Below, piece by piece: positions 1 through 64,000 of a stretch of 64,000 nt of DNA. The stretch's first letter is position 1. The number at the start of each line of letters is the position of its first letter. The position numbers and the translations under genes were made by a program. Origin of the DNA: Nocardia asteroides (lineage in GTDB: Bacteria > Actinomycetota > Actinomycetes > Mycobacteriales > Mycobacteriaceae); NCBI RefSeq assembly GCF_021183625.1, contig NZ_CP089214.1:3782001-3846000 (forward strand), read 5' to 3'. Below the pieces are notes generated by a model. It was not told where the DNA came from. It worked only from the letters and a program-made list of their open reading frames with translations, and ran no database searches.

Positions 1-351
1 CAGTACTCCCTCTGGCTTGTCCCCCTGGCGGTACTGGCCCTCCCGCACCGCCGCATCCTCCTGGCCTGGATGACCATCGACGCCCTGGTCTGGGTCCCGC
101 GCATGTACTACTACCTCGGAACCGACCGCAAGGGCCTCCCCGAACAGTGGTTCACCGCCACGGTCCTCCTCCGCGACCTGGCAGTACTTGCCCTCTGCGC
201 CCTGGTGGTCCGCCAGATCTACCGCCCCGCCGAAGACCCGGTCCGCCGCGACTACGCCGACGACCCCCTCGGCGGCGTACTGGATCGGTCCCCCGACCCC
301 CTACTCCCGTGGCTCCCGGAACCCCTCCGCCCCAAACCAGCCCCCCTCTGA
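1..351 (+). CDS. GT87/DUF2029-type membrane glycosyltransferase, C-terminal fragment (5' end outside window)
   Basis: The reading frame is open from base 1 and ends at a TGA at 349-351, giving the last 116 residues. It begins QYSLWLVPLAVLAL, which aligns with QYTLWLVPFLVLLV in the complete GT87-like protein at 15313-16677. The fragment also shares the hydrophobic helix that follows and a polar Pro-rich tail. GT87 proteins are polytopic enzymes that transfer mannose or arabinose from a polyprenyl phosphate donor to cell-envelope glycans. Only the last one or two membrane segments are visible, so donor and acceptor cannot be inferred. It converges on the terD-fusion gene with an 8-bp gap. Confidence 0.7.
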   Translation, partial: QYSLWLVPLAVLALPHRRILLAWMTIDALVWVPRMYYYLGTDRKGLPEQWFTATVLLRDLAVLALCALVVRQIYRPAEDPVRRDYADDPLGGVLDRSPDPLLPWLPEPLRPKPAPL

Positions 352-359
352 CCCGCCCC

Positions 360-1988
360 CTACACGCTCCGCAAGAACCGAGCCTGCCGCTCCGGCTCCC
401 GCGGCAACAAATCCAACGCCAGCTCCCATGCCGACCCCGTCCAGGGATCGAACAGCGGCGTCCCGGCCACAGTCGGCAAATGCCGACAGGACTGCGACAA
501 CGCAGCCAACGCACTCTCCGTCGAGTTCGACTCGTTCGCCCCCACGAACACCACCGACAACCCGATCAACCCCCCGCGCAACACCAGCGTCGACAACCGC
601 TGCACATCTATCCCCTGATACCCGTGCGGGAAATCAGCGGCCACCAAAATTCGATGCTCCCCCGGCGGCACCCCCGCCCCACCACTCAGCGCCAGCTCGG
701 CCAGCTCAACAGCCTCCACCAACTCCTGCAGCCGCCCCGAGATCTCGGTGTGATCCCCGATGGGCGCGCCCTCCAGCACCGGCGCGAGCAGCGGGGTAAG
801 ACTCCGAAACCCCTGACTCAGGTCGATGAGATCGACAACCGTCCGCCGCTCCGGAGCCGCCGAAATCAAACGCGCCAGCAGCGCACCCACCACCGGCGCG
901 ACGGCCGCACTCGACTCGGTATCGATCCACAGCGGCCGATTCAACGGAACCGGCACGCAATACGGCACCCGCAACGCCCCACGCTCGATCGCATACAGCT
1001 CCCCGAGCCGAATCCCGTCCGACGCCGCAGGGGGACGATCCCACGCGGGCGCCTCCCAGGAAGCGAGCGCGGGCGGCAGCAGCCGATCCGCCTCGGCAAG
1101 TTCCCGAAGCAGCTGCTCACTGTCCCTGCGGTGATTCCCCTCGGCTATCCCGATCAATTCGTCGTAGCGCCGCTGCGCGAGCTGCCGCGCCTGCTCGGCG
1201 GCGGGGGTGTTCCGGGTGGCCGGATCGGAGACAGCAGCGGAGAGCTCCTGATCCAGCCGCTTGTCGGCATACTCGCGCGCCGCGATCAGCGCCGCCGCGG
1301 ACCGCGCCGCATCCTCGAAGATCATCCAGATCCGCTCGAGGCCGTGCGCCACCTCGAGCGGCGCACCGGCGGCGGACGCGGCTGCGCCGGTGCCGGCGGT
1401 GGCTCCGCCCGGAACGGCTCCCGCGGCGTGGGCGGTACCGCCGGCGGGCGCGGCCCAGCCGGGTGCGGCGGTGCGGCCATCGGTGCTTCCCGCGCTCGCC
1501 GAAGCGGGCGCGGCGATCCCGTGCGCGGGCAGCAGCGCGCCCATCCCGCCCGCGTACCCCTGCCCGACCGCGCGCAGCTTCCACCCGTTCCCGCGCCGGT
1601 ACACCTCGAAGCAGATCAGCGCCGTCTCCCCCGCCGACGGGGTGACGGTGAACCGCGCGATCCCCGCCCCGTCCGCCCCGGTGAGCACGGCGTCGACCAC
1701 GCCGACCCCACCGGGCGGCAGCGGCACCGCCGGGTCGACGGCCACGACGAGCAGCACCGCCTGCGCGTCGGCCCGCACGGCAGGCGGGTCGACGACGACG
1801 GCGCTGCCGGTGAGCGCGACGCCCGGCGCGGCCTGGCACTCCGCGGATACGTGGTCCTCCGGGCCGGTGACCCGCAGGTTGTCCGCCACCACCAGGGCCG
1901 CGAGGCGCAGCGCCGCACCGGCGGAGGCCTCGAATCGCACGGCCCCGCCGGTGAGCGGGATGTTCTGCCCGGCCTGCAACTGGATCAC
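360..1988 (-). CDS. TerD-domain protein fused to a degenerate FtsK/HerA-like ATPase domain
   Basis: 542 aa from a GTG start preceded by GGAG, 14 bp after the stop of the upstream terD gene, so the two are probably cotranscribed. Residues 1-158 form a TerD fold ending RAVGQGYAGGMGALL. The acidic DNxTGEGxGDDE metal-binding motif of canonical TerD is absent. A Pro/Ala/Gly linker (159-210) and a helical segment (about 211-305) follow. Residues 340-542 resemble the nucleotide-binding core of FtsK/HerA motor ATPases: a conserved PLNRPLWID entry strand and a late strand EHRILVAADFPHGY. The Walker A P-loop is replaced by an unrelated segment, so ATP hydrolysis is unlikely. A scaffold or sensor role at the envelope or DNA is inference. 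Confidence 0.75.
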   Translation of the reverse strand: MIQLQAGQNIPLTGGAVRFEASAGAALRLAALVVADNLRVTGPEDHVSAECQAAPGVALTGSAVVVDPPAVRADAQAVLLVVAVDPAVPLPPGGVGVVDAVLTGADGAGIARFTVTPSAGETALICFEVYRRGNGWKLRAVGQGYAGGMGALLPAHGIAAPASASAGSTDGRTAAPGWAAPAGGTAHAAGAVPGGATAGTGAAASAAGAPLEVAHGLERIWMIFEDAARSAAALIAAREYADKRLDQELSAAVSDPATRNTPAAEQARQLAQRRYDELIGIAEGNHRRDSEQLLRELAEADRLLPPALASWEAPAWDRPPAASDGIRLGELYAIERGALRVPYCVPVPLNRPLWIDTESSAAVAPVVGALLARLISAAPERRTVVDLIDLSQGFRSLTPLLAPVLEGAPIGDHTEISGRLQELVEAVELAELALSGGAGVPPGEHRILVAADFPHGYQGIDVQRLSTLVLRGGLIGLSVVFVGANESNSTESALAALSQSCRHLPTVAGTPLFDPWTGSAWELALDLLPREPERQARFLRSV

Positions 1989-2002
1989 GACATCTGCTCC
2001 GC

Positions 2003-3457
2003 TCAGCTGTTCACCAGGAATCGGCCCAGCTGCGGGACCGCCTCGCCCGGGTGCTTGGCCTGGAATCCCTCGCCGAGCGCGACGAACTTCCAGTCGTTGC
2101 CCGCGCGGTAGATCTTGGCCATCGCCATGGCGGTGAACGGCATGCCGCCCGCCAGGGTGAAGCGCGCCAGCTCGGCGTTGTTGCTGCCGTCGACCAGGCG
2201 GCAGAACGCGTTCTGCACCTGTTCGAACGAGTGCCCCTTATAGGAGGTGACGATGAAGAGCAGCGTGTTGACGTGCGCGGGCACCCGGGTGAGATCCACC
2301 AGAATCACCTCGTCGTCGCCGTCGCCCTCGCCGGTCAGGTTGTCGCCCTGGTGCCGGACCGAGCCGTCCTTGGAGCTGAGCTGGCCGTAGTAGGCCACGT
2401 CGACCAGGTTGGTGTCGGCGAACAGGGTGACCGAGGCGTCGAGGTCGATGTCGACGGTGCGGCTGCCGAACATGCCGCGGGTGCGCACCGGGTCCCAGCC
2501 GAGCCCCATCTTGACGAAGGTCAGCTGGGCGCCGCCCTCCTTGCGGAGCGTGACCCGCTGGCCCTTCTCCAGGCTGACCGGCCGGTCCTTGCTCAGGCTC
2601 ACCTCGGCGGGCGGTTGCTGCGGCGGCGCGGCGGGCGGGTAGCCGCCCTGGGGGTGACCCTGCTGCTGCGGGTAGCCGCCCTGCTGCGGGGGCGGCGGGT
2701 AGCCCTGCTGGCCGCCCTGCGGCGGGGGCGGGTAGCCACCGGGCCCGCCCTGCTGCGGCGGGGGCGGGTAGCCGCCCGGCCCACCCTGCTGCGGCGGCGG
2801 GTAGCCGCCCGGCGCGGGCTGCTGCGGCGGCGGGTAGCCCTGGGTCGGCGCGAACTGCTGCTGCGGCGGCGGGTACCCGCCCTGCGTCGGCTGCGCGACC
2901 TGGGTCGGCGCGGGCGGCGGCGGGGGCGGCGCGCTCTGCGCCTGCGGGGCGGGCGAATCGTCGACGCTCACACCGTGGTCGGTGACCAGCGCCGCGAACC
3001 CGCCCGCGTAGCCCTGCCCGACCGCGCGCACCTTCCAGGCGCCCTGGCGCCGGTACAGCTCCAGCGCGATCACGATGGACTCGCTGGCCAGGCCGTCGAT
3101 CCGATACTCGAAGAGCTGGTTGCCCGAGGTGTCGGAGACGATCGCGGTCGGGGCGGGGAACCGGCCGAAGTTGCTGTTCGAATCCTCCAGCGTGATCACC
3201 GCGCGGATCTGCGCGATGTCCGGCGGCACCTGCGCGAGCGAGACCGCGAGCGCCGCGGGCCCCCCGGCCGCGGGCACCAGGTTCACGCCGGGACCGCTCG
3301 GCTGGTTGAAGAAGACGAAGTCGGCGTCGGTGCGGACCTTCCCCTGTTCGGTGACGAGCAGCGCGGAGAGATCCGCGGGAGCCGTGAGCTGGATGGAGAC
3401 CACGACGTCGTTGACTGCCAGTGGGCCGTTCTGGCCTTTGGCGAGTGATGCGGACAA
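2003..3457 (-). CDS. Double TerD-domain protein with Pro/Gln/Gly/Tyr-rich linker
   Basis: 484 aa if it starts at TTG 3457, which has AGGG about 7 nt upstream and places SASLAKGQ at the N-terminus as in other TerD proteins; no ATG or GTG fits as well. Residues 1-168 are a TerD domain without the acidic metal motif. Residues 169-284 are a low-complexity linker of GGYPPPQQ-like repeats. Residues 285-484 are a canonical TerD domain with GDNLTGEGDGDDE, the calcium-binding signature of the family. TerD proteins are cytoplasmic or membrane-associated stress proteins of tellurite/phage/colicin resistance loci. It heads a minus-strand pair with the TerD-ATPase-like fusion and is divergent from the AIM24 operon. 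Confidence 0.8.
   Translation of the reverse strand: MSASLAKGQNGPLAVNDVVVSIQLTAPADLSALLVTEQGKVRTDADFVFFNQPSGPGVNLVPAAGGPAALAVSLAQVPPDIAQIRAVITLEDSNSNFGRFPAPTAIVSDTSGNQLFEYRIDGLASESIVIALELYRRQGAWKVRAVGQGYAGGFAALVTDHGVSVDDSPAPQAQSAPPPPPPAPTQVAQPTQGGYPPPQQQFAPTQGYPPPQQPAPGGYPPPQQGGPGGYPPPPQQGGPGGYPPPPQGGQQGYPPPPQQGGYPQQQGHPQGGYPPAAPPQQPPAEVSLSKDRPVSLEKGQRVTLRKEGGAQLTFVKMGLGWDPVRTRGMFGSRTVDIDLDASVTLFADTNLVDVAYYGQLSSKDGSVRHQGDNLTGEGDGDDEVILVDLTRVPAHVNTLLFIVTSYKGHSFEQVQNAFCRLVDGSNNAELARFTLAGGMPFTAMAMAKIYRAGNDWKFVALGEGFQAKHPGEAVPQLGRFLVNS
2600..2910 (-). repeat. Low-complexity repeats encoding the PQGGY linker of the double TerD protein
   Basis: On the plus strand the units GGCGGGTAGCC and CTGCTGCGG recur at irregular intervals of about 24-36 bp. 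On the minus strand they encode repeated GGYPPPPQQ blocks. This is an in-frame linker of variable unit length, prone to length changes between strains. Confidence 0.7.
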
Positions 3458-3676
3458 GTTCGACCCTTCGCTTGTCGGTGCGTTCGAAGCCACTCTACGA
3501 GAATCGCCCGCGGGCGCGGCGGCGTGAACACCCTGGGGACAATTGGGGACAAATCGGAACCTGTGCACAACCGGCGTTCGCGAAGACCGCAGGCCACAGC
3601 CGGATCGGTTACTGTGTCGCTCGCACGGAACACCGCGAACCCTGCGCCGTTCCCCCGAGACCACAGGCGACTTCCT
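3458..3676. promoter_or_regulatory. Divergent intergenic region between the terD pair and the AIM24 operon
   Basis: This 219-bp gap separates divergent transcription units, so it must hold promoters in both directions. It contains a tandem GGGGACAA (3535-3542 and 3545-3552, 10-bp period), which could be a regulator site. No promoter with a convincing -35/-10 pair was found, so exact starts are not assigned. Confidence 0.35.
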
Positions 3677-4300
3677 ATGGCACAGCTGTTCGAGCAGTCG
3701 AAGAAGGTGATCGAAGCCCACCTCGCCGGCACCAGTGTCCGCGCGATCTCCGGCTCGATGATCGCCTACGAAGGAAACGTGCAGTTCAAGTCCGCCGGAT
3801 TCGGCGGCGGCGACGGCGTGCTGGCCGGGCTCAAGCGCCGCGCCACCGGTGAGAAGCTCTCGCTCATGGAGTGCGGCGGCAACGGCCGCGTCTTCTTCGC
3901 GGTGAACGGGCAGAACGTCACCGTCGTGAACCTGAACAACGAGACGCTGCAGGTGGAGTCGCAGCAGTTGCTCGCCTTCGCGGGCAACCTGCGCACCGAC
4001 ATCCGCTTCGCCGGGGTGCGCGGCGCCACCACCGGCGCGGGGCTGTTCACCACGACGGTCACCGGGCAGGGCCAGGTGGCGCTGCTCTCCGCGGGCGGCC
4101 CGCTGATCCACCTCGAGGTCAGCCCGCAGTACCCGCTGATCGTCGATCCGGACGCCTTCGTGGCGGCGCAGGGCAATCTCAACCAATCCTTCGTCACCGA
4201 CGTCTCGTGGCGCACGGTCATGGGTTCGGACGCGGGCGAGGCGTTCTCGCTGCGCTGGGACGGGCAGGGCGTCGTACTGATCCAGCCCGCGGAACGGTAA
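3677..4300 (+). CDS. AIM24 family protein (first of three tandem copies)
   Basis: 207 aa, starting MAQLFEQSKKV. A longer frame from 3524 is less likely because its extra residues are compositionally unlike the protein. The whole sequence fits the AIM24/TIGR00266 beta-rich domain: a SAISGSMIAYEG-like first hairpin, a glycine-rich TGAGLFTTTVTGQGQVAL centre, and YPLIVDPDAFVA near the end. Yeast AIM24 is a mitochondrial inner-membrane organiser. Bacterial homologues have no settled function but often sit with terD genes. The next AIM24 gene starts 10 bp downstream, so this is the lead gene of an operon. No signal peptide or membrane helix is seen. Confidence 0.8.
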   Translation: MAQLFEQSKKVIEAHLAGTSVRAISGSMIAYEGNVQFKSAGFGGGDGVLAGLKRRATGEKLSLMECGGNGRVFFAVNGQNVTVVNLNNETLQVESQQLLAFAGNLRTDIRFAGVRGATTGAGLFTTTVTGQGQVALLSAGGPLIHLEVSPQYPLIVDPDAFVAAQGNLNQSFVTDVSWRTVMGSDAGEAFSLRWDGQGVVLIQPAER

Positions 4301-4310
4301 GGGGCGCAGC

Positions 4311-5024
4311 ATGTTCGAGAAGGTCAACGGCAAGGTCGTCAAGGTGAACACCGGCGCGGCGGGCGGCGTGGTCGCGCGCAAGGGCGCGATGCTCTTCTAC
4401 ACCGGCGACGTCTCGTTCTCCCCGCACCAGATCGCGGGCATGGGCGGCGGCGGCATGGGCGGCATGGGCGGCGGCATGATGCGCATGGCCGGCCGGATGA
4501 TGGCTGGCGAGCACGAGAGCACGATGCTGGCCCAGGGCAACGGCGAGGTGCACTACGGCCTGGCCGGGCTGGAGGTGCACGTGGTGCAGATGCAGCAGGG
4601 GGCGGTGCTCCGGGTGGAGGCCTCCCGGCTGCTGGCCAACTCCGCGCAGCTGCAGAGCTCGATCGTCTCGGTGGCGAGCTCGAACAGCGGTGGCGGCGGT
4701 GGTGGCGGCGGCATCATGGGCGCGCTGCGCGGCGCCGCCTCCGGCGCGCTCACCGGGCAGGGCATGTTCACCACCCAGCTCAGCGGCCAGGGCGCGGCGG
4801 TGCTGCTCGCGCACGGCGGGTTCCTGGAGTTGCAGGTGGGCGGGCCGAACCCGATCGTGGTCGATCCGCAGGCCTTCGTTGCCGCGTACGGCAATGTGCA
4901 GACCGAGCTGAAGACGGCGATGAGCTGGCGGGACGCGGTCGGCCGCGGCGCCGGTGAGGCGATGCAGCTGCACTGCGTCGGCCAGGGCATCGTCTACGTG
5001 CAGGCCTCCGAAGAGAAGTTGTGA
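4311..5024 (+). CDS. AIM24 family protein (second of three tandem copies)
   Basis: 237 aa from ATG 4311 with AAGGGG about 6 nt upstream. It has the same AIM24 architecture as its neighbours, with MFTTQLSGQGAAVLLAHGG in the middle and PNPIVVDPQAFVAAYG towards the end. Two glycine-rich insertions set it apart: a Gly/Met block near residues 44-66 and a run of eight glycines near residue 130. Such Gly/Met loops are flexible and may mediate self-assembly or membrane contact (inference). It ends 3 bp before the third copy, implying one polycistronic mRNA and possibly a hetero-oligomer of all three. Confidence 0.8.
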   Translation: MFEKVNGKVVKVNTGAAGGVVARKGAMLFYTGDVSFSPHQIAGMGGGGMGGMGGGMMRMAGRMMAGEHESTMLAQGNGEVHYGLAGLEVHVVQMQQGAVLRVEASRLLANSAQLQSSIVSVASSNSGGGGGGGGIMGALRGAASGALTGQGMFTTQLSGQGAAVLLAHGGFLELQVGGPNPIVVDPQAFVAAYGNVQTELKTAMSWRDAVGRGAGEAMQLHCVGQGIVYVQASEEKL

Positions 5025-5027
5025 GCC

Positions 5028-5792
5028 ATGAGCCAGATCCTGAACCCCATGAATCTCGGTGAGAGCGACAACATCCCGGGAAACAGCTACGCGTACTCCA
5101 TCGACCTGAACAAGCCCTGGTTCATGCGCAAGGGCGCGATGATCGCCTACTACGGGCAGATGAACTTCCAGGTGCTCACGCACGGCCTGCACGGCGGGCT
5201 GCTGAACATGGTGTCGCAGCAGTTCTCCGCGCCGCTCTTCACCAGCGATTACGTGGTGGCCGAGGGGCAGGGGAAGCTGATCATCGGCGACCGCGGCTAC
5301 GACATCAACTCCTACGACCTGGACGAGGGCAACCTCACCATCCGCGCGGCGAACCTGCTCGCCTTCGAGCCGGGGCTCTCGCTGAACCAGTCCATCGTGC
5401 CCGGCTTCCTCACCCTGATCGGCACCGGCAAGTTCCTCGCCTCCTCGAACGGCCCGGTCATGTTCGCCGAGCCGCCGCTGCGGGTCGACCCGGAGTCCCT
5501 GGTCGGCTGGGCGGACTGCCCGTCCCCGAGCCACCACTACGACCAGCGCTGGATCACCGACTTCCTGGCGGCGGGCGCGGCGCGGTTCGGCGTCAGCTCC
5601 GGTGAGGAGCGGCAGTTCGACTTCACCGGCGCGGGCACCGTGCTCATCCAGTCGAGCGAGAAGGTGCTCAGCGATTCCCAGGTGGTCCGCACCATCGAGG
5701 GGCAGCTGCAGAGCGGGATGACGGTCGGCGGGCTGCAGCGGTTGCAGGGCGTGATCACCCAGCAATTGGCCGGACAGCAGCAACAGTACTGA
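5028..5792 (+). CDS. AIM24 family protein (third of three tandem copies)
   Basis: 254 aa from ATG 5028, only 3 bp after the previous stop, so translation is probably coupled. AIM24 hallmarks include the N-terminal KPWFMRKGAMIAYYGQMNF strand pair, GFLTLIGTGKFLASSNGPV and LRVDPESLVGW. It carries a longer C-terminal tail (about 35 residues) ending in a glutamine-rich QQLAGQQQQY. The three copies are diverged at sequence level, so the array is an old duplication. The function is unknown; the position inside a Ter island suggests an envelope-stress role. Confidence 0.8.
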   Translation: MSQILNPMNLGESDNIPGNSYAYSIDLNKPWFMRKGAMIAYYGQMNFQVLTHGLHGGLLNMVSQQFSAPLFTSDYVVAEGQGKLIIGDRGYDINSYDLDEGNLTIRAANLLAFEPGLSLNQSIVPGFLTLIGTGKFLASSNGPVMFAEPPLRVDPESLVGWADCPSPSHHYDQRWITDFLAAGAARFGVSSGEERQFDFTGAGTVLIQSSEKVLSDSQVVRTIEGQLQSGMTVGGLQRLQGVITQQLAGQQQQY

Positions 5793-5885
5793 GAACGGCT
5801 GCGCGCCGGTATATTCGGGCGCGCTCCGCCGATCGACTCGGCGGGCCGCGAATTCTCGCGGTCGCAGGACGAACGAAGGACAAGG

Positions 5886-6935
5886 ATGTCGATCCGCCGC
5901 GCCGGTAGGCGAACCATGGTCGCGGCGGTACTCGCCGCCTGCCTGATCGGCTCGGTGAGCCCGGCTCTCGCCGAGCCCGCACCGGCCCCGAACGTCGTGA
6001 CCGCCAAGGCGGTCGCGCCGGGCGGCTCCTACGTGGAGAAGGTGGAGGCACTCAACGCGCGCAACGTCCGGCTGCACATCCACTCGGCCGCCATGAACAA
6101 GACCCTGCTCGTGGATGTGCTGCGGCCCGCCGACACCTCGGTGCCGCGGCCCTCGCTCTACCTGCTGAACGGCGCGGGCGGCGGCGTCGACTCGGCCTCC
6201 TGGCAGCGGATGACCGACGCGCTGCAGTTCCTCGGCGACAAGAACGTCAACGTGGTGCAGATCATCGGCGGCGCCTGGACCTTCTACACCGACTGGAAGT
6301 CGACCGACCCGGTCCTCGGCGTGAACAAGTGGAAGACCTACATCAGCGAGGAGCTGCCGCCACTGGTCGACGCGGTGCTCGGCACGAACAAGGTGAACGC
6401 CATCGCCGGGCTCTCGATGTCCGGGGTGTCGGTGCTGAACCTGGCCATCGCCAAGCCGGGGCTGTACCGCAGCGCGGCCGTCTACAGCGGGCTGGCGCAG
6501 ACCAGTGACCCGATCGGCCAGAACATGGTGAAGGTCACCGTGGAGACCTGGGGCGGCGGCGACGCCGAGAACATGTGGGGCCCGGCCGACGACCCGCTGT
6601 GGAAGGCGAACGACCCGATCGTGAACGCCGAGCAGCTGCGCGGCACCGACCTGTTCGTCTCCACCGGCAGCGGGGTCCCCGGCGTCTACGACGAGCCGGG
6701 CGGGAAGTTCCGGCTGGAGAAGCCGGCCGACACCCCGCAGACCGTCGCGATCGGCGCGGTCATCGAGGCGGGCGTCAACTGGTCCACGCACAACCTGGAC
6801 AATCGCCTGCGCGAGCTCGGCATCCCCGCCACCTTCGTCTACCGCGACAGCGGCACCCACTCCTGGGGCTACTGGCAGGACGACCTCAAGGCCTCCTGGC
6901 CCGTCCTGGAGAAGGGCCTGAACTCCCAGCCCTGA
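5886..6935 (+). CDS. Secreted alpha/beta-hydrolase of the antigen 85/mycolyltransferase-like esterase family
   Basis: 349 aa with GAAGGACAAGG as ribosome binding site. Residues 1-29 are a typical Sec signal peptide (RRAGRR basic end, hydrophobic core, SPALAEP cleavage region). The mature part has the esterase D/antigen 85 fold: LYLLNGAGGG, a nucleophile elbow GLSMSG, and a late THSWGYW containing the probable catalytic His. Family members transfer mycolic acids between trehalose esters and arabinogalactan or act as carboxylesterases. The gene follows the AIM24 operon after 93 bp, which contains a TATATT -10 candidate at 5810-5815, so it may have its own promoter. It could equally be a non-mycolyl esterase. 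Confidence 0.8.
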   Translation: MSIRRAGRRTMVAAVLAACLIGSVSPALAEPAPAPNVVTAKAVAPGGSYVEKVEALNARNVRLHIHSAAMNKTLLVDVLRPADTSVPRPSLYLLNGAGGGVDSASWQRMTDALQFLGDKNVNVVQIIGGAWTFYTDWKSTDPVLGVNKWKTYISEELPPLVDAVLGTNKVNAIAGLSMSGVSVLNLAIAKPGLYRSAAVYSGLAQTSDPIGQNMVKVTVETWGGGDAENMWGPADDPLWKANDPIVNAEQLRGTDLFVSTGSGVPGVYDEPGGKFRLEKPADTPQTVAIGAVIEAGVNWSTHNLDNRLRELGIPATFVYRDSGTHSWGYWQDDLKASWPVLEKGLNSQP

Positions 6936-7001
6936 AGTCGCCCTGGCCGAGCCGGGTGCGGCGGTGACCGCGCGGGCCGCAGGCCCGGCCGGGTGGGGTG
7001 C

Positions 7002-7024
7002 GGGGTAGGCCGACGGCCTACCCC
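7002..7024. terminator. Bidirectional hairpin terminator between the esterase and HAD genes
   Basis: Perfect inverted repeat GGGGTAGGCC (7002-7011), loop GAC, GGCCTACCCC (7015-7024). It lies between convergent genes and overlaps the HAD stop codon. There is no T-run, as is usual for actinobacterial terminators. Confidence 0.6.
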
Positions 7025-7872
7025 GCGAGCCTTTTCGCCACCGTGGCGGCGGACGCACGGACGCCGGTGTGGAACCACTCCACCATCTCGGCCCCCGCAT
7101 CGGCCCCCCGCGACTCCGTGAGCACGAGATTCGGGCTGCTCCAGCCCAATTCCTCCAGCTCCCCGTGCCGCGGCCGGACAGCGAGATCCGCGGACGCGAG
7201 CAACTCCGCGTCCAACGCCCCGTCCCCCGCGGCGAGCAACGGCGCGTCGAGCGCCAGCCGACCCTCGTCGAGCAACCGCCGCCGAACCTCGGCAACGGCA
7301 ACGCTCTTGCACACCGCCACCGGCATGGCATAGATCTTCCGCCCCTGCTGCGAGGCACTCCACCCGTGCGCCCGGCACCACCCGTCCCACTCCGCGAGGA
7401 ACCCAGCGGGCATGGCCGCCACGTTCACCACCAGGTAGCAGAAGAGCTCGTCCGCCTCCCGGAACTTGAGCACCCAGGAATCGTCGATCCGCCGCAGCAG
7501 CTCGGCCCGCACCTCGGCCAGCCCGGCCCCGCCTGCCGCCGCCTCCCGCCCGGCCGCCGCCCGCCACGCACTATCCGGCTCCCCGTCGACCAGCAGGTTC
7601 CCGCCGTTGCTCGTCACCGCGTACCGGAACGGCCCGCCGGGCAGCGCGATCCGCCGGTACTGCTCGATGGTCCTGGTGGTGGTCGGCAGCACGACGGCGA
7701 GCCCGGCCAGCTCCCGGAGCCGGAGGGCGGCCCGCTCGGTCATGAAGGAGAGCGGCTCGCCGTCCAGATACTCCACGCAGACCAGCGCTTCGGCGTCCCC
7801 GCTCGCCGCCAGGGAGTAGATCATGGTGCGGTCCAGGTCGGTGGCCACCAGGGCCGGTAGAGCAGAGCTCAC
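7018..7872 (-). CDS. HAD-superfamily phosphatase of the Ter-linked biosynthetic operon
   Basis: 284 aa from GTG 7872, overlapping the stop of the PRTase fusion by GTGA, so it is translationally coupled. Motif I is ATDLDRTMIYS (DxDxT) and the late motif is GDGALD (GDxxxD), both intact. A central insertion is consistent with a Cof-like cap domain (inference). HAD enzymes of this type dephosphorylate sugar or nucleotide phosphates. As the last gene of a run with phosphoribosyltransferases and a C-C lyase, it plausibly removes the 5'-phosphate from a nucleoside-like product. That is the role proposed for HAD members of TerD-associated operons; the substrate is not known. Confidence 0.8.
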   Translation of the reverse strand: MSSALPALVATDLDRTMIYSLAASGDAEALVCVEYLDGEPLSFMTERAALRLRELAGLAVVLPTTTRTIEQYRRIALPGGPFRYAVTSNGGNLLVDGEPDSAWRAAAGREAAAGGAGLAEVRAELLRRIDDSWVLKFREADELFCYLVVNVAAMPAGFLAEWDGWCRAHGWSASQQGRKIYAMPVAVCKSVAVAEVRRRLLDEGRLALDAPLLAAGDGALDAELLASADLAVRPRHGELEELGWSSPNLVLTESRGADAGAEMVEWFHTGVRASAATVAKRLAG

Positions 7873-10211
7873 TGCACGTCCTTGATCAATCCCATGCACG
7901 AATAGGCCAGGTCGGGCACGACCTCGACCGGGACCTCCCGCGCCGCGGCCAGCATCCGGATGTGCGCGTGCTCCGGCGCGTCGGCCGCGCGCACCAGCAC
8001 CCGCCACGGCACCCGGCGCAGCAGCACGCGCGTGGTCTCCCCGACCCCCGGCTTGACGAAATTGACCGTGCCGATGCCGTACTCGGCGCGCACCCGCTCC
8101 ACCGACGCCCATCCGGTCCAGGTCGGGGTGCGGTCGCCTGCCCGGAGCGCCGCCACCTGCGCCGGAACCCGGTCGCGCACGGTGTCGAAGGCCGCGGTGA
8201 CGGTGTCGAGCAGCCGCCCGGAGACGTCGTCGGCGGCGAGTTCGCGGTAGAACTTGGCGCCGTGGAAATCGCGGGGCCCGATCAGCTCGGCGTTGAGCAC
8301 GGTGCGGGAGACCAGCCCGGAGACGGTGGAATTCAGGCAGGCCGAGGCGATCAGGAAATCGTCGCGGGTGCCGAAGGTGCGCACGCAGTTGCCCGGGTCG
8401 GCGAGCACCGCGAGCTCGCCGTCGAAGCGGGCGCCGCCTGCGGCGCGGTACTCGTCCAGCGCGGCGGTGAGCTCCCTGGCGATGGCGCCCTTGCCGGTCC
8501 AGCCGTCCACGAAGACCACCGAGGCGGGGTCGTGCTGCGCCGCCAGGTAGTCCAGCGCCACCGCGTCGATGCCTCGATCGCGCACGATGGACACGGCGTA
8601 GTGCGGCACCTCCAGCGCCGGGCTCCGGCGCTGCAGCCAGCGCCGCATGAGGATGCCGATCGGCGTCCCCGCCCTGGCCAGCGAGGCCAGCACCACGTCG
8701 TCTCCGCGCTCGGCGACCACCAGCTCGGCCACCGTGCCGACGGCGAGCGCGAGCCGCTCGGCGCTGTCGGCGAGCACCTTCTCGAACAGCTCGCGGTAGG
8801 CGGCGTCCGGCTGGAACTCGATCGGCAGCGACTCCGCGTAGTGCGCGACCCCGGCCTGGATCCGGCGCTCCCGCTCCGCCACATCGGCCTCCAGGTCGAG
8901 CGCGGAGAGGTCTTTGAGCAGCCAGGCCACCTCGTCGGCGGCGTAGGAGCCGAAGTCCGGGCCGTACAGCGGCTCCGGCAGCGCGCGGGCTGCGCGCAGC
9001 GACCGCGGATCGGCGCCGGGAACCACCGCGACCAGCACGTCGGCGCCCGCGGCGGTGAGCACGTCGAGCAGCCCGCCCGCGGCGGTGAGCGCGGGGGTGT
9101 CGGCCGGTTCGTCCAGTACCAGCACGAGCAGCGGGTCGGCGCCGGGCCAGGCCGCGTTGTAGAGGTAGCGCGGCGCGGCGTCGCCGGACTCCGGCGCGGT
9201 GAACCGGAAACCGCGGCGCAGCGGGTAATCCGGCTCGTCCAGCACGTACGCCGGTGAGCGCGTCGTGGTCTGGAACCGCGCCGGGGTACCCGCCGCGGCC
9301 AGTGCCCCGGCCAGGCGAAGCGGCAGGTACATGAGCTCCTCGTGGCCGATCACGACGACCGGCCGGGCCGGGTCGAGCCCGCTCCGCAGCTCCGCCGCGG
9401 CGGCGTTCAGCGCCTGCTCGAACCCGGGCAGATCGGTGCGCAGGAACCCGTGCCGCCCGCCCTCCGGAACGGCGTCGGGCCACGGCAGCCGCACCCGCGC
9501 CACCGAACCTCGCCGCGCGGCGACCGGGTTCAGCCGGTGCTCGGGCAGCGCCGCCACCGCGGCGGGCAGGTCGGCGGGCACCTCGGCGCGCCCCGCCGCC
9601 AGGCACACGGTGTCGATCCGGGCGCCCAGCTCCGCGGCCGCGGCCTCGACCTTCGCCCGATCCGCCGCCGTGCGCATGTCGACCAGGCTGGCCAGCACGT
9701 AGTGCGTGCGCGGCGCGACGGCGTGCAGCGCGCGCAGCGCGTCCAGCGCGGTGGCCCCGGTCGAGATCTCGTCGTCGACCAGGACCAGCGGCAGCCCGTC
9801 GGCGAAGACCTCGGCGGGCTCCGGCTGCAGCAGGTGCGAGGTGGCGTGCGAGTGCCCCTCCTCGAACCCGGCGAGCGTATGCGCGCCAGGCACCGCGCGG
9901 CGGGTGGAGTGCAGGTAGCACCTGGCGCCGATCCGGGCGGCGACGCAGTGCCCGAGCCCGGTCGCGGTCTCGGCGAAGCCGAGCACGACGGCGTCGCTCG
10001 CGCCGAGCCGCTCGCGCACCAGGTCACCCAGGCGATTCCCGGCGTCGAGCACCGCGGCGGGGTCGGTCGGGATGTGCTTGCCGAGCACCGTGGAGACCAG
10101 CAGGTGCGCGCGGCGCTCGTTGCCCTTGCGCAGCCCCGGCTCGATCAGCCCGGGATCGGCGCCGGCCGGGTAGCTGAGCGCGACCCCGAGCTCCCTGGTC
10201 GCCCAGCTCAT
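7869..10211 (-). CDS. Four-domain fusion: PRTase - TRSP - StiP-like PRTase - PELOTA RNA-binding domain
   Basis: 780 aa, starting at an ATG that overlaps the lyase stop (ATGA). Residues 1-225 are a phosphoribosyltransferase with the PRPP loop LVLVDDEISTGATALDAL (about 142-159). Residues about 235-430 match the TRSP domain that follows such PRTases (GRHGFLRTDLPGFE, VVVIGHEELMYLPLRLA). Residues about 430-690 form a second PRTase of the class once annotated as cysteine protease StiP, with PRPP loop VVFVDGWTGKGAIAREL (565-581). Residues 700-780 are a PELOTA/L7Ae-like RNA-binding module ending SCMGLIKDVQ. Both PRPP loops look catalytic. In descriptions of these families the two halves are normally separate proteins. 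The enzyme probably attaches ribose phosphate to bases or base-like precursors. Confidence 0.85.
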   Translation of the reverse strand: MSWATRELGVALSYPAGADPGLIEPGLRKGNERRAHLLVSTVLGKHIPTDPAAVLDAGNRLGDLVRERLGASDAVVLGFAETATGLGHCVAARIGARCYLHSTRRAVPGAHTLAGFEEGHSHATSHLLQPEPAEVFADGLPLVLVDDEISTGATALDALRALHAVAPRTHYVLASLVDMRTAADRAKVEAAAAELGARIDTVCLAAGRAEVPADLPAAVAALPEHRLNPVAARRGSVARVRLPWPDAVPEGGRHGFLRTDLPGFEQALNAAAAELRSGLDPARPVVVIGHEELMYLPLRLAGALAAAGTPARFQTTTRSPAYVLDEPDYPLRRGFRFTAPESGDAAPRYLYNAAWPGADPLLVLVLDEPADTPALTAAGGLLDVLTAAGADVLVAVVPGADPRSLRAARALPEPLYGPDFGSYAADEVAWLLKDLSALDLEADVAERERRIQAGVAHYAESLPIEFQPDAAYRELFEKVLADSAERLALAVGTVAELVVAERGDDVVLASLARAGTPIGILMRRWLQRRSPALEVPHYAVSIVRDRGIDAVALDYLAAQHDPASVVFVDGWTGKGAIARELTAALDEYRAAGGARFDGELAVLADPGNCVRTFGTRDDFLIASACLNSTVSGLVSRTVLNAELIGPRDFHGAKFYRELAADDVSGRLLDTVTAAFDTVRDRVPAQVAALRAGDRTPTWTGWASVERVRAEYGIGTVNFVKPGVGETTRVLLRRVPWRVLVRAADAPEHAHIRMLAAAREVPVEVVPDLAYSCMGLIKDVQ

Positions 10212-11419
10212 TCCGTCACCAGCGCGGTGAGCAGGTCGACGAAGGAGACGCCCTTGTTCGCCACCCCGAAGACCCGCGCGCGCAACACCGTCTGCCTGGC
10301 CCAGCTGCGGTGCGGGCGCATCTCGTTCATCTTGTTCCGGTAGCCGGAGGCCGCGACCCCGCCGACGTCGGCGCGCAGGATGTCCAGGGCGTCCGAGTAC
10401 TCCTCGTGCGTCACCACCGAGAGCGCGTGCACGGCGGCCACGTGCGACGGGTGGATCACCGTCTTGCCCTGGATGCCGTTGGCCCGGTCCAGCGTGATCT
10501 CCCTGAGCAGCCCGTCCAGATCCCGGCTCACCAGGTACTGGCGGAATTTCACCGCGTCCGACTCCTCGAAGGGGGCGGTGCGCAGCAGCGGCCGGAACAT
10601 CCGCTCGTGGTCGGCGAAGTACTCCCAGACCGGGCCGGTGATCACGAAGCCGGAGCCGTCGGCGCGGCCGAGGTAGTTCACGATGTCGGCGATCACGTCG
10701 GCGACCACCCGGACGTCATAGATGGTGAGGTCGCGGTCGCGGCGGATGCCGAAGGTGGCGCACATGTCGGTGGCGCCGACCCGCACCGCGAGCACCTGCT
10801 CCCGGTGCGCGGCCAGCAGCTCCGCGATCCGGGTGAGCTCCCGGTCCCTGGTCTGCCGGTGCACCAGCGCCGCCGACTCCAGCACCGGCATGGCGTACAC
10901 GGTCCGGCCGAGCCGCTGCGTCGCCACCGCGAGCGCCGCGAAATAGGAGGGGCCACTGAGGCTGTCGAACTTGGGGAAGACGAAGCCGGTGAGCACCGCG
11001 GCGCCGGGGCCGAGCGCCTCCGCGATCTCGGTGATGGTGGCGGCGTCGCGCACCCGCACGAAGAGCATCGGGTTGGGGTCCGGGTCGGCGGCGAGCTCGT
11101 CGAGCACCGCGACCGTCTGCGCCTTCGCCCACTCGACCTCGTGGTCGGCGACCGCGTCCTCCAGGTCGATCACCATGGAACAGACCCCGCGCGCGGCCCG
11201 GCGGCGGATGGTTCCCGCCAGGTCGTCCCTGGTCGCCGGGACATACAGCGTCGCGCCGAGCGCGATCGCGAGCAGCTCCCGCTCGTCGCCGTCGCCGAAC
11301 GACTGCGGCCGCCGGTGGAACAGCTCCGGCGCCCTTCCCGCCGGCAGCTGCCGGAAATGGCACAGCAGCTTCCGTTTGCGCAGGGAGACCTCCTGCGCGA
11401 CGGCAACGCTCGCGGTCAT
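10208..11419 (-). CDS. HpcH/HpaI (CitE-like) C-C bond lyase of the Ter-linked operon
   Basis: 403 aa. TIM-barrel CitE features include TLYVPATRDDL (substrate phosphate/CoA region), SMVIDLEDAVADHE (acidic Mg site), PNPMLFVRVRD and TGFVFPKFDS, then AVRVGATDMC and the closing IQGKTVIHPSHVAAVH. CitE-family enzymes cleave or form C-C bonds next to a carbonyl. In Ter-linked operons this subfamily has been proposed to make a carbon skeleton for a nucleoside-like metabolite. It overlaps the downstream PRTase gene by 4 bp and lies 13 bp after the helical protein gene. Beyond the lyase fold the substrate is unknown. Confidence 0.8.
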   Translation of the reverse strand: MTASVAVAQEVSLRKRKLLCHFRQLPAGRAPELFHRRPQSFGDGDERELLAIALGATLYVPATRDDLAGTIRRRAARGVCSMVIDLEDAVADHEVEWAKAQTVAVLDELAADPDPNPMLFVRVRDAATITEIAEALGPGAAVLTGFVFPKFDSLSGPSYFAALAVATQRLGRTVYAMPVLESAALVHRQTRDRELTRIAELLAAHREQVLAVRVGATDMCATFGIRRDRDLTIYDVRVVADVIADIVNYLGRADGSGFVITGPVWEYFADHERMFRPLLRTAPFEESDAVKFRQYLVSRDLDGLLREITLDRANGIQGKTVIHPSHVAAVHALSVVTHEEYSDALDILRADVGGVAASGYRNKMNEMRPHRSWARQTVLRARVFGVANKGVSFVDLLTALVTE

Positions 11420-11432
11420 CGCGGCCCCGTCC

Positions 11433-12647
11433 TCATCCTCGTCGTTGTCCTGGTTCTTTTCGCATGCGATCCACCACGCCGGTGATGAATTCCGCGATGG
11501 TGTCGAGCTCTGTGACGTATGCCCAGTAGTTCGGGTGCCTACCGGTCAGGGCGGCGGCGGCGCGATCGATCCGGTCGATCTGAGCATCGAGTACCGAACC
11601 CCATTCGGCGACGAGCCCTCGGCTCACCGCGAGCATCTGCGCGTCCCGCAGCCGGAATCGTACGGCCTCGGCCTTGGAATTCGGGTTCGCGGCGACCTCG
11701 CGCAGCAGGGTGAGTCGCCGGGTGACGGCATCGACCTGCTGCTCGGCCGCCGCGAGGCTGGCGCGCGCGGAAGTGGTCAGTTCAAGCGCGGTCTCCGGAT
11801 CGTGCGCGGCCGCCGCGGCCCGCGCACCCGCGAGGGCGGTGTCCGCGGCGGCGACGGCCTGCTGGCTATCCCGCTCATTGTTGGTCAGATCCGCCGAACT
11901 CGCAGCGTTGAACTCGCGCAGCAGCGCCGAGTAGGCGGCGGCGAGCCCTTCGGCCCTGGTCCGGACGGCGGCGATGCGGGTGGTCACCGAGGCGATCGCA
12001 TTGGCCGAGGCGCCGCGTCGAGAAGGGGCCTGCGCCAATGCTTCCGACAGCAGCGCGGTCAGCTCGCGCAGCGCGATCGCGGCGGCGCGCACCCGGCCGG
12101 GCCCGGCCGTGGTGGCCGCGGCCAGTGTGAGCAGCGCCTCATCCACCGCGGCGACCCCGGAGCGAATCGAGCGGTATCCGGCGTACTCCGAGCTCGCGGC
12201 GGCACCGAGCACCCGCTCCGCCTCGGTGCTCACCTCCTCGGCGAACCGGGGCACCGCGCCGAGCACCGCGACCGCGTCCGCCAGCCGGGCCCGGTTCGCG
12301 TTCCAGAACTCGTCCACCGCGCGCGCCGCCTCGGCGAGCTGCCTGGTGACCTGCTCGGCGCGCGGCGCACCGCCCGGCACCTGGGTGCCGTCCCGCTCCG
12401 CCGCCTCCAGGTCGTCGTTCAGGGCCAGATACACCTCGGCCGCCGCGTAGCAGCGGTTGCGGACCGGTTCCCAGCGCCGCGCGAGCGCCGGATCGGGCCG
12501 CACCTCGGCGACCGCCCGCACCGCCGAATCGGCAGCGCTCTGCCGTCGGTCCATGTCGAGAAAGGCCGCGACCACACCGGCCCGAGCCTGCTCGATCCAC
12601 TCGTCGCGCCCCGACGAGCCGAACCATCCACGCCTGCGCCCTGCCAC
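11433..12647 (-). CDS. Uncharacterised helical (coiled-coil) protein, first gene of the Ter-linked biosynthetic operon
   Basis: 404 aa from GTG 12647. I do not recognise a family. The sequence is almost entirely Ala/Glu/Arg/Leu-rich with heptad-like spacing, so it should be a long bundle of alpha helices. There is no signal peptide, no hydrophobic segment and no cysteine cluster. The N-terminus RRRGWFGSSGRDEWIEQAR is basic and aromatic. It is the promoter-proximal gene of the run helical protein - lyase - PRTase fusion - HAD, and is divergent from terD at 12780. A scaffold for the biosynthetic enzymes or a TelA-like partner are possibilities without sequence proof. Confidence 0.65.
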   Translation of the reverse strand: MAGRRRGWFGSSGRDEWIEQARAGVVAAFLDMDRRQSAADSAVRAVAEVRPDPALARRWEPVRNRCYAAAEVYLALNDDLEAAERDGTQVPGGAPRAEQVTRQLAEAARAVDEFWNANRARLADAVAVLGAVPRFAEEVSTEAERVLGAAASSEYAGYRSIRSGVAAVDEALLTLAAATTAGPGRVRAAAIALRELTALLSEALAQAPSRRGASANAIASVTTRIAAVRTRAEGLAAAYSALLREFNAASSADLTNNERDSQQAVAAADTALAGARAAAAAHDPETALELTTSARASLAAAEQQVDAVTRRLTLLREVAANPNSKAEAVRFRLRDAQMLAVSRGLVAEWGSVLDAQIDRIDRAAAALTGRHPNYWAYVTELDTIAEFITGVVDRMRKEPGQRRG

Positions 12648-12779
12648 GCCCCGATCGTAGGAGATGGCCCTGAGTGCCGGTTCCTACGCAAGTTCGCCGA
12701 AACCTACTAGTGTCGTATGGCGTACCCGGCGATTCGGACATGTCGGGATCACACACCGACCATCGAAAGGGATTCCCGC
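12648..12779. promoter_or_regulatory. Divergent intergenic region between the biosynthetic operon and terD-DUF475-terA
   Basis: These 132 bp separate two oppositely oriented Ter operons and must contain both promoters. CTACTAG (about 12708-12714) is the least GC-rich stretch and could hold a plus-strand -10. No convincing palindromic operator was seen. The plus gene has GAAAGGG as its ribosome binding site. Confidence 0.35.
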
Positions 12780-13355
12780 ATGGGTGTCAGTCTGTCCAAG
12801 GGCGGCAACGTTTCGCTGAGCAAGGCAGCCCCCAACCTGACGGCCGTCGCGGTCGGCCTCGGCTGGGACGTCCGGACCACAACGGGTACCGACTTCGACC
12901 TGGATGCCAGCGCCATCGCGGCGGGCGCGGACAAGAAGGTCGTGTCCGACCAGCACTTCGTGTTCTTCAACAACCTGAAGTCCCCCGAGGGCGCCATCGA
13001 GCACGCCGGCGACAACCGCACCGGCGAGGGCGAGGGCGACGACGAGGTCATCAACGTCGACCTGGCCAACACCCCGGCGAACATCGAGAGCATCGTCTTC
13101 CCGGTCTCGATCTACGACGCGGAGACCCGCCAGCAGTCCTTCGGCCAGGTCCGCAACGCCTACATCCGGGTCTCGGATCGCAGCAACGGCGAGGAGCTCG
13201 CCCGCTACGACCTCTCCGAGGACGCCTCCACCGAGACCGCGATGGTCTTCGGCGAGCTGTACCGCAACGGCGCCGAGTGGAAGTTCCGCGCCATCGGCCA
13301 GGGCTACGCCTCCGGGCTGTCCGGCATCGCGCGCGACTACGGCGTCAACGTCTGA
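12780..13355 (+). CDS. terD: Canonical single-domain TerD tellurium-resistance/stress protein
   Basis: 191 aa from ATG 12780 with GAAAGGG 8 nt upstream; the 21-codon extension to 12717 lacks a site and family similarity. It starts MGVSLSKGGNVSLSK as classical TerD/TerE do. It keeps the two acidic calcium-site clusters DFDLDASA and GDNRTGEGEGDDE, plus the C-terminal WKFRAIGQGYASGL. TerD binds Ca2+ and is thought to work with TerC at the inner membrane in resistance to tellurite, phages and pore-forming colicins. Here it precedes the TerC-like DUF475 gene, with a strong hairpin between them, so it may be made in excess over the membrane protein. Confidence 0.9.
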   Translation: MGVSLSKGGNVSLSKAAPNLTAVAVGLGWDVRTTTGTDFDLDASAIAAGADKKVVSDQHFVFFNNLKSPEGAIEHAGDNRTGEGEGDDEVINVDLANTPANIESIVFPVSIYDAETRQQSFGQVRNAYIRVSDRSNGEELARYDLSEDASTETAMVFGELYRNGAEWKFRAIGQGYASGLSGIARDYGVNV

Positions 13356-13372
13356 CGCACGACCACGCGTGA

Positions 13373-13396
13373 GGGGGCCCGGTAACGGGCCCCCTT
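13373..13396 (+). terminator. Hairpin downstream of terD
   Basis: GGGGGCCCG (13373-13381), GTAA loop, CGGGCCCCC (13386-13394), then TT. Outer complementary CGCACGA and TCGTGCG could extend the stem. It lies between terD and the DUF475 gene and may be a partial terminator within the operon. Confidence 0.65.
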
Positions 13397-13489
13397 CTCG
13401 TGCGGTGTCGTCCCAGGTGGACAATGCGCGGCGACGCATTCACCCTGGACGGCGGTCAAGTCCGGCCTCGACAACGAAAGGTCCCCCCG

Positions 13490-14629
13490 GTGGTCCTGCG
13501 CATATTCGGCCTCTCCGGCCTCGTCACAGTGATCTCACTGGTCGCGGCCTTCCTGTACGGCGGCCCGACCGCACTGTTCCTCTGCCTCATCCTCGGCATC
13601 CTCGAGGTGTCGCTCTCCTTCGACAACGCCGTCATCAACGCCACGGTCCTGCGGCGGATGAGTGATTTCTGGCAGAAGATCTTCCTCACCGTCGGCATCC
13701 TGATCGCTGTCTTCGGCATGCGGCTGCTGTTCCCGCTGGCGATCATCTGGGTCACCGCGGGGCTGAACCCGGTGCAGGCGTTCGACCTCGCGCTGAACCC
13801 GCCCGCCGACGACGCCGCCTACTTCCCGGACGGCAGCGCGAGCTACGAAACCCTGATCACCGACGCGCACCCGCAGATCGCGGCCTTCGGCGGCATGTTC
13901 CTGGCGCTGCTCTTCCTGAACTTCATCTTCGAGGAGCGCGACATCACCTGGCTGAGCTGGCTGGAGAAGCCGCTGGCCAAGGCGGGCAAGCTGGACATGC
14001 TCTCGATCGTGGTCTCCGGTATCGCGCTGGTGCTGGCCGCGGAGTTCCTGGCCGACGACGACAACCGCGCCACCGTGCTGCTGGCCGGGCTGCTCGGCAT
14101 GATCACCTACATCGCCGTCGACGGCCTCGGCTCGATGTTCCATACCGAGGAGGTCGAGGACGACCTCGACGAAGCGGGCAAAGAGCTGGATGGCAAGCGC
14201 ACCGGCCCCTCCGAGCTGGCCAAGGCCACCGGTAAGGCGGGCTTCTTCCTCTTCCTCTACCTGGAAGTCCTCGACGCCTCGTTCTCCTTCGACGGCGTCA
14301 TCGGCGCCTTCGCCATCACCGCCGACCCGATCATCATCGCGCTCGGCCTCGGCCTGATCGGCGCCATGTTCGTCCGCTCGATCACCGTTTACCTGGTCCG
14401 CCAGGGGACGCTGTCCGAGTACGTGTACCTGGAGCACGGCGCGCACTGGGCGATCGGCGCGCTCGCCACCATCCTGCTGGTCTCGATCGGCGTGCACATC
14501 AACGAGATCATCACCGGCCTGGTCGGCGTCGCCTTCATCGGCGCCGCCTTCTGGTCGAGCATCCGGCGCAACCGCAAGGCGGCCGCCGCGGAGGCCGGCA
14601 ACGAGCCGGCGACCACCCCGGTCGCCTGA
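13490..14629 (+). CDS. DUF475/TerC-like integral membrane protein
   Basis: 379 aa from GTG 13490, with AAAGG 8 nt upstream; the longer frame from 13400 runs through the terminator region and is unlikely. About nine hydrophobic segments are visible. The TerC signatures EVSLSFDNAVINA (near residue 38) and EVLDASFSFDGVIGAF (near 265) supply the acidic residues in the membrane that suggest metal-ion transport. TerC/DUF475 proteins act with TerD in resistance to tellurite and, in some lineages, export Mn2+. A charged cytoplasmic loop (EEVEDDLDEAGKELDG) separates the two halves. Placed between terD and terA, it is the membrane anchor of this Ter set. Confidence 0.88.
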   Translation: MVLRIFGLSGLVTVISLVAAFLYGGPTALFLCLILGILEVSLSFDNAVINATVLRRMSDFWQKIFLTVGILIAVFGMRLLFPLAIIWVTAGLNPVQAFDLALNPPADDAAYFPDGSASYETLITDAHPQIAAFGGMFLALLFLNFIFEERDITWLSWLEKPLAKAGKLDMLSIVVSGIALVLAAEFLADDDNRATVLLAGLLGMITYIAVDGLGSMFHTEEVEDDLDEAGKELDGKRTGPSELAKATGKAGFFLFLYLEVLDASFSFDGVIGAFAITADPIIIALGLGLIGAMFVRSITVYLVRQGTLSEYVYLEHGAHWAIGALATILLVSIGVHINEIITGLVGVAFIGAAFWSSIRRNRKAAAAEAGNEPATTPVA

Positions 14630-14648
14630 CCGTCACGCACCACCCCGC

Positions 14649-14684
14649 CCCGGAGCGGCAGCGAGATTTCGCTGCCGCTCCGGG
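14649..14684 (+). terminator. Strong 16-bp hairpin terminator after the DUF475 gene
   Basis: CCCGGAGCGGCAGCGA (14649-14664), loop GATT, and the exact reverse complement (14669-14684). It lies 19 bp after the DUF475 stop. With no T-run it is a typical GC-rich actinobacterial terminator. Confidence 0.75.
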
Positions 14685-14753
14685 CATTTCCGGGGTCGCG
14701 CGCGTTAGGCTCGGAGCCACCTGACCACCGTGTCGAGTTGGAGGGGGATCGCG

Positions 14754-15383
14754 ATGGCGGCCGACAACCGGGCCGGGACCGGCGGCGTCGACCTGAACAA
14801 GGTGACGCTCTCGAAGGCGGCGCCAAGCGTCGACCTCGCCAAACCGGGGGAATCGCAGGGGGTTCTGCGCGTCAACCTCCGCTGGGCCAGCGGCAAGCCC
14901 CGGCTCTTCCGCCGCGGTGGCTCGATCGATCTGGACCTCGGCTGCCTCTACGAACTCGCCGACGGCAGCAAGGGCGTGGTGCAGGCGCTCGGCAACAACT
15001 ACGGCTCGCTGCACGCGCCGCCCTTCATCGAGCTGGACGGCGACGACCGCAGCGGCGGCTCGGTCGGCGGCGAGACCATGCGGATCGATCTCGGCCGCCC
15101 GGAACAGTTCCGCCGGGTGCTGATCTTCGCCTTCATCTACGAGGGCGTGCCGAACTGGGCGGCCGCCGACGGGGTCGTCACGCTCTTCCCGACCACCGGC
15201 CCGCAGATCGAGGTGCGGCTGGACTCCCCGGTGAACGACGCCCGCTCCTGCGCCATCGCGCTGCTCAGCAATACCGGCGGCCGGATCTCGGTGCGCCGCG
15301 AGGTGAACTACATCAGCGGGGCGCAGCAGGCGCTGGACGAGGCGTACCGCTGGGGGATGCAGTGGCGCGAGGCGCGGAAGTGA
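14754..15383 (+). CDS. TerA/TerD-family tellurium resistance protein
   Basis: 209 aa from ATG 14754 with GGAGGGGG 6 nt upstream. It resembles the TerA branch: VDLNKVTLSKAAPSVDL at the start, RVNLRWA, then SIDLDLGCLYELADG and LDGDDRSGG, which supply acidic metal-site residues, and FAFIYEGVPNWAAADGVVTL in the core. It lacks the DNxTGEG form of the site. It is the last gene of the terD-DUF475-terA series but sits behind a strong hairpin, so it may be transcribed separately. Its last 71 bp overlap the convergent GT87 gene. Confidence 0.8.
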   Translation: MAADNRAGTGGVDLNKVTLSKAAPSVDLAKPGESQGVLRVNLRWASGKPRLFRRGGSIDLDLGCLYELADGSKGVVQALGNNYGSLHAPPFIELDGDDRSGGSVGGETMRIDLGRPEQFRRVLIFAFIYEGVPNWAAADGVVTLFPTTGPQIEVRLDSPVNDARSCAIALLSNTGGRISVRREVNYISGAQQALDEAYRWGMQWREARK

Positions 15384-16677
15384 CCCGGTCGTCGCGCTGC
15401 TCGGCCCGCAGGAACAGCACGAAGAACACCGCGAGCAGCACCGCCCGCCCCCAGACCCCGAACTGCACCACGTTCTCCAGCGGCTCGACACCATCGCCGG
15501 TGCCGAGCGCGGAGAAGTAGCGGAAGACGCCGACCCCGATCGCCACATCCGCGACCAGGTAGGCGCCGACCAGCCACCCCGGCACGACGAGCAGCACGAG
15601 GAACGGTACGAGCCACAGCGTGTACTGCGGGCTGTGCACCTTGTGGAAGAGCAGGAAACCGCAGAGCATCGCGCCGCTCACGCCGACCCACGGGTATACC
15701 CCGCTGCGCTGCCAGCGGCGCCGTCCCAGCCACAGCGCCAGCGCGAACGACGCCAGGATCAGCACCGGCGAGGCGAACGAGACGGTGTGCTGGAAGTTCT
15801 CCTCACCCGCTGAGCTCGCCGGGTAGAGCGGGCGCAGCCCCCAGTACCAGAGCGAGTTCGTGGTGATGTCGGCCTGGCGCAGCCGCTGGAAGGCGAACGA
15901 GGCCCACCAGCCCTCGAACCCGGCCAGCGCGAACGGCAGGTTCACCAGCAGCACCGTGCCCGCGGCCGCGGCACCGGTGAGCAGCGCGCCGCGCAGGTCC
16001 CGCCGCCCGCCCGGCCCGGCGCCGCCGGTGAGCACGTACGCCATCAGCGGGAGCACGAAGATGCCCGGGTAGAGCTTGAGGCAGAAGCCGACCCCGAGCA
16101 GGACCGCCGCCGCCACCCCCCGGGTCCGCAGTGACCAGCGCGGCACCGTCACCACGTACACCGCCGCCACCGCGGTGCAGACCACCGGCAGCTCCCAGTT
16201 GTGGAAGGCGTAGAGCACCAGCGGGGTTCCGATCGCCCACAGCAGCGCGGCGGCACCGGCCATCCGGGCCAGCATCCACGCCGTGAGCAGCGCGAACGGG
16301 GCGAGCAGCAGGGCCGACCAGCGCAGGAAGTCGGCGTCGGTGTGCGCCGGGATCGCGCCGAGCCACATCAGCACCCCGCTCAGCACCGGGTACTCCACGA
16401 CGCCGCCGACCAGCGCGCCGTCCGGCGTGATCGAGCCGTCGATGTACGGGAAGACGTGGTTGTCGATATCCCGGCCCAGCCAGAGGAACTGGATGTCGGA
16501 GTAGCAGACGTCGGCGTCCTTGGCGGAGTCGAAGACCGCGCTGCGGCCGTCCGGCTGGAACGGGGCGCCCGCGCACCTGGCCTTGTTCAGGTAGCCGAGC
16601 ACGAGGGTCAGCCCGCAGAGCAGCAGCACCGCCGTCGCGAGCGCCGCACGGCGGGTGACCCGGCGTCCGATCGGCAT
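15313..16677 (-). CDS. GT87/DUF2029-family membrane mannosyl/arabinosyltransferase
   Basis: 454 aa from ATG 16677; a GTG nine bases further out is also in frame. There are about ten transmembrane segments. The first periplasmic loop carries acidic residues (SAKDADVCYSDIQFL, WLGRDIDNHVFPYID), as expected for GT-C enzymes that use polyprenyl-phosphate sugars. Later segments include HNWELPVV, GVGFCLKLYPGIFVLPL and HSPQYTLWLVPFL. Such enzymes elongate lipomannan or related glycans in mycolate actinomycetes. Its last 23 codons overlap the 3' end of terA, and the tail encoded there is Pro/Ala/Arg-rich. A paralogue's C-terminus is at 1-351, so the pair brackets the Ter island. Confidence 0.8.
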   Translation of the reverse strand: MPIGRRVTRRAALATAVLLLCGLTLVLGYLNKARCAGAPFQPDGRSAVFDSAKDADVCYSDIQFLWLGRDIDNHVFPYIDGSITPDGALVGGVVEYPVLSGVLMWLGAIPAHTDADFLRWSALLLAPFALLTAWMLARMAGAAALLWAIGTPLVLYAFHNWELPVVCTAVAAVYVVTVPRWSLRTRGVAAAVLLGVGFCLKLYPGIFVLPLMAYVLTGGAGPGGRRDLRGALLTGAAAAGTVLLVNLPFALAGFEGWWASFAFQRLRQADITTNSLWYWGLRPLYPASSAGEENFQHTVSFASPVLILASFALALWLGRRRWQRSGVYPWVGVSGAMLCGFLLFHKVHSPQYTLWLVPFLVLLVVPGWLVGAYLVADVAIGVGVFRYFSALGTGDGVEPLENVVQFGVWGRAVLLAVFFVLFLRAEQRDDRVTSAPRATASPSGTPRPAPAAPR

Positions 16678-16723
16678 GGAGCCCACCCTAGAGGAGGGGG
16701 TGCCGCGGGGAAGGGGCCGTCTG

Positions 16724-17548
16724 TCAGCGGGCCCGCAGGCGGGTCCGGACCTCGGCTGCGTGGGCGTAGTCGCTCTCGGTGTCGGGGCCGGTCGGGCTCA
16801 GGATGAGGCGGCGCACCCCGGCGGCGGCGAAGGCGGCGGCCTTCTCGGTGGTCACGTCGGGGCCGTCCGGGCTGAGCGGCGCCACCAGCGAGACCGCGGG
16901 CACCGGCCGCCCGAGCTCGGCGGCGAGCGCGCGCAGCTCCGCGATCCCCTGCTCCAGCGCCCCGACCTCGGGCCGCAGACTCAGCCACGCCGCCCCGAAC
17001 CGCACCGCCCGCCGCCGCGCGGCCCGCACCTCACCGGCCACCACCAGCGGCGGCATCGGCGCGGGCGGCGCCAGCGCGATCGGGGCGCCGTACGCGCCGA
17101 CCGGCTTCCCGGCGATCAGGTCGGGCAGCAGCTCGAGCGCCGCGTCGGTGCGCGCCGCGCGCTCGCCGACGGGAACCCCGGCCGCGCGCCAGGAGCCGTC
17201 ACCGTGTGCGGTGTTCCCGGTCCCGACGCCGAGGACCAGCCGATTCCCCGACACGTGCTGCAGCGTCGCGACCTGCTTCGCCACCCATGGCGCCGGCCGC
17301 AGCGCCAGGATCAGCACCCCCCAGCCGAGCCGCACCCGCTCGGTCACCGCGGCGGCCGCCGCGAGCACGACGGCGCCGTCCAGGATCGGCGCCGACGCCA
17401 CCAGCTGGTCGGTGGCCCACACCGAATCCAGCCCGAGCCGCTCGGCGGTGCGCGCCGCGGCGACCACGTCGCCGATGATCGGCCGCTCCGGGTCCGGCGT
17501 CGACGTGGGCAGGAAAACCCCGATCTCGGGGAGGCTCACAGTGCTCAT
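16724..17548 (-). CDS. LLM-class (F420/FMN-dependent) oxidoreductase
   Basis: 274 aa luciferase-like monooxygenase. The N-terminus EIGVFLPTSTPDPERP, then LDSVWATDQLVASAP, RVRLGWGVLILALRPAPWVAKQ and RLVLGVGTGN are typical of F420-dependent LLM enzymes of mycobacteria and nocardiae. These transfer hydride between F420H2 and small molecules; the substrate is not predictable here. The start ATG 17548 is 35 bp from the divergent AraC regulator, which suggests local control. The GT87 gene follows after 46 bp on the same strand. Confidence 0.85.
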   Translation of the reverse strand: MSTVSLPEIGVFLPTSTPDPERPIIGDVVAAARTAERLGLDSVWATDQLVASAPILDGAVVLAAAAAVTERVRLGWGVLILALRPAPWVAKQVATLQHVSGNRLVLGVGTGNTAHGDGSWRAAGVPVGERAARTDAALELLPDLIAGKPVGAYGAPIALAPPAPMPPLVVAGEVRAARRRAVRFGAAWLSLRPEVGALEQGIAELRALAAELGRPVPAVSLVAPLSPDGPDVTTEKAAAFAAAGVRRLILSPTGPDTESDYAHAAEVRTRLRAR

Positions 17549-17583
17549 GGCTCCGACGGTAGGCCGGGTGCGAGAGTGTTCCC

Positions 17584-18567
17584 ATGCCGCCGACGCTCGA
17601 TTTCCTGTCCGGAACGCTCACCTTCTCCGAGCACGCCGGCCTCGACCCGGTCTCCGGGCTGATCGCCGCGGCCCGCACCGGCCGCCCGGCCGCGGGGCTC
17701 TTCGTCCGGCACGCGCCGTGGGGCAGGCGCTACCCCGTGGTCCCCGGCGCCGGATTCCACGTGGTCGTCGAGGGTTCCTGCGTACTCGGGGCGGCGGGCG
17801 CCGAGCCGCTCACCCTGCACTCCGGCGACGTGCTCTTCATGCCGCGCGGCGCCGACCACGACCTCGCCGACGCCACCGGCTCCGCGATCACCGAAACCGC
17901 GCACCCCGGCGAGCCGCGCATCGTCGCCGGCCCGGGGCGGCGCTGCGTCCTGCTCTGCGGCGCCTACGAACTCGACGGCGACCGCGCGCACCCGCTGATC
18001 GCCACGCTGCCCGAGTTCGTGTACCTGCCCGGCCGCCCGGAGCGGCACCGCGCGCTGAACGCCACGGTCGACCTGCTGCTCGCCGAGATCACCGAGCGCC
18101 GCCCCGGCGCCGACGCCGCGATCCCGGCACTGCTCGACACCATGCTGCTCTACGTCCTGCGCGCCTGGCTCGCCGAGCAGGCGGCGGCCGAGCACCCGGC
18201 GGGCTGGGCCGCCGCGCTCACCGACCCCGCCGTCTCCGCCGCGCTGCACGCCATCCACGCCGACCCGGCGCTGCCGTGGACCGTCACCGCGCTCGGCGCC
18301 CGCGCCGGCGTCTCGCGCGCGACCATGGCCAGGCGCTTCACCGCCACCGTCGGCGAGCCGCCGCTGGCCTACGTCGCCCGCTGGCGAATGCTCACCGCGG
18401 CGAGGATGCTGCGCGAATCGGACACCACGCTCACCGCGGTCGCCCGCGCGGTCGGCTACGCCTCCGAGTTCGCCTTCGCCAAGGCGTTCAAGCGCGCGTA
18501 CGGCACCGCGCCGGGGCGCTACCGCAGGCGGGGCATCGATTTCGCCGGTCAGGGCCCCGTCGGGTAG
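17584..18567 (+). CDS. AraC-family transcriptional regulator with N-terminal cupin
   Basis: 327 aa. Residues about 10-130 are an AraC cupin sensor (LHSGDVLFMPRGADHDLAD). Residues about 225-320 carry two helix-turn-helix motifs: VTALGARAGVSRATMARRF and LTAVARAVGYASEFAFAKAFKRAYG. It is divergent from the LLM oxidoreductase with only 35 bp between start codons, so it probably regulates that gene and itself. The ATG has no clear Shine-Dalgarno site, consistent with a leaderless mRNA. The ligand is unknown. Confidence 0.85.
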   Translation: MPPTLDFLSGTLTFSEHAGLDPVSGLIAAARTGRPAAGLFVRHAPWGRRYPVVPGAGFHVVVEGSCVLGAAGAEPLTLHSGDVLFMPRGADHDLADATGSAITETAHPGEPRIVAGPGRRCVLLCGAYELDGDRAHPLIATLPEFVYLPGRPERHRALNATVDLLLAEITERRPGADAAIPALLDTMLLYVLRAWLAEQAAAEHPAGWAAALTDPAVSAALHAIHADPALPWTVTALGARAGVSRATMARRFTATVGEPPLAYVARWRMLTAARMLRESDTTLTAVARAVGYASEFAFAKAFKRAYGTAPGRYRRRGIDFAGQGPVG

Positions 18568-18593
18568 CCTTACCGGGTTGCTGACGCAACGAC

Positions 18594-18638
18594 CCTCCTG
18601 CCACGGAACGTCCGTGGCCGATTCGAGTCCACAGGAGG
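18594..18638 (+). promoter_or_regulatory. rpsF leader: SD-sequestering hairpin, probable S6:S18 binding element
   Basis: CCTCCTG (18594-18600) is exactly complementary to CAGGAGG (18632-18638), the Shine-Dalgarno sequence of rpsF. Nested inside is a perfect hairpin CCACGGA-ACG-TCCGTGG (18601-18617), followed by an unpaired strand starting CCG (18618-18620). A long stem with an asymmetric loop containing CCG upstream of rpsF is the known S6:S18 autoregulatory motif. The complementarity is seen directly; the assignment follows from the family. Confidence 0.65.
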
Positions 18639-18648
18639 TGAATGGTCC

Positions 18649-18939
18649 GTGCGTCAATATGAAGTGATGGTCATCCTCGATCCAAGTCTGGATGAGCGCA
18701 CCGTCGGCCCGTCGCTGGAAAATCTGCTCAGCGTCGTCCGCACCGAAGGCGGCAAGATCGACAAGGTCGATATCTGGGGCCGCCGTCGTCTCGCCTACGA
18801 GATCAGCAAGCAGGCCGAGGGCATCTACGCCATCGTCGACCTCACCGCCGAGCCGGCGACCGTGAGCGAGCTCGACCGCCAGCTGGGGCTGAACGAGACG
18901 GTGCTGCGCACCAAGGTGCTGCGCCACGGCAAGAAGTAA
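18649..18939 (+). CDS. rpsF: 30S ribosomal protein S6
   Basis: 96 aa, normal length, from GTG 18649 with AGGAGGTG upstream. [19 protein letters not shown] and the conserved [20 protein letters not shown] are diagnostic. S6 pairs with S18 on the platform of the 30S subunit. First gene of the conserved rpsF-ssb-rpsR-rplI block. Its Shine-Dalgarno sequence lies inside the leader stem described at 18594-18638, so translation is likely feedback-controlled by the S6:S18 complex. Confidence 0.97.
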
Positions 18940-19038
18940 TCGCACTGCTGCCCCTTCGGAAAGCGTCGGTGCCTGTCTCTAGGCTCTAGCGCAACCGAGC
19001 GAGCAATCGCTGATCCCCCCTTCCCAGGAGGAACCACA

Positions 19039-19623
19039 ATGGCAGGCGACACGGTCATCACCGTCATCGGAAACCTGACGGCCGACCCCGAACTCCGATT
19101 CACGCCTGCGGGCCAGGCGGTGGCGAACTTCACCGTTGCCTCCACCCCCCGCGTGTTCGATCGCAACTCGAACGAGTGGAAGGACGGCGAGGCCCTCTTC
19201 CTGCGCTGCAACATCTGGCGGGAAGCGGCGGAGAATGTCGCCGAGAGCCTGACCAGGGGCGCGAGGGTGATCGTCAGCGGCAGGCTCAAGCAGCGCTCCT
19301 ACGAAACCCGCGAGGGTGAGAAGCGCACCGTGGTCGAGCTGGAGGTCGACGAGGTCGGCCCGTCCCTGCGGTACGCGACGGCCAAGGTCAACAAGACCAG
19401 CCGTGGCGGTGGCGGTGGCGGTGGTTTCGGCGGCGGCTCCGGTGGCGCCGGTGGGGGCAGCGGATACAACAGTGCGAACAGCGGGGGCGGCAGCAACCGG
19501 GGCAGCGGCGGCGGTGGCGGTGGCAACACCACCAGCGCCGACGACGATCCCTGGGGCAGCGCGCCCGCGGCAGGCTCCTCCTTCGGGGGCGGCGGCCGCA
19601 ATGACGACGAACCGCCGTTCTGA
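19039..19623 (+). CDS. ssb: Single-stranded DNA-binding protein
   Basis: 194 aa from ATG 19039 with CCAGGAGG upstream. The OB fold occupies residues 1-115: [39 protein letters not shown], and [18 protein letters not shown] Gly/Ser/Asn-rich linker follows. The acidic C-terminal tip DDEPPF is the docking site for replication and repair partners. SSB coats single strands at replication forks. In the rpsF-rplI cluster, as in other actinobacteria. Confidence 0.97.
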
Positions 19624-19679
19624 CGAACGGCTTCCCGGCCCGGGTAACCGAGGGCCACATGAAAACGGAGTAGAAGACG

Positions 19680-19931
19680 ATGCCGAAAGCGCCCGCGCGC
19701 GAAAAGGTGCTGAAGAAGAAGGCCTGCCAGTTCTGCAAGGAGAGCAAGACCGGCACCGTCCACATCGACTACAAGGACACGACGCTGCTGCGCAAGTACG
19801 TCAGTGATCGCGGCAAGATCCGCGCTCGCCGGGTGACCGGCAACTGCGTGCAGCACCAGCGTGATGTCGCTGTCGCCGTCAAGAACTCGCGTGAGGTGGC
19901 GCTGCTGCCTTACGTGTCCACCGCTCGCTGA
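19680..19931 (+). CDS. rpsR: 30S ribosomal protein S18 (zinc-binding, C+ form)
   Basis: 83 aa. [11 protein letters not shown] and GNCVQHQRD give the Cys/Cys/Cys/His set of the zinc-containing C+ paralogue, so its expression depends on zinc supply in organisms that also hold a C- copy. [22 protein letters not shown] is the core S18 sequence. It partners S6, encoded two genes upstream. The ribosome binding site is weak (GGAGTAG). Confidence 0.96.
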
Positions 19932-19948
19932 GAAGGAGGCACACGCAG

Positions 19949-20404
19949 ATGAAGCTGATTCTTACCGCTGACGTGGACAACCTCGGTGCGCCCGGCGACA
20001 CCGTGGAGGTCAAGGACGGTTACGGCCGCAACTACCTGCTGCCCCGCGGCCTGGCGATCGTGGCGAGCCGCGGCGCGCAGAAGCAGGTCGAGGGCATTCG
20101 CCGGGCGCAGGATGCCCGCCGGGTGCGCGACCTCGACCACGCCAACGAGCTGAAGCAGGCGCTCGAGGGGCTGACCGGGGTCTCCCTCCCGGTCAAGACC
20201 GCGGGCACCGGCAAGCTCTTCGGCTCGGTCACCCAGTCCGACGTGGCCTCGGCCATCAAGACCGCGGGTGGACCGGTCATCGACAAGCGCAGCATCGAGC
20301 TGCCGAAGTCGCACATCAAGAGCACCGGCACCCACGACATCGTGGTGCACCTGCACCCCGACGTGGCTGCCAAGGTCGGCGTCGACGTCGTCGCCGCGAG
20401 CTGA
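19949..20404 (+). CDS. rplI: 50S ribosomal protein L9
   Basis: 151 aa from ATG 19949 with AGAAGGAGG upstream, 17 bp after rpsR. The N-terminal domain shows [37 protein letters not shown] long connecting helix and a C-terminal domain ending in [23 protein letters not shown] follow. L9 helps maintain reading frame. Last gene of the block; a hairpin follows 19 bp after its stop. Confidence 0.97.
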
Positions 20405-20422
20405 TTCACACGCTCCGCCAGG

Positions 20423-20449
20423 CCGTTCCCCAGGCACCTCGGGGAACGG
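20423..20449 (+). terminator. Hairpin terminator of the rpsF-rplI block
   Basis: CCGTTCCCC (20423-20431), a 9-nt loop, and GGGGAACGG (20441-20449), beginning 19 bp after the rplI stop. The position and 9-bp GC-rich stem fit transcription termination of the ribosomal operon. Confidence 0.7.
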
Positions 20450-21097
20450 TCTGACGGCGTGCGCGCTCCGGTCATGCATCCGGGGTGCGGGCGCGAATCC
20501 CGCCACACTTCTCGGTTGCGCTGAATTAGCCCTACCGCCGGTGCTACCGCGCGGAACCTTCCCGGTCCGTTCACCTGCGCACACTCCCCACCATGGGACA
20601 GCCCTGTGGATTACCGGAAAAACCGACCGGCCCCGCTGTGATTCAGGTCATGTTTCCTCCATGTCCCGTTCACCAACACGCCCGGCTGTTCATCTTGGCC
20701 GACACGCCGTAGCGAATTCGATCCACACCCCCGCGAGCCCGTAAACAGCCGTTTATCTGGGCATTTCCCAGCTGTGACCTGCGTTTTCCCCAAGTTATCC
20801 ACAGGGGGTGCACACCCAATGGTTAACAGTCCCCAAGTTATCCACAGGTTTATCCCCACGCCCGTTTGGCGCGGTCCGCATGGTCACCTAGGTTCGTCAT
20901 CGTGGCCGTTTCCGACGGCCCGGTGCGGCGCCGTCCCGGCGGTAACTAGCGATCCGGTTCCGGCGGTGCCGTTCCGGTCCTGCGCCCGGCGCGCCGAGCC
21001 GCGACCTGTCGTACCCACGCGGTAGAACGAGACAGACGCGGACCAGTGCAGGTGATTCACGGGCCGCGCTCGTGCGGAGAGAGGACGGTCGAGTCAG
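20450..21097. promoter_or_regulatory. Long non-coding region upstream of dnaB with DnaA boxes
   Basis: I see no gene here. Two perfect DnaA boxes TTATCCACA lie at 20795-20803 and 20838-20846, each inside an 18-bp direct repeat CCCCAAGTTATCCACAGG (20788-20805 and 20831-20848) spaced 43 bp, about four helical turns. TTATCCCCA at 20850-20858 and the reverse-strand TAATCCACA at 20602-20610 are one-mismatch boxes. The area around 20760-20870 is visibly less GC-rich than its surroundings. It probably holds the dnaB promoter and DnaA-dependent control. Confidence 0.7.
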
Positions 21098-24000
21098 GTG
21101 GCAGTCGTCGACGACCGCGGGCACTCCGAGTACCCGCCGGAGGCTCCGGGCGAGGATTTCGGTAGGCAGCCCCCGCACGACATGGCGGCCGAGCAGTCCG
21201 TGCTCGGCGGCATGCTGCTGAGCAAGGACGCCATCGCGGACGTGGTCGAGGTGATCCGCCCCGGCGATTTCTACCGCCCCGCGCACCAGGCCATCTTCGA
21301 CGCCGTGCTCGACCTCTACGCCCGCGGCGAACCCGCCGACCCGGTCACCGTCTCCGCAGCCCTCGACCGGCGCAACGAGCTCAAGCGCATCGGCGGCCCG
21401 CCCTACCTGGTCACCCTCACCCAGACCGTGCCGACCGCGGCCAACGCCGGCTACTACGCCGAGATCGTCGCCGAGAAGGCCGTGCTGCGCCGCCTCGTCG
21501 AGGCGGGCACCAGGATCGTCCAGTACGGCTACGCCGGCGCCGACGGCCAGGACGTCGCCGAGGTCGTCGACCGCGCCCAGGCCGAGGTCTACGAGGTCAC
21601 CGAGCGCCGCACCACCGAGGACTTCCTCCCGCTCGAGGAGCTGCTCCAGCCCACGATGGACGAGATCGACTCCATCGCCAGCCGCGGCGGCATCTCGCTC
21701 GGCGTCCCCACCGGCTTCTCCGAACTCGACGAGGTGACCAACGGGCTGCACCCGGGTCAGATGATCATCGTCGCCGCACGTCCCGGCGTCGGCAAGGCGC
21801 TCGCCGTCGACACCCCCCTGCCGACGCCGACCGGCTGGACCACCATGGGCGAGGTGCGGCCGGGCGACCTCCTGCTCGGCGCCGACGGCAAGCCGACCCT
21901 GGTGGTCGCCGCGACCGAGGTGCTGCACGACCGGCCCTGCTACGAGGTCGAGTTCTCCGACGGCACCGTGCTCGTCGCCGACGAACAGCACCAGTGGCTC
22001 ACCGACACCGGCGCCTCGCGCCGCTCCCGCCGCATCGCCCCCGCCGTCCGCAGCACCGCCGAGATCGCCGCCACCCTCCGCCGCCGCACCGCCGACCGCG
22101 GGCTCGACCACTCCATCCGCACCACCGGCCCCCTCGACCTCCCCCCCGCCGAGCTCCCCGTCCCGCCGTACACCCTCGGCGCCTGGCTCGGCGACGACAC
22201 CGCCCTGACCAGCCCCGACCCGGAAATCGTCGTCCGGATCGAGGCCGAAGGCACGGTGGCCGCCACCGCGTCGGCTCGGTTGCTGGCGCTGGGGGACAAG
22301 CACATTCCGCTGCCGTACCTGCGGGCGTCCGAGGCGCAGCGGCGGGCGCTGCTGGCCGGACTGCTCGACACCGACGGCACCGTGACCGCCGATGGCTCGG
22401 TGCGGATCGACGTGACCGGCCTGCGGCTCGCCGCCGACATCGGCGAACTCGTCGTCGGCCTCGGCTACCGAATCCAGCCGAGCGCCGAGCGGGGCACCCT
22501 CACCTTCGCCACCGACGACGAAGTCTTCGGCGTGCACCGAAAGGCCCTGCTGCACAAGCAGCGCCGGGCCGGGGCGAGCACCGCGCGCTCCGAGTGCCGC
22601 TATATCGTCGACGTCCGGCCGATCCCGAGCGTGCCGGTGCGCTGCGTCGAGGTGGACAACCCCGCGCACCTGTACCTGGCCGGCCGGGCCATGGTGCCGA
22701 CGCACAACTCCACCCTCGGCATGGATTTCATGCGCAGCTGCTCGATCAAGAACGGGCTGGCGAGCGTGATCTTCTCGCTGGAGATGAGCCGCACCGAGAT
22801 CGTGATGCGGCTGCTCTCCGCCGAGGCGAAGATCAAGCTGGGCGACATGCGCTCCGGGCGGATGAGCGACGACGACTGGACCAAGCTGGCCAGGCGGATG
22901 AGCGAGATCAGCGAGGCACCGCTGTTCGTCGACGATTCGCCGAACCTGACCATGATGGAGATCAGGGCCAAGGCGCGGCGGCTCAAGCAGCGGCACGATC
23001 TCAAGCTCATCGTGATCGACTACCTGCAGCTGATGTCCTCGGGCAAGAAGGTCGAGTCGCGGCAGCAGGAGGTCTCCGACTTCTCCCGGAATCTCAAGCT
23101 CCTCGCCAAGGAGCTGGAGGTTCCGGTGGTCGCGATCAGCCAGCTGAACCGTGGTCCGGAACAGCGCACCGACAAGCGTCCCATGGTGTCCGACCTGCGT
23201 GAATCGGGCTGCCTGCCGGCCTCGGCCCGGGTGCTGCGGGCGGACACCGGCGCGGAGACCACGCTGGGCGAGCTCCTCGAGTCCGGGGAGCAGCCGCTGG
23301 TCTGGTCGCTGGACGAGCGGATGCGCATGGTCGCGCGGCCGATGGTGAAGGTGTTCCCCAGCGGGCGCAAGGAGGTCTTCCGGCTGCGCCTCGCCTCGGG
23401 GCGCGAGGTCGAGGCGACCGGCAACCACCCCTTCCTCACCGTGGACGGGTGGATCCCGCTGGAGCGGCTCGGGACGGATGACCGGCTGGCCACGCCTCGG
23501 GTGGTACCCGAGCCGGTACACACCGAGCGCCTGCCCGACGCCGAGGTGGTCCTGCTCGCGCACATGATCGGCGACGGCTCGTGCGTGCGCAGGCAGCCGG
23601 TGCGGTACGCCAGTATCGATGAGGAAAATCTCGCCGCGGTCACCACGGCGGCACAGCACTTCGGTGTCACCCCGGTGCGCGACGACTATCCCGCCGCGCG
23701 GGTGACAACGCTGCGCCTGCGGGCGCCGTATCGGCTCACCCACGGCAAGCGGAACCCGATCGCGGCCTGGCTCGACGAGCTCGGGCTCTTCGGGCTGCGC
23801 AGCTACGAGAAGTTCGTGCCCGAGCGAATCTTCGCGCTTCCGACCGATCAGGTCGCGCTCTTCCTCCGGCATCTGTGGGCAACCGACGGCTCCGTGCGCT
23901 GGGACGAGAAGGGCAACCAGGCCCGCGTCTACTACGCCTCGACCAGCAGGCGGCTCATCGACGACATCGCGCTGCTGCTGCTCCGGGTGGGTGTGCACGG

Positions 24001-24667
24001 CCGCATCAAGCAGGTGCGCAAGCCCGGTTACCGCCCGTGCTGGCATCTCCTCGTGGATGGTTCCGAGAACCAGACGACCTTCCTGCGCGATGTCGGCGTG
24101 CACGGCGCCCGTGGCATCGCGGCGGAGCGCGCGCTCGAGCAGCTGGCGCCGCTGACCCGGAACACCAATGTCGACACGGTGCCGAAGGAGATCTGGTCGA
24201 AGGTCAGGACGTTGCTGGCCACCAATGAGATGACGCACCGGGAGTTCGCCTCCGCGATGAATTCCCGCTTCTGCGGCTCCACCATGTGGAAGCGCTCGCC
24301 CAGCCGGTCCCGGCTCGCCCGGGTCGCGAACGTGCTGCAGGACGCCGACATCGAGATGTTCGCGACCAACGACGTGTTCTGGGATCGCATCGTCGAGATC
24401 ACCAGCCTCGGCGAGCAGGACGTCTTCGACGGCACGGTGCCGGACACGCACAACTTCGTGGCGAACGGCGTCGCGCTGCACAACTCGCTGGAGCAGGATG
24501 CGGATATGGTCATCCTGCTGCACCGCCCCGACGCCTTCGAGCGCGACGACCCGCGCGGCGGCGAGGCCGACCTGATCCTCGGCAAGCACCGCAACGGCCC
24601 CACCGCCACCATCACGGTGGCGCACCAGCTGCACCTGAGCCGATTCGTGGACATGGCAAGGGGCTAG
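21098..24667 (+). CDS. dnaB: Replicative DNA helicase DnaB with two inteins
   Basis: 1189-codon precursor from GTG 21098. Removing two inteins (304 and 425 aa) leaves a 460-aa helicase, the normal actinobacterial size. The N-terminal domain starts MAAEQSVLGGMLLSKDAI. RecA-like motifs are Walker A RPGVGK|STLG, split by intein 1, Walker B KLIVIDYLQLMS, and the DnaB-b region SDLRESG|SLEQDADMV, split by intein 2. DnaB unwinds DNA at the fork as a hexamer. Both inteins sit at active-site positions, so the helicase should be inactive until splicing. The upstream DnaA boxes suggest coordination with initiation. Confidence 0.95.
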   Translation: MAVVDDRGHSEYPPEAPGEDFGRQPPHDMAAEQSVLGGMLLSKDAIADVVEVIRPGDFYRPAHQAIFDAVLDLYARGEPADPVTVSAALDRRNELKRIGGPPYLVTLTQTVPTAANAGYYAEIVAEKAVLRRLVEAGTRIVQYGYAGADGQDVAEVVDRAQAEVYEVTERRTTEDFLPLEELLQPTMDEIDSIASRGGISLGVPTGFSELDEVTNGLHPGQMIIVAARPGVGKALAVDTPLPTPTGWTTMGEVRPGDLLLGADGKPTLVVAATEVLHDRPCYEVEFSDGTVLVADEQHQWLTDTGASRRSRRIAPAVRSTAEIAATLRRRTADRGLDHSIRTTGPLDLPPAELPVPPYTLGAWLGDDTALTSPDPEIVVRIEAEGTVAATASARLLALGDKHIPLPYLRASEAQRRALLAGLLDTDGTVTADGSVRIDVTGLRLAADIGELVVGLGYRIQPSAERGTLTFATDDEVFGVHRKALLHKQRRAGASTARSECRYIVDVRPIPSVPVRCVEVDNPAHLYLAGRAMVPTHNSTLGMDFMRSCSIKNGLASVIFSLEMSRTEIVMRLLSAEAKIKLGDMRSGRMSDDDWTKLARRMSEISEAPLFVDDSPNLTMMEIRAKARRLKQRHDLKLIVIDYLQLMSSGKKVESRQQEVSDFSRNLKLLAKELEVPVVAISQLNRGPEQRTDKRPMVSDLRESGCLPASARVLRADTGAETTLGELLESGEQPLVWSLDERMRMVARPMVKVFPSGRKEVFRLRLASGREVEATGNHPFLTVDGWIPLERLGTDDRLATPRVVPEPVHTERLPDAEVVLLAHMIGDGSCVRRQPVRYASIDEENLAAVTTAAQHFGVTPVRDDYPAARVTTLRLRAPYRLTHGKRNPIAAWLDELGLFGLRSYEKFVPERIFALPTDQVALFLRHLWATDGSVRWDEKGNQARVYYASTSRRLIDDIALLLLRVGVHGRIKQVRKPGYRPCWHLLVDGSENQTTFLRDVGVHGARGIAAERALEQLAPLTRNTNVDTVPKEIWSKVRTLLATNEMTHREFASAMNSRFCGSTMWKRSPSRSRLARVANVLQDADIEMFATNDVFWDRIVEITSLGEQDVFDGTVPDTHNFVANGVALHNSLEQDADMVILLHRPDAFERDDPRGGEADLILGKHRNGPTATITVAHQLHLSRFVDMARG
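21797..22708 (+). other. Intein 1 in DnaB (GVGK/S site), class 3-type
   Basis: Residues 234-537 of the precursor, 304 aa. It begins with Ala (ALAVDTPLPTPTGW) instead of Cys/Ser, and ends VPTHN before extein Ser538. The class 3 triad is present: Trp in block B (EQHQWLTD), Cys in block F (VRCVEVDNP) and Thr before the terminal His-Asn. Class 3 inteins start splicing from the block F Cys. Remains of a LAGLIDADG endonuclease are visible: LGAWLGDD, where LGAWLGDG is usual, and LLAGLLDTDG. The nuclease is probably impaired. Confidence 0.88.
23210..24484 (+). other. Intein 2 in DnaB (RESG/S site), class 1 with homing endonuclease
   Basis: Residues 705-1129 of the precursor, 425 aa. It begins with Cys (CLPASARVLRADTG), has block B ATGNHPFLTVDGW with the TxxH-like His, and ends DTHNFVANGVALHN before extein Ser1130. 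These are class 1 features. Both LAGLIDADG-type motifs are recognisable (LLAHMIGDGS and FLRHLWATDGS), so the homing endonuclease may be active. Removal restores the conserved DnaB sequence SDLRESGSLEQDAD. Confidence 0.9.
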
Positions 24668-24925
24668 AGCTCCTCGGCCGGCCCGACCACGATCCCCTCC
24701 GGCCCGCGGACGTAGCAGAGGCGGTAGCTCCGCTCGTACTGCTCGATGCTGCCGACGAGTTCGGCGCCGCGGGCGCGCAGCCGGGTGACGGTGTCGTCGA
24801 TATCGTCGACGGCGAACATGATGCGGCGGGTTGGTCGGCGCGCCGACCGGGGTGCAGCGCTGCGCGACCGGCGCGTGGAACTGCGCGAGCGCGACCTTGC
24901 CGTTCCCGTCCGGGGTGCGCAGCAT
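24664..24925 (-). pseudogene. Decayed VOC/glyoxalase-family gene
   Basis: Two reading frames together give half of a VOC protein: MLRTPDGNGKVALAQFHAP... in one frame (from 24925) and RRIMFAVDDIDDTVTRLRARGAELVG...YRLCYVRGPEGIVVGPAEEL in another (to the TAG at 24664). Intact relatives have a short Thr-Leu-Gly-Leu segment at the join, so a deletion of about 11 bp near 24832-24838 probably shifted the frame. The first VOC repeat, about 60 residues, is missing upstream. No frame restores it. The remnant lies between dnaB and the DGPF gene on the opposite strand. Confidence 0.7.
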
Positions 24926-24968
24926 CCGCCCGTTGGATCGCCATCCGGAGAAAAATCTCCCGCGGGGA

Positions 24969-24995
24969 TGTCGAGAACGCGCGACCCGCTCCGTC
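24969..24995 (+). promoter_or_regulatory. ECF-type promoter upstream of the DGPF gene
   Basis: TGTCGA (24969-24974) and CGTC (24992-24995) are separated by 17 bp and lie 35 bp before the DGPF start. As I recall them, promoters of ECF42 sigma factors have a -35 TGTCGA and a -10 CG(A/T)C, so this fits autoregulation by the sigma factor encoded two genes down. Confidence 0.55.
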
Positions 24996-25029
24996 CCAGG
25001 GGTACACCAACCGAACGAAGGAGCACGAC

Positions 25030-25437
25030 ATGGCGAAGTACCTGCTGCTGAAGCACTACCGCGGCGCCCCCGCCTCGGTGAACGACGTGCCGATGGACCG
25101 GTGGACGCCGGAGGAGATCACCGCGCACGTGCGGTACATGGAGGAGTTCGCGGGCCGGCTGGAGCGCAACGGCGAGTACGTGGATTCGCAGTCGCTGACC
25201 GCGACGGGCACCTGGGTGCGCTCGGACGGGCCGGGCAGGCCGCCGGTCACCGACGGGCCGTTCGCCGAGACCAAGGACCTCATCGCGGGCTGGATGATCA
25301 TCGACGTCGACTCCTACGACCGTGCGCTGGAACTGGCAGGCGAGCTCTCCGCCGCGCCGGGCAAGGACGGGATCCCGGTGCAGGAGTGGCTGGAGCTCCG
25401 GCCGCTGATGACCGCGCACGGCCCCACCACGGAGTGA
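25030..25437 (+). CDS. DGPF-domain (YCII-related) protein
   Basis: 135 aa from ATG 25030 with AAGGAG upstream. It starts AKYLLLKHYRG and contains VTDGPFAETKDLIAGWMIIDVDSYDRALELA, including the DGPF signature. YCII/DGPF proteins are small ferredoxin-like alpha-beta barrels of unknown activity. They co-occur with ECF42 sigma factors, and here the stop overlaps the sigma start by GTGA. The gene is transcribed from the ECF-like promoter at 24969-24995. Confidence 0.88.
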   Translation: MAKYLLLKHYRGAPASVNDVPMDRWTPEEITAHVRYMEEFAGRLERNGEYVDSQSLTATGTWVRSDGPGRPPVTDGPFAETKDLIAGWMIIDVDSYDRALELAGELSAAPGKDGIPVQEWLELRPLMTAHGPTTE

Positions 25438-26573
25438 CGACCGAGCTGCGCGAGCTGATCCCCGGTGTGCTGGCCGCGCTGGTGCACCGGGGAGCGGACT
25501 TCGCGACGGCGGAGGACGCGGTGCAGGAGGCGCTGATCCGCGCGGTCGAGACCTGGCCCGCGCGGCCACCCGCCGACCCGAAGGGCTGGCTGATCACCAC
25601 GGCCTGGCGCTGCTTCCTCGACTTCGCCCGCTCGGACGCCGCGCGCCGCGACCGCGAGGTCAGGGTGGTCGACGAGCCGGAGCCGGGCCCCGCGGTGAGC
25701 ACGGACGAGACGCTGCGGCTCTACTTCCTCTGCGCGCACCCGAAGCTGACCCCGGCATCGGCGGTGGCGCTCACCCTGCGCGCGGTCGGCGGCCTCACCA
25801 CGGGGCAGATCGCGCGGGCCTACCTGGTGCCGGAGGCGACCATGGCGCAGCGGATCAGCCGCGCCAAGCGCACGGTGAGCGGGGTCCGGCTGGACAGCCC
25901 CGGCGACCTCGGCACCGTGCTGCGCGTGCTCTACCTGGTGTTCAACGAGGGGTACAGCGGCGACGTCGACCTCGCCGCCGAGGCGATCCGGCTGGCGCGG
26001 CAGCTCGCCGCGGCCAGCGGCGACCCGGAGGCGGCCGGGCTGCTCGCGCTGTTCCTGCTGCACCACGCCCGCCGCCCGGCCCGCACCCGCCCGGACGGCA
26101 GCCTGGTGCCGCTGGCCGAGCAGGACCGCACCCGCTGGCGGCGCGATCTCATCGCGGAGGGCGTCGAGATCCTGCAGGCCGCGCTGGCGCGGGACGCGCT
26201 CGGCGAGTTCCAGGCGCAGGCCGCGGTCGCGGCGCTGCACGCCGACGCGCAGACCGCCGCCGAGACGGACTGGGTGCAGATCGTCGAGTGGTACGACGAG
26301 CTGCTCCGGTTCACCGACAGCCCGGTGGTGCGGCTCAACCGCGCCGTCGCGGTCGGGGCCGCGGACGGTCCGCGCGCCGGGCTCGCCGCCATCGCCGAGC
26401 TCGACCCCGAGCTCCCCCGCTACACCGCCTCCGCCGCCTACCTGCACGAACAGGCGGGCGAGCTGGAGACGGCGGTGCGGCTCTACGTCGAGGCCGCTGG
26501 CAAGGCGCAGATCGTCGCCGAGCGCGACCACCTCACCCGGCGGGCCGCCGAGTTGCGACAGAAACTCGCCTGA
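25434..26573 (+). CDS. ECF42-type RNA polymerase sigma factor with C-terminal TPR-like extension
   Basis: 379 aa from GTG 25434, overlapping the DGPF stop. Region 2 includes GADFATAEDAVQEALIRAVETWP and PKGWLITTAWRCFLDFARSDAARR. Region 4 is ALTLRAVGGLTTGQIARAYLVPEATMAQRISRAKRTV. About 200 further residues (YLVFNEGYSG...DWVQIVEWYDELLRFTDSPVVRLNRAVAVG) match the TPR-rich extension of ECF42, which takes the place of an anti-sigma factor. No anti-sigma gene is adjacent. The regulon probably centres on the DGPF gene upstream. Confidence 0.88.
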   Translation: MTTELRELIPGVLAALVHRGADFATAEDAVQEALIRAVETWPARPPADPKGWLITTAWRCFLDFARSDAARRDREVRVVDEPEPGPAVSTDETLRLYFLCAHPKLTPASAVALTLRAVGGLTTGQIARAYLVPEATMAQRISRAKRTVSGVRLDSPGDLGTVLRVLYLVFNEGYSGDVDLAAEAIRLARQLAAASGDPEAAGLLALFLLHHARRPARTRPDGSLVPLAEQDRTRWRRDLIAEGVEILQAALARDALGEFQAQAAVAALHADAQTAAETDWVQIVEWYDELLRFTDSPVVRLNRAVAVGAADGPRAGLAAIAELDPELPRYTASAAYLHEQAGELETAVRLYVEAAGKAQIVAERDHLTRRAAELRQKLA

Positions 26574-26596
26574 CCCGAACCACCGAAGCCACTAAC

Positions 26597-26610
26597 TGAA
26601 ACGTGTTACA
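26597..26610 (+). promoter_or_regulatory. KstR-like operator upstream of the DUF1295 gene
   Basis: TGAAACGTGTTACA fits the KstR consensus TNNAACNNGTTNNA at every fixed position and lies 54 bp before the start codon. KstR represses cholesterol catabolism genes in mycolate actinomycetes. A second copy of the motif is at 30789-30802. Confidence 0.6.
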
Positions 26611-26622
26611 TTTCCGCTCCAG

Positions 26623-26642
26623 CCGGTTCACCGCCGAACCGG
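26623..26642. promoter_or_regulatory. Inverted repeat in the DUF1295 5' region
   Basis: CCGGTTC (26623-26629), a 6-bp spacer, and GAACCGG (26636-26642), 13 bp after the KstR-like site and 22 bp before the ATG. It may be a second operator or a 5'-UTR hairpin. Confidence 0.4.
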
Positions 26643-26664
26643 CACGGCGCTGCGGGAGGCCGGG

Positions 26665-27552
26665 ATGGAGTCCATACGAGCGAGCAGGGCTCGATCGCTT
26701 GCCGTGGTGACGGGGGCCTATCTGCTCGCCGTCGCGGTGGCTGCGGCCTGGCTGGTCGCCGGGCCGGACACCGGGCAGCTCTGGCTGGACACGCTGATCG
26801 CGGATGTCCTGGCCACGCTGGTGATCTTCGCCTTCAGCCGGGCCTTCGGGAACTCCAGCTTCTACGACCCGTACTGGTCGGTCATCCCGCCGCTGCTACT
26901 GCTCGCCTGGTGGCTGGAGACGCCGGGCGCCGACACCGTGCGGTGCGCGCTGATCGCGCTGGTGGTGGTCGTGTGGGCGGTGCGGCTGACGGCGAACTGG
27001 GTGCTGTCGTTCCCCGGGCTGCGGCACGAGGACTGGCGCTACCCGCAGCTGCGGGAGCGGGCGGGGCGCGGCGAGTTCTTCGCCGATCTCTTCCCCATCC
27101 ACCTGATTCCGACGGTGATCGTCTTCGCCGGGATGCTGCCGATTTACGTCGCGGTCACCGCGACCGGCGACGATCTGGCGTGGCTCACCGGGATCGCGGT
27201 GCTGGTCGGGCTGGCGGCGGTGTGGCTGGAGCTGGCGGCGGACGGGCAGCTGCGGCGGTTCGCGCGGGACCGGCGGCCGGGCGAGGTGATGGATCGCGGG
27301 CTGTGGGGGTGGTCGCGGCATCCGAACTACTTCGGCGAGTTCGGGTTCTGGGTGGCGCTGGCGCTCTTCGGGATCGCGGCGGCGCCGGGCGCGTTCTGGT
27401 GGCTGTGGATCGGGGCGGCGGCCATGCTCGCCATGTTCCTCGGCGCGAGCATTCCGATGATGGAGCAGCGCAGCCTGCAGCGGAGGCCGGAGTACGGCGC
27501 GGTGCTGGAGCGGGTGCCGCGGTTCGTGCCGTGGCCGCCGCGGCGGGCGTAG
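26665..27552 (+). CDS. DUF1295 / steroid 5-alpha-reductase-like membrane protein
   Basis: 295 aa from ATG 26665 with GGGAGG upstream. Seven or so hydrophobic segments are seen. The C-terminal half carries the family signature GEVMDRGLWGWSRHPNYFGEFGFWVALALFG. DUF1295 proteins share the fold of steroid 5-alpha-reductases and isoprenylcysteine methyltransferases, but most have unproven substrates. The KstR-like site upstream supports a steroid or lipid role (inference). The FAD oxidoreductase gene begins 2 bp after its stop, so the two are one operon. Confidence 0.85.
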   Translation: MESIRASRARSLAVVTGAYLLAVAVAAAWLVAGPDTGQLWLDTLIADVLATLVIFAFSRAFGNSSFYDPYWSVIPPLLLLAWWLETPGADTVRCALIALVVVVWAVRLTANWVLSFPGLRHEDWRYPQLRERAGRGEFFADLFPIHLIPTVIVFAGMLPIYVAVTATGDDLAWLTGIAVLVGLAAVWLELAADGQLRRFARDRRPGEVMDRGLWGWSRHPNYFGEFGFWVALALFGIAAAPGAFWWLWIGAAAMLAMFLGASIPMMEQRSLQRRPEYGAVLERVPRFVPWPPRRA

Positions 27553-27554
27553 CG

Positions 27555-28685
27555 GTGGGCGGGGCCCGCAGTGCGGCCCGGCGCCGGGTGGTGATCGCCG
27601 GGCTCGGGGACAGCGGCGTGCTCACCGCGATCCGGCTGGCTCGGCACTTCGACGTGGTCGGCATCTCGGCCGCGCCCGGGTTGGTGAGCGGGCAGGAGCT
27701 CGGGCTCCGGCTGACCCGGCCGCGGGAGTGGGCGCGCGACTACTGGATTCCGTTCGACCGGTTCCGCGGGCTGGACCGGGTGCGCACGGTGCACGGCGTG
27801 CTGGTCGGCGCGGATCTCGACCGGAATTCCGTCACGGTGCGGGACGCCGCGGGCGCGGAGCGCGCGGAACCGTTCGACATCCTGGTGCTCAGCACCGGTG
27901 TGCGCAACGGCTTCTGGCGCGTCCCCGACCTGCGCTCGGACACCGAGGTGGCGCGGGAACTCAGGGAGACCAACGGCCGGATCGGCGCCGCGCACCACAT
28001 CGCGGTGATCGGCGGCGGCGCGGCCGCGGTCGGCAGCGCCGCCAACCTGGCCCGCACCTGGCCGGAGAAGCGGATCGCGCTCTACTTCCCGCGCGACCGC
28101 GCGCTCACCGCACACCACCCGCGCATCTGGGACCGGCTGCGCCACACGCTCACCGAACTCGGGGTGGAGCTGCACCCCGGCCACCGCGCCGACGACCCCG
28201 CCGACGCCATCACCACCGGACCCGTGCGCTGGCGGACCGGACAACCCGACACCGCCGCCGACGCGGTGCTCTGGACCGTCGGCCGCACCACGCCGAACAC
28301 CGGCTGGCTCCCCGCCGAGCTCCTCGACGAGCACGGCTTCGTCCGCACCACACCGGAGCTGCGCGTCCCCGGCCACCCCGGGGTCTTCGCGATCGGCGAC
28401 GTCGCCGCGACCGACCCGCTGCGCGGCTCAGCGCGGAACCGGGCCGACGGGCTGCTCGCGCGCAATATCAGGGCCGAGATCGCCGGAAGGCAACTCCGCC
28501 GCTACCGGCCGCCGCGGCGGCGCTGGGGCTCGGTGCTCGGCCCGCAGCCGGACGGCCTCGACGTCTTCGCCCCGAACGGCAGGCCGTTCCACTTCCCCGG
28601 CTGGTCGATCGACCGGGTGCTGCGGCCGTGGATCACCCGATGGGGTATCTATCGCGGGGTCCGCGCCAACGCGCCGCTGGATTGA
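27555..28685 (+). CDS. FAD-dependent pyridine nucleotide-disulphide oxidoreductase-like protein (FSP1/NDH-2 related)
   Basis: 376 aa from GTG 27555, 2 bp after the DUF1295 stop. The first Rossmann motif is VVIAGLGDSGVLTAIRLA (FAD). The second, IAVIGGGAAAVGSAANLA, binds NAD(P)H. The late FAD contact is HPGVFAIGDVAAT. No redox-active CxxxxC pair is present, so it is not a classical disulphide reductase. It resembles AIFM2/NDH-2-like enzymes that reduce quinones. It could feed electrons to the neighbouring membrane reductase, but that is inference. Confidence 0.82.
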   Translation: MGGARSAARRRVVIAGLGDSGVLTAIRLARHFDVVGISAAPGLVSGQELGLRLTRPREWARDYWIPFDRFRGLDRVRTVHGVLVGADLDRNSVTVRDAAGAERAEPFDILVLSTGVRNGFWRVPDLRSDTEVARELRETNGRIGAAHHIAVIGGGAAAVGSAANLARTWPEKRIALYFPRDRALTAHHPRIWDRLRHTLTELGVELHPGHRADDPADAITTGPVRWRTGQPDTAADAVLWTVGRTTPNTGWLPAELLDEHGFVRTTPELRVPGHPGVFAIGDVAATDPLRGSARNRADGLLARNIRAEIAGRQLRRYRPPRRRWGSVLGPQPDGLDVFAPNGRPFHFPGWSIDRVLRPWITRWGIYRGVRANAPLD

Positions 28686-28700
28686 TCCGGAGGAAAACCT

Positions 28701-29333
28701 GTGCCCGACCACGCCGTCGCCGCCGCCTATGACGCGGTAGCCGAGCTCTACACCGACGTCACCCGCGACCAGGTCGCCACCGACCCCTACGGCCGCGCGC
28801 TCTTCACCACCTTCGCCGAGCAGGTGCGCGGCCCGGTGCTGGACGCGGGCTGCGGCCCCGGCCGGATCACCGCCCACCTGCGCGACCTCGGCCTCGACAT
28901 CGCGGGGCTCGACCTGTCCGAGCGCTTGATCGAAACCGCCCGCTCCGAGTACCGGGGGATCCGCTTCGACCTGGGCGATCTGAGCGCGCTGCCGCACCAG
29001 GACGGCACGCTCGGTGGCCTCGTCTCCTGGTATTCGTTCATCCACGTGCCCCCCGAGCGGCTGCCCCAGGTGTTCGCGGAGTTCGCCCGGGTGCTCGCAC
29101 CGGGCGGAAAACTGCTGCTCGGCTTCTTCGCCGAAGCGCCGGGCGCGCAACCGGCCCCGTTCGACCACCGGGTGATCCGGGCCTACCGCTGGGCCCCGGA
29201 CCGGCTGGCCGGGCTGCTCGGGACCGCGGGATTGACCGCGACGGCCTGGCTGGTCCGGGAGCCGTACCCGAAGGAGCGCTTCCGGCAGGCGATACTGCTG
29301 GCCGAGCGCGCCGGGCCCGACGTGTCCCCGTGA
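28701..29333 (+). CDS. Class I SAM-dependent methyltransferase
   Basis: 210 aa from GTG 28701 with CCGGAGGA upstream. Motif I VLDAGCGPGRITAHL, motif II GLDLSERLIETAR and motif III LARVLAPGGKLLLGFF are clear. N-terminal AAAYDAVAELYTD is typical of small-molecule or ubiquinone/menaquinone-type methylases. It follows the FAD oxidoreductase after 15 bp and is likely cotranscribed. The substrate is unknown. Confidence 0.85.
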   Translation: MPDHAVAAAYDAVAELYTDVTRDQVATDPYGRALFTTFAEQVRGPVLDAGCGPGRITAHLRDLGLDIAGLDLSERLIETARSEYRGIRFDLGDLSALPHQDGTLGGLVSWYSFIHVPPERLPQVFAEFARVLAPGGKLLLGFFAEAPGAQPAPFDHRVIRAYRWAPDRLAGLLGTAGLTATAWLVREPYPKERFRQAILLAERAGPDVSP

Positions 29334-29421
29334 CCCGGGCGGGTATCCCCACCCAGCACGTGATATCCACCACAGTGGGCGCACGGTTCGTGCACACCAC
29401 CACTGTTCGAAGGGCCGACGC

Positions 29422-30768
29422 ATGGAACTGATCGCACCGATCGACGCCGTTTTCCTGCTGGCCGAATCCCGGGAGCAACCCATGCACGTCGGGTCGGTGC
29501 AGATCTTCGAGCCACCGGAGGGCACCGAGCGCGAGTTCGCGCAGACGATCCACGCGCACCTGCTCGACTGCGCCGAGGTGCAGCCGCGCTTCCGCAAACG
29601 TCCGGCCACCATCTTCGGCGCCCCGCGCGCGGCCTGGACCTACGACGACCACGCCGACCTGAGCTACCACGTCCGGCGGGTCGGGCTACCGACGCCGGGC
29701 GGCCGGGACGAGCTGCTCGAACTGGTCTCCGGGCTGCACGGCGCGCTGCTGGACCGGCACCACCCGCTCTGGGAGTTCCACCTGATCGAGGGGCTCGCCG
29801 ACGGCCGCTTCGCCATGTACTCGAAGATGCACCACGCCCTGATCGACGGGGTGACGGCGCAGCGGCTGCTGCAGCGCACCCTCACGGACGACCCGGCGGA
29901 GCCGGGGCACGTGCCGTGGAATGTCCCGCGCCGGGAGAAGGGCGAGGCGCCCAAGGGCGGCGGCGTGCTCGGCGCGGCGCGCGAGCTCGCCTCCATGGCG
30001 GCGGGGCCGACGCTGGCGCGGCTGGTCGGCAAGACGGTGCTGAAGCAGCAGGTGGCGATGCCCTTCGACGCCCCGCGGACGATGTTCAACGTGCCGATCG
30101 GCGGGGCGCGGCGGATCGCGGCGCGCTCCTGGCCGCTGGAGCGGCTGCAGCAGGTGCGCAAGGCGACCGGCGCCACCATGAACGACGTGGTGCTGGCCAT
30201 GTCGGCTGGCGCGGTGCGCTCCTACCTGCTCGACCACGACGCACTGCCGGACAAGCCGCTGATCGCCATGGTGCCGATGTCGCTGCGCTCGCCGGGCGAG
30301 GCCGATACCGATGGCGTGAAGGTCGGCGCCATGCTCTGCAACCTCGGCACCGACCAGACCGATCCGGTGCAGCGGCTGCAGGTCATCTCGGAGTCCATGC
30401 GCGCGAGCAAGGCGGCCTACGACTCCCTCTCCGCGATCCAGGCGATGGCGGTCTCGGCGCTGATGCTCAGCCCGCTGGCGGTGACGCTGGTGCCCGGGCT
30501 GATCCCGTGGACCAGCCCGCCGTTCAACCTGGTGATCTCCAATGTGCCCGGCACCAGGAAGCCGCTCTACTGGAACGGCGCCCGGCTGGACGCGGCCTAC
30601 CCGCTCTCCATCCCGTTCGACGGCCAGGCCATGAACATCACGCTGGCGGGCACCGGCGACAACCTGGACTTCGGGCTGGTCGCCTGCCGCCGCACGGTGC
30701 CCGACCTGGAGCGCATGCTCGACCACCTGGAGCGCGCGCTCGCGGAGCTGGAGCACGCTACCGCCTGA
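29422..30768 (+). CDS. Wax ester synthase / diacylglycerol acyltransferase (WS/DGAT)
   Basis: 448 aa. The catalytic motif HHALIDG (137-143, HHxxxDG) is intact. PLWEFHLIEGL precedes it and NLVISNVPGTRKPLYWNGA is the family's late signature. WS/DGAT enzymes esterify acyl-CoA to diacylglycerol or fatty alcohols and make triacylglycerol or wax stores in mycobacteria and nocardiae. The gene has its own 88-bp upstream gap. It precedes a KstR-like site and the monooxygenase, in a lipid-metabolic setting. Confidence 0.92.
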   Translation: MELIAPIDAVFLLAESREQPMHVGSVQIFEPPEGTEREFAQTIHAHLLDCAEVQPRFRKRPATIFGAPRAAWTYDDHADLSYHVRRVGLPTPGGRDELLELVSGLHGALLDRHHPLWEFHLIEGLADGRFAMYSKMHHALIDGVTAQRLLQRTLTDDPAEPGHVPWNVPRREKGEAPKGGGVLGAARELASMAAGPTLARLVGKTVLKQQVAMPFDAPRTMFNVPIGGARRIAARSWPLERLQQVRKATGATMNDVVLAMSAGAVRSYLLDHDALPDKPLIAMVPMSLRSPGEADTDGVKVGAMLCNLGTDQTDPVQRLQVISESMRASKAAYDSLSAIQAMAVSALMLSPLAVTLVPGLIPWTSPPFNLVISNVPGTRKPLYWNGARLDAAYPLSIPFDGQAMNITLAGTGDNLDFGLVACRRTVPDLERMLDHLERALAELEHATA

Positions 30769-30788
30769 ACGTCCCTGTACGGCAAAAC

Positions 30789-30802
30789 TAGAACGTGTTA
30801 CA
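30789..30802 (+). promoter_or_regulatory. KstR-like operator upstream of the nitronate-monooxygenase gene
   Basis: TAGAACGTGTTACA matches TNNAACNNGTTNNA exactly, 97 bp before the start codon. It shares the 11-mer AACGTGTTACA with the site at 26597-26610, so both genes are probably under one regulator. Confidence 0.65.
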
Positions 30803-30898
30803 TTCGATCCGGGAGCCCCGAACGCGCCTGTGCGCGTGGCGGGTCCGCCGAGATTTTTGCAACCCGTTTCACGAGTGCTACAGGGAGACGAGCAGGCC

Positions 30899-32017
30899 AT
30901 GCGCACCGAGATCTGTGATCGGCTGGGAATCGAGTTCCCGATCTTCGCCTTCACGCACTGCCGCGATGTCGCCGCCGCCGTGAGCAATGCCGGTGGCCTC
31001 GGTGTGCTCGGCGCGGTCGGCTTCACCGCCGAGCAGCTGGAGGTCGAGCTGGCCTGGCTGGACGAGCACGTCAACGGCGTCTACGGCGTCGACCTGGTGA
31101 TCCCGTCCAAGTACGAGGGCAAGGGCATCGAGGGGCTGAGCCCCGAGGAGCTGGAGGCCCAGCTGGTGCAGCTGGTCCCGCAGGGCCACCGCGACTTCGC
31201 GGAGAAGCTGCTCGCCGACCACGGCGTTCCCGCGCTGCCCGAGGGCGAGCAGCACGCGCAGCTGCTCGGTTGGACCGCGACCACCGCGGGCCCGCAGGTC
31301 GAGGTGATCCTCAAGCACCCCAAGGCCAAGCTGGTCGCGAACGCGCTCGGCACCCCGCCCGACGACGTGATCGAGCAGGTGCAGAGCTCGGGCCGGCTCA
31401 TCGGCGCGCTCTGCGGCTCGGTCAAGCACGCGCTGAACCACAAGAACGCCGGGCTCGACTTCGTGGTCTGCCAGGGCACCGAGGGCGGCGGGCACTGCGG
31501 CGAGGTCTCCTCGCTGGTGCTCTGGCCGCAGGTGATCGACGCCGTCGGCGACCTGCCGGTGCTGGCCGCCGGTGGCATCGGCAACGGCCGCCAGGTGGCC
31601 GCGGCCATGGCGATGGGCGCCGCGGGCGCCTGGACCGGCTCGATCTGGCTCACCGTCGAGGAGGCCAATGTGCCGCCCGCGCAGATGCAGAGCTACCTCG
31701 ACGCCACCAGCCACGACACCGTGCGCTCGCGCGCCTGGACCGGCAAGCCGGCCCGGATGCTCAAGAACGACTGGACCGAGGCCTGGGAGAGCGCCGACAC
31801 CCCGGACCCGCTGCCCATGCCGCTGCAGATGATGGTGGCTCTGGACGGCGTGAAGCGGGGGCACCGCTACCCCGAGGCGGCCAAGGACGTGAACTTCAAC
31901 CCGGTCGGCCAGGTGGTCGGCCAGCTCAACAAGATCGAGCGCTCCGCCGACGCGGTGAACCGGCTGATCCAGGAGTACGTCGAGGCCTGCGACCGGCTCA
32001 CCAAGCTGAACGGCTGA
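30899..32017 (+). CDS. Nitronate monooxygenase-like FMN protein (KstR-type control)
   Basis: 372 aa from ATG 30899; an upstream in-frame start adds 23 atypical residues. FMN-barrel features: GIEFPIFAFTH, SNAGGLGVLGA, DFVVCQGTEGGGHCGEVSSLVLWPQV, and the phosphate loop PVLAAGGIGNGRQVAAAMAMGAAGAWTG. The family oxidises nitronates but also includes enzymes of steroid ring degradation in actinobacteria. The KstR-like operator upstream favours a catabolic role in sterol or related lipids. A different, shorter paralogue lies at 43011-43985. Confidence 0.85.
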   Translation: MRTEICDRLGIEFPIFAFTHCRDVAAAVSNAGGLGVLGAVGFTAEQLEVELAWLDEHVNGVYGVDLVIPSKYEGKGIEGLSPEELEAQLVQLVPQGHRDFAEKLLADHGVPALPEGEQHAQLLGWTATTAGPQVEVILKHPKAKLVANALGTPPDDVIEQVQSSGRLIGALCGSVKHALNHKNAGLDFVVCQGTEGGGHCGEVSSLVLWPQVIDAVGDLPVLAAGGIGNGRQVAAAMAMGAAGAWTGSIWLTVEEANVPPAQMQSYLDATSHDTVRSRAWTGKPARMLKNDWTEAWESADTPDPLPMPLQMMVALDGVKRGHRYPEAAKDVNFNPVGQVVGQLNKIERSADAVNRLIQEYVEACDRLTKLNG

Positions 32018-32037
32018 GGCGGCAGGGCGTCCCCGGG

Positions 32038-32811
32038 TCAGGCGGTAGCGGCCCGGGGCGCGCTCTCCTCGGCGGGGCCGAGCAGCAGCTCCTCGAAGCG
32101 GGTGACCACCTTGTCGTGGTACATCCCGAAGAGATCCTCGAAGAGCGCGAGCTGGGCCTCGGACGGCTCCGAGCCGGAGTCCCAGACCGCGAGCAGCGCG
32201 CGCCAGACCAGTACGTGCAGGTCGGCGGCGCCGGCGAAGTAGGCCTGCACCGCGAGCGGCACCTCGAGCACCATCTCGCCGATCGAGTTCAGCACGGCGC
32301 GCTGCATGCTGGAGCCGAGCACGGAGAGCAGCCTGCGCACCAGCCCGACCTCGAGCCCGAGGATTCGGTTGTGGTCCGGCTCGTCCTGCCTGGCAAGCGA
32401 TTCCAGCTCGTCGACGGTGGCCTTCAGCTCGGCCGGGTCGAGCCGGTCGCGGCAGCCGGTGTAGGCGAGCAGCGCGTCCATCACGATGCCGCGCTCGACC
32501 TCGACGATGTCGTGGAACATCTCCACCGCGACCTCGGGCATCGGCACGGAGAAGCGGAAGAGGTGCCGGTAGACGTCGAGGCCGCCGGCCTCGCGCACGT
32601 CGCGGATGGTGAAGCCCTTGCCGCGGCGGGCCTCGACGAAGCCGTAGGACTCCAGCCGGCCCAGGGTGAGCTGGGCGGTAGCCCGGTTCATCGAGAACTC
32701 CTCGGCCACCTGCCGCACCGAGGGCATGAGTTCGCCAGGGCCGTATTCCCCCGCTGCCACCCGCCGCGCCAGTTCGTCGGCGACATCGGCGACAACCGTT
32801 TGGGAACCCAT
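32038..32811 (-). CDS. GntR/FadR-family transcriptional regulator
   Basis: 257 aa. The winged helix is at residues 5-75: ELMPSVRQVAEEFSMNRATAQLTLGRLESYGFVEARRGKGFTI. The helical C-terminal domain (residues 90-240) fits the FadR-like ligand-binding bundle, which senses acyl-CoA or organic acids. It converges on the monooxygenase with a 20-bp gap and is divergent from the ABC1 kinase. The 111-bp intergenic region holds two GCAC/GTGC palindromes that are likely operators. Confidence 0.85.
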   Translation of the reverse strand: MGSQTVVADVADELARRVAAGEYGPGELMPSVRQVAEEFSMNRATAQLTLGRLESYGFVEARRGKGFTIRDVREAGGLDVYRHLFRFSVPMPEVAVEMFHDIVEVERGIVMDALLAYTGCRDRLDPAELKATVDELESLARQDEPDHNRILGLEVGLVRRLLSVLGSSMQRAVLNSIGEMVLEVPLAVQAYFAGAADLHVLVWRALLAVWDSGSEPSEAQLALFEDLFGMYHDKVVTRFEELLLGPAEESAPRAATA

Positions 32812-32877
32812 TTCTTCGACAACCTCTCATCTGTGGCGCGTGTCACGTCCCAGACAGTCTAAGGCCTGCGAGGTTCG

Positions 32878-32893
32878 TTCGCACGTGTGCGAA
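32878..32893. promoter_or_regulatory. Palindromic operator between the GntR regulator and the ABC1 kinase
   Basis: TTCGCAC-GT-GTGCGAA, with 7-bp arms. A related weaker palindrome, GCACAATGTG, follows at 32904-32913, just before the ABC1 start codon. Size and two-base spacer fit GntR-family operators. Confidence 0.5.
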
Positions 32894-32922
32894 ACTGAGC
32901 ATCGCACAATGTGAGGTGACTC

Positions 32923-34482
32923 ATGACCGAACGCGGGGGCACGAGCACTCCCGGCGCCGACGCCGGTGGTGAGCGGGTGCGCCGATTCCGCCGAACAGCG
33001 GGGCCGACAGCGGGTTTCGGCGGTGCTCAGGGCCGGGGTGCGGGGCGGTTGCCGGTGCGCTCGGCGGTGCGCGGGGCGCGAATCGCGGCGCTGCCGGTCG
33101 CCTACGCGGGCAGGCAGGCGGCGGGGCTGGGGCGCAAGGCGATCGGGCGCCCGGCCGACGAGGTCGACCGGGACATCCGGCTGCGCACCGCGCAGCACAT
33201 CTTCGAGGTGCTCGGCGAACTCAAGGGCTGCGCGGCGAAACTCGGCCAGCTGCTCGCCATCTACGAGCTGGCGCTGCCGCCGGAGATCGCCGAGCCGTAC
33301 CGGATCGCGCTCGCCAGGCTGCAGGACTCCGGCCCGGTCATGCTGCCGACGGTGGTGCGCGCGGTCATGGCCGAGAGCCTCGGCCCCGAGTGGCGCTCGC
33401 GCTTCCTGGATTTCGACGACCGGCGGGCCTGCGCGGCCTCGATCGGGCAGGTGCACCGCGGGATCTGGCAGGACGGGACGCCGGTCGCGGTGAAGCTCAT
33501 GTACCCGGGCGGGCGGGCCGCGGTCGCCGCCGACCTCAGGCAGCTGCGCAGGCTCAGCACACTCGCCAAGGTCTTCCTGCCGAGCGCCGACGTGCTCGGG
33601 GTGACCGAGGCGATCTGCGACTGCGTCGAGCGGGAGCTGGATTTCGCGGCCGAGGCCGAGAGCCAGCGCACCTTCGCCGCCGCCTACGCCGACGACCCCG
33701 ACCTCCGCGTCCCGCGGGTGATCGCGCAGCGCGGCGACGTGCTGGTGACCGAATGGCTGGAGGGCACACCGGTTCCGGCCATCGTCGAGCGCGGCAGCAG
33801 GGAGCAGCGCGACCGGGTCGGCACGCTGCTTGTCCGCTTCATGGCCTCGACCTGGCTGCGCAGCGGGCTGCTCTACACCGACCCGCACCCGGGCAACTTC
33901 CGGCTGCTGCCGGACGGCAGGCTCGGCGTGCTCGACTTCGGCGCCTGCCTGCCGTGGCCGCCGGACGGCTTCGACGCGCTGGCCGAGGACTACACCCGCG
34001 CGCTCTTCCGCGGCGGCCCCGACGAACTCGGCAGCACTGCCCGCAGACACGGCTTCGCGGAGCCGGATCGGGCGATCGACGACGGCGCGCTCTACAAAGT
34101 GGTCTCGCCCTGCATGGAGCCGCTGCGCCACGACACCTACCGGCTCAGCAACCCCTGGCTGCGCAAACACGTGCTGCGGGTGACGAATCCGCGGCTCTCG
34201 AACATCGTGCGGCAGCTGACCATGCCGGTCTCCATGACGCCGTTCGCGCGCGCGGTCCTCACCGCGGTCGGCGCGCTCTGCCAGCTGGAGGCGGAGACCT
34301 CCTACCGGGATGAGATCGCGCGCTGGTTCCCGCACCTGGACGCCATCGCCTACGGGACGGCGGAGCCGGGCGAGCCGGAGGACGCGCCGGGCAGGCTGCA
34401 GGGCCCCGTCGAGCTGGCGCTCGTGCGAGAACGCAGGCGGCAGGGCAGGCAGCCACGCTCTTCGATCGAGCGAACCGGATAA
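32923..34482 (+). CDS. ABC1/AarF (UbiB-like) atypical kinase
   Basis: 519 aa from ATG 32923 with GAGGTGA upstream. The ABC1 hallmarks are present: KxGQ motif CAAKLGQLLA, Ala-rich nucleotide loop ASIGQVHR, catalytic lysine in VAVKLMYPG, TDPHPGNFRLL and metal-binding DFGAC. UbiB/ADCK proteins are ATPases or kinases that support quinone and other isoprenoid lipid biosynthesis and transport. No C-terminal transmembrane pair, typical of some UbiB, is seen. It lies opposite the GntR gene and shares its control region. Confidence 0.88.
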   Translation: MTERGGTSTPGADAGGERVRRFRRTAGPTAGFGGAQGRGAGRLPVRSAVRGARIAALPVAYAGRQAAGLGRKAIGRPADEVDRDIRLRTAQHIFEVLGELKGCAAKLGQLLAIYELALPPEIAEPYRIALARLQDSGPVMLPTVVRAVMAESLGPEWRSRFLDFDDRRACAASIGQVHRGIWQDGTPVAVKLMYPGGRAAVAADLRQLRRLSTLAKVFLPSADVLGVTEAICDCVERELDFAAEAESQRTFAAAYADDPDLRVPRVIAQRGDVLVTEWLEGTPVPAIVERGSREQRDRVGTLLVRFMASTWLRSGLLYTDPHPGNFRLLPDGRLGVLDFGACLPWPPDGFDALAEDYTRALFRGGPDELGSTARRHGFAEPDRAIDDGALYKVVSPCMEPLRHDTYRLSNPWLRKHVLRVTNPRLSNIVRQLTMPVSMTPFARAVLTAVGALCQLEAETSYRDEIARWFPHLDAIAYGTAEPGEPEDAPGRLQGPVELALVRERRRQGRQPRSSIERTG

Positions 34483-34495
34483 TCGGGCGAGTCGT

Positions 34496-34514
34496 CTGAG
34501 ACACGATGTCTCAG
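34496..34514. terminator. Short hairpin after the ABC1 gene
   Basis: CTGAGAC (34496-34502), ACGAT, GTCTCAG (34508-34514), 14 bp after the ABC1 stop. It may be a weak terminator or an operator; the 7-bp stem is modest. Confidence 0.4.
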
Positions 34515-34659
34515 CACCGGGTGCGCACCGACACGCAGACCGACCGGCCACACCGGACCGCCGCGTACCCGGCGCTCCCCCCGTGTGCTGGTATGTATCG
34601 TGCGCCGGGGAGCACGCGGCCCCGCGTCCCGAGAGACGATCCGAAAGTACCGATACGCC

Positions 34660-37032
34660 ATGCGAGTCGACGGGCGGGAAATTCCGGTCACCGGCAGCCT
34701 GCTGCCGCCGCTGACCAGGCGGACCAGCGATATCATTCGCGTGGTGCTCGCGGCGCTCGGCGTCGGGGTGGTCGTGGTCGGCTCGGTGATCACCCGGCCG
34801 GAGTGGCTGGCGCTGGAGCGCTCGGTCTCCAACATCATCGGCTTCCTGAATCCGGCCCAGTCCAATCTGGTCTACCTCTGCTACGGCGTCGCCATCCTGA
34901 TCCTGCCCTTCGCGATCCTGATCGAGCTGGTCTGGCGGCGGCAGTGGAAGCTGATGGCCGGGTACGCGGCGGCCGGGCTGGTGGCCGGGCTGCTGCTCTC
35001 CATCACCGGCACCGGGCTCTCCGCGCCGCAGTGGCACCTGCAGGTGCCGGACCGCCTCGACACCTTCCTCTCCCAGTTCCTGGACGACCCGCGCTGGATC
35101 GCGGGCGCGGCCGCTGTGCTCACCGTCTCCAGCCCGTGGCTGCCGACCCGGGTCCGCCGCTTCATGTGGTTCCTGCTGCTCGCCTTCGCTCCGATCCACC
35201 TGGTGGTGAGCACCGTCGTGCCCGCTCGCGCCATGTTCGGGCTGGCGGTGGGGTGGCTGGTCGGCGCGGTGATCGTGCTCGCGGTCGGCACGCCCGCGCT
35301 CGAGGTTCCGCTGGACGCCGCGGTGCGGCTGCTGGCCGGGCGCGGGCGAACGGTCACCGCGTTCACCGTGCTCCGCCCGGCCGGGCCCGGACCGCTGGTG
35401 CTGGCCGCCGCGGTGGACGGCGCCGAGCGCGAGCTGATCGTCGACCTCTACGGCAAGAACCAGCGCAGCCACAGCGCGCTGCGCCAGCTCTGGCGCAGGC
35501 TCACCTTCCGCAGCAGCGAGACGCCGTCGCCGTACGGCTCCATGCACCGCGCGGTCGAGCACCGCGGGCTGCTCGCGCTGGTGGTGCGCGACGCCGGGGT
35601 GGCCGCGCACGAGCCGATCGCGGTGAGCGGGCTGGCCCGCGGCTGGTCGCTGTACGCGCACTCGGTGCCGCACGGCAGGCCGCTCGCCGAGTCCGACGCC
35701 GATATCCTGCCCGCGGTCTGGGCGGCGCTCGGCACCCTGCGCGAGCACCAGATCGCCCACGGTGACCTGCGGCCGAGCGAGATCCGGGTGCGCGAAGGGG
35801 TGGTGCTGTTCGGCGGCTTCGCCAGCGCCGAGTACGGCGCAAGCGACACCCAGCTGCAGTCCGACATCGCGCAGCTGCTGGTGACCACCACCTCGCTCTT
35901 CGGCAGGGAGCCCGCGGTGCGCACGGCCATCGAGGCGCTCGGCGAGCAGGCGGTGCTCGACGCCTCCCGCCGGCTCACCAAGTTCGCGCTGCCACCCGGC
36001 ATGCGGCGCTCGGTGCCGGACTGGAGCGACCGGCTCGGCGAGGCGCGCTCCGAGGTGCGCAAGCAGACCGGGCAGGACCGGATCGAGGCCGAGCAGATCA
36101 CCCGGTTCAGCCGCAACCAGATCATCCAGCTGGTGCTGCTGGTCGGGCTGGTCTACGTGGCCTACCCGTTCATCAGCGCGGTGCCGACCTTCTTCACCCA
36201 GCTGCGCACCGCCAACTGGTGGTGGGCGCTGCTCGGGCTCGCCATCTCCTCGCTCACCTACGTCGGCGCCGCGGTGGCGCTCTGGGCCTGCGCCTCGCGC
36301 GGGATCAGCCTGTGGGGGCTGATCGTCATGCAGATCGCGAACACCTTCGCCGCGACCACCACCCCGGCCCGGATCGGCGGACTCGCGCTGAGCGTGCGGT
36401 ACCTGCAGAAGGGCGGGCTCGGGGCGGTGCGCGCCACCGCGGCCGTCGCGCTGCAGCAGGCGGTGCAGGTGCTGACGCACATCACCCTGCTGCTGTTCTT
36501 CAGCGTGGCGGCCGGGACCTCCGCCGACCTGTCGCACTTCGTGCCGGACGCGACCGTGCTCTACCTGATCGCCGGGGTCGGCGTCGGGATCGTCGGGACC
36601 TTCACCTTCGTGCCGAAACTGCGCGGGTGGCTGAACGACTCGGTGCGGCCGCAGCTGCAGGAGGTGCTCGGCGAGCTGGTCGCGCTCGCCCGCGACCCGA
36701 AGCGCTCGGCGACCATCGTGGTCGGCTGCGGCGCCATCACGCTCGGCCAGGCCGGGGCGCTGTGGGCGTCGGTGCAGGCGTTCGGCGGTGGTACGACCTT
36801 CATCACCGTCACCATCGTGACCATGATCGGCGGCACGCTGGCCTCGGCGGCGCCGACGCCGGGCGGGGTCGGGGCGGTGGAGGCGGCGCTGATCGGCGGG
36901 CTGGCCGCGTTCGGGCTGCCCGCCGAGGTCGCGGTGCCGTCGGTGCTGCTCTACCGGGTACTGACCTGCTGGTTGCCGGTGTTCTGCGGATGGCCGATCA
37001 TGCGCCGGTTGAGCGCGCAGAACAAGATCTAG
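34660..37032 (+). CDS. Flippase-like (LPG synthase TM/UPF0104) membrane protein with internal pseudokinase domain
   Basis: 790 aa from ATG 34660. Residues 20-215 hold about six membrane segments. Residues 230-470 are soluble and kinase-like: REHQIAHGDLRPSEIRV (367-377) mirrors an HxDLxPxN loop, but the metal-binding Asn is Glu, and DFG is replaced by GGF (385-387). Residues 490-790 are the YbhN/MprF-type flippase-like region, with AATTTPARIGGLALSVRYL and ASAAPTPGGVGAVEAALIGGL. These membrane domains move or modify charged lipids. Its stop overlaps the convergent kinase stop by 3 bp, a second link to signalling. The pseudokinase role is inference. Confidence 0.82.
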   Translation: MRVDGREIPVTGSLLPPLTRRTSDIIRVVLAALGVGVVVVGSVITRPEWLALERSVSNIIGFLNPAQSNLVYLCYGVAILILPFAILIELVWRRQWKLMAGYAAAGLVAGLLLSITGTGLSAPQWHLQVPDRLDTFLSQFLDDPRWIAGAAAVLTVSSPWLPTRVRRFMWFLLLAFAPIHLVVSTVVPARAMFGLAVGWLVGAVIVLAVGTPALEVPLDAAVRLLAGRGRTVTAFTVLRPAGPGPLVLAAAVDGAERELIVDLYGKNQRSHSALRQLWRRLTFRSSETPSPYGSMHRAVEHRGLLALVVRDAGVAAHEPIAVSGLARGWSLYAHSVPHGRPLAESDADILPAVWAALGTLREHQIAHGDLRPSEIRVREGVVLFGGFASAEYGASDTQLQSDIAQLLVTTTSLFGREPAVRTAIEALGEQAVLDASRRLTKFALPPGMRRSVPDWSDRLGEARSEVRKQTGQDRIEAEQITRFSRNQIIQLVLLVGLVYVAYPFISAVPTFFTQLRTANWWWALLGLAISSLTYVGAAVALWACASRGISLWGLIVMQIANTFAATTTPARIGGLALSVRYLQKGGLGAVRATAAVALQQAVQVLTHITLLLFFSVAAGTSADLSHFVPDATVLYLIAGVGVGIVGTFTFVPKLRGWLNDSVRPQLQEVLGELVALARDPKRSATIVVGCGAITLGQAGALWASVQAFGGGTTFITVTIVTMIGGTLASAAPTPGGVGAVEAALIGGLAAFGLPAEVAVPSVLLYRVLTCWLPVFCGWPIMRRLSAQNKI

Positions 37033-38624
37033 GCGGGTTTCAGCGTTCCCTTCAGCGTGGTGCCGAGGGGGCCGGGGAAGCTGTAGCCGATGCTGCCGTC
37101 GGGGTTGGCGGTGATGGTCGAGACGCTGCCGTTGTCGGTGCAGTCGGCGGGGCCGCCGGTGAGCCGGGCGCGCAGCGAGACCTCGGTCTCGCTCGCGGCC
37201 AGCAGCGTTTCGGCGCGCTCGCAGGTCTGGCTGAAGATCACGCCGGTGTTGCTCGCCTCGCCGACCTCCTCGCCGATCTGGCCCGAGCGCAGGGTCAGCT
37301 CGATGTCGAGGGCGGCGAGGCCGTCGGTGATGCGGCCCTTCCAGCTGCCCGCGAAGCGGTCGGGGAGGGCGGGGATCGAGCCGGTCGGGTCGGTGGTCTC
37401 GGTCGGCTCGTCCTCGGTGGGGACGGTGGTCTCCTCGGTCGTGGTGTCGGTCGTCACGGTGACGTCGCCGACGGAGCCGCCGTTGCGGAGGGCGAGGGTG
37501 ACACCGGCGGCGATCGCGAAGACCAGCAGTATCGCGGTCACGGCGAGGAGGGCGTTGCGGCGGCCGGTTCTCCGGGGTGCTGGGCCGGGGACGCCCTTGG
37601 TGGTGCCGTGATCGAAACCGGCCGGTGGCGGGGTCGTGCGGTAGGCGGTGGCGGCGTAGCGCTGGTCGTGGCCCGCGGGCGGGGTGCGGGGTGCGGTGTC
37701 GGCGTGGCCCGAGGGCGGGAGAGTGGTCGCGATCCGGTGCTCGTTGCCGGTCGACCAGTTGACGGCGGCGGGCGCGAAGGTCGCGGCGGTGCCGTGGTTC
37801 CAGGCGGCCGGATCGGTGAGCGCGCGGCGCGCGGCGTCGACGAATTCGGTGGCGGTGCCGAAGCGTTCCGCCGGGTCCTTGGCGAGGGCGCGGGCCAGGA
37901 CGTCGTCCAGGGCGGGCGGGACGCCGGGGCGCAGCTCGCCGAGGCGCGGCGGGGGTTTGTAGAGGTGGCCGAAGATCTGCTCGGCGACGCTCTCACCCGC
38001 GAAGATCTTGCCGCCCAGAATGCACTCGGCCAGCACGCAGCCGAGTGCGTAGATGTCGGCGGGCGGGCCCGCGACGCCCTCGAACCGCTCCGGCGCCATG
38101 TACGCGATCGTGCCGAGCGAGGCGCCGGTGCTGGTCAGCCCGGTTTCGTCGTCCGGCTTGGCGATGCCGAAATCGATCAGGTAGGCGAAGCCGGTGCGGT
38201 CGATGAGGATATTGCCCGGCTTGATGTCGCGGTGCACCAGCCCGGCCGCGTGCGCGCCGTCCACCGCGGCGCCGATCTGCGCCAGCAGCTCCACCGCGCG
38301 CACCGGCGGCATCGGGCCGCGCTCGCGCAGCAGGGCGCTCACGTCCACGCCCTCGACCAGCGCCATATCGATGTAGAGCTGGTCGCCGACGCGACCGAAC
38401 GAGTGGATCGCCACCAGGTGCGGATTGTGCAGCCGCGCCGCCACCCGCGCCTCCCGCTCGAAGCGGCGGCGGAACTCCTCGTCGTCCGCGAGTTCGGCGG
38501 GTAGCAGCTTGAGCGCGATGAACCGCTGGGTCGGCTGGTGGAAGGCGCGCCAGACCTGGCCCATTCCGCCGCGGCCGATCACGGAGTCGAGGCGGTAGTC
38601 GCCGAACCAGCGGGTCGCGCTCAC
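37029..38624 (-). CDS. Membrane-anchored Ser/Thr protein kinase (PknB type), short ectodomain
   Basis: 531 aa from a GTG start overlapping the upstream kinase stop (GTGA). Hanks motifs are intact: GRGGMGQVW, ALKLLP lysine, HRDIKPGNIL, DFGIA and APERF. Residues about 280-355 are a juxtamembrane Pro/Thr linker, followed by one membrane helix (ALLAVTAILLVFAIAAGVTL). The outer part has a Thr/Glu-rich stalk and a small beta domain with two cysteines, no PASTA repeats. Such kinases sense envelope signals. The two kinase genes are translationally coupled and probably act together. Confidence 0.9.
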   Translation of the reverse strand: MSATRWFGDYRLDSVIGRGGMGQVWRAFHQPTQRFIALKLLPAELADDEEFRRRFEREARVAARLHNPHLVAIHSFGRVGDQLYIDMALVEGVDVSALLRERGPMPPVRAVELLAQIGAAVDGAHAAGLVHRDIKPGNILIDRTGFAYLIDFGIAKPDDETGLTSTGASLGTIAYMAPERFEGVAGPPADIYALGCVLAECILGGKIFAGESVAEQIFGHLYKPPPRLGELRPGVPPALDDVLARALAKDPAERFGTATEFVDAARRALTDPAAWNHGTAATFAPAAVNWSTGNEHRIATTLPPSGHADTAPRTPPAGHDQRYAATAYRTTPPPAGFDHGTTKGVPGPAPRRTGRRNALLAVTAILLVFAIAAGVTLALRNGGSVGDVTVTTDTTTEETTVPTEDEPTETTDPTGSIPALPDRFAGSWKGRITDGLAALDIELTLRSGQIGEEVGEASNTGVIFSQTCERAETLLAASETEVSLRARLTGGPADCTDNGSVSTITANPDGSIGYSFPGPLGTTLKGTLKPA

Positions 38625-40987
38625 AGGGTTTTCGCCCGGGTGGGCTTGGGGTCGGTGGTCGTCGCGGATGGGGTGGGATCGGTCACCGGTGCGGACGTGG
38701 AGGTTCCGGGTTCGGCAGGGGTGCCCGCGGGTGTCGCGGAGGTGGGGGCCGGGGCGCCGGGTTCGGCGACGGGGGCGGGGGCTGGCTCGATAGGGGCCGC
38801 CGCGGGCTGGGTGGGGAGACTCGGCCCGGAGGCGGGCTCGATGGGGGCCGCGGCGGGCTGAGTGGGGAGACTCGGCCCTGGGGCGGGCTCGATGGGGGCA
38901 GCGGCGGGCTGAGTGGGGAGACTCGGCTGGGTGGAGGTCGGCTCGGTTGCCGTCGTGGTGGCGGGGGTGGTGGTCGACGGCGTCGTCGTCGGCGGCTCGG
39001 TGGTGGGCTGCGGAGTGGTGACCGGGACCGTCGTCGTCGGCTGCGGGACGGTGGTCGGCTGCGGCTGCGGCACGCTGGTGATCGGCGCGCCGACCGGCAC
39101 CGACGGCAGGGGCGGGCGGGCGGCGTCCACCGGCGGCGCGGGTGCGGGCACCTCGCCCGCGGGCGGCGGGGCGAGCACGGGTTCGGTGCGGGCGCCGGGC
39201 ACCTCCACCGCGATCGGTGCGCCCGAGGCGGGCGCCGGGTCGGCGGGTGGAGCGGCTACGCCGGGCAGTTGCTGACCGGGCGAGGTGCCGGCGGGGCCGA
39301 TCACCGAGGTCGGTGCGGTGCCCGCCTCTTCACTCGGACCGTCCGGAGCGGCGAGCAGGAGGGTCGTGGTCAGCACCCCGGCGCCGAGCACGCCGAGCAC
39401 CACGGCCGCCGCCCGGACCGGAAGCGTTTTCGGCCGTGCCGGTTTCGGCGCGATGAGGATCGGGTCGCGCAGGGTCACCCGGCCACGCCCGACGGGTGGC
39501 GCCGAATCGGGTTCGGGCAGAACGGGGGTCGGCGCACCCGCGATCGGCGGCTCCGACCGCGGCTGCGAGTCCGCCGCAGCATCCTCCGCTGGCTTCGCGA
39601 GGGGGTCGGCTCCGTCCACAACAGCGGGCGGTACCGCCTTCGCGGCAGGGGAACTCGCCTCACCGGCCACAGGCAGGGCGGGAGGCAGCGCATCGTCCGC
39701 AAGCGCGGGCACCTCCTCGCCGGCGGGGTTCGAGACGCCATCGGCTCCCGCCGCCGGCTGCACTCCCGCCGTCGGCTGCACCCCCATCGCCGGTTGCACT
39801 CCCATCGCCGGCTGCGCTCCCGCCGTCGGCTGCACTCCCCTCGCCGACTGCACTCCCGCCGCCGGCTCCGCTACCGCCGTCGACTGCACCGGCTCATGCG
39901 CGAGTCCGGGCGTCTCCGCGACAGCGGAATCCACGGCTACCGGTGCGGATTCGGCAGAGTCACTGTCCGCGGCCGGGAGCGCGGGCGTTTTCACGAGACC
40001 GGCCTCGAGCTTCGACGCGCGCGCGGGCGACTCCGTCTCGTCCGCCGCCCCGAGCACCGGCGTCGCGACCCCGCGCACCACCAACCGCTCGGCCCCGGAC
40101 TCCGCCGACACCGGCGAGGGCGCAACAGACACCGGCACAGCGACCGGCTCGGAGACGAAATCCGCAGCCGCCTCCAGCGCGGCCCAGGCCGCAAGCGCGA
40201 ACTCCCCGGCACTGCCGAACCGCTCCTCCGGCTTCTTGGCCAGCGCCTTCGCGATCACCCGATCCAGGGCGGGCGGCACGTCGGCGACGAGCGTGCTCGG
40301 CCGCGGCGGTGCGTGGTTGAGGTGCGCGTTGATCTGCTCGGCGTGGCTGTCCCCGGGAAACGCCCTGCGCCCGGTGAGGCATTCGACCAGCACGCAGCCG
40401 AGCGAGTAGATGTCGCTGCGCGCCGTCGCCTCGCCGTCGAAGCGCTCCGGCGCCATGTAGGCGATGGTGCCGATGGCGACGCTGCCGGTGGTGAGGACGG
40501 TCCCGTCCCGCGGCCTGGCGATGCCGAAGTCGATGAGGTAGGCGAAGTCGTTGCGGCTGACCAGCACATTGCCCGGCTTGATGTCGCGGTGCACGAGGCC
40601 GGCGGCGTGCGCGGCGTCCACCGCCGAGGCGACCTGGCCGAGCAGGCGCACCGCCCGCTCCGGCGCCATCCGCCCGCCGTCGATGAGCAGCGCGGCGAGA
40701 TCGTCGCCGTCGATCAGCGCCATGTCGATGTAGAGCTGGTCGCCGACCCGGCCGAAGGAGTGGATGGCGACGACGTGCGGGTCGCTGAGCCGGGCCGCGA
40801 CCCGCGCCTCCCGCTCGAAGCGGCGGCGGTACTCCTCGTCGTCGGCGGCAGCGGCGGGGAGGAGTTTGAGCGCGACGAACCGCTCGGTCGGTGCGTGCCA
40901 GGCCTTCCAGACCCGCCCCATCCCGCCTCGACCGACTTCACGGTCGAGCCGATACTCGCCGAACCAGCGCTCCCCCGCCTCTGTCAT
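38621..40987 (-). CDS. Membrane-anchored Ser/Thr protein kinase with long repeat-rich tail
   Basis: 788 aa from ATG 40987. The kinase domain (10-275) is complete: GRGGMGRVW, HRDIKPGNVLV, LIDFGIA, APERFDG. A long Ala/Pro/Glu-rich juxtamembrane region contains six GVQPxA-like hexapeptides. One membrane helix (AAAVVLGVLGAGVLTTTLLLA) follows. The outer tail is Pro/Thr-rich and carries three 17-residue repeats SLPTQPAAAPIEPAP(G). Such extended tails may span the cell wall. It lies upstream of its paralogue and overlaps it by 4 bp. The N-terminal 270 residues of the two kinases are highly alike, indicating tandem duplication. Confidence 0.9.
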   Translation of the reverse strand: MTEAGERWFGEYRLDREVGRGGMGRVWKAWHAPTERFVALKLLPAAAADDEEYRRRFEREARVAARLSDPHVVAIHSFGRVGDQLYIDMALIDGDDLAALLIDGGRMAPERAVRLLGQVASAVDAAHAAGLVHRDIKPGNVLVSRNDFAYLIDFGIARPRDGTVLTTGSVAIGTIAYMAPERFDGEATARSDIYSLGCVLVECLTGRRAFPGDSHAEQINAHLNHAPPRPSTLVADVPPALDRVIAKALAKKPEERFGSAGEFALAAWAALEAAADFVSEPVAVPVSVAPSPVSAESGAERLVVRGVATPVLGAADETESPARASKLEAGLVKTPALPAADSDSAESAPVAVDSAVAETPGLAHEPVQSTAVAEPAAGVQSARGVQPTAGAQPAMGVQPAMGVQPTAGVQPAAGADGVSNPAGEEVPALADDALPPALPVAGEASSPAAKAVPPAVVDGADPLAKPAEDAAADSQPRSEPPIAGAPTPVLPEPDSAPPVGRGRVTLRDPILIAPKPARPKTLPVRAAAVVLGVLGAGVLTTTLLLAAPDGPSEEAGTAPTSVIGPAGTSPGQQLPGVAAPPADPAPASGAPIAVEVPGARTEPVLAPPPAGEVPAPAPPVDAARPPLPSVPVGAPITSVPQPQPTTVPQPTTTVPVTTPQPTTEPPTTTPSTTTPATTTATEPTSTQPSLPTQPAAAPIEPAPGPSLPTQPAAAPIEPASGPSLPTQPAAAPIEPAPAPVAEPGAPAPTSATPAGTPAEPGTSTSAPVTDPTPSATTTDPKPTRAKTL
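38786..38938 (-). repeat. Three 51-bp tandem repeats in the kinase tail
   Basis: Units start about 38786, 38837 and 38888, at a constant 51-bp period. They encode SLPTQPAAAPIEPAP-GP in the extracellular part of the second kinase. Copies are nearly identical, so this is a recent in-frame expansion. Confidence 0.8.
39745..39855 (-). repeat. 18-bp repeats encoding GVQPxA hexapeptides in the kinase juxtamembrane region
   Basis: About six units of 18 bp (minus strand GGAGTGCAGCCG-like) encode GVQSAR/GVQPTA/GAQPAM/GVQPAM/GVQPTA/GVQPAA. They lie on the cytoplasmic side of the predicted membrane helix. Confidence 0.65.
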
Positions 40988-41103
40988 TCCTTTTCAACCT
41001 GCCGATCGCCGTCGGCCCCCCGCGCGTGCGACGGGCCGCCCCCGATTGTTCCACGATCGGCCTGCCCGGTGCCCGCCGGATTCCGCCGGGCACCGGAACA
41101 AGA

Positions 41104-42675
41104 TCAGGACGAGAAGTCTTTCCGCAACTGCACCTTCACGACCTTGCCGCTGGCATTGCGCGGCAACTCCGCGACCACGACCAGGTCCTTCGGGTGCTTG
41201 TACCGCGCCAGGCTCTCGTTCAGGAACGGCTCCAGCTCCGCCAGCGTGAGCTCGGCATCCGCGTCGTGCAGCGCGACCACCGCGACCGGCACCTCGCCCC
41301 ACTTCTCGTGCGTGCGCCCGATCACCGCGGCCTCGCGGATCTTCGGGTGCGCGAAGAGCACGTTCTCCACCTCGGCGCAGTAGATGTTCTCGCCGCCCGA
41401 GATGATCATGTCCTTCTTGCGGTCGACCACCCAGACGAAGCCTTCTTCGTCCTGCTTGACCAGGTCACCGGAGTGGAACCAGCCGCCGGCGAAGGCGTCC
41501 GCGGTGGCCTCGGGCTTGTTCCAATAGCCCTGCATGAGGGTCGGGCCGCGGTAGACGATCTCGCCGACCTCGCCGGGGGCGACGTCGTTCATCTCGTCGT
41601 CTACCACGCGGGTCTGGATGGTCGGGATGGGCTTGCCCACCGACCCGAGCTTGCGCAGCGCGTCCCTGCCCTCCAGCACGCAGGTGATCGGCGACATCTC
41701 GGTCTGCCCGAAGACCGCGACGTTGGAGGCGTTCGGGAAGCACTCCGCCATCGCCTCCAGCACGCTGTTCGAGGCCGGGGCGGCGCCCCAGCTCAGCACC
41801 TCGAGCGCGGTCTTGCGCTCCTTGACGTCCGGCACCGCGCAGATCGCCTGCCACTGCGCGGGGACGCAGAACGCGGTGGTCGCGCCCTCGGCCTCGACCG
41901 CGTCCAGGAACTCGACCGGGTCGAAGGCGCCGAGCGGGTGCAGCACGGTCTTGGAGCCGAGCAGGAAGGCGGGCGCGAGGCTGCCGAGGCCGGCGATGTG
42001 GAACAGCGGCGAGGTGCAGAAGCCGACCGTGTCCGGGGTCGAGGAGAGCGCGCGGATACAGGTCAGCGCCTGCGCGTTCATGTTCGCGTAGGAGAGCACC
42101 GCGCCCTTCGGGCTGCCGGTGGTGCCCGAGGTGTACATGATCAGCGAGGGGGTGTCCTCGGGGATGTCGCGCGGCGTGTGCGCTTCGCCCTCCTCGGCGA
42201 GCGCGTCGGCGAAGTCGATCACGCCGTCACCGGAGGCGCCGTTGATCACGAACACCGACTCCAGCCCGGGCGCCTGCGCGCGCACCGCGACGGCGAGCGG
42301 CTGCAGCACACTGTCGGTGACGACGGCCTTGGCGCCGCTGTCGCTGACGATGTAGGCGACCTCGGGCGGGGTGAGCCGGAAGTTCACCGGCACCGCGATG
42401 GCGCCGAGCGCGTTGATGCCGAACACCGCCTCCAGGTACTCGGGGTAGTTCAGCGCCAGGATGAGCACCCGGTCGCCGAAGCCGACGCCGCGGCGGGCGA
42501 GCGCGTCCGCGAACCTGCCCGAGCGCTCGTGCAGCTGCCGCCAGGTGGTGTCGGCGCCCTTGAACCGGAGCGCCACCGCGTCCGGCCGCATCTGCGCGTG
42601 CGTCGCGAGCTGGTTGTTCCAGTGGTTGCGACGCGAGCGGATCGGCTCGTCCAGCGCCTGTGCACCTGTGGTCAT
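41104..42675 (-). CDS. Acyl-CoA synthetase (FadD-type AMP-forming ligase)
   Basis: 523 aa from ATG 42675 with GAGAGGAG upstream. AMP-binding motif LIMYTSGTTGSPKGAVLSY, then VFGQTEMSPITC, WFHSGDLVKQDEEGFVWVVDRKKDMIISGGENIY and the catalytic lysine region PRNASGKVVKVQLR are all present. The enzyme activates a carboxylic acid as acyl-AMP and transfers it to CoA. It lacks the insertion typical of FAALs, in contrast to the protein at 50729-52318. It is divergent from an FMN monooxygenase with 335 bp between them; the kinase genes follow 116 bp downstream. Confidence 0.9.
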   Translation of the reverse strand: MTTGAQALDEPIRSRRNHWNNQLATHAQMRPDAVALRFKGADTTWRQLHERSGRFADALARRGVGFGDRVLILALNYPEYLEAVFGINALGAIAVPVNFRLTPPEVAYIVSDSGAKAVVTDSVLQPLAVAVRAQAPGLESVFVINGASGDGVIDFADALAEEGEAHTPRDIPEDTPSLIMYTSGTTGSPKGAVLSYANMNAQALTCIRALSSTPDTVGFCTSPLFHIAGLGSLAPAFLLGSKTVLHPLGAFDPVEFLDAVEAEGATTAFCVPAQWQAICAVPDVKERKTALEVLSWGAAPASNSVLEAMAECFPNASNVAVFGQTEMSPITCVLEGRDALRKLGSVGKPIPTIQTRVVDDEMNDVAPGEVGEIVYRGPTLMQGYWNKPEATADAFAGGWFHSGDLVKQDEEGFVWVVDRKKDMIISGGENIYCAEVENVLFAHPKIREAAVIGRTHEKWGEVPVAVVALHDADAELTLAELEPFLNESLARYKHPKDLVVVAELPRNASGKVVKVQLRKDFSS

Positions 42676-43985
<1,310 letters not shown>

Positions 43986-43988
43986 GAC

Positions 43989-44022
43989 GTCGCCGCCGCG
44001 AACGGCGAAAAGCGGTGGCGAC
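43989..44022. terminator. Hairpin between convergent FMN monooxygenase and MBL genes
   Basis: GTCGCCGCCGC (43989-43999) pairs with GCGGTGGCGAC (44012-44022) with one G-U pair, starting 4 bp after the stop. The remaining 170 bp to the MBL stop hold no gene; GGCACCGCGCGA is repeated directly near 44080-44110. Confidence 0.55.
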
Positions 44023-44195
44023 CTGGGTGCCGCGCAGGGGCGGCGAGCCACTGTCCCTGTGCGGTACCCGCATTCGCTCCGGCACCGCGCGAGTTCCTCG
44101 GCACCGCGCGATCGGATGCCGCCCGGCGGAGCGGCCTCCGCGCCGAGCGCGACCGGACCGAACGGGTTCGAGGGGCGGGGTGTGCGGGCAGCGCG

Positions 44196-45155
44196 TCAGC
44201 GCCGGGGGTTTCGCGCGGCGCGGGCCGTGACGGCGGCGTGGTCGTGGGCGGCGATGAGCTCGATACCGTCGGGGAGCGCGTGCAGGCGGTGGATGGTGGC
44301 GAAGGCGGCATCCCGGTCGGCGTCGAAGAGCCGGCCCGGCATGGGGGCCTTCTCGCGCAGCGTGTCGACCTGGAGTTTGCTCCAGACCGCGTCGCCGGCG
44401 AGCAGCACCCGGGTGCCGTCGTCCACCGCGAGCAGGACGCCGACGCTGCCCGGGGTGTGGCCGTGCAGGTCGAGCAGCAGCACTGAACCGTCGCCGAAGA
44501 GGTCGTGGCTGCGCGGGAAGCCGAAGACCGGCGGGCCGTCCAGCTCGAGGGGCTCGGTGGTGCGATTCCGCAGTGGGCCGCGGGCGACGCCGATCGGAGC
44601 GCGCGGACCGGCCAGCGCCCAGTCCCGCTCCACCGCGGGCAACCGCACCGGCACCCGATCGGGCAGCTCGAGCAGCCCGGAGACGTGGTCCCAGTGCAGG
44701 TGGGTGGGGAGCACGAACTCGATCGAGTCCACCGCGACGTCCCGCGCCGCCAGCGCGTCGGCCAGGCCGAGCACCGGCCGCTCCGGGGCGACCAGCAGCG
44801 GCACCGGGAAGGGCAGCTCGGGCAGCACCCGCTCGTGTACGCCGGAGCAGAGCGCCGGGTCGATCAGGAACCGCGCCTTCGGGTGCTCGACCAGGAAACT
44901 GCCCATGACCAGCGTCATCCGGCCGAGTTCGCGGGTGCCCTCGGCGACGATGGTGGTCGGGGCGTGCATGGTGGCCTGGGTGAGCACGGTCAGCGCGACG
45001 GTCGCCCGCGCGGGCGGCGGGTCGGCGATTCGCAGCGCGGCCAGCAGCGCGGTGTCCGGTTTGCGGGGGCGGAGCAGCCGCCCCGGGGTCGCGGCCAGTG
45101 CGGCGCAGCAGCGCAGCAGGGTCGGCACCGTCGCGGTGCGGTCGTCTCCCGGCAT
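44196..45155 (-). CDS. MBL-fold metallo-hydrolase
   Basis: 319 aa from ATG 45155; a longer frame to 45302 has an Arg-rich extension and no ribosome site. The metal motif is LPTHLHWDH (HxHxDH), with later ligands in LLLDLHGHTPGS and LLAGDAVW. Members of this branch include lactonases and other small hydrolases. A hydrophobic N-terminal part without a clear signal peptide precedes the metal domain. It is divergent from the PKS operon with 214 bp between starts, so lipid or lactone hydrolysis connected to the PKS product is possible but unproven. Confidence 0.82.
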   Translation of the reverse strand: MPGDDRTATVPTLLRCCAALAATPGRLLRPRKPDTALLAALRIADPPPARATVALTVLTQATMHAPTTIVAEGTRELGRMTLVMGSFLVEHPKARFLIDPALCSGVHERVLPELPFPVPLLVAPERPVLGLADALAARDVAVDSIEFVLPTHLHWDHVSGLLELPDRVPVRLPAVERDWALAGPRAPIGVARGPLRNRTTEPLELDGPPVFGFPRSHDLFGDGSVLLLDLHGHTPGSVGVLLAVDDGTRVLLAGDAVWSKLQVDTLREKAPMPGRLFDADRDAAFATIHRLHALPDGIELIAAHDHAAVTARAARNPRR

Positions 45156-45319
45156 GGGGTCACTGTAGCGACGCAGGGGCCGCGCGGATGTCGTCCGGCC
45201 GCGCGCTTGCGCGGCACCGCGGATCGCGCACCGCCCGCGCGCTGACCCTTCGCCGCCCCGGTCTGCGGGCGACGCTCTGAAATACCCAGCTGCGCAGCGC
45301 ATTCGCTACTTTCCTCGGG

Positions 45320-45325
45320 CATAAT
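45320..45325 (+). promoter_or_regulatory. Candidate -10 box of the ACP-PKS-FAAL operon
   Basis: CATAAT sits 45 bp before the ACP start codon in an otherwise GC-rich stretch. A suitable -35 is not obvious (TTCGCT, spacing about 14). Rest of the 45156-45369 gap holds no gene. Confidence 0.3.
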
Positions 45326-45369
45326 CGGCGGGGGATTCCCGGCCGCGAGCCGGGCAGAGGGAGGTCGCG

Positions 45370-45630
45370 ATGCGCGCCGGGGTACCCGAGGGAAGGGCCG
45401 CACGGCGGGCGGCCTGCACGGCCGCGGCGGTCGCGGCGATCACCGACCTGCTCCCGGCCGACGCGGGGCCGGTCTCGACCACCGTGCCCTTCACCGACCT
45501 CGGGCTGAACTCCACCCAGCTGGCCCGGCTCACCGGCGCGCTGGAGGACGCGCTCGGCGTGGCGATTCCGCTCGTCGCGCTGTACGACCACGCCAGCATC
45601 GAGCAACTGGTCGAGCACCTCACCGCATGA
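45370..45630 (+). CDS. Stand-alone acyl carrier protein of the PKS locus
   Basis: 86 aa with GGGAGG before ATG 45370. VPFTDLGLNSTQLARLTGALEDALGVAIPLVALYDHASI fits the ACP family, with the phosphopantetheine serine in GLNSTQ (usually DSL/NSV). Its stop overlaps the PKS start (ATGA). A discrete ACP before a PKS, with a FAAL downstream, suggests that the FAAL loads a fatty acid onto this ACP as starter unit (inference from known FAAL-PKS pairs). Confidence 0.88.
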   Translation: MRAGVPEGRAARRAACTAAAVAAITDLLPADAGPVSTTVPFTDLGLNSTQLARLTGALEDALGVAIPLVALYDHASIEQLVEHLTA

Positions 45631-48600
45631 CCCCGATCTCGATCGTCGGCATCGGCTGCCGCCTCCCCGGCGCGGACGGCCCCGCGGACTTCTGGCGGCT
45701 GCTGTCCACCGGGCTGGACGCCACCGGCGCGCCGCCGCCGGACCGCCCGCTCACCAGGCGCGGCGGCTACCTGCGCGGCATCGACCGCTTCGACAATGCC
45801 CGCTTCGGCATCCCGGACCGCGAGGCGGCGGTGATGGACCCGCAGCAGCGGCTCGCGCTGGAGGTGACCACCGAGGCGCTGGATGACGCCGGGATCGGCC
45901 ACCGGGCAACGGGTTCCGGCGCCGCGGTGCTCTTCGGGGCCTGCACCTTCGACCACGGCATCGCGGTGCTCGGCGCGGGCGGGCACGATGCCCCGTTCGC
46001 GGTCACCGGGTCGGCGCTCAGCATCGTCGCCAACCGGATCTCCTACGCGCTCGACCTGCACGGGCCGAGCCTGGTGCTGGACAGCGCCTGCTCCTCCTCG
46101 CTGGCCGCCGTCGACCTGGCGGTGCGGCTGCTCGCCGACCCGGAGGTGCCGTTCGCGGTGGTCGGCGGGGTGAACCTGGTGCTGCTGCCGCACACCTCGG
46201 AGTACCTGGCCGACGGCGGTTTCCTGGCGCCGGACGGGCGGTGCAAGCCCTTCGACGCGGCCGCCGACGGGTACACCAGGAGCGACGGCTGCGCGGTCGT
46301 CGTGCTGCAGCGCACCGCCGACGCGGTGGCCTCGGGGGCGCGGATCTACGCCGAGGTCGCCGGCAGCGCGGTCGGCTCGGACGGGCGCTCCAACGGGCTC
46401 TACGCGCCGAGCGGGAAGGCGCAGCAGGAGGTCGTGCGGGCGGCGTGGCTACGGGCCGGGGTGGAGCCGCGGCGGGCCAGGTACCTGGAGTGTCACGGCA
46501 CCGGGACGCCGCTCGGCGACGCGGTGGAGGTCGGGGCGCTGGCCGCGGTGCTCGGCGGGGCGCCCGTGTGGCTGGGGTCGGTGAAGTCGAATGTCGGGCA
46601 TCTGGAGGCGGCGGCGGGGGTCACCGGGCTGATCAAGACGGCGCTCGCCGTCCGGCACGGGGTGATCCCGCCGACGCTGCACGTGCGCACGCCGAACCCG
46701 CTGCTGCGGCTGGCCGAGCACGGGCTGCGGCCCGCCGTGCGCGCGGTGGACTGGTCGGCGGTGCCGCCGGGTGAGCGGTGGGCCGGGGTGAGCTCGTTCG
46801 GCTTCGGGGGGACGAACGCGCACGTCGTGCTGCACGGGGTGGCCGAAACCGAGCCGGTGCGCGCGGCCGGGCCGGTGCTGATTCCGCTGAGCGGGCGGGA
46901 TGCGGAGGAGGTGCGGCAGCGGGCGGCGGCCGTCGCCGACGAACTCGCGGCGGGGCAGTCGCCTTGCGCGGGTGCGGACTCGCCCGCGGCGGATTCGACG
47001 GTGCAGCCGGATGCGGGCGGCTCCGCGACGCTGCCGGATGCGGGCGGCTCCACGGCGCAGCCGGATGCGGGCGGCTTCACGGCGCAGCTACATGCGGGCG
47101 GCTCCACGGCGCAGCCGGATGCGGGCGGCTCGGCGGAGCGGCCCGGCATCGCGCGGGTCGCGGCACTGGCAGCGGCCGAGGCCCGCAGGCTGCCCGAACC
47201 CGCCCGCGCGGCGGTGCTCGCCGCCGACGCGGAGACGGCGATCGAGCGGCTGCGCGCGCTCGCCCGATCCCGGGAGCTGCCCGGCGTTCTCGGGCCGGGC
47301 ACGCCGGTACCCGGCGGAGTCCTCTTCGTCTTCTCCGGCCAGGGCGGCCAGTTCGCCGGCATGGGCGATGCGCTCGCGGCCCGCTTCCCCGCCTTCGCCG
47401 CCGGCCTCGCCGAAGCGACCGACGCCGTGGTCGCGGCGGGCGGCCCGGCGGTCTGGACGCCGGACGGCGGCTTCGTGACCGACGAGGCCACGGCCATCGT
47501 GCAACCGGCGCTCTTCGTCTACCAGATCGGCATGCTGCGGCTGCTGACGCACTGGGGCGTCCGGCCGGACGCGGTCACCGGGCACAGCCTCGGCGAGGTC
47601 GCGGCCGCGGTGGCCGCGGGCGCGCTCGCGCTCGGCGATGCCGCGCTGGTCGCGGTGGCGCGCGGCGCCCTGCTCGGCCGGCTCGACGGCCACGGCGCCA
47701 TGGCCGTGCTGGAGGCCGAGCTGCCGGTCGCGGAGACACTGGTGGAGCCGGTCGCGGCGGAGGTGGCGGTGGCCGCGGTGAACGGCCCGCGCTCGGTGGT
47801 GATCTCCGGATCCCGCCGCTACGTGGACATCCTGCTGCGCCGGGCGAAGCGGCGCGGGCTGTTCGCGCGCCCGGTCGCGGTGCGCTTCGCGGCGCACAGC
47901 CCGCAGGTGGCGCCGGTGCTGCCGGAGCTGCGCGCGGCGCTGGCCGGGATCGAGCCCCTGGTACCCCGGCTCCCGCTCTACTCCACCGCGCGGGCGGGCA
48001 AGACCGTCGGCACCGCCGACACCGATGCCGGGTACTGGGCCGAGAACGCCTTCGGCACGGTTCATCTCGGCGCGGCGCTGGAGCGGGCTGGCGCGGACGG
48101 TTTCGGCACCGCGCTGGAGATCGCCCCGCACCCGGTGCTGCTGTCCGCCATCCGCGACACCCCGGCCTTCGCCGACAGCGCGCACGCCACCGCGAACCGC
48201 GACGACGAGGTCGCGGCGCTGCTGGAGTGCCTCGGCGCGCTGCACGTGGCCGGCCGGGCGCCGGACTGGTCCGCGCTCGGCCCGCTCACCGAGCCGCCGC
48301 CGCGCCGCCGCTGGCAGCGCCACCGCTTCCCGCTGCTGGTGCCGGCACCGCCCGCGCTCACCGAGGCGGCCTTCCCGGCCGACGACCCCACCGATCACGT
48401 GGTGGCGGGGGTGCCGCTGATTCCGGCGGTGTACTGGCTGCTGCGGCTGCTGCACGCGGCGCGCGCCAGGTCGGGGGCGTCGGCGGTGCGCGGTTTCGCG
48501 GTGCACGAGCTCACCCGCTCGGATGCTGTGCCCGCCGTCACCTACCGGGAGGAGGCAGGCGGGCCCGGGCTGCGGGCGGGGGTCACGGGTTCCTCGGCGC

Positions 48601-50732
48601 TGGCTTCGACTCGGTCCGCCGGTGACCCCACGCCCGGGGATATCGTCGCATGGATGCGGGTGGTCGATACGAATCGCGCCGCCCGCCCGCGCATGCGCAC
48701 CGTGCCGGTGCCGCGCTTCTACGCGGAGCTGCGCGAGCGCGGGCTGGAGTACGGCCCGGCCTTCCGGCCGCTGCGCGGGCTCGCGGTGGAGCGCGATCGG
48801 GCGGTCGGCGAGCTGGACGCCGCCGATCCGCACCGCTCCGCCACCCTGGACGGGTGCCTGCACGTGCTGGCCGCGGCGGCGGGCGGGCTGCCGGAGGGGC
48901 GGGTGCCGCTGCCCATCGGGATCGAGAACGCCTGGCTCACCACCGAACCCGGGCGCACCGTCGGCGAGGCGCACGCCCTGGTCCGGGAGCGGTCGGGGGC
49001 CGGGCTGGTCGGCGATGTGGTCGCCACCGACCAGCACGGGATTCCGATGCTCGCGCTGCTCGGGGTGCGGGTGCGCTTCACCGATCCGGAGCTCCCGGTG
49101 CACTCCGCCCCGCACCGCGCCGACGTGCTGCGCACCGAGCACTGGGTGCCGCTGCCGGAGAGTGCGGGCTCGCCACCCGCGGACGTCGGGCGCGCGCTGG
49201 TGATCGGCGACTCCGAGGACGCCGTGCTGCTGGCCCGCGCGCTGGAGCGCACCCTGCCGACCGAGCGGATCGCCCGCGACCCCGACGCCGCGCTCCCGCT
49301 GGTCCAGTCGGTGCTCACCGGCCACACTTCCACGACCCGGCTCGCCATCGTCCTCGTCTGGCCGACGCACCCGCACCCGGACGGCACCACCGTCGCCGCC
49401 CTGACCAGGACGCTCGCCGTCCTCCAGCACGTGACGGCGGCACCTGCGACGGCCACACTGACCGTGCTGCTCCCCACCGAAGCGGCGGCATCGACGACCG
49501 GCCTGCACCCCGCGGCCGCGCTGGCGGGGCTGGTGCGCAGCCTGCAGCTGGAGTCCGCGCTGCGGGTCCGCCTGGTGTGGCGGGCAGCGGGCACCGACGA
49601 CGCCCTGGTCCGCGCGGTCACCGACCCCACCCTGCCGCTCGAGCTCCGGGTGGCAGGCACCATGTCGGTGCGCCGCTTCCTGCGCACCGACCCGGCGGCC
49701 GCCGCGCCGGTCTCGATCGACGCGACCGGCACCTACGTGGTCACCGGTGGGCTGGGCGCGCTCGGTTCGCTGGCGGTGCGCTGGCTGCTCGCCGACGGCG
49801 CACGCGACGTGGTGGTGCTGACCAGGGCGCCGCGCCCCATGCCCGCGGTGCTCGACGGCCTGGAGGACCGCATCGTCGTGGTCCGCTGCGACGTCACCGA
49901 CCGCGCCGACCTGGCCGCCGCGCTGCACGACATCCGCGAGTGGGGATCGACGGTGCGCGGGATCATCCACGCGGCGGGCAGCCTGGAGGACGCCGCCTTC
50001 CCGGACGTGACGCCGGAGCAACTCACCGGCATGCTCGCCGCGAAGGCCACCGCCGCCGCTCACCTGCTGGAGCTGACCGCGACCGACCCGACCGACTTCG
50101 TCCTGCTCTTCTCCTCGGCGACCGGCGCCTTCGGCGCGCCGGGCCAGGCCGCCTACGCGGCCGCGAACTCCGCCATGGACGCGCTGGCGAGCGCGCAGCG
50201 CGACCGCCGGGTGACCAGCGTCGGCTGGGGCGTCTGGTCGTCGGGGCTGGCCGAGGCGGCGGGCGGCGCGAGCCACCTGCGCCGCGCCGGGATCCGCGCC
50301 TTCGATCCGGAGCGCGGCGCCGCGCTCTTCGCCGAGGTGCTCCGGCACGAGGTGCCGTACCTGCTCGCCCTGGACTGGTCCGGGTCCGGTGACCACTCCC
50401 CCGTCGGCAGGCGGCTCAGCCAGACGCTCGACGACACGGCGGAATCCGTGGCGCCGGTCGAGCCGGTCCGGGTCGATGTGCAGCCGCGCCCGCTGGCCCA
50501 CATCGTGCGCGCCGCGCTGGCCGCCGCGCTCGACCGCCCCGCGGACGAGGTCGATCCGGCCGCCGACTTCAACGATCTCGGGCTGACCTCGCTGCTCGGC
50601 ATCGAGCTGCGCCGGGTTCTGGAATCCCGCCTGGAAGTGCGGCTTTCGACCGCGGAGATCTTCGGCAACCCGACCGTGGCCGCACTGGCGGCCATGCTGG
50701 CGGAGCGGCTCGGCCGGGGTGATCCCGGATGA
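45627..50732 (+). CDS. Type I polyketide synthase, KS-AT-DH-KR-ACP
   Basis: 1701 aa. KS (1-425): DSACSSSLAAVDLA with Cys155, ECHGTGTPLGDAVE and KSNVGHLEAAAGV. Linker with five 9-residue repeats (462-506). AT: VFSGQGGQFAGMG and GHSLGE with Ser654; the specificity segment FAAHSPQV is neither clearly malonyl (HAFH) nor methylmalonyl (YASH). DH: DHVVAGVPLIP with His924 and TLDGCLHV with the second acidic residue. KR: TYVVTGGLGALGSLAVRWLL. ACP: DLGLTSLLGIELRR. There is no ER and no thioesterase. One module should add one extender and leave a hydroxyl or double bond. Coupled by ATGA overlaps to ACP upstream and FAAL downstream. Confidence 0.93.
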   Translation: MTPISIVGIGCRLPGADGPADFWRLLSTGLDATGAPPPDRPLTRRGGYLRGIDRFDNARFGIPDREAAVMDPQQRLALEVTTEALDDAGIGHRATGSGAAVLFGACTFDHGIAVLGAGGHDAPFAVTGSALSIVANRISYALDLHGPSLVLDSACSSSLAAVDLAVRLLADPEVPFAVVGGVNLVLLPHTSEYLADGGFLAPDGRCKPFDAAADGYTRSDGCAVVVLQRTADAVASGARIYAEVAGSAVGSDGRSNGLYAPSGKAQQEVVRAAWLRAGVEPRRARYLECHGTGTPLGDAVEVGALAAVLGGAPVWLGSVKSNVGHLEAAAGVTGLIKTALAVRHGVIPPTLHVRTPNPLLRLAEHGLRPAVRAVDWSAVPPGERWAGVSSFGFGGTNAHVVLHGVAETEPVRAAGPVLIPLSGRDAEEVRQRAAAVADELAAGQSPCAGADSPAADSTVQPDAGGSATLPDAGGSTAQPDAGGFTAQLHAGGSTAQPDAGGSAERPGIARVAALAAAEARRLPEPARAAVLAADAETAIERLRALARSRELPGVLGPGTPVPGGVLFVFSGQGGQFAGMGDALAARFPAFAAGLAEATDAVVAAGGPAVWTPDGGFVTDEATAIVQPALFVYQIGMLRLLTHWGVRPDAVTGHSLGEVAAAVAAGALALGDAALVAVARGALLGRLDGHGAMAVLEAELPVAETLVEPVAAEVAVAAVNGPRSVVISGSRRYVDILLRRAKRRGLFARPVAVRFAAHSPQVAPVLPELRAALAGIEPLVPRLPLYSTARAGKTVGTADTDAGYWAENAFGTVHLGAALERAGADGFGTALEIAPHPVLLSAIRDTPAFADSAHATANRDDEVAALLECLGALHVAGRAPDWSALGPLTEPPPRRRWQRHRFPLLVPAPPALTEAAFPADDPTDHVVAGVPLIPAVYWLLRLLHAARARSGASAVRGFAVHELTRSDAVPAVTYREEAGGPGLRAGVTGSSALASTRSAGDPTPGDIVAWMRVVDTNRAARPRMRTVPVPRFYAELRERGLEYGPAFRPLRGLAVERDRAVGELDAADPHRSATLDGCLHVLAAAAGGLPEGRVPLPIGIENAWLTTEPGRTVGEAHALVRERSGAGLVGDVVATDQHGIPMLALLGVRVRFTDPELPVHSAPHRADVLRTEHWVPLPESAGSPPADVGRALVIGDSEDAVLLARALERTLPTERIARDPDAALPLVQSVLTGHTSTTRLAIVLVWPTHPHPDGTTVAALTRTLAVLQHVTAAPATATLTVLLPTEAAASTTGLHPAAALAGLVRSLQLESALRVRLVWRAAGTDDALVRAVTDPTLPLELRVAGTMSVRRFLRTDPAAAAPVSIDATGTYVVTGGLGALGSLAVRWLLADGARDVVVLTRAPRPMPAVLDGLEDRIVVVRCDVTDRADLAAALHDIREWGSTVRGIIHAAGSLEDAAFPDVTPEQLTGMLAAKATAAAHLLELTATDPTDFVLLFSSATGAFGAPGQAAYAAANSAMDALASAQRDRRVTSVGWGVWSSGLAEAAGGASHLRRAGIRAFDPERGAALFAEVLRHEVPYLLALDWSGSGDHSPVGRRLSQTLDDTAESVAPVEPVRVDVQPRPLAHIVRAALAAALDRPADEVDPAADFNDLGLTSLLGIELRRVLESRLEVRLSTAEIFGNPTVAALAAMLAERLGRGDPG
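47010..47144 (+). repeat. 27-bp tandem repeat (5 copies) in the KS-AT linker of the PKS
   Basis: Units begin at 47010, 47037, 47064, 47091 and 47118. They encode DAGGSATLP, DAGGSTAQP, DAGGFTAQL, HAGGSTAQP and DAGGSAERP. The in-frame, near-identical copies mark a variable linker. Confidence 0.85.
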
Positions 50733-52318
50733 CCGAGCACCTCATCGGCAGGCTCGCCCGGTGGGCCCGCGCGCGTCCGGAGGCCCCCGCGTACACCGCC
50801 CTGCGCTACCCCGCCCCCGGCAGCCCGGACGGCGCCGACTACATCCCGCACACGCTCACCTACGCGGAGCTGTCCTCCGCCGTAGCCTCGCTCGCCGGGG
50901 AAATCAGCGCCCGCACGGCATCCGGCGAGCGAGTCGCGCTGCTCACCGGCCACGGGATGGGTTATGTCCTGGCCTTCCTCGCCTGCCTGGCAGCACATCG
51001 CAGCGCCGTCCCGCTGTTCCCGGTCGGCAGACACCCGGAGCGGCTGACCGGCGTATTCGCCGACGCGACACCGACGCTCAGCCTGATCGACCCCGGCGAC
51101 GAAGCCTCGGCCGCACTGGCCGGGAACGTGCTCGTCGTCGACCCGAGCCGGCCGGTGGAGTTCACCGAGCTACCGGCGGGCGAGGCTCCCGCATATCTCC
51201 AGTACACCTCCGGTTCCACCGGTGCCCCGACCGGAATTCGCGTCGAGTCCGGAAATCTCACCGCCGCACTGGAACAACTCCGCACCGCCATTCCCGCCTC
51301 CGGGACCAAACCGATCGTCGGCTGGCTCCCCTTCTTCCACGACATGGGGCTGGTCCTGACCCTCGCACTGCCGATCTGGTCGGGGGTGCCGGGCATAACT
51401 CTCGCCCCCGTCGATTTCGTCAAACGGCCGGTGCGCTGGCTGCGCGCCTGCTCCGACTTCGGCGCCGGCACGACCGGCGCCCCGGATTTCGCCCTGGCAC
51501 TGACCGCAGCGACGACGACGGAACGCCAGGTGACGCAGCTGGATCTGACCGCGGTGGACGCGGTGCTCAACGGCGCCGAACCGGTCCGCGCCGCAACCCT
51601 GCGCACCTTCACCGACACCTTCGCCCCGGCCGGCTTCCGGCACCGGGCACACGCCCCCGGCTACGGCCTCGCCGAGGCCACCCTCACCGTCACCCTGACC
51701 CCGCAGGACCGCGAGCCGACCGTCCTCGCGTTCGACCGGGCAGCGCTGACCACCGGCCGCGCACTGCCCGCGGGCACCGAACCCGCGGTCACGCTGGTCG
51801 GCTGCGGCCCACCGGCCGGGCAGCGCGTCAGAATCGTCGATCGGCAGCACGGCACAGCATCGAATCCGGGCGCGGTGGGCGAGATCCATGTCTCCGGCCC
51901 CAATGTCTGCGTCACCGACGCCGAGAACTGGCTACACACCGGCGATCTCGGCTTCGAGCACGGCGGCGAGCTCTACGTCACCGGCCGCGCCAAAGACCTG
52001 GTTATCCTGGACGGCCGCAACCACCACCCGGCCGATCTGGAGGAGACGGTCACCGCGGCCGCACCGGAGATCCGGCTGGTGGCCGCCTTCGGCCACGACG
52101 ACGGCGTGCGCGAATCGCTGGTGATCGTGGCGGAGACGCCGGACGCCGACACGGTGGTGGCCGGGAAGATCCGATCGGCCGTCACCCGCACCCACGAGGT
52201 GGTGCCGGGCACGGTACTGCTGGTGCCGCCGGGGGAGATTCCGCGGACGTCGAGCGGGAAGGTGCGGCGCGGGGAGTGTCGCGCCCGCTTCGCCGCGGGC
52301 GAGCTGCGGCCGCACTAG
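50729..52318 (+). CDS. Fatty acyl-AMP ligase (FAAL)
   Basis: 529 aa, overlapping the PKS stop by ATGA. YLQYTSGSTGAPTGIRV is the AMP-binding loop. GWLPFFHDMGLVLTLALPIWSG is the hallmark HDMGL segment of FAALs. APGYGLAEATLTVT, ENWLHTGDLGFEHGGELYVTGRAKDLVILDGRNHHPADLE and EIPRTSSGKVRRG follow. FAALs make acyl-adenylates and hand the acyl chain to an ACP or PKS rather than to CoA. It is likely to supply the starter chain for this PKS. It ends against the convergent S4 gene with a 4-bp overlap. Confidence 0.92.
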   Translation: MTEHLIGRLARWARARPEAPAYTALRYPAPGSPDGADYIPHTLTYAELSSAVASLAGEISARTASGERVALLTGHGMGYVLAFLACLAAHRSAVPLFPVGRHPERLTGVFADATPTLSLIDPGDEASAALAGNVLVVDPSRPVEFTELPAGEAPAYLQYTSGSTGAPTGIRVESGNLTAALEQLRTAIPASGTKPIVGWLPFFHDMGLVLTLALPIWSGVPGITLAPVDFVKRPVRWLRACSDFGAGTTGAPDFALALTAATTTERQVTQLDLTAVDAVLNGAEPVRAATLRTFTDTFAPAGFRHRAHAPGYGLAEATLTVTLTPQDREPTVLAFDRAALTTGRALPAGTEPAVTLVGCGPPAGQRVRIVDRQHGTASNPGAVGEIHVSGPNVCVTDAENWLHTGDLGFEHGGELYVTGRAKDLVILDGRNHHPADLEETVTAAAPEIRLVAAFGHDDGVRESLVIVAETPDADTVVAGKIRSAVTRTHEVVPGTVLLVPPGEIPRTSSGKVRRGECRARFAAGELRPH

Positions 52319-52707
52319 TCCTCGGTGCGCCCGAGCAGCCGATCCGTCTCGCGGCGTTCGCGTTTGGTCGGCCTGCCGCTGCCCCGATCCCGCCGGGGCA
52401 GGGAAGCGAGAACTTCCTTCGGCGGCGGAGGCGGGCTGCGGTCGATCAGGCACTGCGCGGCGATGGGCGGGCCGACTCGCTTCGTGACGATGCGTTCCAC
52501 GATGACGATGCGTTCCACCCCGGCGGCTCGGATCCGGACTTCGTCACCGAGCTTCACCTGCTGCGCGGGTTTGGCGGGGGCGCCGTTCACCCGGACGTGT
52601 CCGCCGCGGCATGCTTCCGCGGCGGCCGACCGGGTTTTGAACAGGCGCACCGCCCAGGTCCAGGAGTCGACCCGGGCCTGCGCTGGTGCGCTCTGCTCAG
52701 GGGGCAA
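52315..52707 (-). CDS. S4-domain RNA-binding protein (Hsp15/RqcP-like)
   Basis: 130 aa from TTG 52707, 3 bp after the upstream stop; the start is uncertain but gives the expected N-terminus. The S4 fold is VDSWTWAVRLFKTRSAAAEACRGGHVRVNGAPAKPAQQVKLGDEVRI, as in Hsp15/RqcP proteins that bind 23S rRNA or tRNA on stalled 50S subunits. The C-terminus is basic (PTKRERRETDRLLGR). It is probably transcribed with the NlpC/P60 gene upstream. Confidence 0.82.
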   Translation of the reverse strand: MPPEQSAPAQARVDSWTWAVRLFKTRSAAAEACRGGHVRVNGAPAKPAQQVKLGDEVRIRAAGVERIVIVERIVTKRVGPPIAAQCLIDRSPPPPPKEVLASLPRRDRGSGRPTKRERRETDRLLGRTED

Positions 52708-52710
52708 TCG

Positions 52711-53358
52711 TCAGAGCACGCGGCGGGCGGTGACGACCTCGTCCGCGGAGAGGTGGGTGTAGGAGACCGGGGTACCGGACTGCACCGCGTTCAGCAGCTT
52801 GCCGTCGCCGGCGTAGATGCCGACGTGGCCGCCGCCGTTGGTGATCACGATGTCACCGGCGCGCAGATCGTTGAAGGCCACCGGGGCGCCGACGTGCGAC
52901 TGCTCGAAGCTGGTACGCGGCAGTTCGACGCCTGCCTGCTTGAACGCCCACTGCACCAGGCCGGAGCAGTCGAAGCTGCTCGGGCCGGTGGCGCCCCAGA
53001 CGTAGGAGGCGCCGACCTTGGACTTGGCGGCATCGAGCGCGACATCACCGGCGGTGTTCTGCACCTGCGGGGCGAACATGCCCTGCAGCTCCGGCGCGGC
53101 GAAGCCGGGGAGCGCGGGCGCACCCTGCGGGGCCGCGGGCATCGAGCCGAGCGCGGCGGTCAGCTGCTGCTCCAGCTGCTGGGCCGGTGCTTCGAACTCC
53201 TGCGGGACGTCGAACGAGCCGAGGCCGGGGATATCGATGGTGGCCGCCATGGCCGAAACCGCGGGCATGGCACCGGTCGCGGCTACCGCACCAAGGACCA
53301 GAGCACCCTTGACGGAACCCGGAACGCGTGACTCCCGCTGCAAGCTGTGTTTACCCAC
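52711..53358 (-). CDS. Secreted NlpC/P60 peptidoglycan endopeptidase
   Basis: 215 aa from GTG 53358 with GGGAG upstream. Residues 1-39 look like a signal peptide (SVKGALVLGAVAATGAMPAVSAMA-A). A Gln/Pro-rich region follows. The NlpC/P60 domain occupies residues 103-215: DCSGLVQW with Cys131, and GGGHVGIY with His178; Asn190 takes the third position. Such enzymes cut D-Glu-mesoDAP bonds in cell wall peptides. A probable c-di-AMP riboswitch lies directly upstream, a common arrangement for actinobacterial wall hydrolases. Confidence 0.9.
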   Translation of the reverse strand: MGKHSLQRESRVPGSVKGALVLGAVAATGAMPAVSAMAATIDIPGLGSFDVPQEFEAPAQQLEQQLTAALGSMPAAPQGAPALPGFAAPELQGMFAPQVQNTAGDVALDAAKSKVGASYVWGATGPSSFDCSGLVQWAFKQAGVELPRTSFEQSHVGAPVAFNDLRAGDIVITNGGGHVGIYAGDGKLLNAVQSGTPVSYTHLSADEVVTARRVL

Positions 53359-53745
53359 CGAGCTGAATCTCCCTCTATGCGCATCAACCGCCTACCGGAG
53401 GTTGTGGCCCCGGCGCGACGAAGCCGGGAATCCCGTGGGCCCCGACAGCCGCTGTAGCGGTAACCCAGCGGCGCCGCTCCTTCCTCACGAAGCGACAGAC
53501 TCCACTAAGTCACGAGAAGATTACGACCCGCGCGCGCTGTTGTCCACCCCACAGAGCAGGCTCTTCACCTCGATATTCCGAATACCCGCCCGGAGCTGCG
53601 GGTGTGGCGATTCCGATCAATATCACGGAGCGGTCACGGCGTAGCGGACCGTCCGTTATACGGCTCGATCGGGCTCGATAGCGGTCTCTAGCGCCTCGCT
53701 TAGAAACGCGCATATTCCGCAGGCAACGCACTAACCTGTCGGGTC
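53359..53745. other. Non-coding region between the NlpC/P60 and AAA ATPase genes
   Basis: 387 bp with no gene. The half next to the hydrolase contains the riboswitch-like RNA. The other half (53500-53745) is AT-richer and must hold promoters in both directions; GTTATA at 53655-53660 is a possible element but no clear pair was found. Confidence 0.6.
53370..53490 (-). ncRNA. Probable c-di-AMP (ydaO-yuaA) riboswitch
   Basis: Read on the minus strand, the leader contains GGGCCCACGGGATTCCCGG, then CACAACCTCCGGTAGGCGG and GCATAGAGGGAGA just before the ribosome binding site. ACCTC..GGTAGGC..GAGG resembles the conserved 3' part of ydaO riboswitches (AACCTCGTAGGC with a later GAGG). The location ahead of an NlpC/P60 wall hydrolase matches the usual actinobacterial targets. 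The 5' half was matched only loosely. Confidence 0.55.
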
Positions 53746-54927
53746 ATGGATCCCGTGCGGAACCCGTACGCGCCCGGAGCCGGGCAGCGCCCGCCCGAGC
53801 TCGCGGGTCGAGGTAAGCAGCTCACCGCGTTCGACGTCGTGCTGGAGCGGATCGCGCGCGGCAGGCCGGAGCGCAGCGTCGTGCTCACGGGGCTGCGCGG
53901 GGTGGGCAAGACCGTGCTGCTGAACCAGCTGCGCTCGGGCGCGGTGTCCAGGGGGTGGGGCACCGGCAAGCTGGAGGCGCGGCCGGACCAGGAGCTGCGC
54001 AGGCCGCTCTCCTCCGCGCTGCACATGGCGGTGCGCGCCATCGCCACCTCGCACCGGAACCCGGAGCGGGTCGACGATTTCCTCGGCATCCTCAAGGCTT
54101 TCGCGCTGCGCGCGACCGCGGACCGGGGGATGCGGGACCGCTGGCAGCCCGGGATCGACGTCCCCGCGGTGACCGGCCGCGCCGATTCCGGCGATATCGA
54201 GATCGACCTGGTCGAGCTGCTCGGCGAGGCCGCGGCGCTGGCGGGCGATATCGGCGTCGGCATCGCGATCTTCATCGACGAGATGCAGGATCTCGGCCCC
54301 GCGGACATCTCCGCCATCTGCGGCGCCTGCCACGAGCTGAGCCAGGACGCCGCGCCGCTGATCGTGGTCGGCGCCGGGCTGCCGCACCTGCCCGCGGTGC
54401 TCTCCGCCTCGAAGAGCTACTCCGAGCGGCTCTTCAGCTACCACCGGATAGACCGGCTGGACCGGGACTCCGCGGATCAGGCGCTGATCGCCCCGGCCGA
54501 ACGCGAGGACGTGCGGTTCACCCCGGCCGCGCTCGACCTGCTCTACCAGAAGGCCGACGGCTACCCGTACTTCGTGCAGGCGTACGGCAAGGCGACCTGG
54601 GATCAGGCGCCGCACAGCCCGATCGGAGCCGAGGACGTCGAGGTGGCCGCGCCGGCCGCCGAGGAGGAGCTCGCGGTCGGCTTCTTCGGCTCCCGCTACG
54701 AGCGGGCGACCCCGGCCGAGCGCGAGTACATGCGGGCCATGGCCGACCTGGCGGGCGACGACGGGCCGGTGGCCACCGCGGCGGTGGCGAAGGAACTCGG
54801 CCGCAAGCCCGCTTCGCTCTCCCCGGCCAGGGACGGGCTGATCAAGAAGGGGCTCATCTACTCGGCCGAGCGGGGGAGCATCGGCTTCACCGTTCCGCAC
54901 TTCGGCCGCTACCTCAGGACCGTCTAA
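53746..54927 (+). CDS. Orc1/STAND-like AAA ATPase
   Basis: 393 aa from ATG 53746. Walker A is LTGLRGVGKTVLLNQL and Walker B is IGVGIAIFIDEMQDL, followed by sensor region LIVVGAGLPHLP. After the AAA core comes a helical lid and a C-terminal winged-helix-like part (ATAAVAKELGRKPASLSPARDGLIKKGLIYSAERGSIGFTVPHF). This matches a widespread family of AAA ATPases with a wHTH end, of unknown role. It stands alone, with no toxin or nuclease partner next to it. Confidence 0.82.
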   Translation: MDPVRNPYAPGAGQRPPELAGRGKQLTAFDVVLERIARGRPERSVVLTGLRGVGKTVLLNQLRSGAVSRGWGTGKLEARPDQELRRPLSSALHMAVRAIATSHRNPERVDDFLGILKAFALRATADRGMRDRWQPGIDVPAVTGRADSGDIEIDLVELLGEAAALAGDIGVGIAIFIDEMQDLGPADISAICGACHELSQDAAPLIVVGAGLPHLPAVLSASKSYSERLFSYHRIDRLDRDSADQALIAPAEREDVRFTPAALDLLYQKADGYPYFVQAYGKATWDQAPHSPIGAEDVEVAAPAAEEELAVGFFGSRYERATPAEREYMRAMADLAGDDGPVATAAVAKELGRKPASLSPARDGLIKKGLIYSAERGSIGFTVPHFGRYLRTV

Positions 54928-54993
54928 GTAAATCTAGGGAACATCGAATACTATCCGATACTCCGATGATCTCGGCGCGACTCGGTTCGGCCA

Positions 54994-55013
54994 CACCTGC
55001 GTAACGGCAGGTG
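54994..55013. terminator. Hairpin between AAA ATPase and alpha/beta hydrolase genes
   Basis: CACCTGC (54994-55000), GTAACG, GCAGGTG (55007-55013), 66 bp after the ATPase stop. Weak terminator or regulatory hairpin. Confidence 0.4.
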
Positions 55014-55088
55014 AAGTCGGTTAACAGCAAGCTTGCGGCGCGCGACCATTCAGGCAAGGAAAGAACGTCCGAGCCCGGAGGTGTTGCC

Positions 55089-56030
55089 ATGACCACGTCG
55101 ATCGCTCCCGTAGCCGACCGTCGCGTCACCGTGGCCGCCGACGACGGCACCCCGCTGGCGGCCAGGGTCATCGGCGCCGACAGCGCGGAGGTCACCCTGG
55201 TCTTCGTGCACGGCCACTGCCTGCGCGCCGACACCTGGTCCTTCCTCGGCGAGCGGCTGGCGCGGGACTGGGGCGGCACCGCGCGGCTGGTCAGCTACGA
55301 CCATCGCGGGCACGGCCACTCCGGGGCGGGTGACGCCACCGGCTACACCATCGACCAGCTCGCGCACGACCTGGAGGCGGTGCTCCGCGCGCTCGCCCCG
55401 ACCGGCCCGATCATCCTGGTCGGACACTCGATGGGCGCCATGACGGCGCTCACGCACGCCCGGCTGTACCCGCAGGCCGTCGGCACCAGGATCGCCGGGC
55501 TGGCGCTCATCGCCACCGCCGCGAGCGGGCTCACCGACGTCGGGCTCGGCCGGCTGCTGAACCGGCGCGCCATCGGTGCGCTGCAGCGGGCGGTGCTGCG
55601 CGCGCCGCGGCTGATGGGGGCCTCGCACCGGCTCTCCCGGCGGCTGCTGGAGCCGATCATGGGCGAGGCCAACCTCGGCACCGCGCCGGTGAGCCCGCGG
55701 GTGCGGGCGCTCGCCATCGCCATGTTCAACGAGACCCCGCTGCTCACCATGACCAGCTTCCTGGAGCCGCTGCGCACCTTCGACGAGAGCGACGGGCTGC
55801 ACCGGCTGGCCGGAATCCCGGCGCTCGTGCTGGCCGGCTCGGCCGATCTGGTGACGCCGTTCGCGCACTCGGTCGTGCTCGCCTCGCAGCTCCCCGCGGC
55901 CGAGCTGGTCCGGGTCGACGGCGCCGGGCACGGCGTCATCCTGGAGCGGGCGGACGAGGTCGCCGCGGCGCTCTCCGGGCTGGTCCGGCGGGTGCTGGCC
56001 GGGGCGCGGAGCTACGCCATGGCGGGCTGA
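55089..56030 (+). CDS. Alpha/beta-fold hydrolase
   Basis: 313 aa from ATG 55089 with GGAGGTG upstream; the longer frame from 55011 lacks a site. Features: VTLVFVHGHCLRADTW (oxyanion hole), nucleophile elbow LVGHSMGAMTAL, acid near VLAGSADLVTP and the terminal GAGHGVILERADEV histidine. The catalytic triad is complete. No signal peptide. Substrate unknown. Confidence 0.86.
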   Translation: MTTSIAPVADRRVTVAADDGTPLAARVIGADSAEVTLVFVHGHCLRADTWSFLGERLARDWGGTARLVSYDHRGHGHSGAGDATGYTIDQLAHDLEAVLRALAPTGPIILVGHSMGAMTALTHARLYPQAVGTRIAGLALIATAASGLTDVGLGRLLNRRAIGALQRAVLRAPRLMGASHRLSRRLLEPIMGEANLGTAPVSPRVRALAIAMFNETPLLTMTSFLEPLRTFDESDGLHRLAGIPALVLAGSADLVTPFAHSVVLASQLPAAELVRVDGAGHGVILERADEVAAALSGLVRRVLAGARSYAMAG

Positions 56031-56161
56031 CCGCGCAGACCGGTTCCGCCCCGATTCGAGATCGCACCGGACACGAGGGATTTCGTCGGCTACTGTGTTG
56101 TAGATCACGGTGTGCGGTGAGTCACATGATCTTGTGGCTTCACAGAACCTGGGAGGAAACG

Positions 56162-56449
56162 ATGACACGCAGCGATATCGCGGAACTCCGCTACGCGGTC
56201 GGCCAGCTCCAGCGCTCCATCGGGGCGCTGCGCTCGCACTACGGCGACGCGTCGCCGGTCCGGCGGCTGGAGAACGACCTCGAACGGCTCGTCATCGACG
56301 CCGACGAGTTCGAGCAGACGCCGCCGCCGGAGCTCGGCCGCAGGCCGCGCGACACCATCTACGTGCCGGACAGCAAGAGCGACGAATCCGCCTGGATGGG
56401 CGCGCAGGACGAGGGGCTCGGCTTCCACTCCCGGCCGCGCACCACCTGA
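56162..56449 (+). CDS. Small conserved protein of unknown function
   Basis: 95 aa from ATG 56162 with GGGAGGAA 5 nt upstream. The first 60 residues are amphipathic and probably helical (AELRYAVGQLQRSIGALRSHYGD); the C-terminus is polar and disordered-looking. I do not recognise a function. It is convergent with the thiolase-like gene, 7 bp apart. Confidence 0.72.
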   Translation: MTRSDIAELRYAVGQLQRSIGALRSHYGDASPVRRLENDLERLVIDADEFEQTPPPELGRRPRDTIYVPDSKSDESAWMGAQDEGLGFHSRPRTT

Positions 56450-56456
56450 CCCGCGC

Positions 56457-57677
56457 TCAGGCCCGGTGCCGCCCCGGCCGCCGGGGCGGGCGCGCCCCGT
56501 GGAACCGGGCCCCGCGCGGTGGCGCGGAGGCGGGCGCCGACTCCGCCGACTCGAAGAGCGCGGCGATGCCGTGGTCGTGCCCGAGCGCGATGGCCTCCAG
56601 CCCGTAGCGGCCGCCGCCGCGCTCCAGCTCGTGCAGCATCGTCGTCATGATGCGCAGCCCGGTGGCGCCGACCGGGTTGCCGAGCCCGATCGATGAGCCG
56701 TTGACGTTCAGCCGGTCGGTCGGGTCCAGATCCCACTCCCGCGCCAGGGCGAGCACCTCCACCGCGAAGCCCTCGCTGACCTCGATCAGATCCAGGTCGT
56801 CGAGCGTGAAGCCGTTGCGGCCGAGCAGCTTCGCCACGGCTGGGGCGGCGCCGAGCGAGGCGATGTCGGAGTCGCAGCCAGCCGCGGCCCAGCCGACCAG
56901 ATAGGCCAGCGGGGTCAGCCCGAGCTCGTCCAGCCGGTCCTCGGCGACGACCAGGCAGGCCGCGGCGCCGTGCCGGTGCGTGCTCATGTTGGCGCTGGTC
57001 ACCACGCCGCGGGGGAGCAGGGGGCGAAGGTTGGCCAGGGTGTGCGTGGTGGCGTCCGCCCTGACCCCCTCGTCCCTGGCGATCCGGTGACCGGGGTCGA
57101 AGTCGGCGGCGGTGCGGGCGTACGGGTCGGCGGTGACGCCGACCGGGACCACCTCGGCCGCGAAGGCGCCCTGCCGCCAGGCCCTGGCAGCCCGGCGGTG
57201 ACTGGCCACCGCGAACTCGTCCGCCTCGGCCCGCCCGATGCCGTAGTGCCTGGCCAGCTCCTCGGCGTTCACCAGGTCGGCCCGGTGGCCGGGGTCGCGC
57301 GGTGAGATCGCGCCGTCCGTCGAGCACTCGACGCCACCGGCCACCACGACGTCGGCCGCGCCGGTCTGCACCATCATCGCCGCGGTGATCACCGCCTGCA
57401 GCCCGCTGCCGCCGCGCCGGTCGGTGAGGAAGCCGGGCACCGCGAAGGGCAGCCCGGCGCCGCGCGCGGCCAGCCTGCTCAGGTGCGGCACCGTCGGGCC
57501 GCGCGGATCGATGCACGCCATGGCGACGTCCTCGATGCGCAGCGGGTCGATCCCGGAGCGGTCGATGACCGCCGAGAGCACCGTCGTCGCCAGCCATTCC
57601 GGCGGCATCCCGGAGAGCGCCCCGCCGGCAACCCCACTGGGGGTGCGAACCGGTGCCACGATCGCAGCTCTTCTCAT
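56457..57677 (-). CDS. Thiolase-fold protein lacking catalytic residues
   Basis: 406 aa from ATG 57677 (GAAGGGG upstream); an ATG 18 bp earlier is less likely. The thiolase fold is clear: AAIVAPVRTPSG, GGSGLQAVITAAMMVQTGAADVVVAGGVE, and NVNGSSIGLGNPVGATGLRI. The nucleophilic Cys (normally CxSGLQ) is Gly89, the GHP histidine is Asn334, and the second Cys (CxGGG) is Ala364; NEAF is SEGF. It therefore should not catalyse thiolysis or Claisen condensation. It may be a regulatory, lipid-binding or partner subunit, like SCP-x/lipid-transfer-associated thiolase homologues. Divergent from sdhC. Confidence 0.85.
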   Translation of the reverse strand: MRRAAIVAPVRTPSGVAGGALSGMPPEWLATTVLSAVIDRSGIDPLRIEDVAMACIDPRGPTVPHLSRLAARGAGLPFAVPGFLTDRRGGSGLQAVITAAMMVQTGAADVVVAGGVECSTDGAISPRDPGHRADLVNAEELARHYGIGRAEADEFAVASHRRAARAWRQGAFAAEVVPVGVTADPYARTAADFDPGHRIARDEGVRADATTHTLANLRPLLPRGVVTSANMSTHRHGAAACLVVAEDRLDELGLTPLAYLVGWAAAGCDSDIASLGAAPAVAKLLGRNGFTLDDLDLIEVSEGFAVEVLALAREWDLDPTDRLNVNGSSIGLGNPVGATGLRIMTTMLHELERGGGRYGLEAIALGHDHGIAALFESAESAPASAPPRGARFHGARPPRRPGRHRA

Positions 57678-57940
57678 CGTGGTGGCCCCTTCCATCTGGA
57701 TCCACGCGTCACCGCACGTCAGCGGGCGATTTGTCAGGAAAAGGGCATCATGGGGCTGTTACCGAAGTGTGACGATCAGGCCGCGATCATGGTTGTGGTG
57801 AAGATCACTACTGGGCCGATGCTCCGGGAATGGCAGTACCCGACTCGAGCGATAGCGCCCCTGTCGTAGGGTGCTCGTCATCACATCGGATCGCGGGCCA
57901 ACCCGACGAGCCCGCAGAGCAGAGCAGCGAGGCATCCACC
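57678..57940. promoter_or_regulatory. Divergent region between thiolase-like gene and sdhCAB
   Basis: 263 bp without a gene. It contains the palindrome GTGAAGATCAC (57798-57808), a candidate operator, and TAGGGT (57866-57871), a possible -10 for the sdh operon. Confidence 0.35.
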
Positions 57941-58750
57941 GTGACTGCCGCACCAACGGGCGTCTTCACGACGACCAGAGCACGGATCTCCGCACGCACC
58001 CTCCGCACCGACCGCTGGTGGCTACCACCGCTGATCACCGTGCTCGGGCTCGGTGCGTTCGTCGTATACGCGACGGTCAGGTCGTTCGTGCGCACCGCCT
58101 ACTACGTTGCCGACTACCACTACCTGACGCCGTTCTACTCACCGTGCCTGAGCACGTCGTGTGTGGCGGGCGCGAGCCACTTCGGGACGCCGCTCGGCGA
58201 CCTGCCGATGTGGATCCCGCTCGGCTTCGCGGTACTTCCGTTCCTGCTCGGCTTCCGGCTCACCTGCTACTACTACCGGAAGGCCTACTACCGGGCGGTG
58301 TGGTTCTCGCCCCCGGCCTGCGCGGTCGCCGAGCCGCACGCCAGGTACACCGGCGAGACCAGGCTGCCGCTGATCATCCAGAACGCGCACCGCTACTTCT
58401 TCTATGTGGCGCTGCTGGTCTCGCTGGTCAACAGCTACGACGCGATCGTCGCCTTCCACGGCAAGAGCGGCGGCTTCGGCTTCGGCCTCGGCAACCTGGT
58501 GCTGCTGCTGAATGTCGTGCTGCTCTGGGCGTACACGCTCTCCTGCCATTCCTGCAGGCACATCGCGGGCGGGCGGCTCAAGAATTTCTCGGCGCACCCG
58601 GTGCGCTACTGGTTCTGGACCCAGGTGTCGAAGCTGAACACCAGGCACATGGCCCTGGCCTGGACCACCCTCGGCACCCTCGTGCTCACCGACTTCTACG
58701 TCATGTTGGTGGCCAGCGGCACGATTTCGGACCTGCGGTTCATCGACTGA
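57941..58750 (+). CDS. sdhC: Succinate dehydrogenase membrane-anchor subunit (Sdh1 type)
   Basis: 269 aa from GTG 57941 (RBS GCGAGG). The longer frame adds 37 polar residues. There are about five membrane segments, and several histidines are placed for haem ligation (NAHRYFFYVALL, LSCHSCRHIAGG, NTRHMALAW). It matches the fused anchor of actinobacterial Sdh1, equivalent to M. tuberculosis Rv0249c. It anchors SdhA/SdhB and passes electrons to menaquinone. First gene of sdhC-sdhA-sdhB, 25 bp before sdhA. Confidence 0.85.
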   Translation: MTAAPTGVFTTTRARISARTLRTDRWWLPPLITVLGLGAFVVYATVRSFVRTAYYVADYHYLTPFYSPCLSTSCVAGASHFGTPLGDLPMWIPLGFAVLPFLLGFRLTCYYYRKAYYRAVWFSPPACAVAEPHARYTGETRLPLIIQNAHRYFFYVALLVSLVNSYDAIVAFHGKSGGFGFGLGNLVLLLNVVLLWAYTLSCHSCRHIAGGRLKNFSAHPVRYWFWTQVSKLNTRHMALAWTTLGTLVLTDFYVMLVASGTISDLRFID

Positions 58751-58775
58751 CCGCCTCATACAGGAGTTTTCCTCG

Positions 58776-60719
58776 ATGCCAGAAGTTGAACGGCACAAGT
58801 ACGACGTGGTGGTCATCGGCGCGGGTGGCGCCGGGCTGCGCGCGGTGATCGAAGCACGGGAGAACGGCCACAGCGTCGCGGTGGTCTGCAAATCCCTGTT
58901 CGGCAAGGCACATACGGTCATGGCGGAGGGCGGCTGCGCCGCGGCCATGGGCAACGCGAACGCCAAGGACAACTGGCAGACGCACTTCAAGGACACCATG
59001 CGCGGTGGCAAGTTCCTGAACAACTGGCGCATGGCCGAACTGCACGCGCAGGAGGCGCCGGACCGGGTCTGGGAGCTGGAAAGCTATGGCGCGCTGTTCG
59101 ATCGCACCCCGGACGGACGGATCAGCCAGCGCAACTTCGGCGGCCACACCTACCCGCGGCTGGCGCACGTCGGCGACCGCACCGGGCTGGAGCTGATCCG
59201 CACCATGCAGCAGCGGATCGTCGCGCTGCAGCAGGAGGATTTCGCCGCGACCGGCGACTACGAGTCCCGGATCAAGGTCTTCGCCGAGTGCACCGTCACC
59301 GAGCTGCTCAAGGAGGGCGACCGGATCTCCGGCGCCTTCGGCTACTGGCGCGAGTCCGGCCGCTTCGTGCTCTTCGAGACGCCCGCGATCGTGCTGGCGA
59401 CCGGCGGCGTCGGCAAGTCCTACAAGGTCACCTCGAACTCGTGGGAGTACACCGGCGACGGCCACGCGCTCGCGCTGCGCGCGGGCGCCTCGCTGATCAA
59501 CATGGAGTTCCTGCAGTTCCACCCGACCGGCATGGTCTGGCCGCCGAGCGTCAAGGGCATCCTGGTCACCGAGGGCGTGCGCGGCGACGGCGGGGTGCTG
59601 AAGAACACCGACGGCAAGCGGTTCATGTTCGACTACATCCCCTCGGTCTTCAAGGGGCAGTACGCCGAATCCGAGGACGAGGCCGACCAGTGGCTGAAGG
59701 ACAACGACTCCGCCCGCCGCACCCCCGACCTGCTGCCCCGCGACGAGGTCGCCAGGGCGATCAACTCCGAGGTCAAGGCCGGGCGCGGCACCGAGCACGG
59801 CGGCGTCTACCTCGACATCGCCTCCCGGCTGCCCGCCGAGGAGATCCGGCGCAGGCTGCCGTCGATGCACCACCAGTTCAAGGAGCTGGCCGATGTCGAC
59901 ATCACCGCCGAGCCGATGGAGGTCGGGCCGACCTGCCACTACGTCATGGGCGGGATCGAGGTGGTTCCGGACACCGGCGCCGCCACCGTGCCCGGGCTCT
60001 TCGCGGCGGGGGAGTGCTCCGGCGGCATGCACGGCTCCAACCGGCTCGGCGGCAATTCGCTCTCCGACCTGCTGGTTTTCGGCCGCCGGGCCGGGCTCGG
60101 CGCCGCCGAGTACGTGCGGTCGCTCGGCGAGCAGCGTCCGGTGGTGACCGAGGCCGACATCACCGCGGCCGCGCAGGCGGCGGTGGCGCCGTTCGACCCG
60201 CCGGCCTCTGGCCAGGGCGAGAACCCGTACACCCTGCACACCGATCTGCAGCAGGTGATGCACGACCTGGTCGGCATCATCCGCACCGAGCGGGAGCTGC
60301 ATCAGGCGGTGGAGCGGCTGGAGCGGCTGCGCGAGCGGTACGCCGAGGTCACCGTGGAGGGGCACCGGCAGTTCAACCCGGGCTGGCACCTCGCGCTCGA
60401 CCTGCGGAACATGCTGGTGGTGAGCGAATGCGTGGCCCAGGCCGCGCTGCTGCGCACCGAGAGCCGCGGCGGGCACACCCGCGACGACTACCCGGGCATG
60501 GACCCGGGCTGGCGGAACACCCTGCTGGTCTGCGCACTCGACGGCGACGACCGCGGCGCCACGGTGCCCGGCGTTGCCGTGCGCCCGGCCGACCAGGAGC
60601 CGATGCGGGAGGACCTGCTCGCGCTCTTCGAGGTCTCCGAGCTGGAGAAGTACTACAAGGGAATCGAATTGGCGGGACACCCGGAGAACGCGCGCCCTGC
60701 CCCGGAAGGCGAGGCGTGA
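58776..60719 (+). CDS. sdhA: Succinate dehydrogenase flavoprotein subunit (Sdh1 type)
   Basis: 647 aa. FAD-binding: DVVVIGAGGAGLRAVIEA; covalent FAD/HxTGxGY-equivalent region SLFGKAHTVMAEGGCAAAMGNA. Active-site segments FHPTGMVWPPSVKGILVTEGVRGDGG and GMHGSNRLGGNSLSDLLVFGRRAG are present. Catalyses succinate to fumarate. Length and sequence fit Sdh1 (Rv0248c-like), the non-canonical two-enzyme set of mycobacteria. Confidence 0.94.
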   Translation: MPEVERHKYDVVVIGAGGAGLRAVIEARENGHSVAVVCKSLFGKAHTVMAEGGCAAAMGNANAKDNWQTHFKDTMRGGKFLNNWRMAELHAQEAPDRVWELESYGALFDRTPDGRISQRNFGGHTYPRLAHVGDRTGLELIRTMQQRIVALQQEDFAATGDYESRIKVFAECTVTELLKEGDRISGAFGYWRESGRFVLFETPAIVLATGGVGKSYKVTSNSWEYTGDGHALALRAGASLINMEFLQFHPTGMVWPPSVKGILVTEGVRGDGGVLKNTDGKRFMFDYIPSVFKGQYAESEDEADQWLKDNDSARRTPDLLPRDEVARAINSEVKAGRGTEHGGVYLDIASRLPAEEIRRRLPSMHHQFKELADVDITAEPMEVGPTCHYVMGGIEVVPDTGAATVPGLFAAGECSGGMHGSNRLGGNSLSDLLVFGRRAGLGAAEYVRSLGEQRPVVTEADITAAAQAAVAPFDPPASGQGENPYTLHTDLQQVMHDLVGIIRTERELHQAVERLERLRERYAEVTVEGHRQFNPGWHLALDLRNMLVVSECVAQAALLRTESRGGHTRDDYPGMDPGWRNTLLVCALDGDDRGATVPGVAVRPADQEPMREDLLALFEVSELEKYYKGIELAGHPENARPAPEGEA

Positions 60720-60720
60720 C

Positions 60721-61467
60721 ATGGGATACGACGCCAAATTCCGCGTGTGGCGCGGTGATACCGACAGCGGCGAGCTGCGGGACTTCACCGTCACCGTGAA
60801 CGAGGGTGAGGTGGTGCTCGATATCATCCACCGGCTGCAGGCCACCCAGGCCCCCGACCTCGCGGTGCGCTGGAACTGCAAGGCGGGCAAGTGCGGCAGC
60901 TGCTCGGCCGAGGTGAACGGCAGACCCAAGCTGCTCTGCATGTGCCGGATGTCGACCTTCACCGAGGACGAGGTCATCACCGTGACCCCGATGCGCACCT
61001 TCCCGGTGATCAAGGACCTGGTCACCGATGTCTCCTTCAACTACGAGAAGGCCAGGCAGATCCCCTCGTTCACGCCGCCGGCGGATCTGAAGCCGGGCGA
61101 CTACCGGATGAAGCAGGTGGATGTCGAGCGCTCGCAGGAGTTCCGCAAGTGCATCGAGTGCTTCCTCTGTCAGAACACCTGCCACGTGGTGCGTGACCAC
61201 GAGGAGAACAAGGAGGCGTTCGCCGGGCCGCGCTACCTCATGCGGATCGCGGAGCTGGAGATGCACCCGCTGGACGTCGCCGACCGGCGGGATCTGGCCC
61301 AGGAGGAGCACGGCCTCGGGTACTGCAACATCACCAAGTGCTGCTCCGAGGTGTGCCCGGAGCACATCGCGATCACCGACAACGCGCTCATCCCGATGAA
61401 GGAGCGGGTGGTCGACCGGCGGTACGACCCGATCGTCTGGCTCGGGAACAAGCTCTTCCGCCGCTGA
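60721..61467 (+). CDS. sdhB: Succinate dehydrogenase iron-sulphur subunit (Sdh1 type)
   Basis: 248 aa from ATG 60721, 1 bp after the sdhA stop. The 2Fe-2S cluster ligands are in WNCKAGKCGSCSAE and LLCMC. The 4Fe-4S and 3Fe-4S ligands are in CIECFLCQNTCHVV and CNITKCCSEVCPEHI. It carries electrons from SdhA FAD to the membrane anchor. A 15-bp hairpin terminator starts 4 bp after its stop. Confidence 0.95.
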   Translation: MGYDAKFRVWRGDTDSGELRDFTVTVNEGEVVLDIIHRLQATQAPDLAVRWNCKAGKCGSCSAEVNGRPKLLCMCRMSTFTEDEVITVTPMRTFPVIKDLVTDVSFNYEKARQIPSFTPPADLKPGDYRMKQVDVERSQEFRKCIECFLCQNTCHVVRDHEENKEAFAGPRYLMRIAELEMHPLDVADRRDLAQEEHGLGYCNITKCCSEVCPEHIAITDNALIPMKERVVDRRYDPIVWLGNKLFRR

Positions 61468-61470
61468 GCA

Positions 61471-61505
61471 CGGGGTGGTCGCGCTACAGCAGCGCGACCA
61501 CCCCG
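61471..61505. terminator. Bidirectional terminator after sdhB
   Basis: CGGGGTGGTCGCGCT (61471-61485), loop ACAGC, and its exact reverse complement (61491-61505). It serves both sdhB and the convergent small membrane-protein gene, whose last codons lie inside the stem. Confidence 0.78.
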
Positions 61506-61681
61506 ACGGCCACCGCCCACACCAGCGCACCGACGAGGAGTGCGGAGAGCCACGAACCGGTGAGCACGAATACGCCCACCGATGCCACCGCCACCAGCAG
61601 TCCCACGATCAACCACTCCACCCAGTAACGGGGATGCGGCGTCCGGTACCGGGGTGGGGAATTCTTCAACCCACGGTCCAT
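61484..61681 (-). CDS. Small two-helix membrane protein
   Basis: 65 aa from ATG 61681. Polar N-terminus (MDRGLKNSPPRYRTPHPRYW), then two hydrophobic segments (VEWLIVGLLVAVASVGVFVL and LSALLVGALVWAVAVGVVALL). No family recognised. The start lacks a strong ribosome site, so the call is moderate. Convergent with sdhB over a shared terminator. Confidence 0.5.
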   Translation of the reverse strand: MDRGLKNSPPRYRTPHPRYWVEWLIVGLLVAVASVGVFVLTGSWLSALLVGALVWAVAVGVVALL

Positions 61682-61725
61682 GAAGAGAGGTGTACCCGAA
61701 CGGCTTTCCGGGCAAACCGGCGAAG

Positions 61726-61956
61726 TCAGCTCGGCGGGTCGAACTCCCCGTCCTGCACGCCCGCGGTGAAGGCGTCCCACTCGCCCGGGGTGAAGATCAG
61801 CACCGAGCCGTCCGGGTCGCGGCCGTCGCGCAGCGCGACGTGCCCCTCGGCCAGGAACGCCACCTCGACGACGGCTTCGCTCTCCGGCGTCGTGCCGGAG
61901 GCCGACTGCCACCGCGCGCCCGTGATGTCGACCTGCGCGCCCTCGCCGATGCTCAT
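61726..61956 (-). CDS. DUF397 domain protein
   Basis: 76 aa from ATG 61956, overlapping the stop of the XRE regulator by ATGA. DUF397 pattern: VDITGARWQSASGTTPESEAVVEVAFL...VALRDGRDPDGSVLIFTPGEWDAFTAGVQDGEFD. In actinobacteria such small proteins pair with DUF5753 XRE regulators, as in the WhiJ-type systems of Streptomyces, and modulate their DNA binding. It is translationally coupled to its partner. Confidence 0.88.
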   Translation of the reverse strand: MSIGEGAQVDITGARWQSASGTTPESEAVVEVAFLAEGHVALRDGRDPDGSVLIFTPGEWDAFTAGVQDGEFDPPS

Positions 61957-62900
61957 GCCGCGTACTCCTTCGCTACCCGCCGCAGCAGGTTCCGGCTGGA
62001 TGGGATGTCGAGCGCCGAGCCGCGCAGGCACTCGTGCGCCGCATCGTACCGCCGGACGTCGCGCTCGGCCTCCAGATACAGTCCGCCGGTGAGCCCTTCG
62101 GTGTACACCACCGGCGGCTCGATCGACCTGCCCCTGCGGTCCGCGCCGAAATCGAGCACGGTGAACGGCGCGACCGTCCCGCCGACCGGCGCCCCCGCCG
62201 CGAACGGGAGCACCCGCAGCCGGACATTGCCCCTCGTGCTGAGGTCGGCCAGGTGCCGCAGCTGGGCGGCCATCACCCGCGGCCCGCCGACCAGCCTGCG
62301 CAGCACCGACTCGTGCAGCACCGCGTCGACCGTCGCGGGCAGCGACTTCCTGGTGATCAGGCTCTGCCCGCGCAGCGTGCGCTGCACCCTCTCCTCGGCG
62401 CCGCCAGCCAGCGCGCGCAGGTACTCCGCGGTGCGGAAGAGCACGGGCACCAGATCCGGCTGGTACGTGCTGAGGTGCCGCGCCGATGCCTCCACCCCGC
62501 GGTACACCTCGAAGTGCTCCGGGATGAGCTCGCCGAAGGCGTGCCACCAGTGCGTGTCCGCGGTCTGCCTGGCCAGCCCCTCCAGCCCGAAGGCGATCTC
62601 GTCCGGGATGCCGTAGACCCGGCACAGCTCGCGCACGTCGATGGTGCGGATCCGGTCGGCCTGCCCCTTCTCCAGCCGCTGCAGCGTGGTCGCCCCCCAC
62701 TCCATCAGCCGCGCCGCCTCGGCGATGGTCAGCCCCGCCCGCGTGCGCCACTCGCGCAGGTGCCTGCCGAGCTGCCTGCGCGGCAGCGTCGACGAATCGT
62801 GCTGCGCAACCACCCGTTCCGGCGCCGGATACCGCTCCGCGCGCCCCACCCCCGCCGGTCTCGTCGCCACCCCACACACTCCGTTCCGTGCTTGTCGCAT
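61953..62900 (-). CDS. XRE-family helix-turn-helix regulator with DUF5753 domain
   Basis: 315 aa if it starts at ATG 62900; the start is uncertain, and GTG codons downstream are alternatives. HTH: LGRHLREWRTRAGLTIAEAARLMEWGATTLQRLEKGQADRI. The C-terminal DUF5753 domain shows YRGVEASARHLSTYQPDLVPVLFRTAEYLRAL, RQSLITR-like and VLPFAAGAPVGGTVAPFTVLDF. Such proteins work with DUF397 partners; several control development or act as toxin-antitoxin-like pairs. The DUF397 gene overlaps its stop. Confidence 0.85.
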   Translation of the reverse strand: MRQARNGVCGVATRPAGVGRAERYPAPERVVAQHDSSTLPRRQLGRHLREWRTRAGLTIAEAARLMEWGATTLQRLEKGQADRIRTIDVRELCRVYGIPDEIAFGLEGLARQTADTHWWHAFGELIPEHFEVYRGVEASARHLSTYQPDLVPVLFRTAEYLRALAGGAEERVQRTLRGQSLITRKSLPATVDAVLHESVLRRLVGGPRVMAAQLRHLADLSTRGNVRLRVLPFAAGAPVGGTVAPFTVLDFGADRRGRSIEPPVVYTEGLTGGLYLEAERDVRRYDAAHECLRGSALDIPSSRNLLRRVAKEYAA

Positions 62901-63070
62901 CTCGGCAGTGCCCCGGGACCCTCGTCCACTACGGATATTTTTCCCCTTCGGAGCGGATTCCGTGCTGGGAATTCGCGGAATACCGCCACAGTAGGTCGAT
63001 ATCCGGCATCTACACGGCATTCCCCTGGTGTGCTGGATGTGTGCCGTGCCCCCTAGAACCGGAGGTGACC

Positions 63071-63277
63071 GTGTCGTTGACCGAGTTCAATCTGCGCCTC
63101 GCGGCTCTCTACGCCTGCGCCGCCGACCCCGGCCCGCTGACGCCGGAGCAGGCGCACACCGCCATGCAGCTGCACCTGGACTGCACCGTCGACGAGTGCC
63201 TGGCCCGCAGGCGGGCGCGGCGCACCCTGGTCGAGGCCGGGCGCTGCGTCCTCGACGCCCGCGCCCTTCCCTCCTAG
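63071..63277 (+). CDS. Small conserved protein of unknown function
   Basis: 68 aa from GTG 63071 with GGAGGTGACC upstream. It is Leu/Ala-rich and probably helical, with three Cys (ACAADP, HLDCTVDECLARRRARR) that could form a small metal or disulphide motif. I do not recognise it. It overlaps the stop of the convergent glycosylase by 4 bp. Confidence 0.65.
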   Translation: MSLTEFNLRLAALYACAADPGPLTPEQAHTAMQLHLDCTVDECLARRRARRTLVEAGRCVLDARALPS

Positions 63278-64000
63278 TGCCAGGTGTGGTCGGTGAGCGG
63301 GGTGCGCGGGGCGAACTTGGGGCGGTGCGCCTGGCCGCTGATCTCCAGCAGCCGGACCGCGCGGTAGCGGTGCGGGCGTAGCGGTTCGAGGTACTCGACC
63401 ATGCCCGCGTCGTCGAGCGGGCGGCCGAGCAGGGTCCAGCCGACGACGGCGGCGAGGTGGTAGTCGCCGACCGAGATCGCGTCCGGGTCGCCGTAGGCGC
63501 GCTGGGCGACCTCGGCGACGGTCCAGACGCCGATTCCGGGGACGCTGCGCAGCCGCTCGCCCGCCGCGGCGGGGTCGAGGGCGGCGGTGCGGTCGATGGC
63601 GGCGGCGGAGCGGGCGGCGCGGACGATGGTGGCCGAGCGCTGCGGCCCGACATTGGCCCGGTGGTAGGCCCAGGACGGGATGTGCTGCCAGGTCTCCGGT
63701 GCGGGCGGGAGCGTGAGGCCGCCGGGGCCGGGTGCGGGCTCGCCGTAGCGGCGGACCAGGGCGCACCAGGAGCGGCGGGCGGAGATGGTGTGCACCTTCT
63801 GCTCCAGGATCGCCGGGACCAGCGCCTCGAAGACCAGGCCGGTGCGGAGCATGCGCAGGCCGGGGTGGCGGCGGTGCGCCTCGGCGATCTTGGGGTGCTC
63901 CGGGGTGAAGGCGTCGACGCACTCGTCCAGGCAGAGCATGCGCTCGAGCCCGGTCAGGAACTCGTCGGCCCCTGGTCCCCACGCCGTCGCCCGCACGCCG
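63274..64000 (-). CDS. DNA-3-methyladenine glycosylase II / AlkA-like HhH-GPD protein (5' end outside window)
   Basis: At least 242 codons, open to the window edge. HhH-GPD features: LVPAILEQKVHTISARRSWCALVRRYG, then the hairpin LRSVPGIGVWTVAEVAQRAYGDPDAISVGDYHLAAVVGW. The catalytic Asp is in VGDYHL, where AlkA-type enzymes have it. AlkA-like glycosylases remove alkylated bases. A GTG at 63996 is possible but the frame continues upstream, so the start is unknown. Confidence 0.85.
   Translation of the reverse strand, partial: GVRATAWGPGADEFLTGLERMLCLDECVDAFTPEHPKIAEAHRRHPGLRMLRTGLVFEALVPAILEQKVHTISARRSWCALVRRYGEPAPGPGGLTLPPAPETWQHIPSWAYHRANVGPQRSATIVRAARSAAAIDRTAALDPAAAGERLRSVPGIGVWTVAEVAQRAYGDPDAISVGDYHLAAVVGWTLLGRPLDDAGMVEYLEPLRPHRYRAVRLLEISGQAHRPKFAPRTPLTDHTWH

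Follow-up and report, generated by a model that had tools for sequence, protein, structure and literature searches.

What does a compact set of enzymes make in the midst of Ter genes? The locus that raises this question occupies positions 360 to 15,383 of a 64,000-nucleotide stretch of Nocardia asteroides DNA, which was analysed as a whole (the window) and belongs to a genome of 6.99 Mb in a single contig. Reportedly, Anantharaman, Iyer and Aravind proposed in 2012 a Ter biosynthetic module composed of an ATP-grasp protein, a PRTase_2/TRSP protein, a HAD protein, a StiP/PELOTA protein and a C-C lyase. An earlier note on this DNA cites from the same authors a hypothetical nucleoside-like product with a possible tie to metal sensing. 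To our knowledge, no product of the Ter module is known, and a literature search, mostly of titles and abstract openings of the top-ranked matches, turned up no paper that we recognised as identifying a product or describing the helical protein of the present locus.

Gene content, linkage and transcription

Genes were called by codon-position bias and then by translation, which bore out the genes named in the earlier note at their positions; the HAD gene was missed by the bias and settled by translation. A central operon on the minus strand, encoding a HAD phosphatase, a PRTase fusion protein, a lyase and a helical protein (HEL), sits between TerD and AIM24 genes on one side and a TerD-DUF475-TerA set on the other. 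The left set begins with two minus-strand genes, for a TerD-domain protein (360-1988; PF02342, E 6e-12, residues 64-153 only) and for a tandem TerD protein (2003-3493; two TerD stretches, PF02342, E 6.8e-76). The C-terminal ~380 residues of the first have no assigned family, and a PDB sequence search with residues 197-542 gave no convincing match; the second was taken to start with GTG at 3493, as the mechanically called ORF extends to 4381 and there lies antisense to an AIM24 gene. Three AIM24 genes follow on the plus strand (3677-4300, 4311-5024 and 5028-5792; PF01987, E 2e-35, 3.1e-23 and 3.8e-15), and after them an esterase gene (5886-6935, plus strand; PF00756). The TerD proteins and AIM24 described earlier for this side are therefore present, although the AIM24 genes number three and the esterase had gone unmentioned. 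An equivalent esterase (94% identity) is present in N. harenae, but only 1 of the 80 family neighbourhoods and 4 of the 80 named actinobacterial loci contain one (both samples are described below); because it is so rare, it is a local extra, a passenger.

The right set, all on the plus strand, encodes TerD (12780-13355, with its start corrected to 12780; PF02342, E 8.7e-84), a DUF475 membrane protein (13400-14629; PF04332, E 3.5e-133) that also matches the TerC family (PF03741, E 1.9e-14, 54.2 bits), and a TerA-like protein (14730-15383). The last had no match in Pfam or NCBIfam; over residues 20-217 it is 44% identical to the product of a TerD-family gene on an E. coli plasmid which, by its place in the gene order, would be terA. 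An Rfam scan of the window gave no match above gathering scores, and PADLOC gave one weak, partial match only, to an AIM24 protein.

We asked how far this arrangement is kept among relatives. Of 251 sampled genomes of the Nocardia family, 132 match the lyase strongly, at E below 1e-110; another 10 match it only weakly and 109 not at all. Neighbourhoods of 9 to 20 kb were examined in 80 of the 131 lyase genomes other than our own, and since these loci, like the named ones below, were all chosen by their lyase match, the counts are conditional on the lyase. HAD, PRTase and lyase genes lie on one strand in 80/80 neighbourhoods and a TerD-domain gene is present in 80/80, while DUF475 occurs in 79, HEL adjoining the lyase in 74, the first AIM24 gene in 28 and TerA in 28. 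A set of 80 named actinobacterial loci, some of which end at contig ends, gave similar numbers (TerD 80, PRTase 79, HAD 78, DUF475 78 and HEL 77, 74 of these adjoining the lyase). Rhodococcus erythropolis NBRC 15567, for instance, keeps the gene order of HEL, lyase, PRTase and StiP parts, HAD, TerD and DUF475. Because TerD paralogues cross-match, only the count of any TerD gene is meaningful. TerD matches in the Nocardia genome itself number 18, spread over about 13 places, from which we estimate that only ~4% of random 20 kb stretches would hold one. As HAD, PRTase, lyase and TerD are found together in every family neighbourhood, their linkage is beyond chance, and the conservation of terD linkage, on which the earlier note had staked its interpretation beforehand, holds in relatives.

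The coupled starts of the earlier note, GTGA and ATGA, are real: the lyase and PRTase genes overlap at ATGA and the PRTase and HAD genes at GTGA. As measured by a script that favoured overlapping starts wherever available, the first overlap measures 4 nt at 77 of the 81 loci and 1 nt at the remaining 4, and the second measures 4 nt at 67 of them. The PRTase and StiP parts form one gene in 27 of the 81 loci and separate genes in 54, in 33 of which the two overlap by 1 or 4 nt; their fusion in some loci suggests that the two parts act together.

HEL is encoded by the first gene of the operon (11433-12647, minus strand). Six nucleotides ahead of its GTG lies a -10-like hexamer, TACGAT (12654-12659, minus strand), which marks a putative leaderless promoter. 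A TANNNT hexamer stands 6-9 nt ahead of the HEL start in 67 of 74 loci as against 123 of 16200 random positions, a count that omits one distant HEL copy, uses script-placed starts and is inflated by related sequences. At other starts the hexamer is rare or missing (HAD 0/81, lyase 0/77, PRTase 0/67, DUF475 0/39, TerD 3/48). Because the hexamer lies so close to the HEL start codon, the operon is probably leaderless, with HEL as the first gene of the transcript.

Proteins of the central operon

The lyase (10208-11419, minus strand) is a C-C bond lyase of the CitE/HpcH type, a TIM barrel (PF15617, E 4.9e-123, 410.8 bits), whose profile matches citrate lyase and malyl-CoA lyase structures. Residues E181 and D218, presumably metal ligands, are invariant in 23 sequences, and the best named relative among the matches listed is from Nocardia harenae (96% identity). 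The gene cluster is widely conserved: at E up to 1e-5, relatives of the lyase turn up on 2512 of the 72,556 plasmid records, and 132/251 family genomes have a close one. In viral contigs, an alignment scan confirmed 0 of 27 candidates; the lyase is present, at 30%, on a single unverified 'Bacteriophage sp.' record of 15 kb.

The next gene (7869-10211, minus strand) encodes a fusion of four domains: PRTase_2 (PF15609, E 2.6e-61, 206.9 bits) and TRSP (PF12500, E 3.1e-32, 111.6 bits), both above the Pfam cut-off, StiP (PF11202, E 5.8e-104, 347.1 bits) and PELOTA_1 (PF15608, E 1.7e-34, 117.9 bits). Together with PF15617 these belong to the Ter-type biosynthetic enzyme set to which the earlier note had assigned the operon, and the same families occur in plasmid ter loci. 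The Pfam description of StiP names tellurite-like stress; the other central families are tied to Ter by their presence in those plasmid loci. In the structural model of the fusion protein, residues 15-210 match APRT (Z 14.3, 173 residues aligned, 3.2 A), and the PRTase_2 domain contains the PRPP motif DDEISTGAT, of which D146, D147, E148, T151, G152 and T154 are invariant in 83 sequences. This part of the protein thus appears to share the fold and the PRPP loop of adenine and orotate phosphoribosyltransferases (type I PRTases), from which the fusion protein differs in its low identity (14% to the top match) and in its additional TRSP, StiP and PELOTA domains. In fold searches with the whole model, the matches were filled by the N-terminal domain, so that StiP, TRSP and PELOTA were barely covered.

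StiP is called a cysteine protease in its Pfam name and in plasmid annotation. In an alignment of 84 StiP sequences (81 actinobacterial, window included, and 3 others), no invariant cysteine was found, a result that depends on the alignment, while D569, G570, W571, G573, K574 and G575 are invariant in a strand-loop-helix setting. C609 and C625 are invariant in an alignment of 18 sequences, but both proteobacterial plasmid sequences have Ile in place of C625, and two of the three outgroups have Arg and Val in place of C609. The lack of an invariant cysteine beside an invariant loop speaks against the protease label. The loop resembles a PRPP loop at the level of the motif; hhalign of StiP against PRTase_2 gave a probability of 0.5 of 100 and thus no support for a relation, so that a second PRTase site in StiP would rest on this resemblance.

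The HAD phosphatase (7018-7872, minus strand; GTG start) had no match in Pfam and a weak one in NCBIfam (HAD-IIB, 0.00068). Residues D12, D14, T65, K189, D217 and D221 are invariant in 24/24 sequences, and by the HAD motifs they are presumably catalytic. Its profile matches PDB 6cj0/6d3v over positions 2-232 (E 6e-22). A HAD encoded between the PRTase and StiP genes of a Pseudomonas plasmid ter locus matches 6d3v, named 'trehalose phosphatase', far more closely (251 residues, 531.7 bits), and this Ter HAD is found at at least 95% identity on 115 of 2554 matching plasmid records. An extra-chromosomal trehalose-6-phosphate phosphatase (TPP) of P. aeruginosa has been assayed as such, with Cys85 and Cys231 named (PMC6838324); the text of that article consulted cites Cross 2018 as the primary structure paper and is silent on a ter context. 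In the alignment of the Pseudomonas HAD with 6d3v, cysteines fall at positions 85 and 231, from which we infer that the solved protein (6cj0, 6d3v, 6d3w) is this TPP. Since the plasmid Ter HAD nearly equals the crystallised protein, an enzyme of the Ter pathway was probably purified and assayed before, under another name. The TPP is therefore close kin of the plasmid ter HAD, and the Nocardia HAD profile matches its structures; it is described, in the text consulted, as a trehalose enzyme, whereas Nocardia has another T6PP-family gene besides the HAD, far from the island.

Neither Pfam nor NCBIfam places HEL in a family above cut-off, and PADLOC and PHROGs offer no match at E 0.01. AlphaFold2 predicts HEL with high confidence to be all-helical (pLDDT 94.2). 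A strong HEL match occurs in 126 of the 251 family genomes, all 126 of which carry a strong lyase, so that HEL is present in 126 of 132 genomes with a strong lyase and 0 of 119 without (Fisher p 3.6e-65, uncorrected for shared ancestry; three weak HEL matches, with E above 1e-4, were left uncounted). HEL is not strictly required, since 6 of the 132 lyase genomes have no detectable copy. In a phylum-wide sample of 197 genomes, PF15617 proved unspecific (86 matches at E 0.001, 56 above cut-off), and the count was restricted to the 9 genomes scoring above 400 bits, the next best being 48.7; HEL is present in the same 9, which belong to two genera only, and in 0 of the 188 others. In 7 of the 9, outside the genus of the window, HEL and the lyase are on opposite strands and about 4 to 10 kb apart, and adjacency to the lyase is therefore a feature of nearer relatives. 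Judged by its co-occurrence with the lyase, HEL is a predicted partner of the enzyme module.

Structural comparisons of HEL gave weak matches only. Its profile matched, in the PDB, a designed three-helix bundle (0.0014), EzrA (4uy3, 0.0043) and chemoreceptors (0.008), and Foldseek returned nothing under E 0.001, with 4uy3 at E 0.52. VIA-align gave Z values of 12.2 and 9.6 in the comparison with EzrA and spectrin-like rods, under the tool's guide value for helical bundles. HEL and the EzrA cytoplasmic domain (4uxv; 343 residues aligned, Z 9.6) are alike in overall arrangement only, as elongated helical bundles, and differ at 14 A rmsd and 10% identity; we claim no family membership, and the resemblance of the two rods may reflect a common arrangement and nothing further. 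TelA was not found in a search of the genome, with a model that also matches 3 of 14 control genomes, and on this genome-level search HEL was dropped as a candidate TelA homologue.

A proposed ribosylated product and its rivals

Our best reading, to which we give an even chance, is that the chromosomal actinobacterial Ter module synthesises a ribosylated metabolite. It draws on the domain families, the shared plasmid enzyme set, the PRPP and HAD motifs, the observed coupling of the genes, their linkage to TerD and DUF475, and the PRTase fold seen in the model. The chemistry, order of steps, product, sensing and scaffold role, as we infer them, would be as follows. A single leaderless transcript starting at HEL would supply HEL, lyase, PRTase fusion and HAD. 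The lyase, metal-dependent, would make or trim a small acceptor, to which the PRTase_2 domain would transfer phosphoribose, with PRPP as donor. The intermediate would then be processed or held by the TRSP/StiP/PELOTA part, which may comprise another PRTase-like site and a tail that binds RNA, and the HAD would strip the phosphate to leave a ribosylated, nucleoside-like product. TerD and AIM24 proteins would bind this product, which would serve, along with the DUF475/TerC-type membrane protein, in a response to envelope stress, and HEL, a rod of helical bundles, would serve as scaffold. The envelope link comes from a Klebsiella study that suggests a part for the ter operon in keeping the envelope stable (PMC9933665).

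Three other readings give the enzymes a different task. The PELOTA protein could direct the PRTase and lyase reactions to an RNA such as tRNA, for base modification or repair. Nocardia and the Pseudomonas plasmid both have PELOTA_1 fused to StiP, and it is not obvious what a domain that binds RNA would do in making a small molecule; the model of the PRTase domain, however, is that of an APRT/OPRT-like enzyme acting on free bases, and a phosphate-removing HAD would better suit a small phosphorylated product, so we consider an action on RNA unlikely. Somewhat less likely again is that the enzymes degrade or salvage nucleotides or bases damaged by oxidative or metal stress and make no signal. Free bases are salvaged by PRTases, unusual nucleotides are cleared by HAD phosphatases, and the Ter genes next door belong to stress responses, yet a C-C lyase is unusual in salvage, and the conserved TerD linkage is easier to grasp if the product is sensed, TerD-family proteins being proposed ligand binders.

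The least likely of the three is that the HAD is a true phosphatase of trehalose-6-phosphate or another glycoside phosphate, in a module that handles sugar phosphates under stress in place of nucleosides. It has on its side the match of the Pseudomonas plasmid Ter HAD to 6d3v/6cj0 (531.7 bits over 251 residues), the match of the Nocardia profile to the same entries (6e-22) and the assay of the P. aeruginosa protein as a TPP, in the part of the report consulted (PMC6838324). That a purified relative of the HAD was named and assayed in this way is also a point against a ribosylated metabolite. Against sugar phosphates stand the separate T6PP-family gene elsewhere in the genome and the position of the HAD beside PRTase and lyase in 80/80 loci. 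We know of no role for the PRTase or the lyase in trehalose metabolism. That stress genes without a common pathway came to be neighbours by chance would fit the passenger esterase in the middle (1/80) and the 18 TerD matches in the genome, by which TerD neighbours are not rare; the linkage counts make it very improbable, since HAD, PRTase, lyase and TerD are together in 80/80, reading frames overlap, genes are fused and the lyase is found in 132/251 genomes.

Returning to a ribosylated metabolite, a more specific version makes HEL a dedicated core subunit that replaces ATP-grasp/TelA-type parts and holds the enzymes together, while the ribosylated signal would be another than that of proteobacteria; this we regard as doubtful. 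Tellurite survival was dropped as proof of the pathway: in the part of a Klebsiella study consulted, terZ-F alone gave E. coli MG1655 tellurite resistance (PMC8115787), which makes survival a poor readout for the biosynthetic genes.

Relation to known ter systems

The plasmid ter loci of E. coli and Pseudomonas encode ATP-grasp (PF15632), PRTase_2-TRSP, HAD, StiP(-PELOTA) and lyase; in the E. coli record the StiP gene is unannotated and its sequence is present. The earlier note had called the Nocardia island complete, which did not hold: the Ter ATP-grasp and TelA were not found, and the sole TerB match in the genome is at 1.35 Mb, about 2.4 Mb from the island. A search of the Nocardia genome with the ATP-grasp protein of the E. 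coli plasmid, run with no positive control, gave no match. In the 80 + 80 actinobacterial loci, neither this protein nor its Pseudomonas counterpart found a match, although the two find each other at 43%. The PF15632 model gave one match above cut-off in the genome (29.9 vs 29.1 bits), far from the island, and was dropped as a presence test because it is unspecific, matching 13 of 14 control genomes. We treat the ATP-grasp as a feature of the proteobacterial form, which bears on the variant and not on the homology of the shared enzymes; as it was not found, the Nocardia product may differ from the plasmid one, or the set may be incomplete.

What is new here is HEL, a protein without a library family, with its lyase co-occurrence and leaderless-type start, although the 2012 proposal may already cover the actinobacterial form or HEL; new too are the near identity of the plasmid Ter HAD with a crystallised 'trehalose phosphatase' and the lack of an invariant cysteine in StiP. 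The close relative of the HAD, with its crystal structures, is a handle for retesting the substrate; the four-gene actinobacterial operon without ATP-grasp may be a minimal form for reconstitution; and HEL is a new part and a candidate for complex formation.

With the classical TerZABCDEF operon the island has in common TerD and a TerA-like gene; it differs in having the TerC-matching DUF475 in the place of TerC and TerB outside the island. With the plasmid Ter module it has in common the PRTase, TRSP, StiP, PELOTA and lyase families (the lyases about 28-32% identical) and the link to TerD-family genes. In the Nocardia form, in contrast, no ATP-grasp was found, PRTase and StiP are fused, HEL stands in front, DUF475 and AIM24 are present instead of TerB and TerC, and the locus is chromosomal and widespread in the family. 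Judged from its gene content, the locus is an actinobacterial variant of the already known Ter biosynthetic module, for which the general proposal is old.

An esterase gene within the locus

In the Ter-type locus, the AIM24 genes are separated from the HAD phosphatase gene by a gene of an esterase family (5886-6935, + strand), a counterpart of which was found in N. harenae. Among neighbourhoods selected by their lyase match, this esterase was present in 1 of the 80 from relatives in Nocardia's family and in 4 of the 80 named actinobacterial loci.

Variants of the helical protein and lyase

The C-terminal half of HEL, the helical protein of the central operon, occurs a second time in two relatives: in G014 (profile positions 187-399; contig 22, within a 555-residue reading frame) and in G040 (positions 207-399; contig 26, within a 538-residue reading frame), in each case on a contig other than that carrying the operon. 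In one relative, the neighbourhood L065 contains two lyase copies 4 kb apart, and HEL was not detectable there. Three TerD matches, together with lyase, StiP and PRTase, were also observed in MT836648, a scaffold from human faeces recorded as 'Bacteriophage sp.' and unverified.

Other genes and TerD proteins

Elsewhere in the window, a DnaB helicase gene (21098-24667) is interrupted by an intein bearing a LAGLIDADG domain, and an AMP-binding enzyme (41104-42675) is encoded near a 1701-residue type I polyketide synthase (45627-50732); the region 41104-50732 is perhaps a lipid or polyketide locus.

The whole genome yielded 18 TerD-domain matches at about 13 chromosomal places, several of them inside long reading frames. 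In the first TerD protein, the C-terminal region (encoded at 360-1400) was assigned to no family, and a phmmer search of this region against the PDB returned no convincing match; by eye, its layout may resemble that of an FtsK/HerA-like ATPase lacking Walker A.
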